Of a stretch of DNA of 64,000 nt, positions 1 to 64,000 are shown piece after piece (the first letter of the stretch is position 1; each line of letters begins with the position of its first letter). The stretch comes from Lethocerus indicus (lineage: Eukaryota; Arthropoda; Insecta; Hemiptera; Belostomatidae). Both the position numbers and the translations under genes were made by a program. The stretch lies in assembly GCA_019843655.1 (NCBI GenBank), contig JACDQD010000007.1, positions 25,562,365 through 25,626,364 on the forward strand, written 5' to 3'. Under the pieces are notes generated by a model. That model was not told the origin of the DNA. It worked only from the letters and a program-made list of their open reading frames with translations, and searched no databases.

Positions 1-25
1 TGGTCTTTAGCTAGATCGGTGTCAA
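1..25 (-). repeat. possible family A arm remnant at the window edge
   Basis: The first 25 bases resemble the family A stretch tggtcttttgctagaccggt with several changes. Any further sequence lies outside the window, so this is a weak call. Confidence 0.25.
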
Positions 26-163
26 TCGCAGGCAATCGAGAGGCCACCTGTTGGGCAAAACCCACGGCGGAGGTATGCGGGCGGTTAAGTGGCTGGGAAT
101 TGTGTATAAACTTATCCTGGTACAAAGCGGGGTACACCCCCAGCCCCCAGATTGGGGTAGTTG

Positions 164-193
164 GGTCACGCGATCGGGTGGAATCGCGTGACC
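164..193. other. perfect 11-bp hairpin
   Basis: GGTCACGCGAT (164-174) and ATCGCGTGACC (183-193) are perfect reverse complements around an 8-base loop. It lies in an otherwise unremarkable GC-rich patch. The role is unknown. Confidence 0.6.
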
Positions 194-895
194 GACCCCT
201 GACCGCCGATCGCTTAATAAAGTGTCAACAACCGCCCCCTTAAACCGTAATTGCACTTCCTCGCGATAATAACAACAACGCCTCGTTACAGGCCCGTTTA
301 ATGCTGATTTTTACGACCCCGAGGAACAGAGATTCGACAGTGGACGCTCTAATGATGCAAGAGACCTGTCATTGAGACTCATAATTTAATGAGCATAATT
401 CCCAAGTCACGATTTAAGTCGGATTAAACGGTGGAACGGAGGGATAGTTGAGGTTAAAAACTTAAAGAAGATTTTAAAGATTAGATTTTATAGGAATCAG
501 AACTTCGACCGTTCGCCATCTTCAGTAGCCGTGCGAGTCACATCGGCACATTTGGGCCTTAGGACATAAGGAGCTTGACAAAATTCCTCCCAATCCAAAA
601 AAAAACACTGGTATTCCCAAAACACCAAAACGAGTACAGAAAACCCCCACAGAACAAGTGAAGTAAGTGCCAGTGAGAACAGGATGTCCCAAAAGCGACG
701 AAAAATTTCCCTTACGCTGACACTATAAATTGGCTATTAAGATATTCACGATTTGACCAGATGACAGACTGTGTACCTATACAATATTATAAGGTTAACC
801 GCAAGGAAACCTCTTATTTTTGTTTGATTTCAGAACATAAATTCAATGTAAAAAAATACTAAATGATTTACCCTCTGTACTTGCTACATAATTTC
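194..895. other. no recognisable feature
   Basis: AT-rich sequence without a convincing frame. A plus-strand acceptor-like tract ends in ttgatttcag near 833, but no exon-like frame follows it. Confidence 0.5.
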
Positions 896-929
896 TGTGC
901 ACCGATATCAACTATAAGCCACATCGTTT

Positions 930-975
930 GTACATACCTGAAACAGACAAAAACAGACGGGACACATTAATAACA
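930..975 (-). other. recursive splice site (ratcheting point) 1
   Basis: On the minus strand a pyrimidine-rich tract, CTGTTTTTGTCTGTTTCAG, ends at 938 and is followed directly by GTATGTAC (937-930). This joins a strong 3' splice site to a strong 5' splice site with no exon between them. Upstream on the same strand are TTAAT-type sequences that could serve as branch points (about 965-985). Such zero-length exons are known in long introns of insects and some vertebrate genes, where the intron is removed in steps. Sequence on either side does not resemble the other two sites, so this is not a repeat copy. It would be the last of the three to be used. Confidence 0.72.
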
Positions 976-2888
976 TTAATAAAAACTTTCTTTTTCATAT
1001 AAAAATATTATTGATAAGTCGCTCTGCGAGATGCAAAAACAAAGTTTACATAGAAACAGAGTATTATAATTGATTACTTCATTTCTTAGGATATATTCCC
1101 AGTTTTCGTTATCGTCATTTATACTTTCTCAGAACCCGTTTCCATACGAACCGCAAAGGCGTACTTCAGAGTAGTCAAAGTAGCAGTTTCTGGGATTCTG
1201 TTAAATTTTTAAATTTCGTTTAAATGTGATTTAGTGATGATCAAATAACAATAATTAAATCTACTGATCTGGCTTCGATTCCCGGTGGCATACGAAATGT
1301 TCCTTCAACTTTAAATACGAATTTGTATTACAATGTTAATTTTAAAATTTAATGAACTGATCTCAAGAGCTTCAAGTACACAAATTAGAATTTAGTACAA
1401 CTTACCGTCATAATAAGACCCCTTTTCTATTCTATTAGTTATTATTCATTGATTGTATTCATATTTTAGACATTTCAGTACAATCGTCTTCCTTATGTTA
1501 CGGTTCACGCCCAAAACAATCCACCCGAATTTTTTAAAGGCCAAAGTCAGCTTCACTTCGTTGATTTGGGAAAATAACGCGACACGATCGTTGCTATAAA
1601 ACCTACCACTTTTCACGGGTTCGCACTCATTGTCCCGTACAGGCCATCAAACGAATATTTATTGCGGTCATAAAAGGTTGACAATGCCAAAGTAACATTT
1701 TACGATGTCCACATTTATTGTCCTGTCTTCTTGTGGGCGACTGAAAACGCGAAGAAATAAATTTCTGTTAATTATGTCTGATAAGACATCAATTTCTTAT
1801 GCATACAATACCGCAAATGTGAACGCAGCCTACTCACAATATGGATTAGTTTGAATTCTGCTAAAAGATATATCTCCATGCGTATTAAAAACCCATTTTT
1901 CGACACTGACTCTATAACAATGAAGCTGCCCTTTTAAAAGCCGATTATTAAAGTTTCGAAAAGCCCGTCATACACGGGACGAAACGCGGGCGGGGGAGGG
2001 ACTTCGATATCGCGAAGCCCCTGTTTATATTTATACTCTGGCAGGCCTTATCGGACTTAATAATCCCTACACACGACCCAAAACTGTTGTCCCTCTTCCA
2101 GTCTCGTTCGTTCTGGGCTAACCTGAAAACTCAATAGCGAAACTGTTATAAAACATTTTTTCGCTCGCGCACTCCTTCCTTTATTTTTACAGATATAAAT
2201 TTGATTTTGGGAACATAATATATATTGTTTTTATCTGATAAATTTACAATAAGCCAATGTTAAACACAACAAAATAAGGACGAGAGTATTCTTCAAAAAT
2301 GTGTTGACAGAAGTTAAAATAGACACTGCTATAATAAAAAATTATTTATATTTAAATGGAATTTTTGAAATAATCGAAATAGTAATACCAATATAATAAT
2401 AGTATTATATTGATATTTGGTGACAACTATTTTTTTGATGCGACACTTAAAAGGGATTTTTGAATGTCTTCTCGAAACGTTAAAGCTCAGGGGCGTTTTG
2501 GACCTCAGTTTTCCTACGCAGCATCCTCGTCATTATAATTAATCGCAATTAATATTGTACGGCCGATAGCGTTCTAAAATAGGAGAGCCACCGGTTTCGT
2601 TTTTCCTGTTGAGAAATCGGTTGCGTTTCCTGGAAACGACAAAACCGGGCGACTACTTCCTCTGTGGGAGGCCCTCGGCAAACCAATATGGCAACAACGT
2701 ATTTGATATTTAATAATATCAAATACGACATTGAAGACAATATAACTATTATTAATTACTGGCAAATGCGATAGTTATTGCCTCCGTGCTGCCCCAACGC
2801 TCTCAACATATTTCAGGGCGAAGAAATACCCGGATTCGTATCCAGGTTGGATGAAACCAACATTGTATGTAATGATACTGAGAAGTAA
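976..2888. other. no recognisable feature
   Basis: AT-rich sequence with stops in all frames. A tRNA B-box-like ggcttcgattcc near 1270 has no A box or cloverleaf around it. A minus-strand donor-like ACGGTAAGTTG lies near 1400. Neither supports a gene. Confidence 0.5.
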
Positions 2889-2920
2889 GCTACCGAAGAT
2901 AGCGGCAAGCCGAAACCTGT
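2889..2920 (+). repeat. family A arm fragment
   Basis: Reads gctaccgaagatagcggc, then aagccgaaacctgt, a diverged match to the family A ribozyme-like block. The U of the CUGA box is changed to C, so the core is broken. Confidence 0.6.
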
Positions 2921-2965
2921 GTGGGATATGGCGAAATCAGTTTTTTATCACTTTTCTGGGCGGAA

Positions 2966-3020
2966 TTTGTGAAGGAGGTGCTCTCAATACTGCCTGTTAA
3001 CTCATTCAAATTTTAAACTT
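2966..3020 (+). repeat. family B repeat, partial
   Basis: Contains gctctcaatactgcctg followed by ttaactcattcaaatttta, matching the family B core seen best at 29230-29350 (gctctcaatactgcc, a variable spacer, then aaattctgaact). Family B is a dispersed non-coding repeat of unknown class. Confidence 0.55.
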
Positions 3021-3349
3021 ATTTGCTCAGGGGCACGGTGTAAAGAGCGTAAGACGAATATTTTCAACAAATGATCGCCAGAGTCGTATTATTTTGAACC
3101 GTTTCCGAAATGAAAAATAAATATTAATGATAGCGCGATTTATTTTCGTACCGTTTTGTTTCGGTACATAGGTACCGGTTTACTCTACAGTCAGTAACGA
3201 CAGGTTGGTATCGAAGGTGCTCGGTACTCATCAGGGCAGAAGTGCGCATGCGCGGGAGCGGAAGAATGAGATCACGCGACATCAGTGGGCGTCGGAACGC
3301 TCATCGAGACACTGGGAAAATAATTTAATTTTTAAGAAACAGTCGACAG
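3021..3349. other. no recognisable feature
   Basis: Short AT-rich interval between two family B fragments, with nothing supported. Confidence 0.4.
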
Positions 3350-3402
3350 GCAGCATGAAAGCAAAACTTTCACAGATGCCAACCAGAAGAGAGAATGAAC
3401 GA
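3350..3402 (-). repeat. family B repeat, partial
   Basis: gcaaaactttcacagatgcc, then aaccagaagagagaatgaac, matches the minus-strand outer part of family B as seen near 25410-25430 and 40180-40205. Confidence 0.45.
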
Positions 3403-4214
3403 AAAAAAATTTCATCCAGAAATACTGTAAATATTGAGGATCAACCGCCGTTTCCTAACCTCTATTAATGAAACCCTCTCCTGTATAACTTCAGGGCCAC
3501 GATCTAAACGCGCAGATTCTTCCAACCTTATTCACCGAGAGAATTTGAATTTTCTATCCGACCAATTCCTTGAGCAGCGCCTTTCAAAATAGTTTTCCGA
3601 AGACGATACCACTAGAAGACGGAAAGACGGCCGATAACCGCCACGTAAGGGGGTTTTTCCCTTAATCTCGTACAAGGAAAAAGGGCTTTTTCCACGTAAC
3701 TCTTTCTTTCCTGGTGTTACACATTATATTATAAATTGAACTGTTATCTAACATTCGTAACATATGCACCTCTTACGGCCAACGTGTATAGGAACACCGT
3801 GTGGACGTATTATATGATCAAAATTGTTTCTCAATATGCTTATGTATTAATAAATCTAGACAAAAAGTAAATTGTCATTCTGTCGTACTGTATTTTATAG
3901 CAATTGTACTGGATTAAGAAATTGATATAATTAGAAAAAATATTTTATCGAAATTAACATATTTCAATCCAGTTTGGTTTAGTCATCATCGAACGATAAA
4001 ACACACAAGGTCACATTTTATCATGCCCTACTACAAGTGTCGTTAGTTCATGCGTCTTTTGATATTTTAAAATTGATTAAAACGATACGAAAATAAATGT
4101 AAATAATTCGAAAGAACGAAAAAAATGATTCGAAGAAATGTAGTGGCCTGGTTTTATACTTAGCCGATATACAAGAACATATTAGATACCACTGATACCA
4201 ATTTGTTATAATAA

Positions 4215-4215
<1 letters not shown>
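3403..4215. other. no recognisable feature
   Basis: AT-rich sequence, nothing recognised on either strand. Confidence 0.5.
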
Positions 4216-4278
<63 letters not shown>

Positions 4279-4280
4279 AT
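4216..4280. repeat. (AT)n microsatellite
   Basis: About 50 bases of pure AT dinucleotide, then two gtatat interruptions. The tyrosine/isoleucine frame crossing it is an artefact of the repeat. Confidence 0.95.
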
Positions 4281-4619
4281 TTCTAGGGGTTTGGCAGTGA
4301 TGACAGGACCTAAATACGTGCAGTGGACTAAAATTAGGGCGTGCAGGCAGGCTATGTTGTCCCCGTCTAAATAAACATAGACCAGAACGACAGAAACGGG
4401 CATCGGGCTGAAGAAAAACAGGTCTAACCTAAATATATTTATCTTGTCATCAACGGGAGAAACAGAAGCTATAGAATCACAATTGTCTTCCGTTACAATA
4501 TTCCGCCGCTAATAAATATAACACCAGTCGATCAATCGTCCAATTCGAAAGCGACTTTGCGTTTCCTGCAAAATATATATTCATATGCAGAATAGTAATA
4601 CAGCCAGCAGAATCCTATG
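4281..4619. other. no recognisable feature
   Basis: Moderately AT-rich, no supported feature. Confidence 0.4.
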
Positions 4620-4712
4620 ACAACGTTTTGCTCTCAATACTGCAAAGTTAAGGTACTTTAACCTTAAATTCTGAGCTAATTTCCACTACTTCGTCTCTTC
4701 ATTAGGGAGACT
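4620..4712 (+). repeat. family B repeat
   Basis: cgttttgctctcaatactgc, spacer, ttaaccttaaattctgag, then ttcgtctcttcat. All three family B blocks occur in order, with the same spacing as near 29232-29315. Confidence 0.65.
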
Positions 4713-5300
4713 ACGTTCGATACGTAAACATTCAATCGAAAATCATTGAATCAAATTATTTTAATATTTCAGTATGCTATGGACGCATTTATATAATTAA
4801 ATGTTTGCGTCTCTACATCTCTCATCCAAATTATATTCTAGACAAAGTCCGAGAGTGGTTATTTCATTTGTACGCTAATATGTGTGTCGTTATGTGAATG
4901 ATTGAGCGTTGGTTGGAAATGAAATGAAAAAATATCCGGGCTATTAAAAAAAATTACTTAATTAAAACGAATTAATTTTACAATAAAGGGGACAAAACTG
5001 GAGTGCCTTACCTTCGATGACATGAGTCACAACCGGGCCGATAACCCAGGCACTCGACGCGCAACGTTCACTCAAGTGCGCAGTAGAGCAAACTTAATGC
5101 GCATTAAACTTCGTTTTCAAGGAAAAGAAGCACAGGGCGGTGCTTGGTTTACTGCGGCTTCGCGCGGCCGCTGAGGACGTTAACCTCTATTCCAATAACT
5201 TACAACCATTATTAGAAGAAGTTACGTCCGCAGCTCTTGTTGTTCTCGAGAGAGACACGTGTTTATATATTATTCTTTGTATTGAAGAACAATTAGGTTT
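4713..5300. other. no recognisable feature
   Basis: AT-rich, then a GC-richer patch near 5030-5180. A minus-strand donor-like AAGGTAAGG lies near 5010 without a matching exon. Confidence 0.45.
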
Positions 5301-5555
5301 ACCGTAGATTACGTGTGTTTCTGTCTCCTCTCGCTGGTTTGGTCTTTTGCTAGACCGGTTTAGGATGCTCGCCATCTTCAGTATCGGTGATAGTCACCGT
5401 CACTTGTACTGTGGCCACAGTGACAGTGCAATGAGGATGCCCAAAATAAAATCCAAAGTGCCAAAAGTGACTAACACCGGTACTGAAGATGGCGAGCAGC
5501 CGAAACCGGTCTAGCGAAAGACCAAACCAGCGAGAGGAGACAGAAACACACGAAT
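5301..5555. mobile_element. family A palindromic element, near full length
   Basis: Two long inverted arms: accgtagatt...ctcgctggtttggtc on the left and the complementary gaccaaaccagcgagaggag...cacacgaa on the right, around a 90 bp centre with cagtgacagtgcaatgaggatg. Both arms carry the ribozyme-like block, but the left has cctaaacc in place of the GAAA complement, and in the right the stem I base next to the core is changed (ggta). The outer tagaatacctgttttg ends seen in other copies are missing. No open frame for a transposase, so it is non-autonomous. Confidence 0.85.
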
Positions 5556-6541
5556 TTTGTTCAACAAGGTACCAAAAAAAATAGTAATGCCGTTAATCGT
5601 AAGACTACGTGGAGTTATCTGTAAAACTTATACTAATGAAAATGTTTCACTCGATTTATCCAGTTACAATTTTCTTAAAATATAAAAATGAATATAACAT
5701 TTTAAAATTCTGGCTGGTATATATTGTGCAGAATGATTTGCTTGTGCGGCTAAGGGGCTGTGACACAATTCACATGACTCATGCCGATAACGCAAAAACG
5801 CACTCCCTTATCACCTCCACTGGGTGTACGTACGCACTGGTGTACGTTTTTACATTCGATCGCGGCGCCTCACTTCACACATACGTGGAATGCGTAAAAG
5901 TCTCCACGACGACTCTTACGTAAATCCCAATCTCTAATCTCCTAATCTCGTAACTGTTAAGATTTCGATCAGGCCGGTCTACTATTATTCCCATTTAAAG
6001 TGCAGACTTGAAGTTGAACGGAGAAAAATTCCCTTTTTAAGTCGGACTTTTATTTGCCGCATGAACAGTTTTATTTTCCAAAATGAAACTCTATTCGGAC
6101 GGAATGTATTTCGAAATTCCGCGATGTTGAATTTCAAGCGGATCGAAATTATAACATAGCATTGATTCTAAAGTAAACCTAAAATCTCTGGGACTATAAA
6201 ATGCTCTAAAACTAATATACGTACAACACAAGGATTCTACGTTTTCTCACGCTCTATTCTTAGCCGCAAACCTAAAACTTGGATTAACCCGTGACGTTAG
6301 CCTAAATATATTATATTTATAAGATATAACTCCATCGTGCCGAGTAATCGTCACCCGTGACTCCGTTTTAATAATAGAACACGGAGCGTCATGAAGAGAA
6401 CGGAGGATGAGCATTTGGAATCGGTTCAACGTATCGAACAATGAGACCGGCAAAATTTTGTTCCGGACACATTTTAAGGACAAATTTTGGTTAGATTTCG
6501 GTTTAGATAGTGGTTAGTAAGAAGTAAAGGGAAATATGATT
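5556..6541. other. no recognisable feature
   Basis: AT-rich spacer with frames up to about 100 codons that show no known motif. Nothing supported. Confidence 0.45.
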
Positions 6542-6840
6542 TAGAATACCTGTTTTGCGGTCTGCGAGGCGTTGGAATACCGTAGATTTCGTGTGTTTCT
6601 GTCTCCTCTCGCTGTTCTGGTCCTTTGCTAGACCGGTTTCGGCCGCTCGCCATCTACAGTAGCAGTGTTGATGTTTTTTTGGCATCCTCACTGCACTGTC
6701 ACTATGGTCCACAGGATGCAGTGAGGATGCCCAAAAAACATCCAAAGTGACTATCACCGCTACTGAAGATGGCGAGCGGCCGAATCCGGTCTAGCAAAAG
6801 ACCAAACCACCGAGGGGGCGGAAACACATGAAATCTACGG
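6542..6840. mobile_element. family A palindromic element, left end complete
   Basis: Starts with the full outer end tagaatacctgttttgcggt, then ggaataccgtagatttcg, arm, centre with gcatcctcactgcactgtca, and the complementary right arm to aaatctacgg at 6840. The outer right end is missing. The left-arm core reads CUGUAGA (A6 lost) and the right arm reads GAAT in place of GAAA, so neither ribozyme-like core is intact. Confidence 0.87.
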
Positions 6841-7005
6841 AAATATAATAGTACATCGAAAATCTCCACACCGATTCCCAACAATGCTTATAAGTATGCT
6901 CGCAGGTGGCATACCGCTTTCATTTCAATATACGAGACGCTATTAAGCGGGACAGAAACTTTATTAAAATATTCGTCTGACTGGACAGACATACAGTCCC
7001 TAACC

Positions 7006-7030
7006 AGGAGGAGGAGGAGGAGGAGGAGTA
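7006..7030. repeat. (AGG)n microsatellite
   Basis: Eight tandem AGG units. Confidence 0.9.
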
Positions 7031-10000
7031 GCAGTCGAGATATTCCCGAAATTCGATGGCACGTAGCCAGGCACGTTTACACCGGATGGGTGACACATGG
7101 AAATATCTCGCGTTCCAAGGGGTTTGGGGGGGGTTTAGCTCGCATAAACTCAAATAAATAAAACCCTCAAAATATACATTCGAATATCTGTTCAATTGGA
7201 AGCGGACCATTTCCACGCCGGGTTCCCGGGTGACTCAGCAGTGTTGTCGGCTATTTGTGGTGACGTTAACGGGATGTCACCGGACAGTTGAATCGTGAAT
7301 ATTAACAAAAGCACGTTCACCGGGCCGGCGTCAGCCTGAAAGAACGTTCACCAAAGTAACCGTCGGTACATTTTCGTTTATTACAGTTTAATTATACAAT
7401 CGATGACATTCAATATATAATACAAGAATTTATATACGAATTCAAATTTCGGGCGTAATGGCCCGAATTGACGGAGTTTTCCGCGACCAGAACTTGGCTT
7501 CCGGTAAGATCAGGTAACTGTTGTGGTAAGGGTTTAACCCGCTGTTTCCCCGTTATTTTTGGTAATTTGCTTATAAAAGATTCTCAAGATAATCATATAT
7601 TTTCTAACGATTTACACTTTTTTTCTGATTGCAACACGATGTCTTTTGTTGTGAGAGAAGTGGGAGGAGTCGCGCTTGAATTGAAATCGTAAGAATGAAA
7701 AATGTGTTCGTTTGATACCATTTATTGTAAAAGGAGAAATCATACTTTTTGTTATTAACATATTTTAGAGACAATGACAACAGGATTTATCCAAAACAAA
7801 GAAAAACGTATTTAAGCAGTACTTGCTATTATATTTCATTTGAATAAATTGACAGTTAGTCCTGAACACTACTAATTTCATTTAAAGTAACGTAAAATCC
7901 GTACTAATATTTTTGTAATGGCGGGAACGAACTAACAGCAAAAAGACGGACCTTTCGTTAGGGTTAGTAATACTACTATGCCGTGGGGGGATTTTCAAGT
8001 TTGACCGTTGCTAATTTGAATAGGTGAAAGTAAAAGAGATCCCATCAGCGCAGTAAGCCTCGTTTTCAACTTATTCCTCAATATTTCAACCGTATATTTT
8101 TTTCACCGTTAATATTACGCGTACGCCCATTTTGAACTCTTGCGTGAGGGTTATCATTATGGCTCTCAGTCAATATTCAATTTATCATATATGAATTCGC
8201 GGAATTTCCATCAATTTCGAGTTATTTTTCCAATCATAAACCGGAACCCCCCGCAACGTGATGTGATACCGGTCTATTTTTATTTCATCAAACCGGCGGG
8301 AAAATTCTTAATTTTTTTCGGCCAACTCAAAGAGACGCCACGCGCAAATTGGAAGAAAGATTAAAAGAAAAAACTCGAAAAGATACGTTTCGATGCGTCA
8401 ACGTCCGAAAAATTTGGCACGGCTCGGCCGGCGAGAGATTGGATTCGACCGAAAAGGGAAAAACGTCGATTTTTTTTTATAAAATTTTATAAAAATATAA
8501 AAAGAATTTCTTCGAGGAAGGACGTGGAAGGACATATTTTTTTCCTGTAAATACTTTCGGCCGAAACCCCAAAGAGAGAGAGGTTTCAATTTAAACGAAA
8601 AGATACTGCTTTGGGAATAAAACTCTTGTCCGTAGTCTAAAGACTTTTCCGACAGTCGAATATCATAAATCAGATTTCTTTCAAAAGTAAGAAATAATAC
8701 ATAATTGTAATTTGCACAATAATAACACGACAAAATGCGACCCTGAGGTCTCATTTCTCTTATATTTATAGCGATATAAATAATTATTTTATTTATGCTC
8801 TCTGCGAAGACACAATTTATCGTTTCAGGACGCGATTGAAGTTAAAATCGTCCACTTTTGAAACTGAGAATACACTGAGATTTAAAAGCGGTCCTGCCGA
8901 TGTTTCGTAATATTATCAAACCGTTTACATTATCCATCGAATGAGTAACAGTGCCAACAGGATGCTCGACGATAAGTGTGATTTCACTTGTAGCTAATAG
9001 ATTAGGGGGCCTAGACAAATAGTGAACACGCGATAGTCGGAAACCCGCACTGTATTTATTTCTGTTCGAAACGACCCAACTGGGCACAGTGCTGACGATA
9101 AGACGGTACCGTTACGTTTTAAACGAGAAATCTACGGAAAAAATAAATTTCTCCAGATGCGCCGAACAATAAACTATTTTAAACAGTTGTTATAAAAATA
9201 AAAATTCTTAATTCACCGATATAAAACTCTCTCTATATAAGGGTTTATTTGGGAAAGAAACGGTCTTTCTGTCCGTTGCTCGAATTCCCGAAAACGGCGA
9301 GCGGAGAATAAGTGCATGTTCGTTTTAAAGAAGAAAAAACAGAAGCCAAATACAAAAGAGGGTCCCGGGAAGGGGGGCTGCTTCCAGCGAAAGTTATGTC
9401 AGCCGTAGATAAAACAGTTCATTAACTGTATCACAGTTGGAGGAAGGAACGAGCGGAGGGAGAGAGGGAGGACGACATCTCGATAAACGCTCTCAAACTC
9501 CTGGCCCCTTTTGAAGTCTATGTCATATCCCATCTGAAATATAAACGCGCGCATATTTAGAAAATGACGCTATGTTTATGTGGAAGGATAACGCTTTGTG
9601 CCCCGGCGGTGAAGTCAGCAGACCCGCCCGCTGGGGCGCAGTCCCCTCCTCTCCATTTCTGTTCCGACTTCGTTTTAAATTATACCCCTTTACCATCCGG
9701 TCGAAACGGGGCCGTTTTTGACTTATTAATATAAAGGGGATAATGAAAAAAAGTGGTAGTGTAGTACAAAGTGGAATTTAAAAATGAAAAGGCCGCGCAG
9801 AGGAATAAAAGCGCCACAGATTCGCACCTTGTTAGAGAAAAAAAAATTTCCAAGTTAAAAGTACGACTAAAATCCCGGAACAATTTTACTCTTCAAAAGG
9901 TGACTCTTTTACAGCTATAATATTCCATTTAATTAAGTGCGGCGTATATTTATTCAATAACAAAATTCAATGATTGTGAATCAATTTGTCGGAATTCTGA

Positions 10001-10915
10001 AGGTAAATGCATTAGATTTACATTCGTTTTTACTTGTCGATATTAAACATTATTTTATCACGTCTCTTGTACTGATATAATTGTTTTATGTTCCGAAGAT
10101 ATAGCTCACACTATATTTTTAATACAGGAACGTTACCGACACAGCGGTGAGAATCTGAAACCAGAAACCCCTGACCCGTATGATGACATTGGTATTTCTG
10201 AATATGTTTTATATTTTTGAGTAACGCGAGGTTTTAAAAATACAAAAAAAAATACCCACTAAAATCAAATGGGATATTTGAAGGGAACTTCAAGCCTGGC
10301 GCTGCGTACTTGAGTATCTTATCCCTCATGTATATCTTATCGGGAATTTGAGCACTCTGAACGGTTACAGGAGAGGATTTGGGATGGAAAAAATGGCTCG
10401 ACGATCAAGTGAGAATTTTCGAAACCACCCTCGTCAATATTCAGAATCCGATTCAAAAAAACTTAAAACTTCGTCTTCGTACCGAACGAGCTCGGTGTAC
10501 ATGAAACTAATCGATCGTCACGATCGTATTGTATTCCTGAATATATTTTTGAACAATATGTTTTTGAATTTAAAAAAAGTGGTAATATCGCAAGATCTGT
10601 CGCTTGGGATATTCAAAAGGGATTGCCTGACGTCATATGTAAATTCTAAGCTTCTCGGATTTAGTCCTATTTTTAGATTTTTGTCGAACGATATCCGCGT
10701 TTTTAACACGATGTCACAACCGAGTAAAACCTTTGTACTTCGAAGAAATGCAAAATATTCCTGGAACTAAGGCGGAGAAACCTACTACTGGACGGGGGAA
10801 TCCTGCCTGGTCGAGGTGGGAGACCGAGAGGAGAGGACCTTGAAGTGAAATTTGAAGGCCAGATTATATTGGACGTCTCGCCGGCCGGATTATAAATCAC
10901 AATATTTTTTCTTTT
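7031..10915. other. long featureless intronic or intergenic stretch
   Basis: Nearly 4 kb of AT-rich sequence with short G runs, for example near 7125 and 7985. Frames on either strand stay under about 140 codons and show no known domain. A 10-bp palindrome acggtaccgt lies near 9103 and an isolated gaaatctacgg, possibly a family A scrap, near 9127. No other feature is supported. Confidence 0.45.
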
Positions 10916-10951
10916 CCACCACCACCACCTCCTCCTCCTCCTCCTCCTCTC
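10916..10951. repeat. compound (CCA)n(CCT)n microsatellite
   Basis: About four CCA units followed by seven CCT units. Confidence 0.9.
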
Positions 10952-11594
10952 GCATTTGAATTTCTGTTCGACTTTTTCTTCTCTCAATTCCGAAGCCTCC
11001 CAAATATCGTCGGTACGTTCGCGGCAAGTCAGAAGAGATGGGGGGGGGACCAACAATCCTCTAAGGATATCATAAATATTTGAACAGAGACAGGCTTTTG
11101 TAATCGCCGATTAATCAATATCAATTCGGGCTGAAACTTCAAATTAAAAAATTCTGGACTCGTTGAGGGCTCGGAACGCGGACGACTGTTGAGGACGAAG
11201 ACTACAGGCCGAAATCTACACCGGCAAAATGATCATAACTCGCGGCATAAACTAAAGAAATAAGTATTGCACGGGGTTTCTGTTTGTACTTGAACCAGAT
11301 CGGCCAGTAACATCCACCCAGTATTGGAAGGACTAAGCCATTTTGACAGAACTTTTTTTTGTTCCACAAACAAAAATCCCGTATTCCCAGAAGTACGTTT
11401 TTTAAGCTTTAAAAAAATAAAATCTTATTTAAATTTTTATACCAGTAGTGAGTATTATAAATCGAGTCCATCCGCCTTGTACGATAAATCAAGAGGGATC
11501 AAAGAGAGATCTGCCACGAAAATAATTTTTTGTCTGCCACGCGAAGGATGATAATTCTATTTAGGTCGTACTCTCTTTTGGGGGTGGCATTCGC
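10952..11594. other. no recognisable feature
   Basis: AT-rich; nothing supported. Confidence 0.4.
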
Positions 11595-11657
11595 GAAAGT
11601 TTCGCTCTCAATACATGCTCGTCGACTGGTTCTTGAACCTTAAATTCTGAACTCCAG
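11595..11657 (+). repeat. family B repeat
   Basis: gtttcgctctcaatacatgc, spacer, ttcttgaaccttaaattctg, then aact. The core and second block are both present. Confidence 0.6.
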
Positions 11658-12056
11658 CACTGTTATTTTGGTTCAGCTTTATGCATTCTAGTCTTCGCCG
11701 ATTTTATTGTACTCCATCCGAAATATCCGAGTAAATGACACAGATTACTACTAACTTTACTACTAACTGCCAGTCGGATCCGGTAATACTACAGGGAGAT
11801 CATCGTGCAGCAGGTGTTCGATCCCACCACGTCCCAGATTCTTCCTGTTTCTGGAGAACACCTGTTGTGTTCCTTCTCCCCCTCCATTGGAGCTCCCCCG
11901 GGGCCGGTCCGCTGCCCAAGTTTCAGAACTCTTTATTGGTTCCGTCACTAACATAATACCCAGTATAACTCCCTTACTATCCTGTCCTGTTATTAGTTAC
12001 TCCGTATTATAAGAATTTTTATTATAAACGTAAATATAGTGGATGGTTATATTTTA
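11658..12056. other. no recognisable feature
   Basis: No supported feature. The overlapping short frames on both strands show no motif. Confidence 0.4.
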
Positions 12057-12209
12057 GCGTAGATTTCGTGTATTTCTGTCTCCTCCAGCTGGTTTGGTCT
12101 TTTGCTTTTTTGGTCTTTAGCAAAAGAACAAACCATCGAGAGGAGACAGAAACACACGAAATCTACGGTATTCTAACCCCCCGAAGGCCGCAAAACAGGT
12201 ATTCTAAAC
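12057..12209. mobile_element. family A internal-deletion derivative
   Basis: Only the outermost arm parts remain: agatttcgtgtatttctgtc to ggtctttt, then directly agcaaaagaacaaaccatcg to caaaacaggtattctaaac. The whole centre and both ribozyme-like blocks are gone. The right terminus is complete. Confidence 0.8.
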
Positions 12210-13335
12210 TAGTTATATTTTAGGCTCTCGCAGTTTTCTCGATCTTTTGTCTCCTTGTGGGGCGTTCTGTCGGCACTTTAACCACGTCCACCACCGCGAC
12301 TAAGTCCTATTTTGTAAATTACTCCGCCTTCATATTGGATACAATCTCGGCCCGGAATACACCCGCGTTGTACACGGGGACAAGTAAATCACGCTTTTAT
12401 TGGCTCGAAAGTGGGGAAAAAACCGTGCAGGACACAGGTAGGCGGCGTGCTGACCGGGGTACACCGAGGTGTGGTGTTGAACGGGCATATCAGAGCCATG
12501 AGGTCAGTCGCTATAAGTCTAGGGGACGGGGAGACTGACTCCTAACGGTGAAAGTACACCGAGCTTAAAGCCTCATTGGGTCATACGTACACTGCCCCCA
12601 CCATAGTAGACGCCCGGGTACAGACAGGTCCCCCCCCCAGTGAATCACCCCACCTACTCTATGTCGCCTCGCAATCCATTTTCTTACCAGTATTTCTGCG
12701 AAAATTACCAGTTTTTCATCTCCACTCTCGCGACAGAACGCACCACAAGCTAGGTTTCCACAGGGTCAGTAGACGACGGAACCGATGAAATTTGAGTTTA
12801 AACGCAGCACTAGGAGAAAAGAAAACTTATAAAATTATTATATTAACAAGAACTCCAGTCTGGAAGAATTAGACAGCCTGAAGACATTGGAAGATGGACT
12901 GATGGTGACAACCAGTCGGACAGTCACAAATTAAACGGAAAGAAGCTGTGAAAATTAATTCATTCCATGTCCCGAATTTAAATTTCCCGACGCTCGGGAT
13001 TACTTTTTCCCTCCGAGAGGAAAAGGACACACAGCCAGCGCCCACGCTCCTCCGACCAATTATCCGTACTAAAGACGACGAGCGTTCGACGGTCTTTCAA
13101 GATTACAACCATTGCGCAACGCTCCATTAAACATCGTTCATGAATGAATCCGAGAGACACGATATATATATCATCCCCGATGGCGAGGCCACGTGACATC
13201 GATGATTCATCCGAGTCATCCATCATTCTATCGCTTCTGGCGAACGGGGATCCGAAATTAAATCCCGGGCTTACAATGAAAAAGTGGAGATTTTTTTTGG
13301 TAATATTAATAATTCAACTTCTTGACTAACATAAT
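12210..13335. other. no recognisable feature
   Basis: GC content rises around 12240-12700 but the frames have no known motif. Nothing supported. Confidence 0.4.
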
Positions 13336-13412
13336 CACTACATGTTATAGGTGCAATTGATTTAACTGTATTCCTGACATGGCTTTCATGAGGAAGAAAT
13401 CAAGCACTGGTG
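13336..13412 (+). repeat. family K repeat copy 1
   Basis: The stretch gttatagg, then gatttaa, then tcctgacatggctttcatga ending in ggaagaaa, aligns with 30920-30986, about 60 bases at roughly three quarters identity. Class unknown. Confidence 0.45.
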
Positions 13413-14620
13413 ACACTTTCCTGGCTTGTAGACAGAGAAGACCTCCGGGTCAGCGGCCTATAAACGACCGGTGGACCGAGGAAAGGGATTCGACGAGAGG
13501 ATTGGGACGAGCAGGAAGACAGGAATGAAATTCGAGAAATCGCGATTTTATGACCGTATTAATTTACAACCCAAGTTGGTCAATTAACGTACCGAATTGT
13601 TTTTATTTCGATTCGATCCCGAAGAGTACTCGCACAAACGGCCGGATAAATGACGTCCTGTTCCTGACATCTTAAAAAACAAAATGGACACCGGACAACG
13701 GAACCCCTTCCCCCACAGTTTTTATCGCGACTACCGCTGATAAAGAAAAACAACAATAAAAAAAGAAGGGGAAAAATCCACCCACGGCGATGTCGAAAGC
13801 GTCGAGATGTAAATCGAAACCAGAAGCAAAAAATAATTCCAAATGATAAAACACGCGCCCGCCCGTAAATGACGAACTGTTATGACAGAAAGTCATAAAA
13901 AATACCCGCGCATACTTAATATCAGAAAATATACAGGTGAAAACTGCGTTACATTTTCCAGGAGGTAGCGTCCGCGAACGGAAACAGATGAGACGACACT
14001 CGACCCAACGCGAAAGCGTTAAGGCACGTTATATTTCTGCGACTCTCCCCACTCGCCACGGCTATCCTCTGTATTTTTATATCTCAACACGAATTTTAAC
14101 GCCTATCTGAAAACTAAAATTCTCTCGCACCGTCTTCTGGCTGCTCTAATAACCCTTACAAGAATATTGGAGAGAAAATGTACAGGATACAATTTAAATA
14201 AAGTTGCTTATTTCAATATTGGAATGCCAAATTAACGGCCAAATTTAATTTCCTCCTCACCGATAACTGAGGACATATTAGCGGGGGCATGCTATCGTTC
14301 CATCGGGTTCTAATTAATTTTTGCTCCCCGCCATCGTTAGTAGCATTTCTCTCTGCGGCGAGACAAGCCGGCGTCTACGTCTAGACCGGTCATCATCACT
14401 TTCCAAAAAAAACACCGCAGTAAATATCTTGACGATTAGTCAAATTTAAAACTGAACAGTCGCAAAAGCCTTTTTTAAAATGTTTCGTAAACTCTTTTCG
14501 AGTGTTCGAAGGAAGCCGCTAAACAAGTTTCAAGGCGCGTTCAGGTGAGGCCCAGCTGGTGGGGGACGACGTCGACAGCTGTCTGGCGCCATATTGGTTT
14601 GACGACACAACAACGTCGTT

Positions 14621-14622
<2 letters not shown>
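13413..14622. other. no recognisable feature
   Basis: Nothing supported. Palindromic acgacgtcg and acagctgt lie near 14567-14582. Confidence 0.4.
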
Positions 14623-14670
<48 letters not shown>

Positions 14671-14684
14671 CATACACACACATT
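14623..14684. repeat. (TA)n microsatellite with CATA/CA tail
   Basis: About 43 bases of pure TA followed by catacatacacacaca. Confidence 0.95.
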
Positions 14685-15676
14685 CATCCTGCAAATTAGT
14701 ACCCACTTACAACACACTCATCGACTCCACACGCACTCATTTATATTCAATAAATACATGGTGTCATTATCACGGACCGTTTTTGCCGGTTTCTTAGAAA
14801 AATGGGCTGACAATTCGCATACAGAAAATTGGTACGCGATGTAAAACAGTTAATCAATTATCCGGGTTTTAGACTGTGCGGGGTATCTCCTACGGCAGAC
14901 AACGCGAAAGCCTGAACCCTGGCAGGACAGGGTGCAACTAGCTTGGAGACTATCGAAGTATGACTAGCGAAGATTCGCTACAAGGGTAGATTCAGTTCGG
15001 AATTTAAGTTCAAGGCAGTAAAATGTATCGTACAACAAACTGTGTACGCCGTTATCCTATTTTCAATTATGTATTTCCATAAAATGCGGACACTTGAACC
15101 GAATATAACAGCAGTGTGCATGCGAATATAATTATAATTTTGTCGCATATTCAACAACCGGCGTTCCGCACGTTCTGACTAATGTCGGCAATGTCAAGTA
15201 CGCATTTGTTTCGTCAGCACTTTACCTTGGAAATTACAAGTGCCGGTTTTGTTTATGAGATCCGAGGCGTCGTTATCTGGCCGCGGTTATTTCTTTTTTG
15301 TTTTCGCGCGATAACAAGTCTTGCACTCGAACGTTGCACGGGGAGGACTTTTGACGCTCGTTTCTTCCGACCTGAAAGACGTTCAGGAATCGTGTTGACT
15401 AAGTTTCGAATTAGTCGACGCGGGACCGAGACCATGGACCATGGTTTGCGGACGGTATGGTATTCACGTACGTCGAAGTACGTACAACGCTGCCAGGGGT
15501 ACGCAGGTTGAGCTAGAGAACTCCGGGGGGGCGGTCTCAACCTCCTGGGTACGACTAACGGTACCTTGGACTCTAAACCACGGTACATAGCGACTCCGCA
15601 AACTCTAGGAGCATAAGGCACATTTCATCATAAATCGTACACGATACAGTAATATTTCAGTGAATATTTAGTTTAT
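14685..15676. other. no recognisable feature
   Basis: CpG-rich towards 15250-15600, with overlapping frames of 109 and 122 codons on opposite strands. Neither matches a family I know, and each is likely a shadow of the other. Confidence 0.35.
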
Positions 15677-15735
15677 GGAATACTGTAGTTTCCTCGTCCG
15701 TCTATGTCCTCTCGCTGACTTTTTGTCTTTTGCTT
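15677..15735 (-). repeat. family A outer left arm fragment
   Basis: ggaatactgtagtttcctcg, then tcctctcgctgac and gtcttttgct, match the outer family A arm. The rest is absent. Confidence 0.55.
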
Positions 15736-15811
15736 TATTTTTTCTTTTAAAAAGTTGACTACAAAAATTGTTTCGGGCTGAACAGTAACAAGGAAATAGA
15801 ATATCAAAAAC

Positions 15812-15835
15812 AACAACGACGACGTCGTCGTTGTT
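15812..15835. other. perfect 24-bp palindrome
   Basis: AACAACGACGAC is followed directly by its reverse complement, giving a 12-bp stem with no loop. It lies about 75 bp from a family A fragment. Confidence 0.7.
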
Positions 15836-17504
15836 CAAATGCCGATAACTCAGGTGCACCGTACGACAATGTCTATCGGACGTTAATCTATTTTTTTTTA
15901 TTTACACCGTAGAAAAACAATTCTTTGCTTTATTTATCCTCCTGTGGGGGGTGGGAGTTCCGGAGGAAGGAGATATCGATTAATTTCGACCTCACAACTG
16001 GACAGATTAGAACCAATTTTAGGGAGTGCCAAGGTTGAATGACCATCCCCAAAAAAAGAAAAAAAACAAAAACAAAAAATTGGACCTCGATTAAGTATAT
16101 AAAGTTTCACTGAACCAAAACCTCGCCTCCCTTCGTCAGTATCGATGTAAAACGTCAGTAGCAGTATAGAAGCCGGTACCTCCGCTCATACTACAATGAG
16201 TAAAGTGACTCACCAAAGTAAATAATGACGCCAGACAATAAGTTGTTGTTGAAGTAATTTTCATTTCAATCAACCTGTTACAACACATGTTACAAGTGTT
16301 TTGGAACCCCCGGCCACCACCACGGCGTGACCTTTGAACACCTTTTACACTTTATTACAGGTAATTATTACCTACGGACACGTGATCTTATGACGTTTTC
16401 AATTTGTTAGTTCCAACCTTAACAATTTTACACTGTTATTGTTAGTATACAGACGTGGGATAGATTCTAACCAAAATCAAGTATTTCTGAAAGCTATCTT
16501 GGGCAGCATTTGTGAATAGGAATTTCGGTTAAAGTGTTATCGTTGGCAAGTGATGATGGTCACCGTCAAAACTATGTTAGTAACACGCTCGGCGAGTATT
16601 ATTATAATTATAAGGGGAATAGGAAAACGAGGAGCCGAAATAATTTCCCCCTCAATATCATTGACTTATCGTTTACACCGAGGTTCGTGTCCAATGTTAT
16701 TAAACCTAATAACGACGATAGCCTGGCTTGATTCAACAACGGAAGATAAGCCAGTTCAGAGTTGAAACTCCCGACATGTTCCATCGGCTCTGTTATTATT
16801 TAACAACAACATTGTGTTGTTGCAAAAATAATGCAGGATGCAGGCCTTTCTTGACTTGAACACACAGACTAAGCACTGTTGTCTTCTTTGTCGTACTGTT
16901 GTTATCTCTTATCGTGTATGTTATTCATGCTTTTCTCGTCCTGTATTGCTTGAATACAATCCAGTTCGAACAAACATTCATTGAGGTCTAAATTCAGGTC
17001 CTTACAATAGGAGATTTATGTACAATTTACATTTATGCTACTCGGATAAATAAACTCGATTCTATAGAATACTGCTTCCAAATTTCCTGCATTCTCCTCC
17101 TATATATCCTGCATTATTTTCGCATTGTCCGAATATAAATAATTTTATAGTTTCGAATAGTTTTAAAGCGCCCGACCGACGCCGGTGTGCGGGGCACTGA
17201 AATGCGATGCCATAGTGCTGACTCATAGGACCAGCACGACGACAAAAAAACAAAACAGAAAGGAACCTGCCTGTCGGTCCGAATCTAAGAGGCTCCTCCC
17301 CCCTCCCCCCCAAACATCCTTAAAAGTACGTCACACAATTTCTAGACCAATCGGAGCCGTCTATTTTCCACGACGATGTGTCTGTCGGCCGGATTGCCCA
17401 GAGGCAACTTTGTTTACGAAGTTCCTGGGGACAATTCGCGTCCCAATGAGGCGAACTCTCAACAGCCAAAGCACACAGCGGAGAATACGAACACGACCAC
17501 CACC
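15836..17504. other. no recognisable feature
   Basis: AT-rich sequence. At 16345-16365 the plus strand reads tttattacag|gtaattatt, a weak fused splice-site look-alike that I do not call. No other feature is supported. Confidence 0.4.
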
Positions 17505-17563
17505 ACAACCCGCACCACCACCTCCACCTATTTCTCCTACTCCTCCTACTACTACTACTACTC
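17505..17563. repeat. degenerate (ACC)n/(CTA)n tract
   Basis: Interrupted runs of cac, acc, cct and cta triplets. It explains the Thr/Pro-rich and Val/Gly-rich frames crossing it. Confidence 0.8.
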
Positions 17564-18119
17564 CGTTCAGGTGAAATTTCACCTTCCAGCCCCGCACAAA
17601 ATATGTCCTTTCACTAATATCTTACACTTTCGTAGGCGGTTCGACCGCTTGATGAGAGGTTCGGTTACGATGAACTGTGATATTACTGTATCGTATACTT
17701 ATATATGTATTTTTTTATTAAAATAAAAGACTCACCATTAACCAAGGTGTTGGGGACTCTGAAGTCCCAGTACTGGGGCAACACCGTGGGCGAAATGGTT
17801 GAAAAACTTATTTTAACGGTTGGTCGGGAAATTTCAAACACGAAGTATCCGCGTCGGTGGTCGTATGCGTTTCTGTACGCGTAGGGCACGTCCCTTTCTC
17901 TTCATTCACTCGCGCATCGGGGTACCGGCACGTTGGGGTCGAAGAAAATGGAATCGGTCGGGGAGGGTGGGGGGTGGAAAATTCAAAATAAATATTTCAG
18001 AGGAGAAAAAGCGTAGACGAGAGGCGATAGCGCGGCGATCAGGTCGTCCGTGGACTGAGGCCGTGCACCGCGCTGGCGGAGTGGCAACCGGAGTGGGGGA
18101 AGAAAACAGCGTGAGGACG
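17564..18119. other. no recognisable feature
   Basis: Mixed sequence; nothing supported. Confidence 0.4.
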
Positions 18120-18276
18120 AGAAGTGGGGGAAGGACGAGGGGGAAGGACGCGAGAGCGAGAGAGACGGAGAAAGGGGACAGGGAAGGACGCGAGCGAGAG
18201 AGAGAGAGAGAGAGAGAGGGAGAGAATGAGAAATACAAAGAGAGAGGGAGGGAGGGAGAGCGAAGGAAGGACAAGA
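18120..18276. repeat. GA-rich purine tract
   Basis: Strongly purine-biased plus strand with (GA)n at about 18194-18218 and (GGGA)n near 18245-18260. Long frames on both strands here (Arg/Glu-rich on plus, Ser/Leu-rich on minus) follow from the missing stop codons in such a tract, not from a gene. Confidence 0.85.
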
Positions 18277-18563
18277 CGCCAAGAGAGAATAGCCTCTGTG
18301 CCCACCACCTTTCCGACGATTACTCCTCAAATTCTTGGAAAATGACTCCTCTTCACCGCTCCCAGTAAGCGACGCTCGGGTGCTATACCGATTTTAAAAA
18401 ATGGCGGTCACGAACACAGTTCTTATCCAGACCGGTTTCTAGTTTAGAGCCAGAAAAAATCGTGGAATTTGGTTGTCTCTCGTTTTTCGGTTCACAGCCC
18501 TATACCGGAAAAAAAGAGAGGTCTGAAGAACATATAAAGGCCATTAAATGTAACAAACATTAA
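18277..18563. other. no recognisable feature
   Basis: A short accggtttct match near 18431 could be a family A scrap. Nothing else is seen. Confidence 0.35.
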
Positions 18564-18990
18564 TCGGTAGGTTTCGTGTGTTTCTGTCTCCTCTCGCTGA
18601 TTTGGTCTTTTGCTAGACTGGTTTCGGCCGCTCGCCATTTCAGTAGCGTGTTAGGTCAGTGCACAGTACAAGTGACAGTGACAGTGCAGTGAGGATGTCC
18701 AAAAAACATCCGAAATGCCAACACCGCTACTAAAGATGGCGAGCAGCCGAAACCGGTCTAGCATAAGAACAAACCAGCGAGAGGAGACAGAAACACACGA
18801 AATCTACGGTATTCCAAACCTTCGCGAACCACAAAACAGGTATTTTAGAAATGAATTCATTTTAGTGAGTAAAATCCGGAAGGTAATGGACAAGACAAAA
18901 ATGAGAAAGAAACTCGGGACGTGATTCCATATTCGCCCCATTAATAGAGCTCGAAAAAATGAGCTCCGGTGTACCTGCGACCGAAGAAAA
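18564..18990. mobile_element. family A element plus 140-bp extension, copy 1
   Basis: The palindromic part runs from cggtaggtttcgtgtg to caaaacaggtattttag (about 18850), with the centre acagtacaagtgacagtgac. It continues past the usual terminus for about 140 bp (18851-18990). From the right arm to 18990 it is collinear without gaps, and almost identical, to 41567-41821, offset 22831. Both ribozyme-like cores are damaged (CTAAAGA in the right arm, one base lost in the left). The short frame starting at 18715 is conserved with its counterpart at 41567 only because the DNA is nearly identical. Confidence 0.88.
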
Positions 18991-19172
18991 AGTCGAAACA
19001 ATGACATTCCTGGACCAAAAATAACGGCTAGAGAAAACAAAGACAGCGCACATAACGCATACGTGACGAACAAGACAATTCCCCGGTAAAAGTTATGTGA
19101 TGATGCAGGGAGGGACGACCGACAAGTGAGATGCGAGAGTGACTCACCGAGAGGCCTAATGACGAGGAATGA
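18991..19172. other. no recognisable feature
   Basis: Short spacer after the extended element; nothing supported. Confidence 0.35.
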
Positions 19173-19239
19173 GCTACTGAAGACGGCGAGAAGCCGAAAC
19201 CAATCTCGAGAAAAAACTAGACGAGACAGAAAATTGAGG
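19173..19239 (+). repeat. family A right arm fragment
   Basis: gctactgaagacggcgagaa then gccgaaaccaatctcgag keeps CUGANGA, stem II and GAAA but has lost the ccggtc stem III and cleavage region. Remnants of the outer arm (gacgagacagaaaattgagg) follow. Confidence 0.65.
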
Positions 19240-19826
19240 AAACTACCAAAAAAAATTGAGTTTATTCGAAACTGAACGTACGAAGGCTACATGTATCTAT
19301 GTCACCTGGTTATTTATAAGAATTAAATAAGATTTGACGCTATATAAAACCTTCGAAAAAATGTACCATAAATGCTACCGCATTATTAGAAAGTCGGATG
19401 GAGGCGCCTCTTGAATCTATTTCATGTCTATAACGAAAGATAACAAGCTAACGTTAATTTTTGTAATTAAAAATCAGCCGTCGTACAGGATATGAATAAT
19501 TATGACTGCGTTATAAGTTGTTAAGAGATTCTAGTTTGAATATCAGAATTCACAACGGTAACTAAGATAGACATCAGTTACTTTATCATTAATATCACTC
19601 CACAAGCCCATTAATTCCTCCACCTATTTATTATTTACTATAACGTACTTTTATTACAGTTCTTCACTTAATTGTGCAACGATAGGTAATTTTGTAAAAT
19701 GGAAAACATAAGATATTTCTCAAACGTTACCGGTTGGATTAGATCTCAACGGAGTTGAAGATGTCGATTGCGATACGTGTTACATAATTACTGCTATATC
19801 CCACCGTAGGCTACTGTACTATCTGA
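19240..19826. other. no recognisable feature
   Basis: AT-rich, nothing supported. Lies just downstream of ratcheting point 2 on the minus strand. Confidence 0.4.
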
Positions 19827-19868
19827 CTGTACATACCTGCAACAGAAGAAAAAGAATAAATCAGTATT
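19827..19868 (-). other. recursive splice site (ratcheting point) 2
   Basis: The minus strand reads a branch-point-like TACTGAT, then the tract TTATTCTTTTTCTTCTGTTG leading into CAG at 19839-19837, then GTATGTACAG at 19836-19827. It is the best of the three, with a well-placed branch point about 23 bases before the acceptor and an almost pure pyrimidine tract. It shares the CAG|GTATGTAC core with the sites near 938 and 55506 but no flanking sequence. It lies 18.9 kb from site 1 and 35.7 kb from site 3. Confidence 0.78.
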
Positions 19869-20436
19869 TTTTTAAATTTATAAATACATTCAATAATAAA
19901 GCTTTTAATTTAAATAATTACGATAACACTGGTAATGATTCTCTTTTTACATACAATGCATAATCGTGTCATAGACAAGACAATATTCGTGTCAAATTAA
20001 GTTGATAAGGAATAAAATTGAGAAAATGTTTCCATGCAAAAAGACTAAAATAAAACACCCGACACACGTGGTTCCATTGGGCGTTCTCAGTCTCAGACGT
20101 ACACGTGTGAGCAAATGTTTTCCAACATGAACCTTATTAAAAATAAATTGAGATACCAAATGACAGTTAAATCTTAATAGATTTAACTTTTTAATGATTG
20201 AATAGAAGTCGATTGGGTTTATCGTCCATTTAAACTCACATACTTATTGACTTCGAAGGTCCATCTCGAGGGAATCCCCTCGGTCCTGACGTAATAGATT
20301 TGAATATTCTCCGAACTAACGTTTGATCCTCTAAAAACGTTCCAGGAGTGGAAAACCCCTGGATTCAGACCGCACAATGAGGATGGAACGCCGGTGAAAA
20401 CCAGCCCTGCTAATTTCCGAGCCCTATTCCCTCGGA
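19869..20436. other. no recognisable feature
   Basis: AT-rich; nothing supported. Confidence 0.4.
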
Positions 20437-20516
20437 TTCCCGGGACAATTCCCAAGGGAGGGATTTTTTCCCCGGGGGATACACTATATCCGGACAGGTG
20501 GATTAAGGTATGTACC
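20437..20516 (+). repeat. family H repeat, partial
   Basis: gggacaattcccaaggga, then actatatccggacaggtgga ending in ttaaggt, matches the left part of the family H element at 53928-54094 (ctatctccggacaagtggat). Confidence 0.6.
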
Positions 20517-20912
20517 CAGCTCACATTAACCTTTCGTGCAGAACAGCATGTGTGCTGTAACACTTGAGAGTAGTGTACCACCAGAAACGGCGGTCCCACT
20601 ATGAAATCGGTTGCCGGAGTTTGAAAACTTGAGTCAATAATTGCATTATAAGTCAAAATAATGCATGTAAAACCTAAATGTGTTCAGTAGAAAATAAAAT
20701 TAAGCGGAAGGGTAGCATAAAAATAACGCGAAGACCAACTGACCACAGCTCACGCCTACAGCATTTTTAATAGGACGGCTTTCCGTTCAATCTTTTTCTC
20801 CACAATAAAAGAATCAGCAAGTTCTGGTCACGGAATCCGGATACAAATTTTGAAAACATAAAAGGTAAATTACTCTTTGTGCTCAATTTTTTTTGTAGAT
20901 GAAAACTCTTCT

Positions 20913-21072
20913 GTTTGGAATGCCTGCGAGACGTTGCGACAGTGGACTACTCTACCGCGCAATACAAGTCAAAGTGACAGTGCAAACAGGATGCCCCCCA
21001 AGCATCCAAAGCGAATAACATCGAAACCGGTCTAGCATATGACCAAATCAGCGAGAGGAAACCACGGTATTA
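20913..21072. mobile_element. family A element, degraded
   Basis: gtttggaatgcctgcgag, then tacaagtcaaagtgacagtg, ggatgcccccc, and gaaaccggtctagcatatga to ccacggtat. The left arm is mostly deleted and the CTGAAGA box of the right arm is missing. Confidence 0.7.
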
Positions 21073-21827
21073 AATGTTCTATTGATACTGGAGGATTGTA
21101 TCTTATTTTACTTGGAGTTTTTTTTAAACAACAAAAGATTCTTGTGCGCAATACTGCAACAAGAGGTCTATTCTTCCCGTCTTGCCGTCTTTCTGCTCGA
21201 TTTTATCTTCTGTAGCCTCGAGAAAAAAACCCCCACATTGCAAAGTGGAAGGGTTTCATCAAAACGGGGGTCTCCTCAGTGGATGGAGCCGGGTTCCGTG
21301 ACTCATAGCCCAAAACCCGTCTTCAGGCCGGTCTTTGTAGTGCCCGTAGGACGGGGAGGGAGGGGGGTACGGGATAGAAAAAGAAGTAGAAAAACCCCTG
21401 TGTGAGCGGGGCCTAGCCCAGGGCCACCCTCTACCTACCTGCCCGCCTGCCTGCAGCCCGTTTAAAAGGAACACCATCCCTTCCTCGGTGGCCGTGCTGT
21501 ACACAATAACAGGTAGGAGCAGCAGGCACGGCCCAGACCGACCGACGAACCCATTTAAAAACTCGAGCGCCGCCCCCTTTCGTGACTATTTATAAACTGG
21601 ACCGGAGGTACCGAGAACGCCTAGTTAGGACCTAGTATTATCCGGAGGAAACCATTGTCCGGTCGGTACACGGATGGCCACATTTCAAGAAATAATGCTC
21701 ACTGGACGATTCGGGTTCTGTTCCATTCAAATGTACAGAATACACTGTGACATACATTTCACTTCGGTTATTTACAACGACGGTGTAATAATCGAGACAG
21801 TTTTTTTGTTAGTTTGTTTTGAATTTG
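21073..21827. other. no recognisable feature
   Basis: GC-richer with several G runs and a short ctacctacctgcccgcctgc repeat near 21430. No gene is recognised. Confidence 0.4.
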
Positions 21828-21880
21828 TGAACGTTTCGCTCTCGGAATACTGACCAGCGACCGGTCCTTTAGCTGTACTT
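21828..21880 (+). repeat. family B repeat, diverged
   Basis: gtttcgctctcggaatactg followed by a short spacer. The second block is not recognisable. Confidence 0.4.
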
Positions 21881-23379
21881 ACAACAGTTTTCCCAGTCTC
21901 CGCGCAAAGCAGCCCCAAAAAATCGAGAAGGTTTTAAAGCCACGGAAATATTTTCTGCAGCCACAACACTTGGATACACTCCACTAATATGCGATACAAT
22001 AACCTTTGTGCTATAACCCTGCGAGAGGAGTCGGAAGATCGGGAAAACTAGGGTAAAGTGCTCTCATTTTGTTAATAGTGATAGACAGTTTTGGCCAATA
22101 CGAACGCGCGAAGAACAAACGTAGAAACAATATCGCAGCGCTTTTTTTCATGAAATTTGTAAGAGCTCTCGGAATACCTTAATTAGTACACAACGCACAA
22201 TCCGTAAATAATGATTTGTTAATTTTATAATAGACGGTAGAATTGTTGATTCTAAGAATCTGCCGGTGCAATAATAATAATAGGAAAGACAGGGGTTGCG
22301 CCCTAACGGTAAGATGGCGGCTTATTGTCCGCCCTAAGGTCGTCAACAAAGAGGGGGGGATATTGTGGAGAAGGAATTTCGCAGGTGAAAGAGCACGCAC
22401 CACTGCGGAGTGTTGCCAGCTCCCATTCTCCGGTACCGGCCCATTGTTTCCCGAAGAGGTATAACAGGTTCGAGGGCCCATTCAGGATGGACAGGATAAT
22501 CCGTTGTTTAAAACAGTATTCGTGATAAATTATAGAAACCGAGAGAATTCTATGATATATTCTATTCTGTGATGACACTTCTTGTATCGTGTGCTATGAG
22601 GACCAGTAGCGTTTAAACCACCCTGGGGGGGGGAGGTGGGGTAGATAATAGACGGGTACAGAAGAGACAGATTTTATGATTTAGTCGACTGTGGGGTCGT
22701 AGTGAAGGCCGTGTGATTTGAAACCGTGTTGGACCCGTACATCCAAGTCTGTTTTTCAATACGGCTTTGTAGACTGCCAGTTTGTAGGCTCAAGGGTCAA
22801 TTTTGATGAAGTAATTTACAGTTTAATTAAATCCACTGTTTTGAGTCTGGTATGGCGGATTCCGCATAAGACAGGCGGGGGTTTAGGGATTCGAACCTGA
22901 AGGCTTCCGGTATAACAAGTTGGGCGAAAAACCTTATATAACTTGAGATACACCGTCTCCCCCGATTACTCCCGCGGCCTGCGGTCGCCAGTTTCACGAA
23001 AGGAATTCGTTCTACGGGCGGGAATGAAACTGATGAAAAAAATACTGAAAAATTCTACGACTAGCCGACCATTTTTCTTCAATGCCAGAAGACCGTTACA
23101 TGGTTAGGCCGAATAAGTGAAAATCGAATTCAATTCGGTGAAAACCGAGTTATAAAATCTTTAATGAAATAAGGCCGTTGGGGCTCGAAACCGTTTTGCG
23201 CTAATTTCTATATTTTCTTTATTATTTTGTAATAAAACTTATGAAATGATAATGTGGATTTGACCATTAATCCGAGGAGTTTCGATGCCGACAATTTTTC
23301 ATTGCTTATACCCTTTAAGCGGCTAAATATTCCGTCGTGTAGGGTGATCATTGAAAATACAATTCCAGAAAGCTCGATT
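21881..23379. other. no recognisable feature
   Basis: Mixed sequence. A minus-strand B-box-like ggttcgaatcc near 22885 has no A box, so no tRNA is called. The frames near 22180-22580 overlap each other on both strands and show no motif. Confidence 0.4.
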
Positions 23380-23486
23380 TAGTTCTCCTCTCACCGGTTT
23401 GATCTTTCAACAGACCGGTTTTGGCTGCTCGCCGTCTTCTCGTGTTAATGGGGGTGATGAGCACCCTGTCCACACTGTCACTTCAC
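23380..23486 (-). repeat. family A left arm
   Basis: agttctcctctcaccggttt, then agaccggttttggctgctcg and ccgtcttct, then gcaccctgtccacactgtca. On the minus strand the GAAA box reads CAAA and the CUGA box is damaged. Confidence 0.7.
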
Positions 23487-24308
23487 ATTTACTGTGGATT
23501 TTGTCATATATATCATAGACAAACATCACTAGAGTTTTAATTAATTAATGAAACAGATTATTAGAGCCAATATACATCTTTATATTCTGTTTAACAATAT
23601 TATCTATTAGTCAACAGAAAATATGTTTTAAGAACACAGAGTCCACCGTAATAATTTAGAAGTGTTGTCTGACTCATTCAATGTTTTTTCTCTTTTCCTC
23701 TCACGGGATTATAATTTTTTGAAATTGGCCCTTCAGTTATCCCGCTGTCAGAGCCAATAATCGGCGATCGCGGTTTATATTTCATTTTTTTTTGAGGCCG
23801 AACGTAGTCGAGTTCGATGGGTCACTAAACGGTGAGTCACGTGGACTCGGGGTTCGGCTACCTGAAACCTTTCGAAAGGCCCGCATTTCGAGACACTCCA
23901 GGAGCGGGCAGAAGACCGGCGACCGGAAGCTCCAGCCGACCGAACCAACCACTCGACATTTCGTCGGAGAGATTCGCGTTTGCTGTTCGTGTGTCCGATT
24001 GCAAAACGTACAAACAAAACGTCCCTCTATAATTTTCAACTATCGGACAATCGTGAAAAAATATTCCACGATTTTTTAGTAGTTCGTTTTCATCACCTCA
24101 CGGTTGTTACTGTCGAATTTGTTTAGCACGTTATTATAAATTTGATCATCTAGGCATAGATGTATCTGGGTCTAAAATTAAGAAGGGGTATAACCCTTAG
24201 GAGGGCTATTGTGAAAAACAAATCTGGGCCAAACAGTGACAATAGAGAAAATGTAAATGTAAATACTCCCCTATCACACCAATAATCCAGGAAAAACATA
24301 AACCGCTT

Positions 24309-24314
<6 letters not shown>
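23487..24314. other. no recognisable feature
   Basis: Four overlapping frames at 23775-24079 on both strands show no known motif. Nothing is supported. Confidence 0.35.

Positions 24315-24362
<48 letters not shown>
24315..24362. repeat. (AT)n microsatellite abutting a family A arm
   Basis: About 48 bases of AT dinucleotide ending one base before the family A fragment at 24363. Confidence 0.95.
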
Positions 24363-24364
<2 letters not shown>

Positions 24365-24447
24365 AAAGTGATTGACACTGCTACTGAAGATGGCGAGCGG
24401 CCGAAACAGGTCTGGTAAAAGAGAACACGAGAACGCGAATCTACGGT
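24363..24447 (+). repeat. family A right arm
   Basis: ctaaagtgattgacactgct, then actgaagatggcgagcggcc, gaaacaggtctggt, then a shortened outer arm to atctacgg. CUGANGA, stem II and GAAA are kept, but stem III reads acaggt, so its self-complementarity is lost. Confidence 0.75.
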
Positions 24448-25366
24448 TCCGTTAAATAATGAACTGGAACTCTTTTTTTGGATAAAATAAAACGAAGTGA
24501 GATTAGCGCCTGTTTGATACCGGGTCGAGAGATGATTCGTTCGTTCGACGAACGAACCGAGCGGCGCACGCACGCGACAGATCCGGCCAAGGACGTTCGT
24601 CAACGCGCTTTGGCGCGTCACCTATCGCCGATCGCGTCAACCGTACGTCAAAGTCGAAAATCATATCTGTCCTCTGATTCTACCAGACGCTATGTCGGGA
24701 GGGTGGAAAAAATGGGGAAAGGCCACTCTTATCACATGGAAAACATTCAAAAGGGGTCCCTGAAGCGCATTTACGCAAGTGAGCAGACAGGCATTTTTTT
24801 CGGTCTCCACACTATCAACTCCCCCTATTTGCGTTACGTGCGCGCGGTTTGGGAAAATATAAATATTGCCCGTACTTTGTTTGCGAATCGAAAACAAATT
24901 CCTAGAAGAAATGTTACGACAAGAGGTTTGCGAACATTACGCGGTAGTGACTGAATTCATTTCCGCGAAAAACCGAGTGCGATACAAATCTGTATTGAAT
25001 TATTATCGCAAATTAAACTTAATAAGTGCAATGAAAATATTTATCGGAACACTTTTGGAAACGTTGATGTTCCTGCCTTCTCCTGTTTGTTCGGCTCTAG
25101 GGCACACGGTTCGTGCGCGATATAAACTATTATATATAATTTAATATGAAAACAAAACTAGAGTTAGTACAATCCTAAATATGTTTGAAACAGATTTTAT
25201 TCACAAAATGGTGATTCAATTTGTTTTACAGATATCTGAAAACTTCATGGCACTGACATTACTTCATTAGTGAGGGCACTAATTACCTTAAATTTCACAT
25301 ATTCTTCCAACGAAATTTCGCGGTGAGAAACCGGTGGCAAAGGAATGAGTAGCAAATGAGATCAGA
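24448..25366. other. CpG-rich patch with 9-bp inverted repeat
   Basis: At 24539-24557 GTTCGTTCG and CGAACGAAC flank a single A. A frame of 158 codons (24478-24954) crosses the patch. It is basic, has no recognisable domain and no splice context, and I do not call it a gene. Confidence 0.35.
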
Positions 25367-25440
25367 ATTTAAGGTTAATGAACACAGTCTCAGTATTGAG
25401 AGCAAAACTTTCAGGAACAGAAAGAGGGAGAGAGAATAAA
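25367..25440 (-). repeat. family B repeat
   Basis: On the minus strand the blocks read ttttgctctcaatactgaga, spacer, then ttaaccttaaattctga, in the same order as at 29230. Confidence 0.65.
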
Positions 25441-26207
25441 CTAAAATTGTACGTCGGGCATTTGAATCCTGATATTGCAAAACTAGCAGGTGGTAAAACG
25501 CTGGCAGATATCGTGGAAAATTTTCATCGATATTAAATTTAAATAATAATATAACAATTATATATAAAATTCTAATAACTTTCATTCCTTTGATCCGAAT
25601 AAGAATTTAAATACGATTTTTAATCACCCCGCTTATCTTACCGAATCCAATATCGATATATTTATGAAAATTTGATGCTTGTTTGTATCGATGTGCACGT
25701 TTTAAATTTCGAACGAAACTTTTAAGAAAAAAAAAATTTATTGCGAAAATTCACGATGACTGAACCTGTTGCGAGGCTGTAGAGGTGCGGGTGACTCACA
25801 GAGCCAACATCTGTAGACGCTGTAAACGGCTAACTAACGCCATTCACCAGTTAGTCACCCGAAACCGGCCGAGGTCAGACGTCGGACCCAGAAAACATTT
25901 TCGCGACTAGCGAAACCACGCGTGCTCTTCGATGTTCGGGGGGGTCCGTGTGTGTTTGGGCCCGGGGGCGACATGCCACCGCAGCGAGAAACGAGAATGA
26001 GAAGTTTGTAAAGAAAAAGTACGTCCTGTTCTGCGAAGGACCCGTGTAGGTGTAACCCCCGGTCGTCGTTCCCGCCCCAATAAATGTCACAACATCCGAC
26101 AACAATCTTAAAAGCACTGATTTTTATTTAATTAGAATTGTTAAACTAAAACAAATTTCAAACCTTAGACGGGTATTGGTATAATTCACTTGAATAGGAT
26201 ATTTGGT
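25441..26207. other. no recognisable feature
   Basis: AT-rich, then GC-richer after 25860. Nothing supported. Confidence 0.4.
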
Positions 26208-26245
26208 TCCGTAGATTTCGTGAGTTTTTGTCAGGTATTCTAAAC
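26208..26245. mobile_element. minimal 38-bp family A derivative
   Basis: tccgtagatttcgtgagttt ttgt is joined directly to caggtattctaaac, the opposite terminus. Everything between, more than 200 bp in full copies, is gone. Confidence 0.65.
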
Positions 26246-26550
26246 TTTACTTCCATTCCAAAACAATGTGCGTTTTAAAACTATACGGATTTATCTGCAT
26301 ACGTACATATATATACAATAAGTATTAATATTCCATTGTTATCATTAAATATTTTCAACTTTTTTTATTGCACAAATTGTTTTAAGTGTTTAAGTGAAAT
26401 CACCACTTTCCCGACTTGTTCCGCCGCTTTCCCGAGCAGCGTTGGATGTCATGGAGGATCCCTATAGTTCGACGACGTATCAAATTTTAAATTCACAAAT
26501 TTTCTTGAATGAAGTTGAAGAAGCGATAAACGAACAATTAATAATATGTT
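26246..26550. other. no recognisable feature
   Basis: Short spacer between two family A copies. Confidence 0.35.
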
Positions 26551-26845
26551 TAGAATACCTGTTTTGCTGTCTGCGAGGGGTTGGAATATCGTAGATTTCG
26601 TGTGTTTCTGTCTCCTCTCGCTGGTTTGGACTTTTGCCAGACAGAGGTTTCGGCCGCTCGCCATCCTCAGTAAGCGTGTTAGGTTAGTGCACAGTACAAG
26701 TAACAGTGACAGAACAGTGAGGATGCCCAAAAAACATCCGAAGTGCCAAAAGTGATTAACACCGCTAAGGAAGATGGCGAGCAGCCGAAACTGGTCTAGC
26801 AATAGACCAAACAGCGAGAGGAGACAGCAACACACGAAATCTACG
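26551..26845. mobile_element. family A palindromic element, near full length
   Basis: Left end complete (tagaatacctgttttgctgt), both arms and the centre cagtacaagtaacagtgaca present, right arm to aaatctacg. The cores are damaged: aaggaagatgg in the right arm, an inserted base in stem III of the left arm. Only the outer right end is missing. Confidence 0.88.
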
Positions 26846-26983
26846 ATAAATAAGATTCTCTTTGGTTTAATAAATAATTTTGTTTCTCCCTCTCATAAAG
26901 ACACTTTGAGCATTCGTTTTCTCATTTATAATACCCTTTTGTTCGCTCAACAACGCGTACAACGCGAGAACCAAAACACCATC

Positions 26984-27090
26984 CACAGTACAATCGATGT
27001 GATTGTGCTGACGGGATGGACTCACCACCATACTGAAAGCTACTGAAGATGGCGAGAAACCAAACCGGCGACAGGAGAGCGATGAAACTG
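26984..27090 (+). repeat. family A centre and right arm, diverged
   Basis: ccacagtacaatcgatgtga and gacgggatgga match the centre. gctactgaagatggcgagaa then accaaacc shows a deletion joining the core to the outer arm. Confidence 0.55.
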
Positions 27091-28421
27091 CAAAAAAGGC
27101 ATTCAGCAGGATGGAATTCGAGGTTTCGAAAGGGCCGGGAGTGAAGATGGCGCCGGCGGCACCCCGGTGCGGTTCGATTACATCACCCCCCGGTGGGCTA
27201 CGCACCGATATGCATATGCGCGCCTCGCCTCCTACAACCTGTCTTATATGGCCGGGGCACAAAGCCAGAAAATTGGCCCACTCTATCTAATGCCAAGCCT
27301 GCAATTCACCGCCGATATTCGAAAGAAATCCAACAATTACGCCAAAACGGGACATGCGGACAGGAAAACTGAGGTTCTGCAAGCCGAGCGTTGTTCACCT
27401 CTGAAGTATATAACGAAATCACCATATGTTTTAAACTCCTTACGAATGACAGAAAACAAGGAAAATTGAAATGTATTTCTATATATTCTGAAGAAGACGA
27501 ACATAACAAACACCTAACTAAAACAGCATTCATTTGAGTGCACAATATATACGAGGTAGTATCGTAAAACTCGAGTCAAAAGCGTTTAAACATATAAAAT
27601 ACTCTTTCTCAAATTAACTAAGTAATGACGTCATTAAACCCCTTTAAATATGAATAGAATTTTCGTTTTAAGGCCACTCGTTTTTGTTACATACAAAGAG
27701 CCTCATTCCAAGCCATTCATTTCACAATTAACTAATGTTTTTTCTCCTTATTTTTATAGCTCACAATCGGGATTAACCAATTAATGTGAGAAAGGATAAT
27801 AAAATTTCGAACTTTAACTGGTGTATCAAGGTAATCAGTACCTAATTAACTCATTTTTGGAATACATTGATTCTATAAACTGCTGTTTTTTAAAATTAAA
27901 ACTTATATACATATTTTCTGCTATAATGTTTATTATTGAAAAGAACCATCCATAAATCCTAACGGACCCGATGAAATTAATACACCCTAGTGCACTGCCC
28001 AGTTTTAGCACATTGCCGTAGTAATTAAAACTGAATCTTTTTACCGAATGAATTGGAATTAGAACTATGGATAAACAACATTCCTGTGTCGCCTTTCCGC
28101 ATTTCGGTCTGCGGCATGACTATTGGCAAACTGTCCGACGTCTATAGCGGCAGCAGAATGCTAAGGGGCAGGCCAGCTGCGTCTACCGACTGCAATTATT
28201 TATAAGACAAACAAACTACATTAACTTACAAGAATGTCACGGTCGAAATATGTTGTATATTATTAATTATTAAATATTTCGTGGTGCGGTCCCTAGAACA
28301 ACGCTTCCAAAAGCTCCATCAGTGTAATTTTCTAGACCAGTTTCCTCACGCCAATCCAGAAGAGCCCCGCACAAAGTGCTTTTCTGATTACAATAATACC
28401 ATTGGTATAGAAATAGTATAT
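27091..28421. other. no recognisable feature
   Basis: Mixed sequence with frames up to 131 codons on overlapping strands. No motif recognised. Confidence 0.4.
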
Positions 28422-28472
28422 TTCATCCCAATATTCCTGTATATGAATTAAGAAAGTCGCGCGTGTATCAAA
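28422..28472 (+). repeat. family C repeat, partial
   Basis: tcccaatattcctgtatatg aattaagaaag, then gtatcaaac, resembles 33885-33942. Weak on its own. Confidence 0.35.
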
Positions 28473-29228
28473 CAACATATTTTATACGATGCCCTATGTA
28501 TGTTTAAAGAAAAATCAAAATTTGCAAGCGCGGGTAGTCAATTTCGAGCTATAGGTGGAGGGTCTATCCCAAGAGGTTTTTTCGCTTTCATTTTCTCTCA
28601 ATATAACACTTGTCAGGCACAGTTGTAATGTACTTATGGTTTAAGCAGATTTTATAATATCAAGTGGTCTTATCAAAACGGCCTTTATATAATTGTATTT
28701 ACAAACTAAATAAAAGTAGTATATACTTAAAAAAAACGAGGAAAAAACCCTGAAGTGGCCAATTATTTTTAAGAGAGGGCCCGATGGAAATTTATCGGAC
28801 AACTGCCCACTGGAGAAATATGTTGTTTTTTTGCGGTACTCTACCAATATTTCATCTTAAAATGGTATTAATATTAAACTGAGTGCCAAAATGTTTCAAA
28901 ATTCGTAGAAATATTATACCCGCGCATATGAAATAAATACCCTCAAATGAGGAACGAATAAAACGAAACAGATTATTTTCACACAAAATACTAATTGAAT
29001 AATATGTTACTTGCGTATTTAAATAATTAGAAAAGTATAAGAGTAAAAATGTAAATGTATTAAAATTACATGTTTTAAGTTTTAAGAGTATAATGTTTTA
29101 AAATTTCACTTCGCTAGGTCCAGAGAACTGCTGGGCATAGTGTAAACATTATTGAGATTATTATTCATATAATAATATGAATTTTTACTACCAATATTAC
29201 GATAGTTTTTTAGCTCATTTTCTCTTCT
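28473..29228. other. no recognisable feature
   Basis: Strongly AT-rich; nothing supported. Confidence 0.45.
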
Positions 29229-29350
29229 CGGTAATCAGTGAAGGTTTTGCTCTCAATACTGCCTTGCTTCTTGTTCTTTAGGTTCAAATTCTGAACTGAT
29301 TGATTCCTCTTCATCGCGAGTTATTCATGCCTTCGGTACCTCCCTACGAA
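29229..29350 (+). repeat. family B repeat, best copy
   Basis: gttttgctctcaatactgcc, spacer, ttctttaggttcaaattctg, aactgattgattcctcttca, tcgcgagttattcatgcctt, then cggtacctcc. The last blocks match, in reverse, 37232-37268 and 41135-41175, so family B is at least 120 bp long. Confidence 0.7.
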
Positions 29351-29485
29351 TCATCGTCAGAGATATTTTCACTCGTCAAGCATAATCTGTATATAAAGCT
29401 TAACTAAGGTATACGCAGAAAGGAAACTCGATAGAGATGCTGTATAATTTGCAGCCATCTTAAGAAGAAGGTAGGCCTCCATTTG

Positions 29486-29522
29486 TCAGAGGGAGAGAGA
29501 GAGAGGGAGAGAGGGAGGCCTT
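29486..29522. repeat. GA-rich microsatellite
   Basis: Interrupted (GA)n with GGGA units. Confidence 0.85.
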
Positions 29523-29875
29523 CATCAATTCTAACAGTAACAACTGGGAGGGAAATCCCATTTTATTCATCCGTTATCCCGGCTGTGTACAGAGTGGCCA
29601 AAGTGGCCCCATTTTGACCCGGCATAACTCTGAGTCATACCGGCATTCCTCAGTCTTTCCTTTCCTACAGTCCAATTTCGTAATTGCTTTAATAAATTCT
29701 GATACAATGCCACTGGTTAAGCCACACGTTAAGTTCCATACACGATAAGTTTTTGACTACAAACTGCGGTATATTAGTTTCAAGTCCCGGCCGCAAACTA
29801 TCCTCGGGCTTGCACAGCGCTGCCGACGTGTTGTACGCGTCTGTGTAATCACATCTTAAAATAGAAACAGGAGTC
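29523..29875. other. no recognisable feature
   Basis: Nothing supported. Confidence 0.35.
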
Positions 29876-29950
29876 GCGAAAGGGAGAGAGAGAGAGAGAA
29901 GGAGAAAGAACTGCGTGATAGGGAGGGAGAGGGAGGGAGAGAGAGAGAAA
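29876..29950. repeat. GA-rich microsatellite
   Basis: Purine-rich (GA)n and (GGGA)n runs, 350 bp from a similar tract at 29486. Confidence 0.85.
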
Positions 29951-30919
29951 TCCCGTTATTTGGGTTAGAGCGATGGCTGGCCTAAGTAAACCCCCAACTG
30001 CCGCGAGCTGACCGGGCGTCCTTCTCACACTTTACACTGTTCCAGACACAGACAAACTCACATACGCTATATTGTCATTTTCCCCACAACTGAACCAACT
30101 GACATGTAATGGCACTTGCGAACAGGTTAACCGGAAAGTTGAAATCAAGTGCTCAACTCCGCGAAGATCGTGGACATACAGAATCGAACTACGGTGGCTA
30201 TCCCGCGAGGAGTTCTCGACATAAATTACGATTCCGATCAAAAATTCTCTCCGAACCATCCTCAATTAATCCGCGGTATGTTTCTAATTAAACAATTCAT
30301 CGCCTCATGACCTCAACACGACGTAACAACCGACGAAGTCGCAAAATCCCGTTTCCTCAAGTTCCATACTCCTAGTTCTTAAACATTGTCCTAAAAAGTA
30401 CCACCACTGGGGGGTTCAATTCAAAATTATCCCGTTGACTGACGGTCTAGAATAACAAGTCAGGAAAGTCTCACCAGCGGGTAACTCCTTCCACCATTAT
30501 AACCTTGTGTCAGTATGATACCCAGAACAATTGCACTCATTACACGTAAGACAGTTGATTGTGCAAGAAGAAACATAAATTAGCGGGGAGGCAATCGAGG
30601 ACCGGGTTAATTTCGTTATCGAATAAATGAGTAATTCGAGTTTAATTTTTAATCCGGTAATTAAAATACGCGGCGGTTGGCTATTTTCGTACGCAAATAC
30701 GGGACAGACTTGGAACTCTGGGCCGTGGGGACGATAGGCGCCACTGAATTAGTGAAAGTGAGGCCTGGAATACAAATTAAGGGGGGGGGATTCCCTAACA
30801 GCGGCCACTTCCAGACACGAATTCTTCTTGAGGTCGTTGCAAGTAAAATTTGTTTTTTGTTCGGAAAAACAAGAAAATGTTCGGCTCATTTCATTTTTTT
30901 TATTGCACAATCAACAATC
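29951..30919. other. no recognisable feature
   Basis: Mixed sequence without a supported feature. Confidence 0.4.
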
Positions 30920-30986
30920 TTGCACGTTATAAGAGCGATTTATTTAAGTATTGTCCTTGACATGGTTTTCGTGAAGAAGAAGATTT
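30920..30986 (+). repeat. family K repeat copy 2
   Basis: cgttataagagcgatttatt to ccttgacatggttttcgtga then agaagaag, the counterpart of 13336-13412. Confidence 0.45.
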
Positions 30987-31825
30987 CAGGAAGTTTCAGT
31001 TGATGAGGACAAAATCTGCCTTTTTCAGGCGGCTTAACATTTGAGAAAACATGTTTGTATCTGCCTCCTATCAATTTAATACTGTTAAACCCAGTCGGTT
31101 TATACTGTTTTACTATTTATAAATGTTTTTCAATTTCAAAAAATCAATTATACCCTCAGATTGTTTTGAAACTGTAAAAGGAAACACCGGAGAGCGAAAA
31201 TAAATAAAAAATTTATAATTTAGTATACAACAAACTGCTCAAATTAAATGAAGATAAAGCGAAGCCAGAATAACGTCTCTGCTGGATGCTATAAGAGACA
31301 GTGACACAATTATGAGATCATTTTCGGCACAATCAAAGGCGTGTTTAGATTATCCTAACAGTTTTGGATCTTTCGTAAGACAGTTTAAATTGGTTTTAAT
31401 TTAACGAACAAACGAAGAAAAAATGTTCTTCAACATTAGTTCGCTCGTTATACTCTAACCAGTGTAACGTGCTATAGGTAAACTCACCAGTTGCAGCGAT
31501 ACTACAGACAGGATACTTCACTAAGTACAATGAAACAAAATAAGAAATTAATCAATTTAACATAATTTTAAATGTCAAATATGTTATTTTAATTGTCTAG
31601 TTTTAAGGGAATAAATAAGTCAATTGACAACCAGTCAACGATACATAGTCAGGCCTTAAATTCATAATAATTTCAAAAACTGTATAAAACACTAAATTAA
31701 TTACTTTGATTCATTTTTACATGAGTTTTAGTTCTACCATCTAGGTGAACACGAAAAATGCGATAAATCCATCGGGACCATGATCACTCAATGACAGTTT
31801 AACGATAGGGCGCTAATTTCCTGAT
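30987..31825. other. no recognisable feature
   Basis: AT-rich. Near 31493 the minus strand has CTG|GTGAGTTT without a pyrimidine tract, so it is not called a splice site. Confidence 0.4.
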
Positions 31826-31862
31826 ACTGATGAAGGCGAGAAGCCAAAATCGTCAGCCAAAA
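31826..31862 (+). repeat. possible family A core remnant
   Basis: ctgatgaaggcgagaagcca then aaatcg resembles the CUGANGA / ggc-gagaa-gcc / GAAA layout with the G of GAAA lost. The flanks are not recognisable. Confidence 0.3.
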
Positions 31863-32128
31863 GCAACAGGGTAACTCTTACTTCACCCTACAGGATACTT
31901 AAGTTTCGAACTTCTGGAAAGTATTTTTCGAAAAGATGCATTGTTCTAGAATACAGTGAATAGCGACAATTTTCAGCATGCCTCGGCGCTGTTATCGCGT
32001 ACATTGTTAACCGTTTATTAGTCAGAACACAGTGTCAGTGAACGGTGAGTAACATTTTCGGTTTTTCGTGGAGTTTTCGTTCGTGGGTCAGACGACGAAG
32101 CTATCTTTGTTGGGCGGCGCCAACGAAC
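31863..32128. other. no recognisable feature
   Basis: Includes a good plus-strand donor look-alike AACGGTGAGTAAC near 32045, without a supported exon. Confidence 0.35.
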
Positions 32129-32163
32129 CCACACGCACACGCACGCACGCACACACACACGCA
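32129..32163. repeat. (CA)n/(GCAC)n microsatellite
   Basis: cacacgcacacgcacgcacg followed by (CA)6. Confidence 0.85.
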
Positions 32164-33570
32164 TGACCGCGAATACTTTACCCATGACGTCACAGGGCTT
32201 GCACACAACTTTCCAGTCTGTGAACTCGAGGAGCGCGCGTGTGCGCAAACACCGCGGGTTTACGGTCGCTTGAACGCGGTTGAAAAAGATTTTTCAACAG
32301 GAAGAACTTAAAAACGCCAGTATCGCAATATGAACGGAAACGACAGCGACCGGTAGAATGTTTATGGAGGAACTGAAATCAGTGTAAAGCAATTGTTTCT
32401 TCCCAACAAAAAAAATGTCCTCCAGATACAATTAAATTCAAGTTCTAAAATACCGTACTTCCTCTTATTGAATATGGAAAGATAGAATGATAAAACACAA
32501 TTAAAAAACTACGTTTTAGAGGGGTCACAGGGGTCTAGGAATGTTGGTCATCCCACGTGTTACTGCATGCCTTTCCTTTCCCTCGAGTAGTCTAAAGCTA
32601 GACAATTCACAGTTTACAAAGACCAATATAATACAACCGATTATAACCTCTTATAATAGCCGTTTTAAAAATTATAACACAGTAATGCAATTAATATTTT
32701 TGATGCTACCTCACGCTATTATTGATGAAATACTACTGAGAATGACGATCGGGCGAAAGCGGTCTAGGAATGACAATAATATTGCGAATTTTTCGCCCAT
32801 GGCCTACAGAAAGGTCTTAAAAAGCACATTTAAAACAAACGTGTATTGTGTAAGTGCTATTATAAAATTTTACTGCTTGTATACATACTTTTTCCGGCAT
32901 TTTTTATAGCGCAATTAACTGTTTCGCGCTGTGTAGAGATATTTACGTGACTATCCTCTAGTCGTTATGACTCGTTGTGTTTCACATGGAAGTAGTCCGA
33001 GCGCCCAAACAATAACCTCCTTTCTTAGATCAGTTTTTTATGCGTTATTACAAAACCACTAAGAGTATTAAAAATGAACGAAGGTTTCCACGACCAGAAT
33101 TTGAATGTTAAACCCGAGCGAGTTCCAGGATAACACTCGTGAGAGTTCCAGGGGGCATGAGAAAAACAGAAATTGTCACCGGTTAGCGAAAATCCACTTC
33201 CAGTATTAATCAAATATATGGATTACAAAAAACAAGGATTGTTTCTTCCAACACAATGGTAGGGACGAGCAAATTTGAAACGGTAGGCCAACAGGTGGGC
33301 AGCAGGATGGATACCGTACCTGTTGAAAAGTCGCATCTCTTTTCATAACCCGAGCCCGTTCGGAATAAAAAATAACTTTCCCCGGTCTTTCGACGGCGTT
33401 AAATGATAATAATTACTAAATGGTGACGGGTATCGAGAGCGAGAGATGCAGCCCAGATGAGAGGATGGACTAGTGAAGGAAAGAGGAAGTATTCTACCGT
33501 CGGCGGGGAATAACAAAAACCGTCCACACAAGTGACCGAGGTCCGAGGCTACTAGACAAAGAGAAAGGCT
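32164..33570. other. no recognisable feature
   Basis: CpG-rich at 32164-32310, then AT-rich. gggcgaaagcggtctagga at 32749-32767 may be a family A scrap. No gene is recognised. Confidence 0.35.
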
Positions 33571-33645
33571 GAGGCGAGGTGAGGCGCCAGTCGCTCAGGT
33601 GCCAGCCTCTCAGGTGCCAGCCACCCCTCAGGTGCCTCCGCCCAT
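33571..33645. repeat. short minisatellite, 15-18 bp unit
   Basis: Four diverged tandem units beginning AGGYGCC: gaggcgccagtcgctc, aggtgccagcctctc, aggtgccagccacccctc and aggtgcctccgccc. Confidence 0.75.
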
Positions 33646-33686
33646 CTGACCTGGAGCCGGTACCACCTCCTCCCCACCCAGCCCCG

Positions 33687-33712
33687 CCACCACCACCACC
33701 ACCACCACCACA
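33687..33712. repeat. (CAC)n microsatellite
   Basis: Eight CAC units. It explains the Trp- and Gly-rich minus-strand frames crossing it. Confidence 0.92.
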
Positions 33713-33821
33713 ACACTCCTTCTTCCGCAAAGGACACACAGTCCTCTAAATGCCAGGCTAGACACGCTGGGCACTATACCTCAGTCGTCGGCATCTCTAT
33801 ACACAAACAATAAGTGACATT
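33713..33821. other. no recognisable feature
   Basis: Short spacer. Confidence 0.3.
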
Positions 33822-33950
33822 GATCATTCGCAGAAATCAATATCTCTCATACCGCTTACTTATTCCTTTTCTACAATTAAGTCCCAATATTCATGTACGT
33901 GAATGTTGAGAGACCCGTCGATCGGTACGTAAGTATCAAACAGACTGTAT
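33822..33950 (+). repeat. family C repeat copy 1
   Basis: aatatctctcataccgctta cttattc, then tttctacaattaagtcccaa, aatgttgagagacccgtcga tcggtacgta. It aligns with 35463-35563 and, like that copy, leads directly into a family A arm. Confidence 0.6.
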
Positions 33951-34134
33951 TCTTTCGCCAGACCGGTTTCGGTTGCTCGCCGTCTTCAGTAGCGGTGTGA
34001 GTCATGTCACTTTGGTACACGTGTCACGCTTGCGAAAGGGTGCCTCCGAAAGCATCCAACTTGTCAAAGCGACTCACGCTGCTGCTGAAGATGGCGAGCA
34101 GCCGAAACTGAGCTAGACATAGAGAAATCTACCA
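33951..34134. mobile_element. family A element, diverged, with an intact left core
   Basis: Both arms and a short centre are present, but outer arm parts are reduced. On the minus strand 33993-33957 reads gctaCTGAAGAcggcgagca then accGAAAccggTCtggc, with all catalytic-core residues kept and stem I closed by a G-U pair. The right arm has lost the ccggtc block. It is preceded by family C sequence. Confidence 0.78.
33957..33993 (-). ncRNA. hammerhead-like motif, core intact
   Basis: On the minus strand: stem I gcta/tggc, CUGAAGA, one extra C, stem II ggc/acc (one mismatch) with a gagca loop, GAAA, self-complementary stem III accggu, and C17. Activity is unproven. Confidence 0.45.
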
Positions 34135-34680
34135 TATTGTTTGTATTTAAATATATTCGATGTATTCTTTGAAAATAATTAATTTGTTTACCAATTTGCC
34201 AATGCCAATTTGTTAACGTACTACAGAATGCGATGGAATTATATACACACGGTGAGACATAATTCAATTACCGAAATGGGACCCACTTCTTCCCTTCCTC
34301 CGGGGGAAGTTTCGAATCGCAACGACTTTCCGTTCTCGGCGCGTTTCGATTCCCTGAACGAGGCAATCGTGACTGTGCGGGGACGGCTTCCGGAGCCCCG
34401 TATGGGAACGAGTATTACTACTACTACTGCAACAACAACTACCGGCTGTGTATAATTACGCATGGGGACATGCAACTGACATTCTGCGACAGGTGCTGCA
34501 CATTGGAAGGTCACCGGAAATATTGTTCTTCGCCAACATAATATGTAGACTACATTAGAATGTATCGGTAGGTACCAATGCTCACCTATATTCATCTTCA
34601 AAAGAAAATCCAAATGGCGTAGTAAAATGAAAATTGATACGTTAGAAATGACGAAATGAGTAAAAAAACATTCTACACTT
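34135..34680. other. no recognisable feature
   Basis: CpG-rich in 34290-34400 with opposed frames. A short (TAC)n/(AAC)n run lies near 34417-34440. Nothing is recognised. Confidence 0.35.
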
Positions 34681-34878
34681 CCGTAGATTTCGTGTGTTTC
34701 TGTTTCCTCTCGCTGGTTTGGTCTTTGCTAGACCGGTTTCGGCCGCTCGCCATCGTCAGTAGCGGTGTTGATTCCCTTTGGCACTTTGGATGTTTTTTTG
34801 GCATCCTCACTGCACTGTCACAAGAGTGACATATCTACGGTATTCCAACTCTTCGCAGACCACAAAACAGGTACTCTT
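34681..34878. mobile_element. family A element with intact left core, right arm mostly deleted
   Basis: The left arm is nearly perfect from ccgtagatttcgtgtgtttc, through the ribozyme-like block, to actttggatgtttttttggc and atcctcactgcactgtca. It then jumps to atctacggtattccaactct and the right terminus caaaacaggtactcttaac. The right ribozyme-like block is deleted, so a minus-strand transcript would carry one sense motif without its complement. Confidence 0.87.
34727..34763 (-). ncRNA. hammerhead-like motif, core intact
   Basis: On the minus strand: gcta CUGACGA u ggc gagcg gcc GAAA ccgg UC uagc. Stem I is 4 perfect pairs, stem II 3 G-C pairs, the catalytic boxes CUGANGA and GAAA are complete, stem III accggu is self-complementary so needs a partner molecule, and a cleavable UC follows. 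One extra U separates the CUGANGA box from stem II, a departure from the canonical 10.1 G-C pair. Confidence 0.5.
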
Positions 34879-35462
34879 AACTAATTCTACACTTCTTATC
34901 ACTTCATTGTAGTCTCTCAACTATTCCTAGTTTTTTCCTTCTCTGTTTTTACATCAGTAGCTACGCTAAGTAAGCGCTCCTCACACACAGTTTTATATTA
35001 TCCTACATAAATATCTAAATATTTTTTTATTATCACTACTGTAAAAATACAATAAGTGACTTTGAAGTAGAGAAACCGAGAATACTCTTTTTTTCACTGT
35101 AAATAAATCCGTGGGAGCGATAATCAATCCGAGAGCGGGCAGATGGAGGCGGGCTACGGGCCAACACCGATGTACACACTGTGTAACGTACGCCAACTTG
35201 AATTTATATTAATACATTGCGAAGATACGAAACGTCTAAAAATACCCCGGGTTTTTTTTTATTTATTTATTATACCGGCGGCTCTTTATTGCTTGGCGTT
35301 TCTCCTGCGTCTAGAGACGCATTGGGGACTGCATTCTGCGATATATAAAACTGCCTGATCCATTTCCGCGTGGCCATCTTCAGAAACCTTTACGGTTCCT
35401 CTCAGAAACTGAAAATTGGGTTTCTCACGAACCAGAAATCGGTCCGAGAACATCTCTTTCGG
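34879..35462. other. no recognisable feature
   Basis: AT-rich, nothing supported. Confidence 0.4.
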
Positions 35463-35563
35463 TAGAAACGATATCCCTCATAACGCTTACTTATTCGGCT
35501 TTCTACATTTAGACTTAATAATACTCTCAATGAATGTAGACAGGCCCGCCAATCGATATGTAC
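35463..35563 (+). repeat. family C repeat copy 2
   Basis: gatatccctcataacgctta cttattc, then tttctacattta, aatgtagacaggcccgccaa tcgatatgta. Same order as 33822-33950. Confidence 0.6.
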
Positions 35564-35632
35564 CAAAGTGACTGACACTGCTGTCTCTCAGACCAAACCG
35601 GCGAGAGGAGACAGAGGAACACGAAATCTCCG
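35564..35632 (+). repeat. family A right arm fragment
   Basis: aagtgactgacactgct jumps to cagaccaaaccggcgagagg agacag and acgaaatctccg. The ribozyme-like block is deleted. Confidence 0.65.
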
Positions 35633-36286
35633 ATATTTTATTTCTCTTCGAATATAAATAGCTGCGGACGTGAATCCAGAAATTTCCAGAAACGAGACAG
35701 GTACTCGGGTGAAAATTGTAAACGAATAACCCCATCCGGACGTGCTCCAATGATATTTCTGAAACTCTGTAGGCGGAGTGAAGGGTTTCAAAAATTGTAT
35801 AATAAAAAAACTGTTCCCCTGTGTGTGTGTAGTGTATATACCCCCAAGCGGTGCGCCGGCCTTACAAGGCAACCGACTAAGGGCCGGCACAGTCTCAAAA
35901 ACCCATATGTCGTTCGACCCCAGTCAAAAGATTTGACCTGCTCTGCCCAATTTCACTGCAACGGTTGACTTTGAAAAAAAATTAACCTTCCCGACAACAA
36001 CACCATATTATGTGTAGTATTCAGTTATAATACCAACTGTTGCGGACCAAAAGTTTATAATTCCCACTAACTACGGAAAGAAGAAGGTAAGGGTAAAAAC
36101 CCTTCATCTTCTTCGCAGAAACCTTCATTCATTTATTTATAATTCTGTTGTCCAAACGCAGTATAACAATAACATATTATCCAGAAATATTGCGCCGATT
36201 TTAGTTTTTTATTTAAAAAATCCTACTCCTGAAAAAATGCCACATCGCCGTGACTCTCAAAAGCGTCAAACGAATAAAAATAATAT
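35633..36286. other. no recognisable feature
   Basis: Nothing supported. Confidence 0.4.
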
Positions 36287-36406
36287 CGCAGATTTCGCGT
36301 TCTGGAGTCACAGTCGTGAGTCACTTGTCTGGCATCCTGCTGTCCACACCAGAGTCACGCCGCTACCGAAGATGGCGAACGACCGAAACCGGTCTGACGA
36401 AAATGG
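36287..36406. mobile_element. family A element, degraded
   Basis: cgcagatttcgcgt, then tggcatcctgctgtccacac and gctaccgaagatggcgaacg accgaaaccggtctgacg. The outer right arm is missing and U4 of the CUGA box is C. Confidence 0.55.
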
Positions 36407-37199
36407 CAAATACTTCGCAATACTCAACTTCGATTATAAGCAAAATGACTCAAGGGTTGCAAAAACTGGCATAAAAATAGTGATAGTTCTGCTTTCAAAC
36501 TCTTCCCTTTGAATACCATCGCTGTCTACTGACGAGAAATCGGTCCGGTTTAGAAAGAAATTTAAGTCCGGAAAGTAGAATTTTCGGAGGTTTACAGTTG
36601 ATTAGGGCCCTGAGGGATGTAGGAGGAGGTTAGGGCCGGTTGAAGGCCGGCGCCGTAGCGACTGGCCTAAGGGGGCCACCTGTCACTTTTTCTTTACACC
36701 TCTCATTCTTCTTCTTTCATGCCTTTACTCCTCCCAAACAGTTCTCCGTTAGCGACACTCTATTTTCACGTGAAATATATACAATTCTATACACGGACTA
36801 ACACCCAGGTTTAGTTAGTACTTTCCAGGGGGGGGAAACATTGCTAACATTGCTCCGAGAACAATTACATAGTAAAGTGTGAAAATATAAGGGTTGTCGT
36901 CCCCGAGAAGGGAGTTTTCCCTAAACACCAGTGGACGACGCCAAGAATAAGCCCACGATAAAGAAGATAATTGCACCGATAATTAAGACTGCGTATACCA
37001 ACATGACTGAGTGTTCGACTAAAAGGTAAAATCTACTGGGAGTTATTAAAAATCTCTTCGGAGGGTTCGAAACCCGCGTGGTCACGTAAGCTTCCAGACT
37101 AAGTCGTGATAAACAGCCAGGAATAAACAAAACCGATCTATTTTGCGAGTGTAGACAATTCTGTACGCAGTGTCGGAGAGTTTTACTCGGAAACGAAGG
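36407..37199. other. no recognisable feature
   Basis: Nothing supported. Confidence 0.4.
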
Positions 37200-37270
37200 A
37201 AACGTTTACCTGAAGTAGATTCGCGGATAGAAAACCGAGGGGAAGGAATGAGCCCAGGATGAAGAGGGGC
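37200..37270 (-). repeat. family B outer portion
   Basis: cctgaagtagattcgcgg, aaccgaggggaaggaatgag, then aggatgaagagg, matching 41106-41160. A CAG|GTAAAC on the minus strand at 37210 falls inside this repeat and lacks a good pyrimidine tract. Confidence 0.5.
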
Positions 37271-37289
37271 AAAATAGTTCATAATTAAA

Positions 37290-37308
37290 TATAATAATAA
37301 TAATAATC
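37290..37308. repeat. short (ATA)n microsatellite
   Basis: About six ATA units. Confidence 0.8.
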
Positions 37309-39539
37309 ATAGTAGGAAATGAAGTGTCATAAAAAACGTAAACTGAACAGAATCAAACGACGAATAAACGTCCCCACGACAACAGACTGAAGCACTGTGT
37401 ACATAACTGATAACTTACAATGAACGCGTTTGTAAGGAATTTATCTACACACCACACATGATAATATACGCGGTATGAAGTAACATGGGAAATTCTGCCA
37501 TTCTTGGTCTAGACGGTTTCAATTCATTTATTGTTGTTAATGTATTTTTCGATTAATGTCGACCGCCAACGCGTATTTCGTTATCATATAAACGCGAGGC
37601 GCGGACTGCAGCACTGGTAATAGTTGAATTATCCATAACCTACATTGAAATTTAATATTGTACCGCCATAATATTTAATAGAGGGTATCGCAATGTTTAT
37701 CCCCGAATAATAATTCAGGGCATAATATTATAATACAGAGAGTACTTGCAGTTGAAAGGATCCTACGGCGCTATCTAGCGGTGGTAACGTAAAGAAAGTT
37801 CTCCAAAGAACAGAATGGCGTCCTTTAGTTACAAGAAATTGAATATTTCCTCGAGCTTATTAATTATTTTCCGACCACCTTTGCATAAATTGACACAGTT
37901 TCAGAAATATTTGAAATGATATAGATAATAAACTAACCGGATATAATACCGTCGAAATTACGTCAATTGCATTTTTTGCAGCGCATTAAAAATATATTTT
38001 GATATGCTGAAATCCGATTACTGAATCCTAAAAAGTCCAGGTCGGTAGAATTTTAAGAGATTTTTTATATAGCAGGTATACAGGTTTATTGACCCGCGTT
38101 TGTACATTGTAAACAATACCCCAGGTATATTTAAAGGTAAAATAAATTTACTCCTCAATTTTTCGGGTTCACTGTAGGCGGTCATTGTAGGCGAAAACTC
38201 TTCGGGTTAACGTGGTAAGGCACAGACGAAGAAACACAGAAAGGTATTCAGTTTTCCTTAAAATAGGTAGTCAACTGTAGTGGCATCTAAAAGTGTATCA
38301 AAGCAGTCGAGTGCTTATAATCGAAAACACTAAATAAATAAAATTTTCCAAGGGGTATATACATTTCATTTCAAAAATATATCCCCCTATTGTATATATC
38401 TGCCCCCAATCGCTCACTGCGCCCTTACATTTGCCGCCGCCTCCCAATTTTCTCCATTCCTCCATTTCACCCTCCTGTCATTTTCAGAGACTCCCTCGTC
38501 AAATCGGAAATGGCAACCGGCATCAATTTTTTTTTTTATTTTTCAGAACAACGCCCTATCATATTGCGGACGCGCGGCAAATCTCCATAATACTCCCCCG
38601 CGTGCGATACTCGGTATTTTAGGTATACAAAGCTGGATGAGGCTTTGCAAACGAGACGTGGGGGTGATTATATTATCGCAGTCCACAATGGGACTTTCAT
38701 TATAAAACAAAATCCGAATGCACTGTTTGAAATTTTGCGATGGAACACCGAACGAGCGAGAGGATATTATTTATTATCCTACTATCGTAATAAGTTCCAT
38801 TACGAACTGCATCGGCGGACGAAAACTGAAGTTAAAAAAAAACTGTTTTTTTAACGAAAATCCGACGTTTGAGAACGAGAGGATGGGATTCGGACCACAC
38901 GAGTGCGAAAGACATTCACTCGGGCTAGGGCGATTTTTCCGGACGAAAGATAAAAGCGATTTTCCCACCGAAAATCTAATACGGTACAGGAAAATTTATA
39001 TAAATATCTTCGGCGGGTTATTTCAAAGACGGATCGCCAAAATAACCAATCCAAAACAGCCTGCTATAAAGAAAAAGTTTACCCTACCCCCTTTATATTA
39101 CAGAAAGAATTAACAAAGGTATTTCAGCATTTAACAATGTCTTTCCATTAAATAATACGATATTTCAGTCAGAAGAATTTTATGACCGATATAATAATTA
39201 AAAATTCATAAACCCGAATTTATAAAAAAAATTTAATCGTAAATATTCTATAAAAAATAATAATGAAAAGAAATTTCTAGTCCCTTTAAAAAAGAAATAT
39301 AAAATAATTTTTCTAAATAATATTATTATTAGCAACATAAGAGTAAAATGACGTGCTGTTTCATTCAATATGTTCAATTTGTTAATTACTTAGTTACAAT
39401 TATCTAAATAAAAATGTCCGCGTTCACAGTCAATTCGATGTTGCCAACTTATTTATCAGTCCACTTATGTCCTACAGTAAATATTCAGTTCACGAATCTG
39501 GTGATTCTGTGTGGCGTCGTTATTTTACGCTCCCGTTCT
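37309..39539. other. long featureless AT-rich stretch
   Basis: No supported feature. Frames of up to 131 codons near 38718-39113 are opposed by frames on the other strand and show no motif. Confidence 0.45.
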
Positions 39540-39888
39540 TTGAATTCGTACTGACTTCGGACTGAGGGGCGCTCGTGACTGTTCTCGGTCTGGTTTTCGT
39601 GCAGTTCGTGTCTTTGCAAATCCCGTCGTTATTAACATTAACATGAAGACGTGAATTGGGCTACTGCGGAAAGGTCGAATCTGAAATGTAAATCGAATCG
39701 TCCATAAGGACGATTAGACTTAAGTCTGAAGGACTTCAGGCCAGGCCATAAGATACTTAGGTTAGGGAGAGATATGATGTGTGATTTCCACCTCCTCTAT
39801 ACCATATCGGTGTCCGGATCCAGCTCCTCCACATTACACATGTACGTCACCCCGCGTATAAATCAATACGAAATAAATAAATAAATAC
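39540..39888 (+). mobile_element. candidate non-LTR retroelement or SINE tail
   Basis: The segment ends in aaataaataaataaata (39871-39887), typical of short-repeat tails of insect non-LTR elements. It contains three back-to-back hairpins at 39696-39739 and has a GC-rich 5' part (ctcgtgactgttctcggtct). No reverse transcriptase frame is present, so it would be a 3' fragment or a SINE. The left boundary is a guess. Confidence 0.4.
39696..39739. other. three adjacent hairpins
   Basis: AATCGTCC-ataa-GGACGATT, then the 12-bp palindrome AGACTTAAGTCT, then CTGAAG-ga-CTTCAG, packed in 44 bases. Confidence 0.7.
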
Positions 39889-40112
39889 TTAGGTACTGAA
39901 GTATCTCGGAAAGTGACGGTCGTGCTGATATTTATTACGGCGATCTGCTCAGAAACGAGAATAAGTTTCTGACTAGAGTTCGCAATAGTCAAAAATAAAT
40001 AGAGAATGAACTGAAATAAAAACTTTCATACTGTCAGGAGACTAAAGCCAGGGGACAGAATGGAATGTATTAAATTTTAAAAAAGAATAAATAATTGAGC
40101 CACAAATTGTAG

Positions 40113-40206
40113 TTAGTTCAGAATTTAGGGTCAAAGACCTGTCACAGGGCAGTATGGCGAGAAAAAACTCTCACAAATAGTCTCGAGAAGTGAGAATGAA
40201 CTAAAA
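40113..40206 (-). repeat. family B repeat
   Basis: gttcagaatttagggtcaaa gacctgtcacagggcagtat, then gcgagaaaaaactctcac and gagaatgaactaaaa: the family B blocks in minus orientation. Confidence 0.6.
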
Positions 40207-40304
40207 AACAAAAGGACTGTTCGGCAAGCGAGTACAGAAAAATGGACACTATAGTGATAATTAATCCGAGACTGGGAAATATCTTGAACGAAGACCATAG
40301 TTTT

Positions 40305-40490
40305 ACCGTAGATTTCGTGTGTTTCTGTCCCTGGATGACCAAAAAACATCCAATGTGACAAAGTAACACCGCTACTGAAGATTGCGAGCGGCCGAAACTG
40401 GTCTAACAAAAGACCAAACCAGCGAGAGGAGACAGAAACACACGGAATTTATTCCAACCCCTCGCAGGCCACAAAACAGGAATTCTAAAC
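40305..40490. mobile_element. family A element with left arm internally deleted
   Basis: accgtagatttcgtgtgttt ctgtcc jumps to ctggatgaccaaaaaacatc, then a right arm and the complete right terminus caaaacaggaattctaaac. The core reads CTGAAGA but stem II (tgc) and stem III (actggt) are changed. It is flanked by sequence duplicated at 40674-40735, see findings. Confidence 0.85.
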
Positions 40491-40506
40491 AATTTCTAAG
40501 TCAAGA

Positions 40507-40530
40507 GATTGTGGTCCTGTAGACGAAGGC
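40507..40530 (+). repeat. direct repeat, partner of 40712-40735
   Basis: attgtggtcctgtagacgaa ggc, perfectly repeated 205 bp downstream. Confidence 0.8.
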
Positions 40531-40711
40531 ACCTTGTGAGCACCAGGTGGGCGGTAGCGTCTCCCAATGGCGGACAGGTCTTCCCGAGGCAGACAACGTG
40601 AGATATCCCGGACCTCCAGGAGTTGTTACGATCCACCACAACAAAAACAACAAATGGCCCCGGGAATGAAATTAGTGATAATCAATCCAGGAAAATATCT
40701 TGCAGGAATAT

Positions 40712-40735
40712 TGTGGTCCTGTAGACGAAGGCGTT
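40712..40735 (+). repeat. direct repeat, partner of 40507-40530
   Basis: Second copy, preceded by tagtgataatcaatccagga, which resembles 40253-40276 on the left of the family A element. Confidence 0.8.
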
Positions 40736-41099
40736 GTTCGTCCGACGGGCGCGTACTCCGACATGGGGGGACGGCACATGCGTGCGGTGAACGTCGGGAG
40801 TATGAGGAGTGGAAACGGTGAACGAAACGGAGGGACCGGGTTAGGCTCGATTCATATCACGTCCGCCAGCCTGGTTGAACTGTGAGCCGTTCAGAATGAG
40901 CGTGAGCCACACTGCTACTGGAGGCGGCGGGGGGACACCAACATGGCAACGGCAGAATGACACAATGAATACTAAAATGAACAATGGCGCGGGCATCGCG
41001 GCCACTTAGACGGAGAAGGTTTTTTTTAACGCAAAAAAAGGCGTCTGTCTATCTGTCTCGCGAGCAATTTTCTGTTTCCACCGCCTTCAAAACGCGAAT
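40736..41099. other. no recognisable feature
   Basis: GC-rich, no supported gene. Confidence 0.35.
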
Positions 41100-41252
41100 A
41101 TTGTCCCTGAAGAAGATCCGCGGGGGGAAACCGACGTCAAGAATGAGCTCACGATGAAGAGGAAGTAAGGGTTAAATAACCAGTCATGAGGTAGTGTTGA
41201 GAACTTTCACACAACAGGACAACCTGAAGGGAGAACGAACCAAAACTGTCTT
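41100..41252 (-). repeat. family B repeat, long copy
   Basis: ccctgaagaagatccgcggg, aagaatgagctcacgatgaa gaggaag, ttgagaactttcac, then cctgaagggagaacgaacca aaac. This joins the outer portion seen at 37200 to the core portion seen at 25367 and 40113. Confidence 0.55.
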
Positions 41253-41457
41253 TAAACTCAAGTAAAATGTATGTAATAGTGTATTATTCAACATTTGAAT
41301 ATTGTAAACCATATCCTGTACATTTAAAGGAAATAGAGCACAAATCGTTCAGCGTGCATATCTTTAAATGCGGTGGCAATAAGGGAAGGTTTGCGAACAG
41401 GAACTTGAATTTTCGCCGACCGGCTTCCGGTAAGATCGCGTCAATTTCGAATTGGTA
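41253..41457. other. no recognisable feature
   Basis: AT-rich spacer. A 16-base match (ggcttccggtaagatc) to about 7498-7513 is noted only. Confidence 0.3.
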
Positions 41458-41518
41458 GTTTCGAATTTCGAAACCACCCGAGAGTGGGCTCCATTGAAAG
41501 TTGGGGGCACTCTCGGGT
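41458..41518. other. two inverted repeats side by side
   Basis: GTTTCGAA-t-TTCGAAAC (41458-41474) and ACCCGAGAGTG (41476-41486) paired with CACTCTCGGGT (41508-41518). Confidence 0.7.
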
Positions 41519-41530
41519 GTTGTAAGGTTG

Positions 41531-41821
41531 GTGAAAGTGCCAAAGTGACTAACACCGCTACTGAAGATGGCGAGCAGCCGAAACCGGTCTAGCAAAAGAC
41601 TAAACCAGCGAGAGGAGACAGAAACACACGAAATCTACGGTATTCCAACCCTTCGCGAACCACAAAACAGGTATTTTAGAAATGAATCCATTTTAGTGAG
41701 TAAAATCCGGAAGGTAATGGACAAGACAAAAATGAGAAAGAAACTCGGGACGTGATTCCATATTCGCCCCATTAATAGAGCTCGAAAAAATGAGCTCCGG
41801 TGTACCTGCGACCGAAGAAAA
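41531..41821 (+). mobile_element. family A right arm plus 140-bp extension, copy 2
   Basis: Starts with gtgaaagtgccaaagtgact aacaccgct, then an intact ribozyme-like block, the outer arm, and caaaacaggtattttag. It continues another 140 bp, collinear with 18851-18990. After this extension the sequence reads aaacagctattctaaac, very close to the family A terminus, so the extension may be part of a longer element bounded by a second terminus. No left arm. Confidence 0.85.
41557..41593 (+). ncRNA. hammerhead-like motif, core intact (best plus-strand copy)
   Basis: gcta CUGAAGA u ggc gagca gcc GAAA ccgg UC uagc. Stem I is 4 perfect pairs, stem II 3 G-C pairs, both catalytic boxes are complete, stem III accggu is self-complementary, and the cleavage-type UC is present. 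Known Penelope-like retroelements carry hammerheads with such minimal palindromic stem III, which work as dimers. One extra U before stem II and the short stems make activity uncertain. Confidence 0.5.
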
Positions 41822-42786
41822 CAGCTATTCTAAACTGTAATATTTGTATAACAATGTCGTTATAATCCACGGGAGTTTTTATACTATAGGGTCAGAGAGT
41901 ATATGGTAGAGACGACACACCGCGTTGGCACTAACGAGCCCTTTAATTGTCCATCAATTTGACGGGGTACACGGCGACAATGCCCGCGGGCTGAAAATAC
42001 AACATCGACATTTTCTTTCTCTTCATCGGACACCCTTATTAAGACGCCAGATACAAGCGCGAAGGGTTCTTTTTTTCAGCCGCCCTGTCGTAGGGCTCAA
42101 GCACCGTACAAACCTAAGTTAAAAATATTAGCAATTTATAACTCTAATTTATAACGTCACCAATTTACCCATAACGGTTGATGAATTGAATGGATCGCGA
42201 TTATGGTGAGGGGAGGAGGCTAGGTGACTAGGATAACTGGACCGACCAAAATAAATTATCATACCTCGATGCCTGGAAATAATAATCTCTATAAAATAAA
42301 TTGCACAGTTTTACGCATAACCATAAAGTTTGATGATTTGAATGGATCGGACCCAATAAAATTAATGGAATATATTGCTACAGTGCGACCGAAATAAAAA
42401 TTATGAGTCATCGGATTGGAATTAAAAGACGTCTGTATTGCACAACCTGTTTAAATGATTGTACAATAAAATATTTGGGTTAAATCTTGTTGGCAACTTG
42501 TTGAGTTGCTATGTCCGACCGGAGACATTGGACGAAACACAGAGGGGCCTCCTCTACCCCTCGTCACTAGCGGCCACCCCCGCCCCCGCAGACGAAATCA
42601 ATATACGGCTTAAAGGCGTCGTCAGCGCACATTTTGGAGATGGGCTATACAACACCCGCCGTTCGGCTTTTATTTTCAACCGGCGCCATTTCATCCCCCA
42701 ACCCCACAACCACCCCACCCCATCCAACCACCACTCACGACCGATATTTAATGGGCCGATAGAAAAAATAATATTCTCCACAACCC
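41822..42786. other. no recognisable feature
   Basis: AT-rich, then GC-richer after 42510 with poly-C interruptions. No supported gene. Confidence 0.4.
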
Positions 42787-42809
42787 CTACTACTACTACT
42801 ACTACTACT
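42787..42809. repeat. (CTA)n microsatellite
   Basis: Seven to eight CTA units. Confidence 0.9.
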
Positions 42810-45504
42810 GGCAACTATTTCTTCCAACATGAAGTCTATATTTAGGGGTCTATTTTATTTTTGATTAGAAGCGCCCTTTTCAACTGTCTACATATTTTAC
42901 ACGGGTAAAAAAGTTTCAATTCTTCCCAGTCTTGAAGTGTTTATGAGACTAAAAAAAAGAAATAAAAACGGTATCGTAGTTTTCATGATATTTTTATTGT
43001 TATAGAAACAACATCGTTGGAACCCACAATCGCAATATTTCCAAAACTGGACCCAATGAAGGTATACGATAAAAAAAATTTTCTGCCGATTTTAAATTTT
43101 CTGAAGAGCCCAAATAGTCATTTAAGAAGAACCTATTAAAAGAAAGGTCGTTAAATATTGTGCTGTCTCTATTTAAGTATAGACCAGTTTTGATACTTCG
43201 GTATAATATAGGATCGAACCTTAGACTCCAGACGGGCGGAAATCTGTTATTTCCTAGGGGGAAAAGCGTGTTGTTTTTATTTTCATTCCATAATAAGTTT
43301 GGGAAAATATAAAAGGAGATAATGATGCCGTAATGTGTGTCTCGTATCAGTGCGAGTTCACTTTACTCAATATCACATTACGACAACTGATCGCACACGT
43401 TTTAAAAGCGAGATTACCCGCTTTCGCTAGTCTTATATTAATAGTCGCTACAAGCAATTTTCCTTGATCTTTTTTCACCGATGGAAATAAATGAAGAAAA
43501 ATTAGTTGCGTTTTAATAATAGGACTCGGCAAGGCAGACGGCCAAGGCGATCTTAAGTACACGAGAAATCAGAACTTTTATAACAAATTTAAGTCTGTAT
43601 TGTTAGTTAAAATAATTATAAAGCTGTTTCTTAACAAATAATTTTGAATATAATATTCGTTTTAATTTTTTAATCGAATTTAATACATCCTAATGTTGTT
43701 TCGTGGCATAGAGAAAAGTGTCGCCAATCATTCTAGAGTAACGATCTTTTTATTATAGCAGTTCCAATATAACCAGATGGACAACAGACCTTATAGATGC
43801 TGAATAGCATTATTTAATTGCCACAATCCAATAACGTACAATAACCGAAAATTGATATTCAGGTAAATTGACAGATTTACAGGCAGTTTGGTCGAGAAAA
43901 CAAGGTAATTAACAAATAGAGACCGATGATAGCAATATAATTTCGAATTAAAGCGTACCTATAAGAGGTGTTTAAAATTATAAAAAAGAAAAATTCAGAA
44001 CAAAAAAGACAGGGATACAAATATTGGGTCGGATTAGGAGATTCAAAACAGGCTGTCCTTGTCGCACATATCGTTCGGCACCTTTTTGGTTTTTTTCGGT
44101 AAAATAACCCACCAACAATTATCAACTGACTATTTTCCCTTTAAAAGTATGCAATAAATTTATCGAAAAACTTTCATTCTATCCTCGGTAGCTCACCGCA
44201 TATTTCCATATTTGAAGTTTGCCTCTTTCTTGGGGTGTTTAGGGGATTAGGGGACCGAATGTAAACAAAGTTATAATATTCGAAACTGATAAAACGAAAA
44301 GTTCCGATAAAGTTTCACACTTTGCCACTGGGTACTGTCGCTGCGGTCATCCCCGCGTTGACCGGACGACTGACTGCGTCATTCTGAATAGTTTTCAAAT
44401 GAAGGTGCGAACACAAAGGTGTTCCCAGAACCCAATTGTTAGCAATTATGCTTCCCCCGCCTGGTTTTAATGGGGGGACGCCACCAGGCTCAAGGAAAAG
44501 GAGTTGGAAAATCCAACCAAGAATGGTGAACACAAAAATGCTTTATCCTTTGAACTTTACATATGGCGGTAGCTGGTTTCTAATCCCCCAGTAGACCCAA
44601 TGATATACTGCTAAATTGAGGGAAATATAACACTTAATTTTAGCTCCCGAATAGGCTCTTAAGAATAAATGGGCTCATTCTTGCGACCAAACAATTACAA
44701 CTGACTGCTGCACGAAATTCAATCGATTCAAACAGTAGTTACAAATAATTTTACTAGGAAACAAGCGGGCTGTAATCTCAACTAATTACAGTCGCAAGCA
44801 TTAGAGACTGGTGCAGCCACCGGTCAACACACTTGTTGAGTGGCCATATCCTCACCGTATAGAGGCTAACGATGGTCACAAATATCACATTAAAAGGAAA
44901 AGCTAGTAAAATGAACGAACACTACAGTCACTACACAACTTTGGGATAACTTTGATAAAGTAGATAGGAGGGCCATTCATATAACTAGCTGCGGAGAACA
45001 AACAGCTATTAGGAGGGTTTGTTTGTGAAACCTCGAAATTTCATTTTTCGACAGCGATTGTGGTCTTCTCGATGTTTAAAAATTTTACGAACAGTTTTTC
45101 ATGTTTTTCGAAGATGAAAACCCGGTTAAAACCCAGAAAAGCGGACATTTTTACAATTGGTCTATGCAAATTTAAAGCCTAGAAGCGTTCCGGAATGTGG
45201 CTCCAACACATCCGGACAACGATTTCCCTCCCTTGCTGCGGCTATAAATAAGCCGATTCGGAGAGACGGAACGTTGAAGCTCATCAATGTTGATGAGAGA
45301 TTATGTTGAAAAGTGTACAAAGAAAAAATCAAAATGTCCCATCCATTAAATAAAACCGTTTTATCTACGGTGCAATTTGTGTACCTCGTAAAACGCTGTT
45401 GGTTGTTTGAAATGTTGCCAGTGACAGCAACAACGCGGCGACAACCGCAGTGAGGGACGAAGCCGGGGCAGGTGTCTGTATACTGGAATGCCGCTAATGA
45501 CGTT
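42810..45504. other. long featureless stretch
   Basis: AT-rich with stops in all frames. No repeat family recognised. Confidence 0.45.
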
Positions 45505-45536
45505 GGCGAAAAGCCGAAACGGGTCTAACTTGAGAC
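45505..45536 (+). repeat. possible family A core remnant
   Basis: ttggcgaaaagccgaaacgg gtctaac keeps the stem II hairpin, GAAA and gtct, but the CUGANGA box has decayed. Confidence 0.4.
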
Positions 45537-46600
45537 ACCCGCTTGAGACGTGTGCGCGAAGACAGAAGATGGTCGGTCGCAAGCCTGATGACGTTAATAG
45601 GCCATTGTCTATTTTTGTGCGCACAAACGGACAGAACTTTCTGGTTGTACCAATAGAGAGGTTTTTGTCGACGGTCGAAACGGATCCGGGCCAAATAGGA
45701 GACAATATTTAAAGATGACTTAAACATAATTCAATATTCACTTAATAAATGGTTAATATTTATTTCAAATTTAATGAAAATTACATTTCTTCAGACCGGG
45801 TTTTCCAAACAGGGGCGTAGCGATAACATTAGTTTTTTGTTTGTACTACTATTAAAAGAACTAATTTTAATTAGTTACTAAAAAAAGACTCCTAGACAAA
45901 CTCTAAACAGGGCTGCAAATTGATCACTTTGGTTTTTTAATTAAAATTATGTTTTGGTCACATTTAATTATATTCTTAAATAAATTATTACCTAAAGGCA
46001 AGGGTTCCTAAAGTGTGGCCTCGTCCTAGAAATGTGGTCCGCAGATCATCCACAATTTTATTTTTAGAGACAGATTGCGGGACATAAAAAAAAGGTTTAA
46101 ACACAAATGTTTCTTATTCTAATTCTACCAACGATAGAATCGTCCTTCTTCAGGACAATTTCGCCCACATTCCATGCCATATGTTTTATATTTATTTTTA
46201 TTTAGGGGTGTAATAGTCGATCTATAATTTTGTTAGTATATCTGTTCTATTTTCTCGGGGTTATTGTCAAGCATACGGCGGGTATTAATATTTCAAGAGG
46301 AGTGTGCCAGGATCCAGCGCAGATCGGATGCTGGTTCGATTCCCACTGGACTGGAATATTTAAAATCAATTGAAAATAGTGATAATACGATGATCGTCCG
46401 GAGTTCTCAGCTCCAGGTTAACCGGGAGGCCCAGTGATCTGTACCAGTGCGAAAATGCCGGCCGAACAGAGAGAACGGCAGGAGGGAGCACAACTAGAGG
46501 GGGCGTCACATTATACTTCTATTATTATTAGGTATGCTAGGTATGGGGGCCCCCCTCCCTCAGATCCTATATTTAGAGCTCGTATTCAGAACCTCTCATC
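45537..46600. other. no recognisable feature
   Basis: AT-rich. A B-box-like ggttcgattcc near 46332 lacks a matching T-stem and A box, perhaps a decayed tRNA-derived SINE. Confidence 0.35.
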
Positions 46601-46645
46601 ATTTCTCCGCCGTCTCTTCCTCCTCCGTCTCCTCCTCCTCTTCTC
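46601..46645. repeat. degenerate (CCT)n tract
   Basis: Interrupted cctcc and cgtctc units. Confidence 0.7.
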
Positions 46646-48339
46646 CTTTATCCCCGTTTGGCTATCTTATATTCTCCATCTTTTCTACCCGTATACTCGT
46701 GCACAACGCGACCGACAGAGACTCCGTTCTCCGAGACGGTTCAATTAAGATCGGTTCAAACTGATAATAATAGATTCCGGACGTGAAAAACAATGAAGTC
46801 CATTACAGGTTTTTTTTTCGGCTTAAACCGTAAATTTGGACTATTAAGGCCATTACTACTGAAGCGGACATCGCGCAATTGACCTTAGCCAAAAAAACTC
46901 GCAGTCTACACAACCATTTTAAACGGCATTCAGCTTCGGAGTCCCACCAAGCTGTCCAACAAAATAGGGGATTCCAATCAAAAGTCCTTCCAACTTTCTC
47001 GGTATGTTTCAAATCACAGTTATATCGCTTGAAATTAGCATAACGACAGTCGATCAGTTGATAATATCCCGGCTCCTAAAGTATCATCCATGTACCAATT
47101 CGTTACCTATCCATTATCCCACCCAGAACGACCAAACGCCTCTGGCCCAACATTTTCCATATAGCCAGGATACGCGTCAAAAGTGCCATCGTTATTCGTT
47201 TACTTTAGCGAGATATAAAAAAAACAATAAACTATCCACTATTGTGCTCATAATAATTGTTTGTTGATGGTACAATGAATAAAAAAGAAATAAAAGTCGT
47301 TATTGTAACACATTACTGGCCAGTTCGTCCAGGGGTTGAAATTTTAATGAATTACCATATTAAACCAATAAACAGTAAGAAAAGTCTTATGGAAATTTGA
47401 ACATCGAGGAATGTAAACTGCGTAATCCTTGGTTACACACAAGATAACCGGAAATCACGATATACTCACTTACGGTATGCGGTGAGTGGTATTAGGTATT
47501 CTGTTGTCGTAAATTCCCACGCGGTACACTGACTGTCGTTCGGGTTGATATGAACGCGATAAGAGCCAATCGTAAGGGTGATCATAACTCAATTTCATGC
47601 ATAAAATATTTTACAAGGGCCGATTTTCTTGCAAGGTATTTTACCGCATTTTCCGACCAATTCAAATTGAAATTTTATTTTTCCAACGCGTTTATCTCAT
47701 TGCTCCCACAGCCAATTCCGAACACAGTGGACTACTCAGAAACTTCTCCGTTTAATTGGTTTATACTCTTTATTGTGGCTGCCCATTGTCGCATACAGCG
47801 ACTGCCAAGGCCGACATTAAGTGAGGTGATTGCGTACAGAATTTGTACATTTGCCAATGGAACGGCTAAAGAACGGGTTTCACTTAACGAATTTGCGTCA
47901 GTGATTCACCGCACGAGCACACTGTACCCGCCCCGAACGCACACGTTTATGCGCCATTTAGGTTTCGTCTATTTCAGACTGGCGTCAATTTTCAGTCCGA
48001 ATTTCATTTCGGAGCAACAGTTTGCACGCCATTATATCAACTGAAATGGCCTAATTAGACTATTGTAGCGCTGGTTCGAATTGTGCCGGAAAATAAACCC
48101 AACCACCATGACATTAAAATTTATTGTTGTATTAAAAGTGTAATATATGTTTTAATAATATTTGTTAAATATAAAAAATTATTATTGCTTATAATAAATA
48201 AATATATTTCGACGAATAATTTTTGTAGCCCGTTAAATAACTAATAATGTTGGGATAGTATTTATTTTGACAAACGGGTGGAGGGTACAGAAATGTTGAA
48301 AAACCACTGTTTGTAGATCCATTTTAAATCCGTTTAATG
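46646..48339. other. no recognisable feature; one long unassigned frame
   Basis: A plus-strand frame of 164 codons (47550-48044) is longer than most here. Its product shows no domain, signal peptide or repeat that I recognise, and no splice sites flank it. I treat it as a chance frame. Confidence 0.35.
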
Positions 48340-48512
48340 TGTTTTTCACTGTAGGATTAGGATCACGATAAGTGGGACGGTATCGCGTGACTCTGCACGT
48401 GTGGGTATATCTAGATGGGTACCAAGTAGTCTAGTCATATCCTGTTGTATAATAATGCTAAATTGTTACCATTTTACTTTTCTTGGAAAAGTAATTCCTG
48501 TAGAATTTAACG
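48340..48512 (+). repeat. family Q direct repeat copy 1
   Basis: ggattaggatcacgataagt, ctagatgggtaccaagtagt ctagtc and gtagaatttaac align in order with 48955-49225. Confidence 0.45.
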
Positions 48513-48954
48513 CTTAACATTACGACTTTAAAACGGGGGGCGTACAGGTTATAATAAATATATATCGGTTGAAATGCGGTGTAGGGGGTCCCCGGTTGAT
48601 AACCTATTCGGCGAGGTTATATATCGATATCTAGTTCATTCGATACGGTGACGTACGCGGTACGCGATTGTACCTTTTATTCTTATTAATATATATTGTA
48701 TTTTTATTAATATTGTATATTAGTTTGTTTATTGAAGCGTGACGTCATACATTATTTCGATATATCGTTATAACATCGTTTACGGAAACGTCGACAAATT
48801 CCCGATTGCGATATCATTGCCCGCCCCCCCAAAACTGCAGTTTTACCTAAATATTTTTGAACCTCTGAGAACTATATTTTCCATCGGGAGAGTATTTATT
48901 GCGGGGGTTGCGACAGCTTTATTACGATAAAGTGTTATTGGAAAGGGATGTTTG
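48513..48954. other. no recognisable feature
   Basis: AT-rich spacer between the two family Q copies. Confidence 0.35.
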
Positions 48955-49225
48955 CAGATTTATTTACAGCAGGATTAGGATCATGATAAACCCAAGTGGG
49001 AGTGATCTTATCCAGATGAGTACAAGTCGTTTAGTCCCACTTTGAGCTGTATTAATGATACTACTAATAATATATCTTACGATTTCAAATTTTGAATCGC
49101 AATCACATACATATAACACCTAAAATTACAATACAATCGCCATTAAATAATTCTCTGTTGGCTGCAGTGGAATATTAGAATGTGTGTGTAGTTTTCGGCC
49201 TAAACCGGTTGTTGTAGAATTTAAC
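48955..49225 (+). repeat. family Q direct repeat copy 2
   Basis: aggattaggatcatgataaa, ccagatgagtacaagtcgtt tagtc, then gttgtagaatttaac. About 620 bp from copy 1, with more inserted sequence before the last block. Confidence 0.45.
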
Positions 49226-50494
49226 ACCAGAATGCAAGTGGCTGTAAACGTTAATTAGTAACAATAAAGGTTATGTGCGTGCACGTGTGGTTAGGGGGTT
49301 ATGGCCGCGGAGGACGCCGACAGGTTGGGTACGGGAGCCGCTTGGAGCGCTAGTTAGCGGGCGCGTTGAATGGGAACAATGCTCCTTCATCTGTACGTGT
49401 ATCAGAAACATTCGTGTATTGCGATCACGTATCACACACAGTCTGTCTCTCCCCTCCCGACGTGTTCGCAGCCCGCCTGTCTGTCACAGACACGCACGCA
49501 ACTCGACCCACACCTTAATAACACTTTCGGGGGGTATAAATAGAGATTTATTCCATCCTTTCGGGTATACAGTTCGGCTGAAATATTTCACCCCCCAGAA
49601 TGCTTCCGGAGAGTTTCCGGAAAACGTACATTAAAAGAAAAAATTAATATTTTTAATTCACGATACATCCCCCGCAACCCATGCCAGGAATGCATTATGA
49701 AACACAGCCTCTTATTTCAAGCCGTCCCGAACAAACAGCACTGGCGACAGAAAATCCATTATAGTTGCCCATATAAGTTCTGAATTTTATTCCACATACC
49801 GACACTGCTATTTTTAACGGTCTATTTTTCCAGCAGGAACTGCGCTCGTATTCCTCGTAGCTGTTTTCAAAGACCTCATGCTCTACCATTTGCCCAACAT
49901 ATGAGTTTCGACGAATTAATATCTTGCGGTATTTGAAAGCCGCGAGCACGTTTCGCAAAATAAATATTAGTTGGCTTCCGCTATAAAATTTTAAAAAACT
50001 CGGAAAACATACTAACACGGAATTACAACAGGAAATTACGGTTCGGAGATTAGACCTTTGAAAAACGGTCTCTATGCTTTGGCCGTTGGGGGCGCTTTGA
50101 TAATATTTGCAGATATGAGATTTCACCGTATTTGCAGAGGGGTAGGAGCAGACGCGAATGGATTATTCCGGGAAAACTTGGAGGAAATTACGTTCCTGAA
50201 AGTCCTGACGGGCGCATACGGAAGACCATCTTCGCCAGACAGAGGCGTCTATAAGTCGGTGTCTATTTAACATAAATGAAAAGCTTCTGCTGCCAAATAC
50301 TGACGAAACAGAAGGAAAAATTATTCTATTTACGTTTTGGAATCAATACAGTCGGTGGATGGCGCGAACGCCCCCCCGGACAGGGATTACAGGGTAAAAA
50401 CCGGTATAAAATTTGGTTCAGAAGTTAAAAATGCCCAGAAAAATTTTCAAAATTTCAGAAACAGACCTGTTTCTTGTATACGGTAAGGTTCTGC
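49226..50494. other. no recognisable feature
   Basis: CpG-rich at 49275-49500 with no known motif. A minus-strand frame of 143 codons at 49695-50126 is unassigned. No gene is supported. Confidence 0.35.
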
Positions 50495-50548
50495 GAGACA
50501 CAGTTTGTGTTTAATACTGCCTGGCAACTGGTTCCCTGATCTTTACTT
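50495..50548 (+). repeat. family B repeat, very diverged
   Basis: gtgtttaatactgcctggca actggttcc loosely matches the family B core. Confidence 0.3.
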
Positions 50549-52520
50549 ATGGACAAATTTATTCCTCTTAATCGCGGGCCAATCTTCGTTGAGGGACACT
50601 TTTCCTCATTTCCAAACAAGGGAATCCTTCTGTCACCCAATGCCGGGGGTACCTCGCAGTGGGAAAACCTGATTGCATTCATCCGGGTATGGTGGATCAC
50701 TGGGAAAAAGTCACTGTAGGCCGGAAAAATGAGAATGTCGTATTCGCGGTCCATTACTGCGACCGCAATGAACTTCGTCCACTTTATTTTTAGTTCACCG
50801 CATACGAATAATTTGACATTCCTGGAAAAACGACTTTCGACAAAAATTCGAAACGCCGTCCCAACTAAACGCCTCTTTCACTCGTGATAATTCAGTTCGG
50901 GACACTGAACCACAGGCTGGACCAGAAGAGAGGTCACAACAAGTCCAAAGGAAATTCCCGACCAAGAGTGGTTCGGTTTCAGTTCTCGGAAACGTCCCAC
51001 GTATATGTTTACTCTAGGCAGAGCATAACCCGGCCCAACGTCAATTTTATCCTTGATGACTCTCAAAGAGATCTTTGTCGGAAGTTGTAAACACCCGTAA
51101 AAACTTGACATTAAAAAAATGCAATACCATCGATAATAAAAAACCCTTACTCGGTAAAATGTGAACGTATACATGAATGAGTCCATGTTACGAAAAACTG
51201 TTGACAAACCAATATGTGTGAGGGGGGGGGCGCCACTGAGATTAGAAATGCTATTTGGTTCGAAGATAAAACCTGTTTGGGCTTCCCTGATTTATATATG
51301 TAATAATTATTTACTTGCATCATGAACTGACAGTACAACTACAGAACAGTGGTAATTGTCCTCACACTCATAATACAATTAATGGTGCTTATATTTTATC
51401 ATTCGACATCGATTTCTGTACTGTCATGGAGTTAATATTACCTCTGAGTACTTTAGTTTTATTATTTATCGACTCTAGATATAAATAAGAGGGAATCTCC
51501 CCCGATGATGAAACCATCGTATACATAATTACTATCCTCAATAATTTCTCGGAATGTTACGCGCTTTTTATACGGCTCCAGGAGAGGAAAAAGCCCGTCA
51601 ACGAAATATAAAACCAGGAATAGATATCAAGAATAAAAAAAGTCCCATTTCTTCTCCTCCTTCACTGTATTTTACAACCCCAACTGATTAATCCACCGGA
51701 CCAATCACAACTAATACGCGCTAATTCAGTCCCGTTAATACTAAAAAAAATAAGCCCAGCAAACGCCTTAAATGGCACTAAAATACTACTTTACCTTCGG
51801 AAAGGGGCTTCGGGCTCAAAAAAGACCGAACACCCCCAACTGCTATTGAATCCCTTCTGGACACATCGTAGAATATCGACAGTCACGCGACACATGATAC
51901 TACAGAAAATACACACTCGAAAACGAAATTTAAATAATCTTCCCGAATAACCGTTACTTAACTGCCTGAAGGGAATTGAAGGCCCGCCAAACGTGGTCAA
52001 TGCTCGAACGGAGCGCGATGATAATCCAGATTGAAAACGGACAGGGTGAACTATATTTTTCAGATGTTTCGACAGTCTACTAATCCAACGATTGCTGCCT
52101 ACAAACAAAGCGATATGATCGGTACGTTGTTATTTTAAATAAGTAAAAAATGGCGGCCAGGATCGAAAGAACGGAGAAATCGTACCGGATTTTTGTCTCT
52201 CTCCCTGTCTTTCATCCATTACCCGTCAATTCTTTTTCGTTCTCGCTTCTTCCTTTTTTGTTTTTCGTTTCTTTTTTTTAATTCACGTTCCTAGAAACGG
52301 AGAAACGACGACGGCGGAAGGAGCGTTACAATGGGTTCTCGGTAGCGGGTTCCGAGGTTCTAGGAAATCGTCGAACTCGTTTCAACTGGCTTCAAACGTT
52401 CCATCCAGGCGCCCATTCAAGAGTTATAAATTACGCCGGGAAAACCAAAATTCAATTATTTAGCCGAGTCTCTCTATCCGACCTCGTATAAGCGGGAAAT
52501 AGCTCGCATTATCTTAAAAG
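50549..52520. other. no recognisable feature
   Basis: Nearly 2 kb of mixed sequence, with overlapping frames up to 109 codons and no motif. Confidence 0.4.
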
Positions 52521-52542
52521 ACAGTGTCTAACCAGACACTGT
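52521..52542. other. 9-bp hairpin with 4-base loop
   Basis: ACAGTGTCT-aacc-AGACACTGT. A third related block, gagacagcgtc, follows at 52545. Confidence 0.6.
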
Positions 52543-52937
52543 TGAGACAGCGTCCAGCAGACCCATATAATTTGTTACAGTGGAAATTAAATGATTTTCA
52601 TAAAACTTCGATTGTCTTAATGATCTCCTGTTCCCGATTGTCTCATTGAAGGGATTGATCGTGTGTCAATCAATGGTTGGCTAATGCGACCGATCAAGTG
52701 GAAGATCATTTTAAAGAACATCCTGAACAATCTTCTTGAAGAAGTTTCAATAAGATGAGACTTGATTTTATCCCTCCAGAACCATTCCGATCAACGGGTT
52801 CATATCGAAGGTTTTTCCGTTCTGAGAAGACGGGTCGGGGTACGTTTTTTAGCATACTACGACGCAAGAACATATTCATAGGAGAATATGCCAAACTTTA
52901 TTGTTGAGTCAAAAATAATCCTAACAGTTTTTTATAA
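52543..52937. other. no recognisable feature
   Basis: Nothing supported. Confidence 0.35.
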
Positions 52938-53081
52938 ACCGTAGATTTCGCGTCCATCAATCTCCCCTCGCTGGTCCAGTCTTTCGGCTTCTCCCCATCT
53001 TCAGTAGCAGTGAGTAATAAGACCGGTCTAGCAAGACCAAAAAACCGGTAAGGGGAGACAGAAGAACGCGAAATCTACGGT
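52938..53081. mobile_element. family A short derivative, 144 bp
   Basis: accgtagatttcgcgtccat on the left and gcgaaatctacggt on the right, with shortened arms. Between them is a left core piece (ccccatcttcagtagcagtg) and accggtctagcaagacc. The centre is missing and the ribozyme-like block is split. Confidence 0.8.
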
Positions 53082-53693
53082 CATCACTTCAATAAAATTC
53101 TCTCAGAGTGCAGCGACATTGTAAGGTCAGGTTCGATTTTAATACTCGGCGGAAGATTCATTCAACGCACGAACGGAATTTCGTATTTAATATTAAAAGC
53201 CTACAAGCGGTATGACTCAGTGGGGGAGTACCGTGAGGGCTGTGAGGACCGAGGGCCACGTTGTATAACGCTAACAATTAGACAATGGGATAATCGATCT
53301 GAGGCAGAGCCCCAGGCCTCCCACCCCATTATCATTATGAATATTCATCTACACTTCCTTACAATTAAATACTTGTGAACCGTTGCCCTTCGTATGCATG
53401 CCTCGTAAGTGCCCGCCGCCTTCTTTTCAATTGTCCCACTGTACGACTTCCCAAAAGAACTTTGTTTTATTATTCCCGGGGCGTAAGTTAAATTAACATT
53501 TTACTTTCCCAAATACCGACGGCAGAGCATTTATCCTCCCCGAGTAAGCTGTTCAGGGGGCGGGCTCCACTGGAAGGGTTTCTTCCCCTTCCTTCTGGGG
53601 CCCTCTCGGCTGTTGTTGGACCGAGGGCACTTCCCACAAACATTACTCGATCTTACAATTAGAGTTATGGTCGCGGAACATACCTATAATCAG
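53082..53693. other. no recognisable feature
   Basis: Nothing supported. Confidence 0.35.
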
Positions 53694-53921
53694 TTTGGAA
53701 TACCTGTTTTGTGGTCTGCGAGGTGTTGGAATACCGTAGATTTCGTGTGTTTCCGTCTTATGCGTGACACAATCAGTACTAGTGACAATGACAGTGAAGT
53801 GAGGATGCCCAAAAAACATCCAAAGTGCCGAAGTGACTAACACCGCTACCGAAGATGGCGGCAGCCGAAACCGGTCTAGCAAAAGACCAAACCTGCGAGA
53901 GGAGACATAAACACACGAAAT
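53694..53921. mobile_element. family A element, left arm internally deleted
   Basis: Complete left end tttggaatacctgttttgtg, then a jump from tttccgtctta to the centre acagtgaagtgaggatgccc, and the right arm to acacgaaatc. The right core reads CCGAAGA with one base lost from stem II. Confidence 0.85.
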
Positions 53922-53927
53922 CCTCCT

Positions 53928-54094
53928 GTCCTGTGGGAATTATTTTATCCCGGTTATTCACTATCTCCGGACAAGTGGATTATAAGGTTTTCCCTCCGCG
54001 AGATTCCTCTAATATTTGTAATTCGCATCCCTGTCCGGAGAAGTTGGCGTTGTCCCCAAACCCCGTAGGGGTGGAAAAACCTTAATCCACTTGT
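53928..54094. mobile_element. family H inverted-repeat element
   Basis: Arms acaagtggattataaggttt (53971-53990) and aaaaaccttaatccacttgt (54075-54094) are imperfect inverted repeats. Inside, tctccggaca and tgtccggaga pair again. It starts six bases after the family A copy. The left half recurs at 20437 and a piece at 56030. Confidence 0.6.
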
Positions 54095-54308
54095 TTCCAA
54101 CGTTGGGTCAAACAGGCAAACGTTTAGTGAACAACATCGGTAGGCAACGATATACTAATTATATTTAATGAAAATATAAATAATTTGCGGGTATAAGACA
54201 AGCCAAGGGTTCGATTCCCGGCGGTGGCCTTGCAACTTTTCTATCGAGTCCAAAATTCGCTTCAACACGTAATATCTTTCTTTAGTAAGTGTTCAATAAT
54301 TAATAATA
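54095..54308. other. no recognisable feature
   Basis: Contains agggttcgattcccggcggt near 54207, a B-box-like stretch without an A box. Confidence 0.35.
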
Positions 54309-54313
54309 ACTAT

Positions 54314-54386
<73 letters not shown>
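54309..54386. repeat. (TA)n microsatellite, longest in the window
   Basis: About 60 bases of TA between aataactata and tatagttgtt, which pair with each other, so the whole tract can form one hairpin. Confidence 0.95.
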
Positions 54387-54387
<1 letters not shown>

Positions 54388-55495
54388 GTTATAAAGAAAG
54401 CTATTAAAAGAAACAGATATAATGTTTATTTATATCTTGAGTGCATAAGATGGGCGGACAGAAGTATTAGGCAGGGCCAGCGGAAATGCCGGCCTCAGGT
54501 CCAGGCCCCTAGCGGCGTTCCCGCTTAATTTTCACTAGGCGTAAAAATAAAACACAATATGGCGCGACCGGTTTTCAGGGTTCTCCCCCCGACATTATCA
54601 CGCGGCGATGATCTACACGTGAATGAGCTGTCTGATATAGGCACCGGTCAGTTTTTAAAATCCGACACTGTATACGGTTTTCGAAAAAAAGCAACACTTC
54701 AAATACGATACTTTCTTACTAAAATATATGAATAGTTTACTGGGGGGTGGAACTATATTTCGCTTTACAAGAGAAACGAGTGTAAATTTAGCTGCTAGTC
54801 ATTTAATAATATGTACAATATATTCGATTCCTAAATTTTTCTGGGCTTTCCCGTGAACACCAACTTACATTTTGGGACTGGAAGACGCGACCTGTCATTT
54901 CACAATTATTATTTGCAAACGGTACGCTTGAGTTAGACGCGAAAAGGAAGTTAAGCCAGCCAACCGCATACAGTATTATCAGCATAATTAAACATTTTCC
55001 TACAATAACTGAGTGGGGTAATAAACTGCCTTGGATGTTTGGATGATGATAATAATAATAACAACCGGTAGGGGCCGTTAGAAAGCGAATAGAAGAAAAT
55101 AATGGGCTCGAAACAACTATTAAACGGCAAGTACGTGACTCTCCTCAGCTTTGTGTTTCTGCATGCGATGATTCCGCGAAGGGGCCAGCGTTCAACGACC
55201 TGTTTGGGGCCATCCGGGCAAGAATATTACGTGTAAAATGTATATATCCAAATTGATATACATGTCAAAGACATGAATAACAATTAATATACCATTGAAA
55301 TTCAATTAACCGTTCCCGCCTCAGAGGCACGGAATATATTTTTGTTTTTCAAGTATTTTATTTTTGTCGAATAACATAGAATTATTGATAATAAATCCCT
55401 TTAATCAATATGATAGTAAAAGTTTTAAGCTTACCGAAATAAACATTAATTGGCTCGGGAACCAACGAGTTTCATTGTTAACTCCAAAATGAACT
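54387..55495. other. no recognisable feature
   Basis: AT-rich; nothing supported. Confidence 0.4.
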
Positions 55496-55540
55496 TGGTA
55501 CATACCTGTAAACAAACGAAAAAAAGTTATTAATATTTAT
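55496..55540 (-). other. recursive splice site (ratcheting point) 3
   Basis: The minus strand reads ATTAATAAC (possible branch point), CTTTTTTTCGTTTGTTTA, then CAG ending at 55506, then GTATGTACC from 55505. It would be the first ratcheting point met by a polymerase moving right to left. The donor half is identical over 8 bases to the other two sites, while the flanks are unrelated. Function is inferred from sequence only. Confidence 0.76.
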
Positions 55541-55982
55541 TACTGCCGCGTGAATTTCAATAAGCAATTTTAATTGCTTCGTTAGTCAACGGCCGGGGGA
55601 CAGAGGAATAAATTTGCGTTTTGAAGGATACCAAAAATATAGGGAACAAAGGGAATGGGAAAATCAACGCGAAAGAAATGACACAGAAGTACGAGAAGTT
55701 TTATTCCAATATTTTCTCGGTTAAAACAAAAAATACTCCGGTCTAGCTTAAGATCAATGCATAAAGAGAATAGCTGGAGCGATTATATTGAGCAGTTTAA
55801 TTATTAATATGCATTTGTGTCTTGAGTGGAGGTTTTCAATTTAATGTCATACTACTACCAACAACAATATTTGTTAATAGTTCAAACTATTAGTCGTCTT
55901 ATAGCTCAATAATCTTTAAAAAATGTCAGAAGATGTTTATTTGTAGCCGGAACTATCAAATTACATTATTGGCTGACCACCA
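55541..55982. other. no recognisable feature
   Basis: AT-rich. This would be the intron just upstream of ratcheting point 3 on the minus strand. Confidence 0.4.
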
Positions 55983-56060
55983 GGTTAAGGTTCCTTAACC
56001 CTAACCCAGGTTAGGTGGGAGAATCCACGTAATTCTCTTGTCCGGAGATAGAGGAGAATT
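55983..56060. repeat. 8-bp hairpin and family H scrap
   Basis: GGTTAAGG-tt-CCTTAACC (55983-56000) is followed by cttgtccggagatagaggag (56038-56057), matching the family H motif in reverse. Confidence 0.5.
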
Positions 56061-57139
56061 TTATAACCGCATTCAAAATTCGCCATCAAAATTGACGATA
56101 GCCCGGCTATCCGACAAATAAATTAAGGGACGACCCCCTGATCAATGACCCAATGACTGGTGACTAACCGGAGACCCTCCAAAAAAAAAAAATATTTAAC
56201 AGTTTTGTACACGTAATTGAATTGGCGCCAAATCGTGTAGGTTTTTTCTTCTTGTAATCAAACCGCGCGTGGAGGACACCGCCAGTGATAAGAACTGAAC
56301 CCCGCCCCCTCCCGGCACCACGACCAACGGGTCCATCTTAAAAACCGATAACGGCCCCTACGAAGGACTCGTAGGATGACTGTCGACGACTAATACGCGA
56401 TTTCAATTGATATAAGCATGTTAATACTTAAATAATACAACGAGTCCAAAACACAAGAGTAAGATCGCGTAATTTTAAGGGAAGATCCTTGGTTGTTATT
56501 TTTATATTTTCTCATTACGCATCATTAATTAATTAATATTCTACCGTATTGTGCAGGCCTTCCTAATTGAATACTTCGTCGTTAAACACAGAATAGACTG
56601 CAGGATTAAATGTATTTAATATTTAATTAATTTACATTCCTATAGTTGTGAGTTTCATTCTGTTTAGAAGTACTCATTTCCAATACTCGATTCAATACAG
56701 ATAATCGAATTTATAGTGATGTGCCCATGGTACATCAAAAACACTTGGGGCGCACATACGATTCGGTACGGTTTATTTTACGTCTCTAATCTCGTAGAGA
56801 ATGACTAATGGTTTTACGGCGATAATGATGCAGCGGATTGTTCCTTCGAAAAGCCGCCAATACGATGGCCGGGCGCGTGATTCAGCGCTGAAAAATTTAC
56901 TTTTCATCTATCGCAGGCTTGAAACCGGTTTCAATTTTCAAATATCAAACCGGTCTATTATCGACAGACAAAGTGGGCGGGGAAAAAATGGCCGGAAACT
57001 CCTTGAGAGCTAACTGCAAAAGGGAATACTAGTCTATAAAAGTTGTCCATTTATATTATAACGATACTCCAGTATTCTAATACCGGAGTTCAAATACTGT
57101 ACTTTCGTTCTCATTCCTCGATTCAGCCTGAAATCAAAG
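56061..57139. other. no recognisable feature
   Basis: AT-rich; nothing supported. Confidence 0.4.
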
Positions 57140-57168
57140 TTTCGGCGAGCAGCCGAAATCGGCCCAAA
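57140..57168 (+). repeat. family A core remnant
   Basis: ttcggcgagcagccgaaatc ggccc keeps stem II and GAAA only. Confidence 0.45.
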
Positions 57169-58499
57169 GAATGTTGAGCATGTAAATTTCATTATACCGT
57201 AAACACAAAATGAAACCATAAATATTAATAACTTAAATATTCATTGTATTTATGAAAATAATTTCATTACTGGACCCGCGAGGCGCCAGTTTGACACATA
57301 TGGCCTAAAAAGACCATTGGTGGTTTCTCATTTACACCAATTCCCTTTGGAACGTCTTGTGGTTTCGCCCAACTGATATTTAATGCTTCATTACTTAAGA
57401 GGAGTTGTTTAGCGCGTTATAAGTCCGGGCGTAATTGTTCTGTTCTTAAAGAGCAGTTAAAGCTTCTCTACGGGTTCAATACAGAGATTTTCCCAACGCT
57501 GGCGCTATAAAAATATATTCAAAATAAAATTCCTCGGCGGTAAAACAGCTGACAGTTGAATGACTGGTTTTCATTAAGTAAGTCTCAATTCAATAAATAT
57601 ATATATATCGAGGGAGTTCCAGAGCTCATTGAAGAAATACGCTCGTTGGGAAGACATTTCGTAGAAACGATTACATATCCGATTCTCTGGGCGTTGGTGT
57701 AACCTTGTTCATATTCTAATCGTGACACGTAATGCCGAGGGCGCGATAAGAGATAGATAAGAGAGGAGGCTGTGGAAGCGGGGACGGGGAGGGCAGGGCT
57801 CTTCGATAAGGGAGAGGGGTCGAGCCGTTTTTTTTGTTTTTCTCTTTTTGAAATAATCAACTCCAGACTGGATCAGGCGATCGGAATTATTTTCACGCCA
57901 AAAAAACGAAAAGAGACACAAGTCCGGAATTATTGAACTCTGGGAGAAATTGAATAGTCGAACTCTGGCGATGGACGGGACGCGGTCGATGCGTCACGCC
58001 GAATTCTTTCAATTCATCGGACCCGGTAATTGGAGATTGACGTAAACAGATAATTGGAAGAACCTTGGTCTTCTTTTTAGAGTACGGAACACAGGAGTGT
58101 GTCTATGGTTGAATTAAAAACACGACCGTCTCCCCGGGGGGCTTAAATAATCAACATATTTCTCGGGTTATAAAATATAAATTATCAATCTTTATTTCGA
58201 CTTTCCACAACACTGAAGTATAAGACCAGATCCTTCTGTTACGATTCCTGTGTGTGGATTACACGTGTCATCTGTCCAAGTGTAGTTTCAAAGTGTCGGC
58301 AATTAATCTCAGTCTAATCATGAAATACGGCAGTGTAACTGTCCTTACGCTCAATCCTCTATACTAACACAAATCTTTGTCAAGTAGTAAAATAAACTTT
58401 CGGCTCTCCTATTCAAAATTATATATTTTTTTAGAACAAAAAATTCAATTCGATGTGAAGAAGTCCTGGTCTTCTTTTTCTGAAAAGGCGCTGGAAAGG
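57169..58499. other. no recognisable feature
   Basis: Mixed sequence; nothing supported. Confidence 0.4.
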
Positions 58500-58568
58500 T
58501 AAATTTCGTTGTTTTCTTTCTTCTGTCTCCTCTCGCGGGTTTGGTCTTTCGCCTTTTACCGGTCTTTG
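58500..58568 (-). repeat. family A outer left arm fragment
   Basis: taaatttcgttgttttcttt cttctgtctcctctcgcggg, then tttggtctttcgcc and accggtcttt. Confidence 0.6.
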
Positions 58569-60235
58569 ACAGTTTGAAATACTGTCCGCTTATTTCACTC
58601 GCATTGTCCACTGGAGAGTTTCATTGATGTACAAAATAATGTCGACTAAGTAAAACATGGGAATGGAATTCTATCGAGTCCCGTTGTTGTGGAGCGTACA
58701 GTCAGTTTCTGATAGGACGATAGAACGATCTGGAGTAGAGTTATGCAAGGTCTATTTTACAGAGTCTAAATTATTCCACGCTCCGGGTGAAATGCAGCCT
58801 CACTGACGCCCGACGTCTCTCCCACCATAGCAACCCCCTTCCACAGCTCCCAGTCCTTTGTGTCCCACAAGGAATCATTTCAAAGACTTTAAGGAAACAG
58901 TACAAATCCAAGAGCCTTATTCTAATTAAGTTGCACCCAGCTCAGTTCAGCAGTGGAAGAAGCCGGTTTTCGGCGTGTAAACGTCGCAAATATTTAATTT
59001 TTCCTGTAATTGACAAGGCTGAACAAGTACGATAAGGTTGTAACTAATAGTCGACAGCAGGACTTCCGCTACGAGTTTTATTCTTTGCACAGTTGTCGCA
59101 GTCTTAGAATGATTTCCGTTCAGGACTGCCTCGTGTCATACCATTTCTGTTACTTTGTGCAGAGTACAATACTAGAGACAAATAAATACACACGGTGTCT
59201 GTGCATTTTGTATTAAATATACAGGGGCATCTCTCAGCCCACAGTACAGACAGGTGGTTCGTGAGAGGAAATTATTCGGGTTTTCCGCGACAGAAACGGC
59301 CCCGATGACTGTACACAATCGCCGAGGGGGAAAAGAGAAACCGCGCGTTAAACCGACTTGCAAAACGTTGGATGAAGTTTACTGGGAACAGCGTGAAACC
59401 CCTTCAGCCTCGTCCTATACCCAGAAATGCCAAACCGGCCGGTCGCCATCGAAAGGTTTACCCAATTAGTCTGTGTCATTTGGCAATAATGCCGACGATA
59501 AAAACGAGGGGATAAATATTCTAATTAAATTGCTTTGCGGTTCAATAAATAAAAAAACCGAAATTACGTAAAAAAAAAGTTATTTCTGTATAACTTTAGA
59601 ACGCTTGTATTATGATGTGTGCCAAGTTTCTACTAGGTTATAAAAGACATTATGTTGTTAGCAGGCGGCAATTCATAGCGTAGATTGTAAAAAAAGAATT
59701 TAATATATTAAACTCTACCATATAAGACCTCGCTGCCATGCAATTGCAATGTATCGAATATATGTTCACAAGTTTGCCTTCTACATTCATATAATTTCTC
59801 CGAGCTAACTATATTATAATTGCAACAGGGAGAAGTTAGATGTGTCATGAAAAGCGGAATATTCATGCCGAATAATAAAAAGTGAAATAATAAATCGCTT
59901 TCTTCAAAGAGCTTATCTTAATACACGCTTTTGAGCGACCGCGGATTAACAGTAGCGACCACTTAAATTCGATTTTTAATTCGATCCCCTTTAGTTCTCG
60001 TAATTTCCAACGCATTTCCAGCGGGGATCTCGCTTATCTGGAGTTGAATGAAGTAAGGCAAGTGATTCACCGAATTCCGAGCCGGTTGAATTCCCCGGAG
60101 TCGGGAAATGGCGGCAAACAAGGCCAAAGTCCTCCACCCATCTCGGCTTATATCTACACAGCAGTCTGTCTATATCGCCCCATCTAGACCCAATAAAACC
60201 AGACAACTCACGATGGGAGAGATAATGAAACAAAT
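58569..60235. other. no recognisable feature
   Basis: AT-rich; nothing supported. Confidence 0.4.
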
Positions 60236-60280
60236 GAATAATCCGTCAGTGGTTAAAAATCAGATATTTTCTAGGGTCAC
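60236..60280 (+). repeat. local direct repeat, partner of 60630-60668
   Basis: ataatccgtcagtggttaaa aatcagatattttct resembles atgatccgtctataaaaaat caaattttttt further on. The two flank a family A copy. Confidence 0.45.
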
Positions 60281-60383
60281 TTTAAAAGGTTACACAATGG
60301 GACGAGCGAGGGTTATTGATAGTATCAAATATTATCAAAGTACATGTGCTGTCGAAGTAGATAACTGTGCTGGCGGTATGCTT

Positions 60384-60586
60384 GAAACCGGTCTATCTGT
60401 CTCCTCTCGCCGGTTCCGTCTCTTAAAACACAGGTTTCGGGCGCTCGCCATCTTCAGTAGCAGTGTGGGCCACAATTGGCACATGGTACCGGCAAAACGA
60501 CCAAACCAGCGAGAGGAGACAGAAGAACACGAAATCTACGCGGGTATTCCAACCGCTCGCAGGCCACAAAACAGGTATGACAAACT
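60384..60586. mobile_element. family A element, right end complete
   Basis: A shortened left arm (ctgtctcctctcgccggttc), the inner block aggtttcgggcgctcgccat cttcagtagcag, almost no centre, then a right arm that lacks the ribozyme-like block, to caaaacaggtatgacaaac. It sits inside the longest frame of the window (60108-60671), which is therefore a chance fusion. Confidence 0.82.
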
Positions 60587-61030
60587 AGTTTTAGATATAG
60601 TACCTGAATTTTTGCGGTGGCAACAATTATATGATCCGTCTATAAAAAATCAAATTTTTTTCCAAGTATAGTACTTGGGACTATACTGATTAGTGATGTT
60701 TTAGATGTAGTATTTAAATTTTCGTCGATTAAACAATCCGATCGATAGTCGTCCAATCGGAACAAACTGGTGGACAATTGATTTAAATTCCGTTAAAACG
60801 TAATTTAAATATTCCGGTTCATTCAAATTTAGAATGACGACCGGTTTATTAACAGGCGACAACGAACTTAATGCTGAAAATATATTCAAAACAGGTCGTA
60901 AATAGCTAGGCCGATTTCAACATGTCGCGACAGTCAGTCAGCAGGCTCCACGCCAGAAAGAAGCCGAAGCGTTCGGCCGTTTGAATTATTGCTGTGGCAA
61001 CAATTATAGGAAGTCGACCGTCAATAAAAT
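60587..61030 (+). repeat. local duplications around ggcaacaattata
   Basis: ttagatatagtacctgaatt / ttagatgtagtatttaaatt (60592, 60700) and tgcggtggcaacaattatat / tgctgtggcaacaattatag (60615, 60989) recur within 450 bp. Confidence 0.5.
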
Positions 61031-61191
61031 AAATTTATATCCCCTTTATTTTCTGTTTAAAGTCATCGAGAACAGATGAATCAATTACTGGGGATTATAT
61101 ATAAGCCTTCGTAAAATTCTTATGTAGGTAAAATGAAGTTGAGAGTACCATCGACGGGTGGATTCTCCGGTCGAATCATATGGATTCGATT

Positions 61192-61400
61192 GTAACTCTC
61201 AGGTCACATTTCAATTTATCGAGATTTTACCAAATGATTACAGCTTTTTTCGTGAGATGGCGCATAAATCTTAATCCTATAACGTGGTCAAGACAACCAA
61301 TATCAATATCTTTTTTTTCATTCGCATATATAGGTTTATAATTGCTGATTTTTCGTTCCCCAATTTTTGTATTTAAAATAAAACTTCGGCCCATAGAGGA
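61192..61400 (-). mobile_element. piggyBac-type MITE copy 2, one end lost
   Basis: Reverse-complement match to the intact copy at 62885-63114 over about 205 bp with few changes. The right terminus is nearly intact: ggcccatagagga then TTAA at 61401-61404, the last terminal base changed from g to a. The other terminus has been replaced by unrelated sequence before tgtaactctcaggtcac. Confidence 0.8.
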
Positions 61401-61679
61401 TTAAAAAGAAAAATTGTAGTCGTAACAGCCTTCCTAATCTTATTCTGGGTAGAACAGAATTTAGCGTGAAGACGAAACGCTTGTAATCAGTCGAAAAGAC
61501 TCGATTCCTCTACATTCCGAATTTTCTAATACCGACTAAGTCATAAGAGAAATAGTTCGGGGTGACGAATACTTCCTGTTTATGAACAATAAAAGAGTTA
61601 GTGTTCTCAGTAGTATTAGTGGCGGTGCCGGAGGAACAACACTAGGCAGGAAGGAAATCAGTGCCGATAGTCTAAAATA

Positions 61680-61683
61680 GATA

Positions 61684-61734
<51 letters not shown>

Positions 61735-61745
61735 ACACACACATG
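61680..61745. repeat. (TA)n microsatellite
   Basis: About 45 bases of TA with two gtatat interruptions, then acctacacacacac. Confidence 0.95.
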
Positions 61746-61837
61746 ACAATAGATGACAAGCCGTCCGGATAATGTCGGAATACCGGGAAGGCGGCAGTGC
61801 TATCCGAGATAGGCAACAATCGCGATTCCAGGAACGG

Positions 61838-62066
61838 TTGACAATCTTCTTCAACTTGTAGCCGATTAATCGTACGCCGATTACTTACCGCCGAGGAATC
61901 CACTGATTCCCAACGGTAGACATTTAGAAAAACGTACATGTAAGCACAATCAAGGAACTTGTTTTGTTTTATAAATAGAAGAAATGACCTACGGAGCGTA
62001 AAAGGCAATTAGTTTTTCTCCAGGGGCGAAATAAGCTATATCCTTTTATGCCACCACATGAACGAT
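61838..62066 (+). repeat. diverged tandem unit 1
   Basis: caatcttcttcaacttgta, aatccactgattcccaacgg, tagacatttagaaaaacgta catgtaagcacaa, agaagaaatgacctac and aggggcgaa occur in the same order at 62177-62390. Offset is about 310-340 bp. Confidence 0.75.
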
Positions 62067-62176
62067 CTTAATATTTCTCCCTTTCTATGTATATATGTAT
62101 CCCATGAAGATTCATTCTGCGCAGTGTAATGGTTGACAAAACGTTATGAATTTGGTTTGAAGGAATTGAAAAAAAA
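62067..62176 (+). repeat. unit tail, recurs at 63119-63212
   Basis: atttctccctttctatgtat to ccatgaagattcattctg and gtaatggttgacaaaac. The same blocks occur at 63119-63212. Confidence 0.6.
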
Positions 62177-62390
62177 TCATCAATCTTCAACTTGTTGATC
62201 GTCTTGTACCGCCGATGAATCCACTGGTTCACAACGGCAGACATTTAGAAAAACGTCCATGTAAGCACAAATTGAGGAAATTATTATTATTTATAAAGAG
62301 AAGAAATGACATACAGGGCGTGAAACACCAATTGGTTTTTATCTAGGGGCGAATACGCTGTATCATGTTATGCCATCACATTCGTTCCTG
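62177..62390 (+). repeat. diverged tandem unit 2
   Basis: Counterpart of 61838-62066, about 80% alike in the best blocks, for example gacatttagaaaaacgtcca tgtaagcacaa. Confidence 0.75.
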
Positions 62391-62884
62391 TTTTCCTTTT
62401 TACATAAATATGCTCGCCATTAGTTCCAGGACAAGTCGATACAACTTCGTATATCTACGCATACATTTTCCTCTGTCATTCATCGAAATAGCCTCATATT
62501 CGTTTTGTATCATTGTATGAATGATACGTATTTATAATTGTTCAAAATGAGAACAGTTTACGAATGCGTGTGTAGTGGGCGGAAAAATATCATAGTGGCC
62601 CCCGGGTCAATATGAAAATTACAAAAATTTCACCAAAAACAACACGTCTCCTCGGAAGGCTTCCCCGGTTAGAGCGGAATATCCGAGATAGGCTTATCGG
62701 AATTCCAATAACTCCGATGATCTCTTCATTGCGCTATCCAGGATCGTGTTATCGCACTGGTATGCCTACGGGGTGGGGGGTGGAAATTCCTATTCGTATA
62801 CTCGTGAATGAATTGTCCAAAATGAGGAAATCCTCGAATACTAACTCAGAAAAAAGCCAAAACTGGAGAACAGAACAATCTTAA
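62391..62884. other. no recognisable feature
   Basis: Nothing supported. It ends with TTAA (62881-62884), the left target-site copy of the MITE that follows. Confidence 0.4.
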
Positions 62885-63114
62885 CCCTCTATGGGCCGAA
62901 TTTTTATTTTAAATTCAAAAAAATTGGGGAAACGAAAAATCAGCAATTATAAACCTATATATGCAAATGAAAAAAATTGATATTGACATAGGTTGTCTTG
63001 ACAACGTTATATAGGATTAAGATTTATGCCCCATCTCACGAAAAAACTATAATTATTTGGTAAAATCTCGATAAATTTAAATGTGACCTGAAAGTTACAC
63101 TGGCCCATAGAGGG
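62885..63114. mobile_element. piggyBac-type MITE, intact, 230 bp
   Basis: Perfect 13-bp terminal inverted repeats CCCTCTATGGGCC (62885-62897) and GGCCCATAGAGGG (63102-63114) are flanked by TTAA on both sides (62881-62884, 63115-63118). TTAA target sites and termini starting CCCT are hallmarks of piggyBac. There is no coding capacity, so it must have been moved by a transposase elsewhere. It appears to have inserted into the local repeat cluster, since unit-tail sequence (63119 on) resumes right after it. Confidence 0.88.
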
Positions 63115-63118
63115 TTAA

Positions 63119-63212
63119 TACTTCTCCATTTCTTTATATACACATATATATTCCGTGAAGATTAATTCCACGGTTCCACTAATATTCGTGTAACGGTTGC
63201 CAAAACAGAGTG
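63119..63212 (+). repeat. unit tail copy 2
   Basis: cttctccatttctttatata to ccgtgaagattaattcc and gtaacggttgccaaaac, matching 62067-62176. Confidence 0.6.
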
Positions 63213-63261
63213 CAACGAAAACCAGTCATTTTTTTAAAATATAACTATTACATGGTGGAAG

Positions 63262-63345
63262 ATATATAAATTTTGTTTGATACATGCATGCCGGTCCGCG
63301 CGACCTTTCTACATTTATTTACTATGAGTATTAGGACAAAATACA
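63262..63345 (+). repeat. short direct repeat a
   Basis: tatataaattttgtttgata catgcatgccggtc, then tttctacatttatttac. Matches 63418-63512. Confidence 0.5.
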
Positions 63346-63417
63346 CCTGTATTGTTCGTAATGTTGTTGGTAATCTGTACAGTTAGGACCTATATCCAAT
63401 GTACATAGAATACCGCA

Positions 63418-63512
63418 GTATGAATATACAAATTTTGTTTAATAAATGGAAGACGGCCGGCGGACGTTTCTGCATTTATATATACGAATATTTGGACTAG
63501 AGTAAAGTAAAT
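63418..63512 (+). repeat. short direct repeat b
   Basis: aatatacaaattttgtttaa taaatggaagacggcc, then gtttctgcatttatatat. About 158 bp after repeat a. Confidence 0.5.
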
Positions 63513-63873
63513 AGACCGCTGAGTTTCTATATATAATATATCGTTATAGATTTCGGTCGGAAATATATCCGGTAGGAATTTAACATTAACCGCAAACAAC
63601 GGGAGGGCTGGAAATTATTGAATTTACCTTGCCTGTTGACCGTTCAGTGGCCGGTTCAGTAAACATTCAAACGTCGGTTAATAGGATTAATTATCGGGGG
63701 TTGAAATCGGTTTCGCCCCTTCAATTATCACGAATTATATAAATGGTTTCTCATTTTTGAAGAACATATTTTAAAATCAAACTCGTCTTTTATTATAATA
63801 CACTGCTCTGCTGGTTTCCCCAACTCCTTTCACACTCCAATTATTGAAATATTCAAAAAACTTGGCCTAAGCT
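63513..63873. other. no recognisable feature
   Basis: AT-rich; nothing supported. Confidence 0.35.
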
Positions 63874-63926
63874 AAGTTGGCTTCAAGATAAGGAAGGCTG
63901 AACTTAGTTTTTAAGTTGGCTTCAAC
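63874..63926 (+). repeat. 14-bp direct repeats
   Basis: taagttggcttcaa occurs at 63874-63887 and 63913-63926. Confidence 0.7.
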
Positions 63927-64000
63927 TCATTACACCCTGTTCTTGTGTGTTCGTCCCGCCGTCAGGCAACAAGTTCGCAACTTGGAACTTGCCAATTGCT

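What the first reader, a model, noticed from the sequence alone, without database searches (positions are those of the whole stretch)
930..55540. Three recursive splicing (ratcheting) points on the minus strand mark a stepwise-spliced giant intron
At 938/937, 19837/19836 and 55506/55505 the minus strand has a pyrimidine tract and CAG fused to GTATGTAC with no exon between. All three share the 8-base donor but have unrelated flanks, so they are not copies of a transposon. The layout (polypyrimidine, CAG|GT, strong donor) is the known signature of zero-length-exon recursive splice sites. Their shared strand and spacing of 18.9 and 35.7 kb would cut an intron of more than 55 kb into pieces. The motif is seen directly; the splicing role and the host gene are inferred. 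The GTATGT donor differs from the GTAAGT usual in flies.
Basis: partly seen in the sequence, partly recalled or inferred. Interest (0 to 1): 0.9.

Follow-up and report, generated by a model that had tools for sequence, protein, structure and literature searches.

The report
Stepping-stone splice sites in giant intron
The three sites look like genuine stepping-stone (ratchet) splice points, with a fourth 23 kb outside the window, that would let an insect-like animal remove a 134-kb intron of its schnurri gene in five pieces; the mechanism is known from flies, so this is a well-supported new example and not a new kind of thing.

Summary
Observation confirmed: CAG|GTATGTAC occurs exactly three times in the window, all minus strand at the stated places, each behind a pyrimidine tract. 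The window lies inside one intron of a schnurri/HIVEP zinc-finger gene: exon MPRRKSQPNTPNK|C ends at 121971, the next starts at -11960 in matching phase (the join is inferred). The intron is 133,930 nt. A scan finds four ratchet-like sites, the three given plus 87250, and none antisense at that threshold; random sequence of like composition gives about 0.25. Pieces would be 34.7, 31.7, 35.7, 18.9 and 12.9 kb. Similar sites occur elsewhere in this 427-Mb genome, with GTATGT and GTAAGT donors, some in same-strand series. Site 55505 has a 163-nt relative on another contig, cryptic-exon donor included. Splicing itself was not observed. Against the simplest model, the donor regenerated behind exon 1 (AAC|GTATGTAC) pairs only weakly with U1. 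New member of a known kind.

The parts
930..940 (-). Ratchet point 4 of 4 (last before exon 2): CAG|GTATGTAC, junction 938/937
941..962 (-). pyrimidine tract of the 937 site (Y 0.82); TTAAT branch-like motif at -33
872..937 (-). candidate cryptic RS-exon of the 937 site (66 nt, donor AGG|GTAAATCA, weak); holds an in-frame stop read from exon 1
   Evidence: inferred
19829..19839 (-). Ratchet point 3 of 4: CAG|GTATGTAC, junction 19837/19836
   Evidence: its 26-mer is unique in the genome at up to 3 mismatches
19840..19861 (-). pyrimidine tract of the 19836 site (Y 0.82); CTGAT branch-like motif at -28
19805..19836 (-). candidate cryptic RS-exon of the 19836 site (32 nt, donor ACG|GTGGGATA); holds an in-frame stop read from exon 1
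   Evidence: inferred
55498..55508 (-). Ratchet point 2 of 4: CAG|GTATGTAC, junction 55506/55505
55509..55530 (-). pyrimidine tract of the 55505 site (Y 0.73); TTAAT branch-like motif at -28
55435..55505 (-). candidate cryptic RS-exon of the 55505 site (71 nt, donor TCG|GTAAGCTT); its first ~35 nt and its donor are kept in the relative at G000:C1:15327572
55399..55561 (-). 163-nt stretch alike (76.7%) to L006, around the ratchet-like site at G000:C1:15327572-15327582
1..64000 (-). the whole window is inside the first coding intron (phase 1) of a schnurri/HIVEP gene. In window numbering, outside the window: coding exon 1 at 122010-121971 (MPRRKSQPNTPNK + C, donor GTGAGT); ratchet point 1 of 4 at 87253-87240 (CAG|GTATGTAACAA, junction 87251/87250); intron 121970 to -11959; next coding exon from -11960 (acceptor TTTTCCAG|GTGTAA, open frame to -13170, 3' end not mapped); further zinc-finger exons at -17811, -22268 and -23338
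   Evidence: the exon join is inferred from phase and homology

Best explanation
The three sites are intronic ratchet points (recursive splice sites) of a schnurri/HIVEP gene read on the minus strand. They are part of a series of four in its 133,930-nt first coding intron. The exon ending at 121971 would be spliced in turn to 87250, 55505, 19836 and 937, each time regenerating a GTATGT donor, and finally to the exon at -11960. Five lariats of 34.7, 31.7, 35.7, 18.9 and 12.9 kb would leave and no intron sequence would stay in the mRNA. Shown: the motifs, their strand, the statistics, zinc-finger exons downstream, a phase-matched start exon upstream, and no other protein domain found between the window's sites. 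Inferred: the exon join, that the sites are used, the order of steps, and the cryptic exon at each site.
For: Exact motif at all three places, 0.03 expected. A scan of the whole intron for a Y tract of at least 0.7 plus YAG|GT[AG][ATG]GT gives 4 sense hits, 0 antisense, 1 on the reversed and 0 on the complemented sequence; 100 Markov chains each of order 2 and 4 average 0.26 and 0.24 (maximum 2), and 0.06 and 0.04 for GTATGT (maximum 2 and 1). Flanking exons fit one gene: MPRRK start ending in phase 1, next exon starting in the matching phase and matching P0006 of Ranatra chinensis, with the paired zinc fingers. 0 of 145 ORFs over the window and its edges had a Pfam domain. In the genome, 17 of 68 examined CAGGTATGTAC sites (of 177) have a Y tract of at least 0.7, or 12 of 62 without the C5 and C2 clusters, against 4.9% of background CAGG. 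Same-strand neighbours within 120 kb: 12 same and 0 opposite for the listed GTAAGT type, 7 and 3 for CAGGTATGTAC. The core and cryptic-exon donor of 55505 are kept in a relative on C1 while flanks beyond about 160 nt are not. Sites of this build are established in flies and enriched in large introns of bee, beetle and mosquito (PMC2773006, PMC6110457, PMC8605326; passages read).
Against: No RNA data. The regenerated donor behind exon 1 reads AAC|GTATGTAC (AAC|GTATGTAA at 87250) and pairs with U1 at -3.3 to -3.5 kcal/mol, weaker than the original exon-1 donor (-5.8) and than the candidate cryptic-exon donors (-6.2 to -9.2); in flies a strong ratchet donor mostly keeps the cryptic exon out, with exceptions (PMC8605326, passages). 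At a tract threshold of 0.6 or 0.65 one antisense hit appears, and 3 or 2 on the reversed sequence. The branch-point motif is poor at 87250 (only TTGAT at -10). Exon 1 rests on 13 codons; the search pattern also hit twice on the plus strand of the 314 kb. The 5' end is not mapped, so other first exons may exist. For the rigid 7-Y GTATGT pattern, same- and opposite-strand neighbours were 2 and 2; all three lists together give 35 and 15, some sites counted twice. The GTAAGT pattern exceeds its reversed control only 119 to 87. Cross-species conservation could not be tested.
Confidence: 0.85

Rival explanations
1. The sites are acceptors of real, sometimes included cassette (poison) exons of 32-86 nt, each starting with GTATGT; the ratchet donor is secondary and inclusion lowers schnurri output by frame shift or stop.
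For: Each site has a candidate downstream donor (+86, +71, +32, +66; at 87250 also +30) and these pair better with U1 than the regenerated AAC|GTATGTA donor; reading on from exon 1 gives a stop before the donor at 87250, 19836 and 937, and 71 nt at 55505 shifts the frame. The 55505 cryptic-exon donor is kept in the C1 relative.
Against: The donors of 19836 and 937 are poor matches to consensus (GTGGGA, GTAAAT). The 55505 exon is 71 nt against 70 in the C1 relative, so the frame is not kept. All four sites have the same GTATGT at the exon start, which an ordinary exon would not need; 0.06 or fewer expected. In flies the same anatomy mostly ends in skipping (PMC8605326, passages).
Confidence: 0.1
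2. Chance matches to CAG|GT with a pyrimidine tract; the intron is removed in one step.
For: The motif is short and no RNA evidence was available; the genome-wide excess over reversed controls is modest for some patterns (119 against 87; 34 against 25 for CAGGTATGTAAC).
Against: Four hits against about 0.25 expected (0.06 or fewer for GTATGT), none antisense at that threshold; three of the four share 11 identical bases; the series sits in a giant intron, and other same-strand series exist.
Confidence: 0.03
3. The sites are copies of a transposable element that carries a splice acceptor and donor.
For: 55505 has a clear relative on C1 and a weak one at 87250.
Against: The 27-base block, written to fit those three places and allowed 3 mismatches, occurs besides only at one 3-mismatch locus seen on C9 and C100; 19836's 26-mer is unique; 937 and 19836 share with the other sites little beyond the splice signals within 600 nt on each side. 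The same test for 937's block did not complete.
Confidence: 0.02

Closest known systems
Intronic ratchet points (zero-nucleotide recursive splice sites) of Drosophila, as in Ubx, kuz and Bx
   Same: Pyrimidine tract and CAG fused to a donor, in very long introns of developmental genes, several per intron, first introns favoured, short cryptic exon downstream (PMC6110457, PMC8605326, PMC2773006; passages read).
   Different: All four donors here are GTATGT where the consensus quoted for flies is gtaagt; pieces are 12.9-35.7 kb, mostly larger than the 9-15 kb typical of flies (PMC6110457 passage); no RNA evidence here; cryptic exons only guessed.
RP-site enrichment in large introns of honey bee, flour beetle and mosquito (Shepard et al. 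2009, PMC2773006, passages)
   Same: Same motif class, excess on the sense strand of introns over 50 kb.
   Different: That is a count over many introns; here one intron with its exons and an ordered series is described.
schnurri / HIVEP (MBP-1) genes
   Same: Same protein family, by paired zinc fingers and MPRRK start.
   Different: No paper holding 'recursive splicing' together with 'schnurri', 'shn' or 'HIVEP' was found in the held library; Duff et al. 2015 is not held and supplements were not read, so a fly report may exist.

Membership tests
Intronic ratchet point (recursive splice site) | 3' splice site and 5' splice site fused at AG|GT with no exon between | tested here: met
   CAG|GTATGT at all four sites; by sequence only
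Intronic ratchet point (recursive splice site) | pyrimidine tract and branch point upstream | tested here: inconclusive
   Tract met at all four (Y 0.73-0.82); branch-like motif at -28, -28, -33 in the three window sites, poor at 87250
Intronic ratchet point (recursive splice site) | lies on the sense strand inside a long intron, between exons of one gene | tested here: met
   133,930-nt intron between phase-matched schnurri/HIVEP exons, join inferred
Intronic ratchet point (recursive splice site) | enriched on sense over antisense strand | tested here: met
   4 sense, 0 antisense at 0.7; 4 and 1 at 0.6 and 0.65
Intronic ratchet point (recursive splice site) | cryptic RS-exon with a downstream donor | tested here: inconclusive
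   Candidates at +86, +71, +32, +66; kept donor only for 55505 in the C1 relative
Intronic ratchet point (recursive splice site) | regenerated donor stronger than the cryptic-exon donor (usual, not universal) | tested here: inconclusive
   By U1 pairing weaker after exon 1's AAC (-3.3 to -3.5 against -6.2 to -9.2), stronger if the native CAG is counted (-9.7 to -9.9); pairing energy is a crude proxy
Intronic ratchet point (recursive splice site) | conservation of the AG|GT core between species | not testable with these tools
   The tool states that this genome has no relatives there
Intronic ratchet point (recursive splice site) | junction reads, sawtooth, recursive lariats | not testable with these tools
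   No RNA data
schnurri / HIVEP zinc-finger family | paired C2H2 fingers of the CAKPSVLxKHxRxHT..FKTKSNLYKH type, and the second pair [22 protein letters not shown] | tested here: met
   (MBP-1, 1bbo, whole chain, among 178 matches)
schnurri / HIVEP zinc-finger family | start MPRRK-like followed by YLHKKFKK | tested here: met
   the two lie on separate exons whose join is inferred

The most novel reading that the evidence does not exclude
Ratchet points are copied as units. The 55505 site, its pyrimidine tract, cryptic exon and that exon's donor (about 160 nt) recur on an unlinked contig at 77% identity with unrelated flanks, and a fainter copy stands at 87250 in the same intron. New stepping stones in a growing intron may thus arise by duplication of an existing ratchet module, which then stays under selection as a splice unit.
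Probability: 0.3. Interest if true: 0.6.

Novelty: new member of a known kind. Interest (0 to 1): 0.42.

Why it matters
If used, these sites carry recursive splicing to a gene for which the searches named here found no report, a gene that in flies acts in BMP/Dpp signalling (recalled). The series gives a ready prediction, five lariats of known length and four junctions, that one nascent RNA library could check. The related pair 55505 / C1:15327572 offers a way to ask how ratchet points arise, and which bases around them are kept, inside a single genome.

Tried and rejected
Nested genes between the sites: no Pfam domain in 145 ORFs of at least 84 aa over the window and its edges, one Integrase_H2C2 domain in 103 ORFs further upstream. 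ORFs under 84 aa, ORFs crossing locus ends and low-complexity ORFs were left out, so a gene of short exons is not excluded. tRNA and Rfam in the window: none. Transposon copies: see rivals.

Donor preference: GTATGT is not a replacement for GTAAGT in this genome; with a 7-Y tract there are 94 GTATGT (control 38) and 119 GTAAGT (control 87) sites. None of the four schnurri sites fits that rigid pattern.

A schnurri paralogue at C1:15.33 Mb, which would explain the related site, could not be tested: the protein search of the own genome did not complete. A first Markov run timed out. Duff et al. 2015 is not held. Papers seen: passages of PMC2773006, PMC8553928 (a bee exon said not to be a recursive substrate), PMC6110457 and PMC8605326; abstract and outline of PMC13105047; the rest as listings only (one search listed 10 of 25,592).
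Full report
Observation. Read on the minus strand, the stated coordinates carry a pyrimidine tract and CAG fused to GTATGTAC. The 11-base motif YAGGTATGTAC occurs three times in the window, only there and only on the minus strand; shuffles give 0.03 on average and none of 100 reached three. In the whole genome of 426.8 Mb the motif CAGGTATGTAC occurs 177 times, the reversed control 74 times. Three in 55 kb on one strand is therefore unusual.

Host gene. The window is C7:25562365-25626364 of the genome. I fetched 200 kb on the high side and 50 kb on the low side. On the minus strand below the window stand the exons of a schnurri/HIVEP gene: the first zinc-finger pair at -12475, the second finger pair ([29 protein letters not shown]) at -17811 and others at -22268 and -23338. 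A 68-residue piece matches human MBP-1 (1bbo) over its whole 57 residues, though other zinc-finger proteins score higher among the 178 matches. A database search returns HIVEP-named proteins and insect relatives. The exon begins at -11960 behind TTGTCTTTTTCTTTTCCAG, encodes VKGDHRQIINLGSLKNRL..YLHKKFKK and matches P0006 of Ranatra chinensis. Because a relative begins with MPRRK (P0003), I looked for that start upstream: the strict pattern has one minus-strand hit in the 314 kb, at 122010, and two plus-strand hits; a looser one adds a minus-strand hit at 172889. The 122010 hit reads MPRRKSQPNTPNK + C|GTGAGT and ends in the phase that exon 2 needs (C + GT = Arg). The join is inferred from phase and homology, not from cDNA, and rests on 13 codons. 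It makes one intron from 121970 to -11959, 133,930 nt, that encloses the whole window.

Four sites, not three. A scan of this intron for YAG|GT[AG][ATG]GT behind a 22-nt stretch with at least 70% pyrimidine finds 87250, 55505, 19836 and 937 on the sense strand and none on the antisense strand; the reversed sequence gives one, the complemented none. At 60% or 65% the sense count stays 4, the antisense is 1, the reversed 3 or 2, the complemented 1 or 0. A hundred Markov chains of order 2 and a hundred of order 4 average 0.26 and 0.24 hits, at most 2, and 0.06 and 0.04 for GTATGT. In the rest of the 314 kb the same rule gives one further hit (212972, TAG|GTGGGT). The pieces would be 34,720, 31,745, 35,669, 18,899 and 12,897 nt. 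Four of the five are longer than the 9-15 kb typical of flies, and the position in a first coding intron fits the reported excess in first introns (PMC6110457, passages).

Other content. Of 145 ORFs over the window and its edges none has a Pfam domain. Of 103 further upstream one has an integrase zinc-binding domain, a retroelement remnant. There is thus no sign of another gene's exons between the sites, with the limit that short exons would be missed.

The rest of the genome. I read 68 of the 177 CAGGTATGTAC sites (8 loci and 60): 17 have a tract of at least 70% pyrimidine, 25% against 4.9% of 1670 CAGG positions. The sample includes clusters already visible in the listing; without the four C5 and two C2 cluster sites it is 12 of 62. 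The four sites at C5:6.655-6.797 Mb, all plus strand, have 0.73, 0.68, 0.73 and 0.82. Patterns with seven pyrimidines give 94 sites for GTATGT (control 38) and 119 for GTAAGT (control 87). Neighbours within 120 kb are 12 same-strand and 0 opposite for the 100 listed GTAAGT sites, 7 and 3 for 100 CAGGTATGTAC sites, but 2 and 2 for 80 sites of the rigid GTATGT pattern; the last with GTAAGT together 18 and 5, and all three lists together 35 and 15, some sites counted twice. Pairs inside one cluster are not independent. Both donor types can share a series, as at C4:19.774-19.839 Mb, where the tract of the third site was not read. So ratchet-like series are probably common in this genome, and the GTATGT donor is one of two. 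Some contigs repeat others, so genome-wide counts are somewhat inflated.

Cryptic exons. Fly ratchet points carry a short cryptic exon whose donor as a rule loses to the ratchet donor, though donor strength does not explain every case (PMC8605326, passages). Each site here has a candidate donor downstream: +86 AAG|GTAGGATC (and +30), +71 TCG|GTAAGCTT, +32 ACG|GTGGGATA, +66 AGG|GTAAATCA. Pairing with U1 is -9.2, -8.2, -7.5 and -6.2 kcal/mol. The ratchet donors score -9.7 to -9.9 with their own CAG, but only -3.3 to -3.5 behind the AAC of exon 1, while the exon-1 donor itself scores -5.8. On this crude measure the cryptic donors should win. This is the main result against the simple model; it allows for included poison exons, and it can be tested. 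Reading on from exon 1 meets a stop before the candidate donor at 87250, 19836 and 937; at 55505 the frame is open to the donor but 71 nt would shift it.

A related site elsewhere. Comparing the sites showed that 55505 and L006 (C1:15327572, plus strand) are alike over 104 nt at 81% (E 2.6e-24) in 150-nt pieces and over 163 nt at 77% in the longer locus, with unrelated flanks apart from dispersed repeats. The likeness covers the tract, the ratchet core, about 35 nt after it, and the cryptic donor GTAAGCT; the cryptic exon is 70 nt there against 71 here. 87250 shares a weaker block after the core (20 of 32 positions with each; mean of 2556 pairs 8.7, best other pair 17). In the genome this block, in a pattern written to fit the three, occurs besides only at one 3-mismatch locus seen on two contigs, so it is not a common repeat. 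19836's block is unique; 937's did not complete. Whether C1 holds a schnurri paralogue could not be tested because the protein search did not complete. Either the site was inherited in a duplicated gene, or a ratchet module was copied.

Verdict. It is a new example of a known kind, in a schnurri/HIVEP intron of an unnamed insect-like animal. What would raise its interest is RNA evidence or proof that ratchet modules are copied.

Noticed in passing
G000:C5:6655471-6797377 (+), loci L075-L078: Four CAG|GTATGTAC sites on one strand, spaced 28, 67 and 47 kb, with pyrimidine tracts 0.73, 0.68, 0.73, 0.82: probably another recursively spliced giant intron; host gene not sought.
   Followed up: partly
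G000:C10:10901574-11042930 (+), C6:21638894-21711046 (+), C4:19773952-19838926 (+): Further same-strand series of ratchet-like sites with GTAAGT donors, at C4 mixed with GTATGT.
   Followed up: no
L006 (G000:C1:15327572): Ratchet-like site 77% alike to window site 55505 over 163 nt, flanks unrelated; gene context unknown.
   Followed up: partly
window numbering about 77000-80800 (L010), outside the window: Retroelement remnant: one of 103 ORFs matches Integrase_H2C2 (the output does not name the ORF, by eye probably 79431-79910 +).
   Followed up: no
for example window 5419-5554, 6539-6622, 12125-12208, 18663-18847, 26549-26632: Dispersed short repeats, mostly about 80-150 nt and on both strands, also present in L006 (coordinates less 50000); the ORF list has recurring peptides such as QREETETHEIYG, whose link to these repeats was not tested.
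   Followed up: no
window 4217-4280, 14624-14674, 24315-24362, 54311-54384, 61677-61731: (AT)n microsatellites.
   Followed up: no
contigs C99, C100, C133, C144 of G000: Carry the same pattern matches as C8, C9, C3 and C4 at the same spacing to the base (for example 1,378,385 bases between two sites on both C9 and C100), so the assembly seems to hold some sequence twice and genome-wide counts are inflated.
   Followed up: no
window numbering -11960: The acceptor of exon 2 is itself CAG|GTGTAA, so the exon starts with GT; a weak donor-like start.
   Followed up: no
window numbering 145-203 kb, outside the window: Minus-strand ORFs that look by eye like a serine protease (145 kb), Rad21 (158 kb) and WDR44 (191-203 kb); named from recall, not tested.
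   Followed up: no
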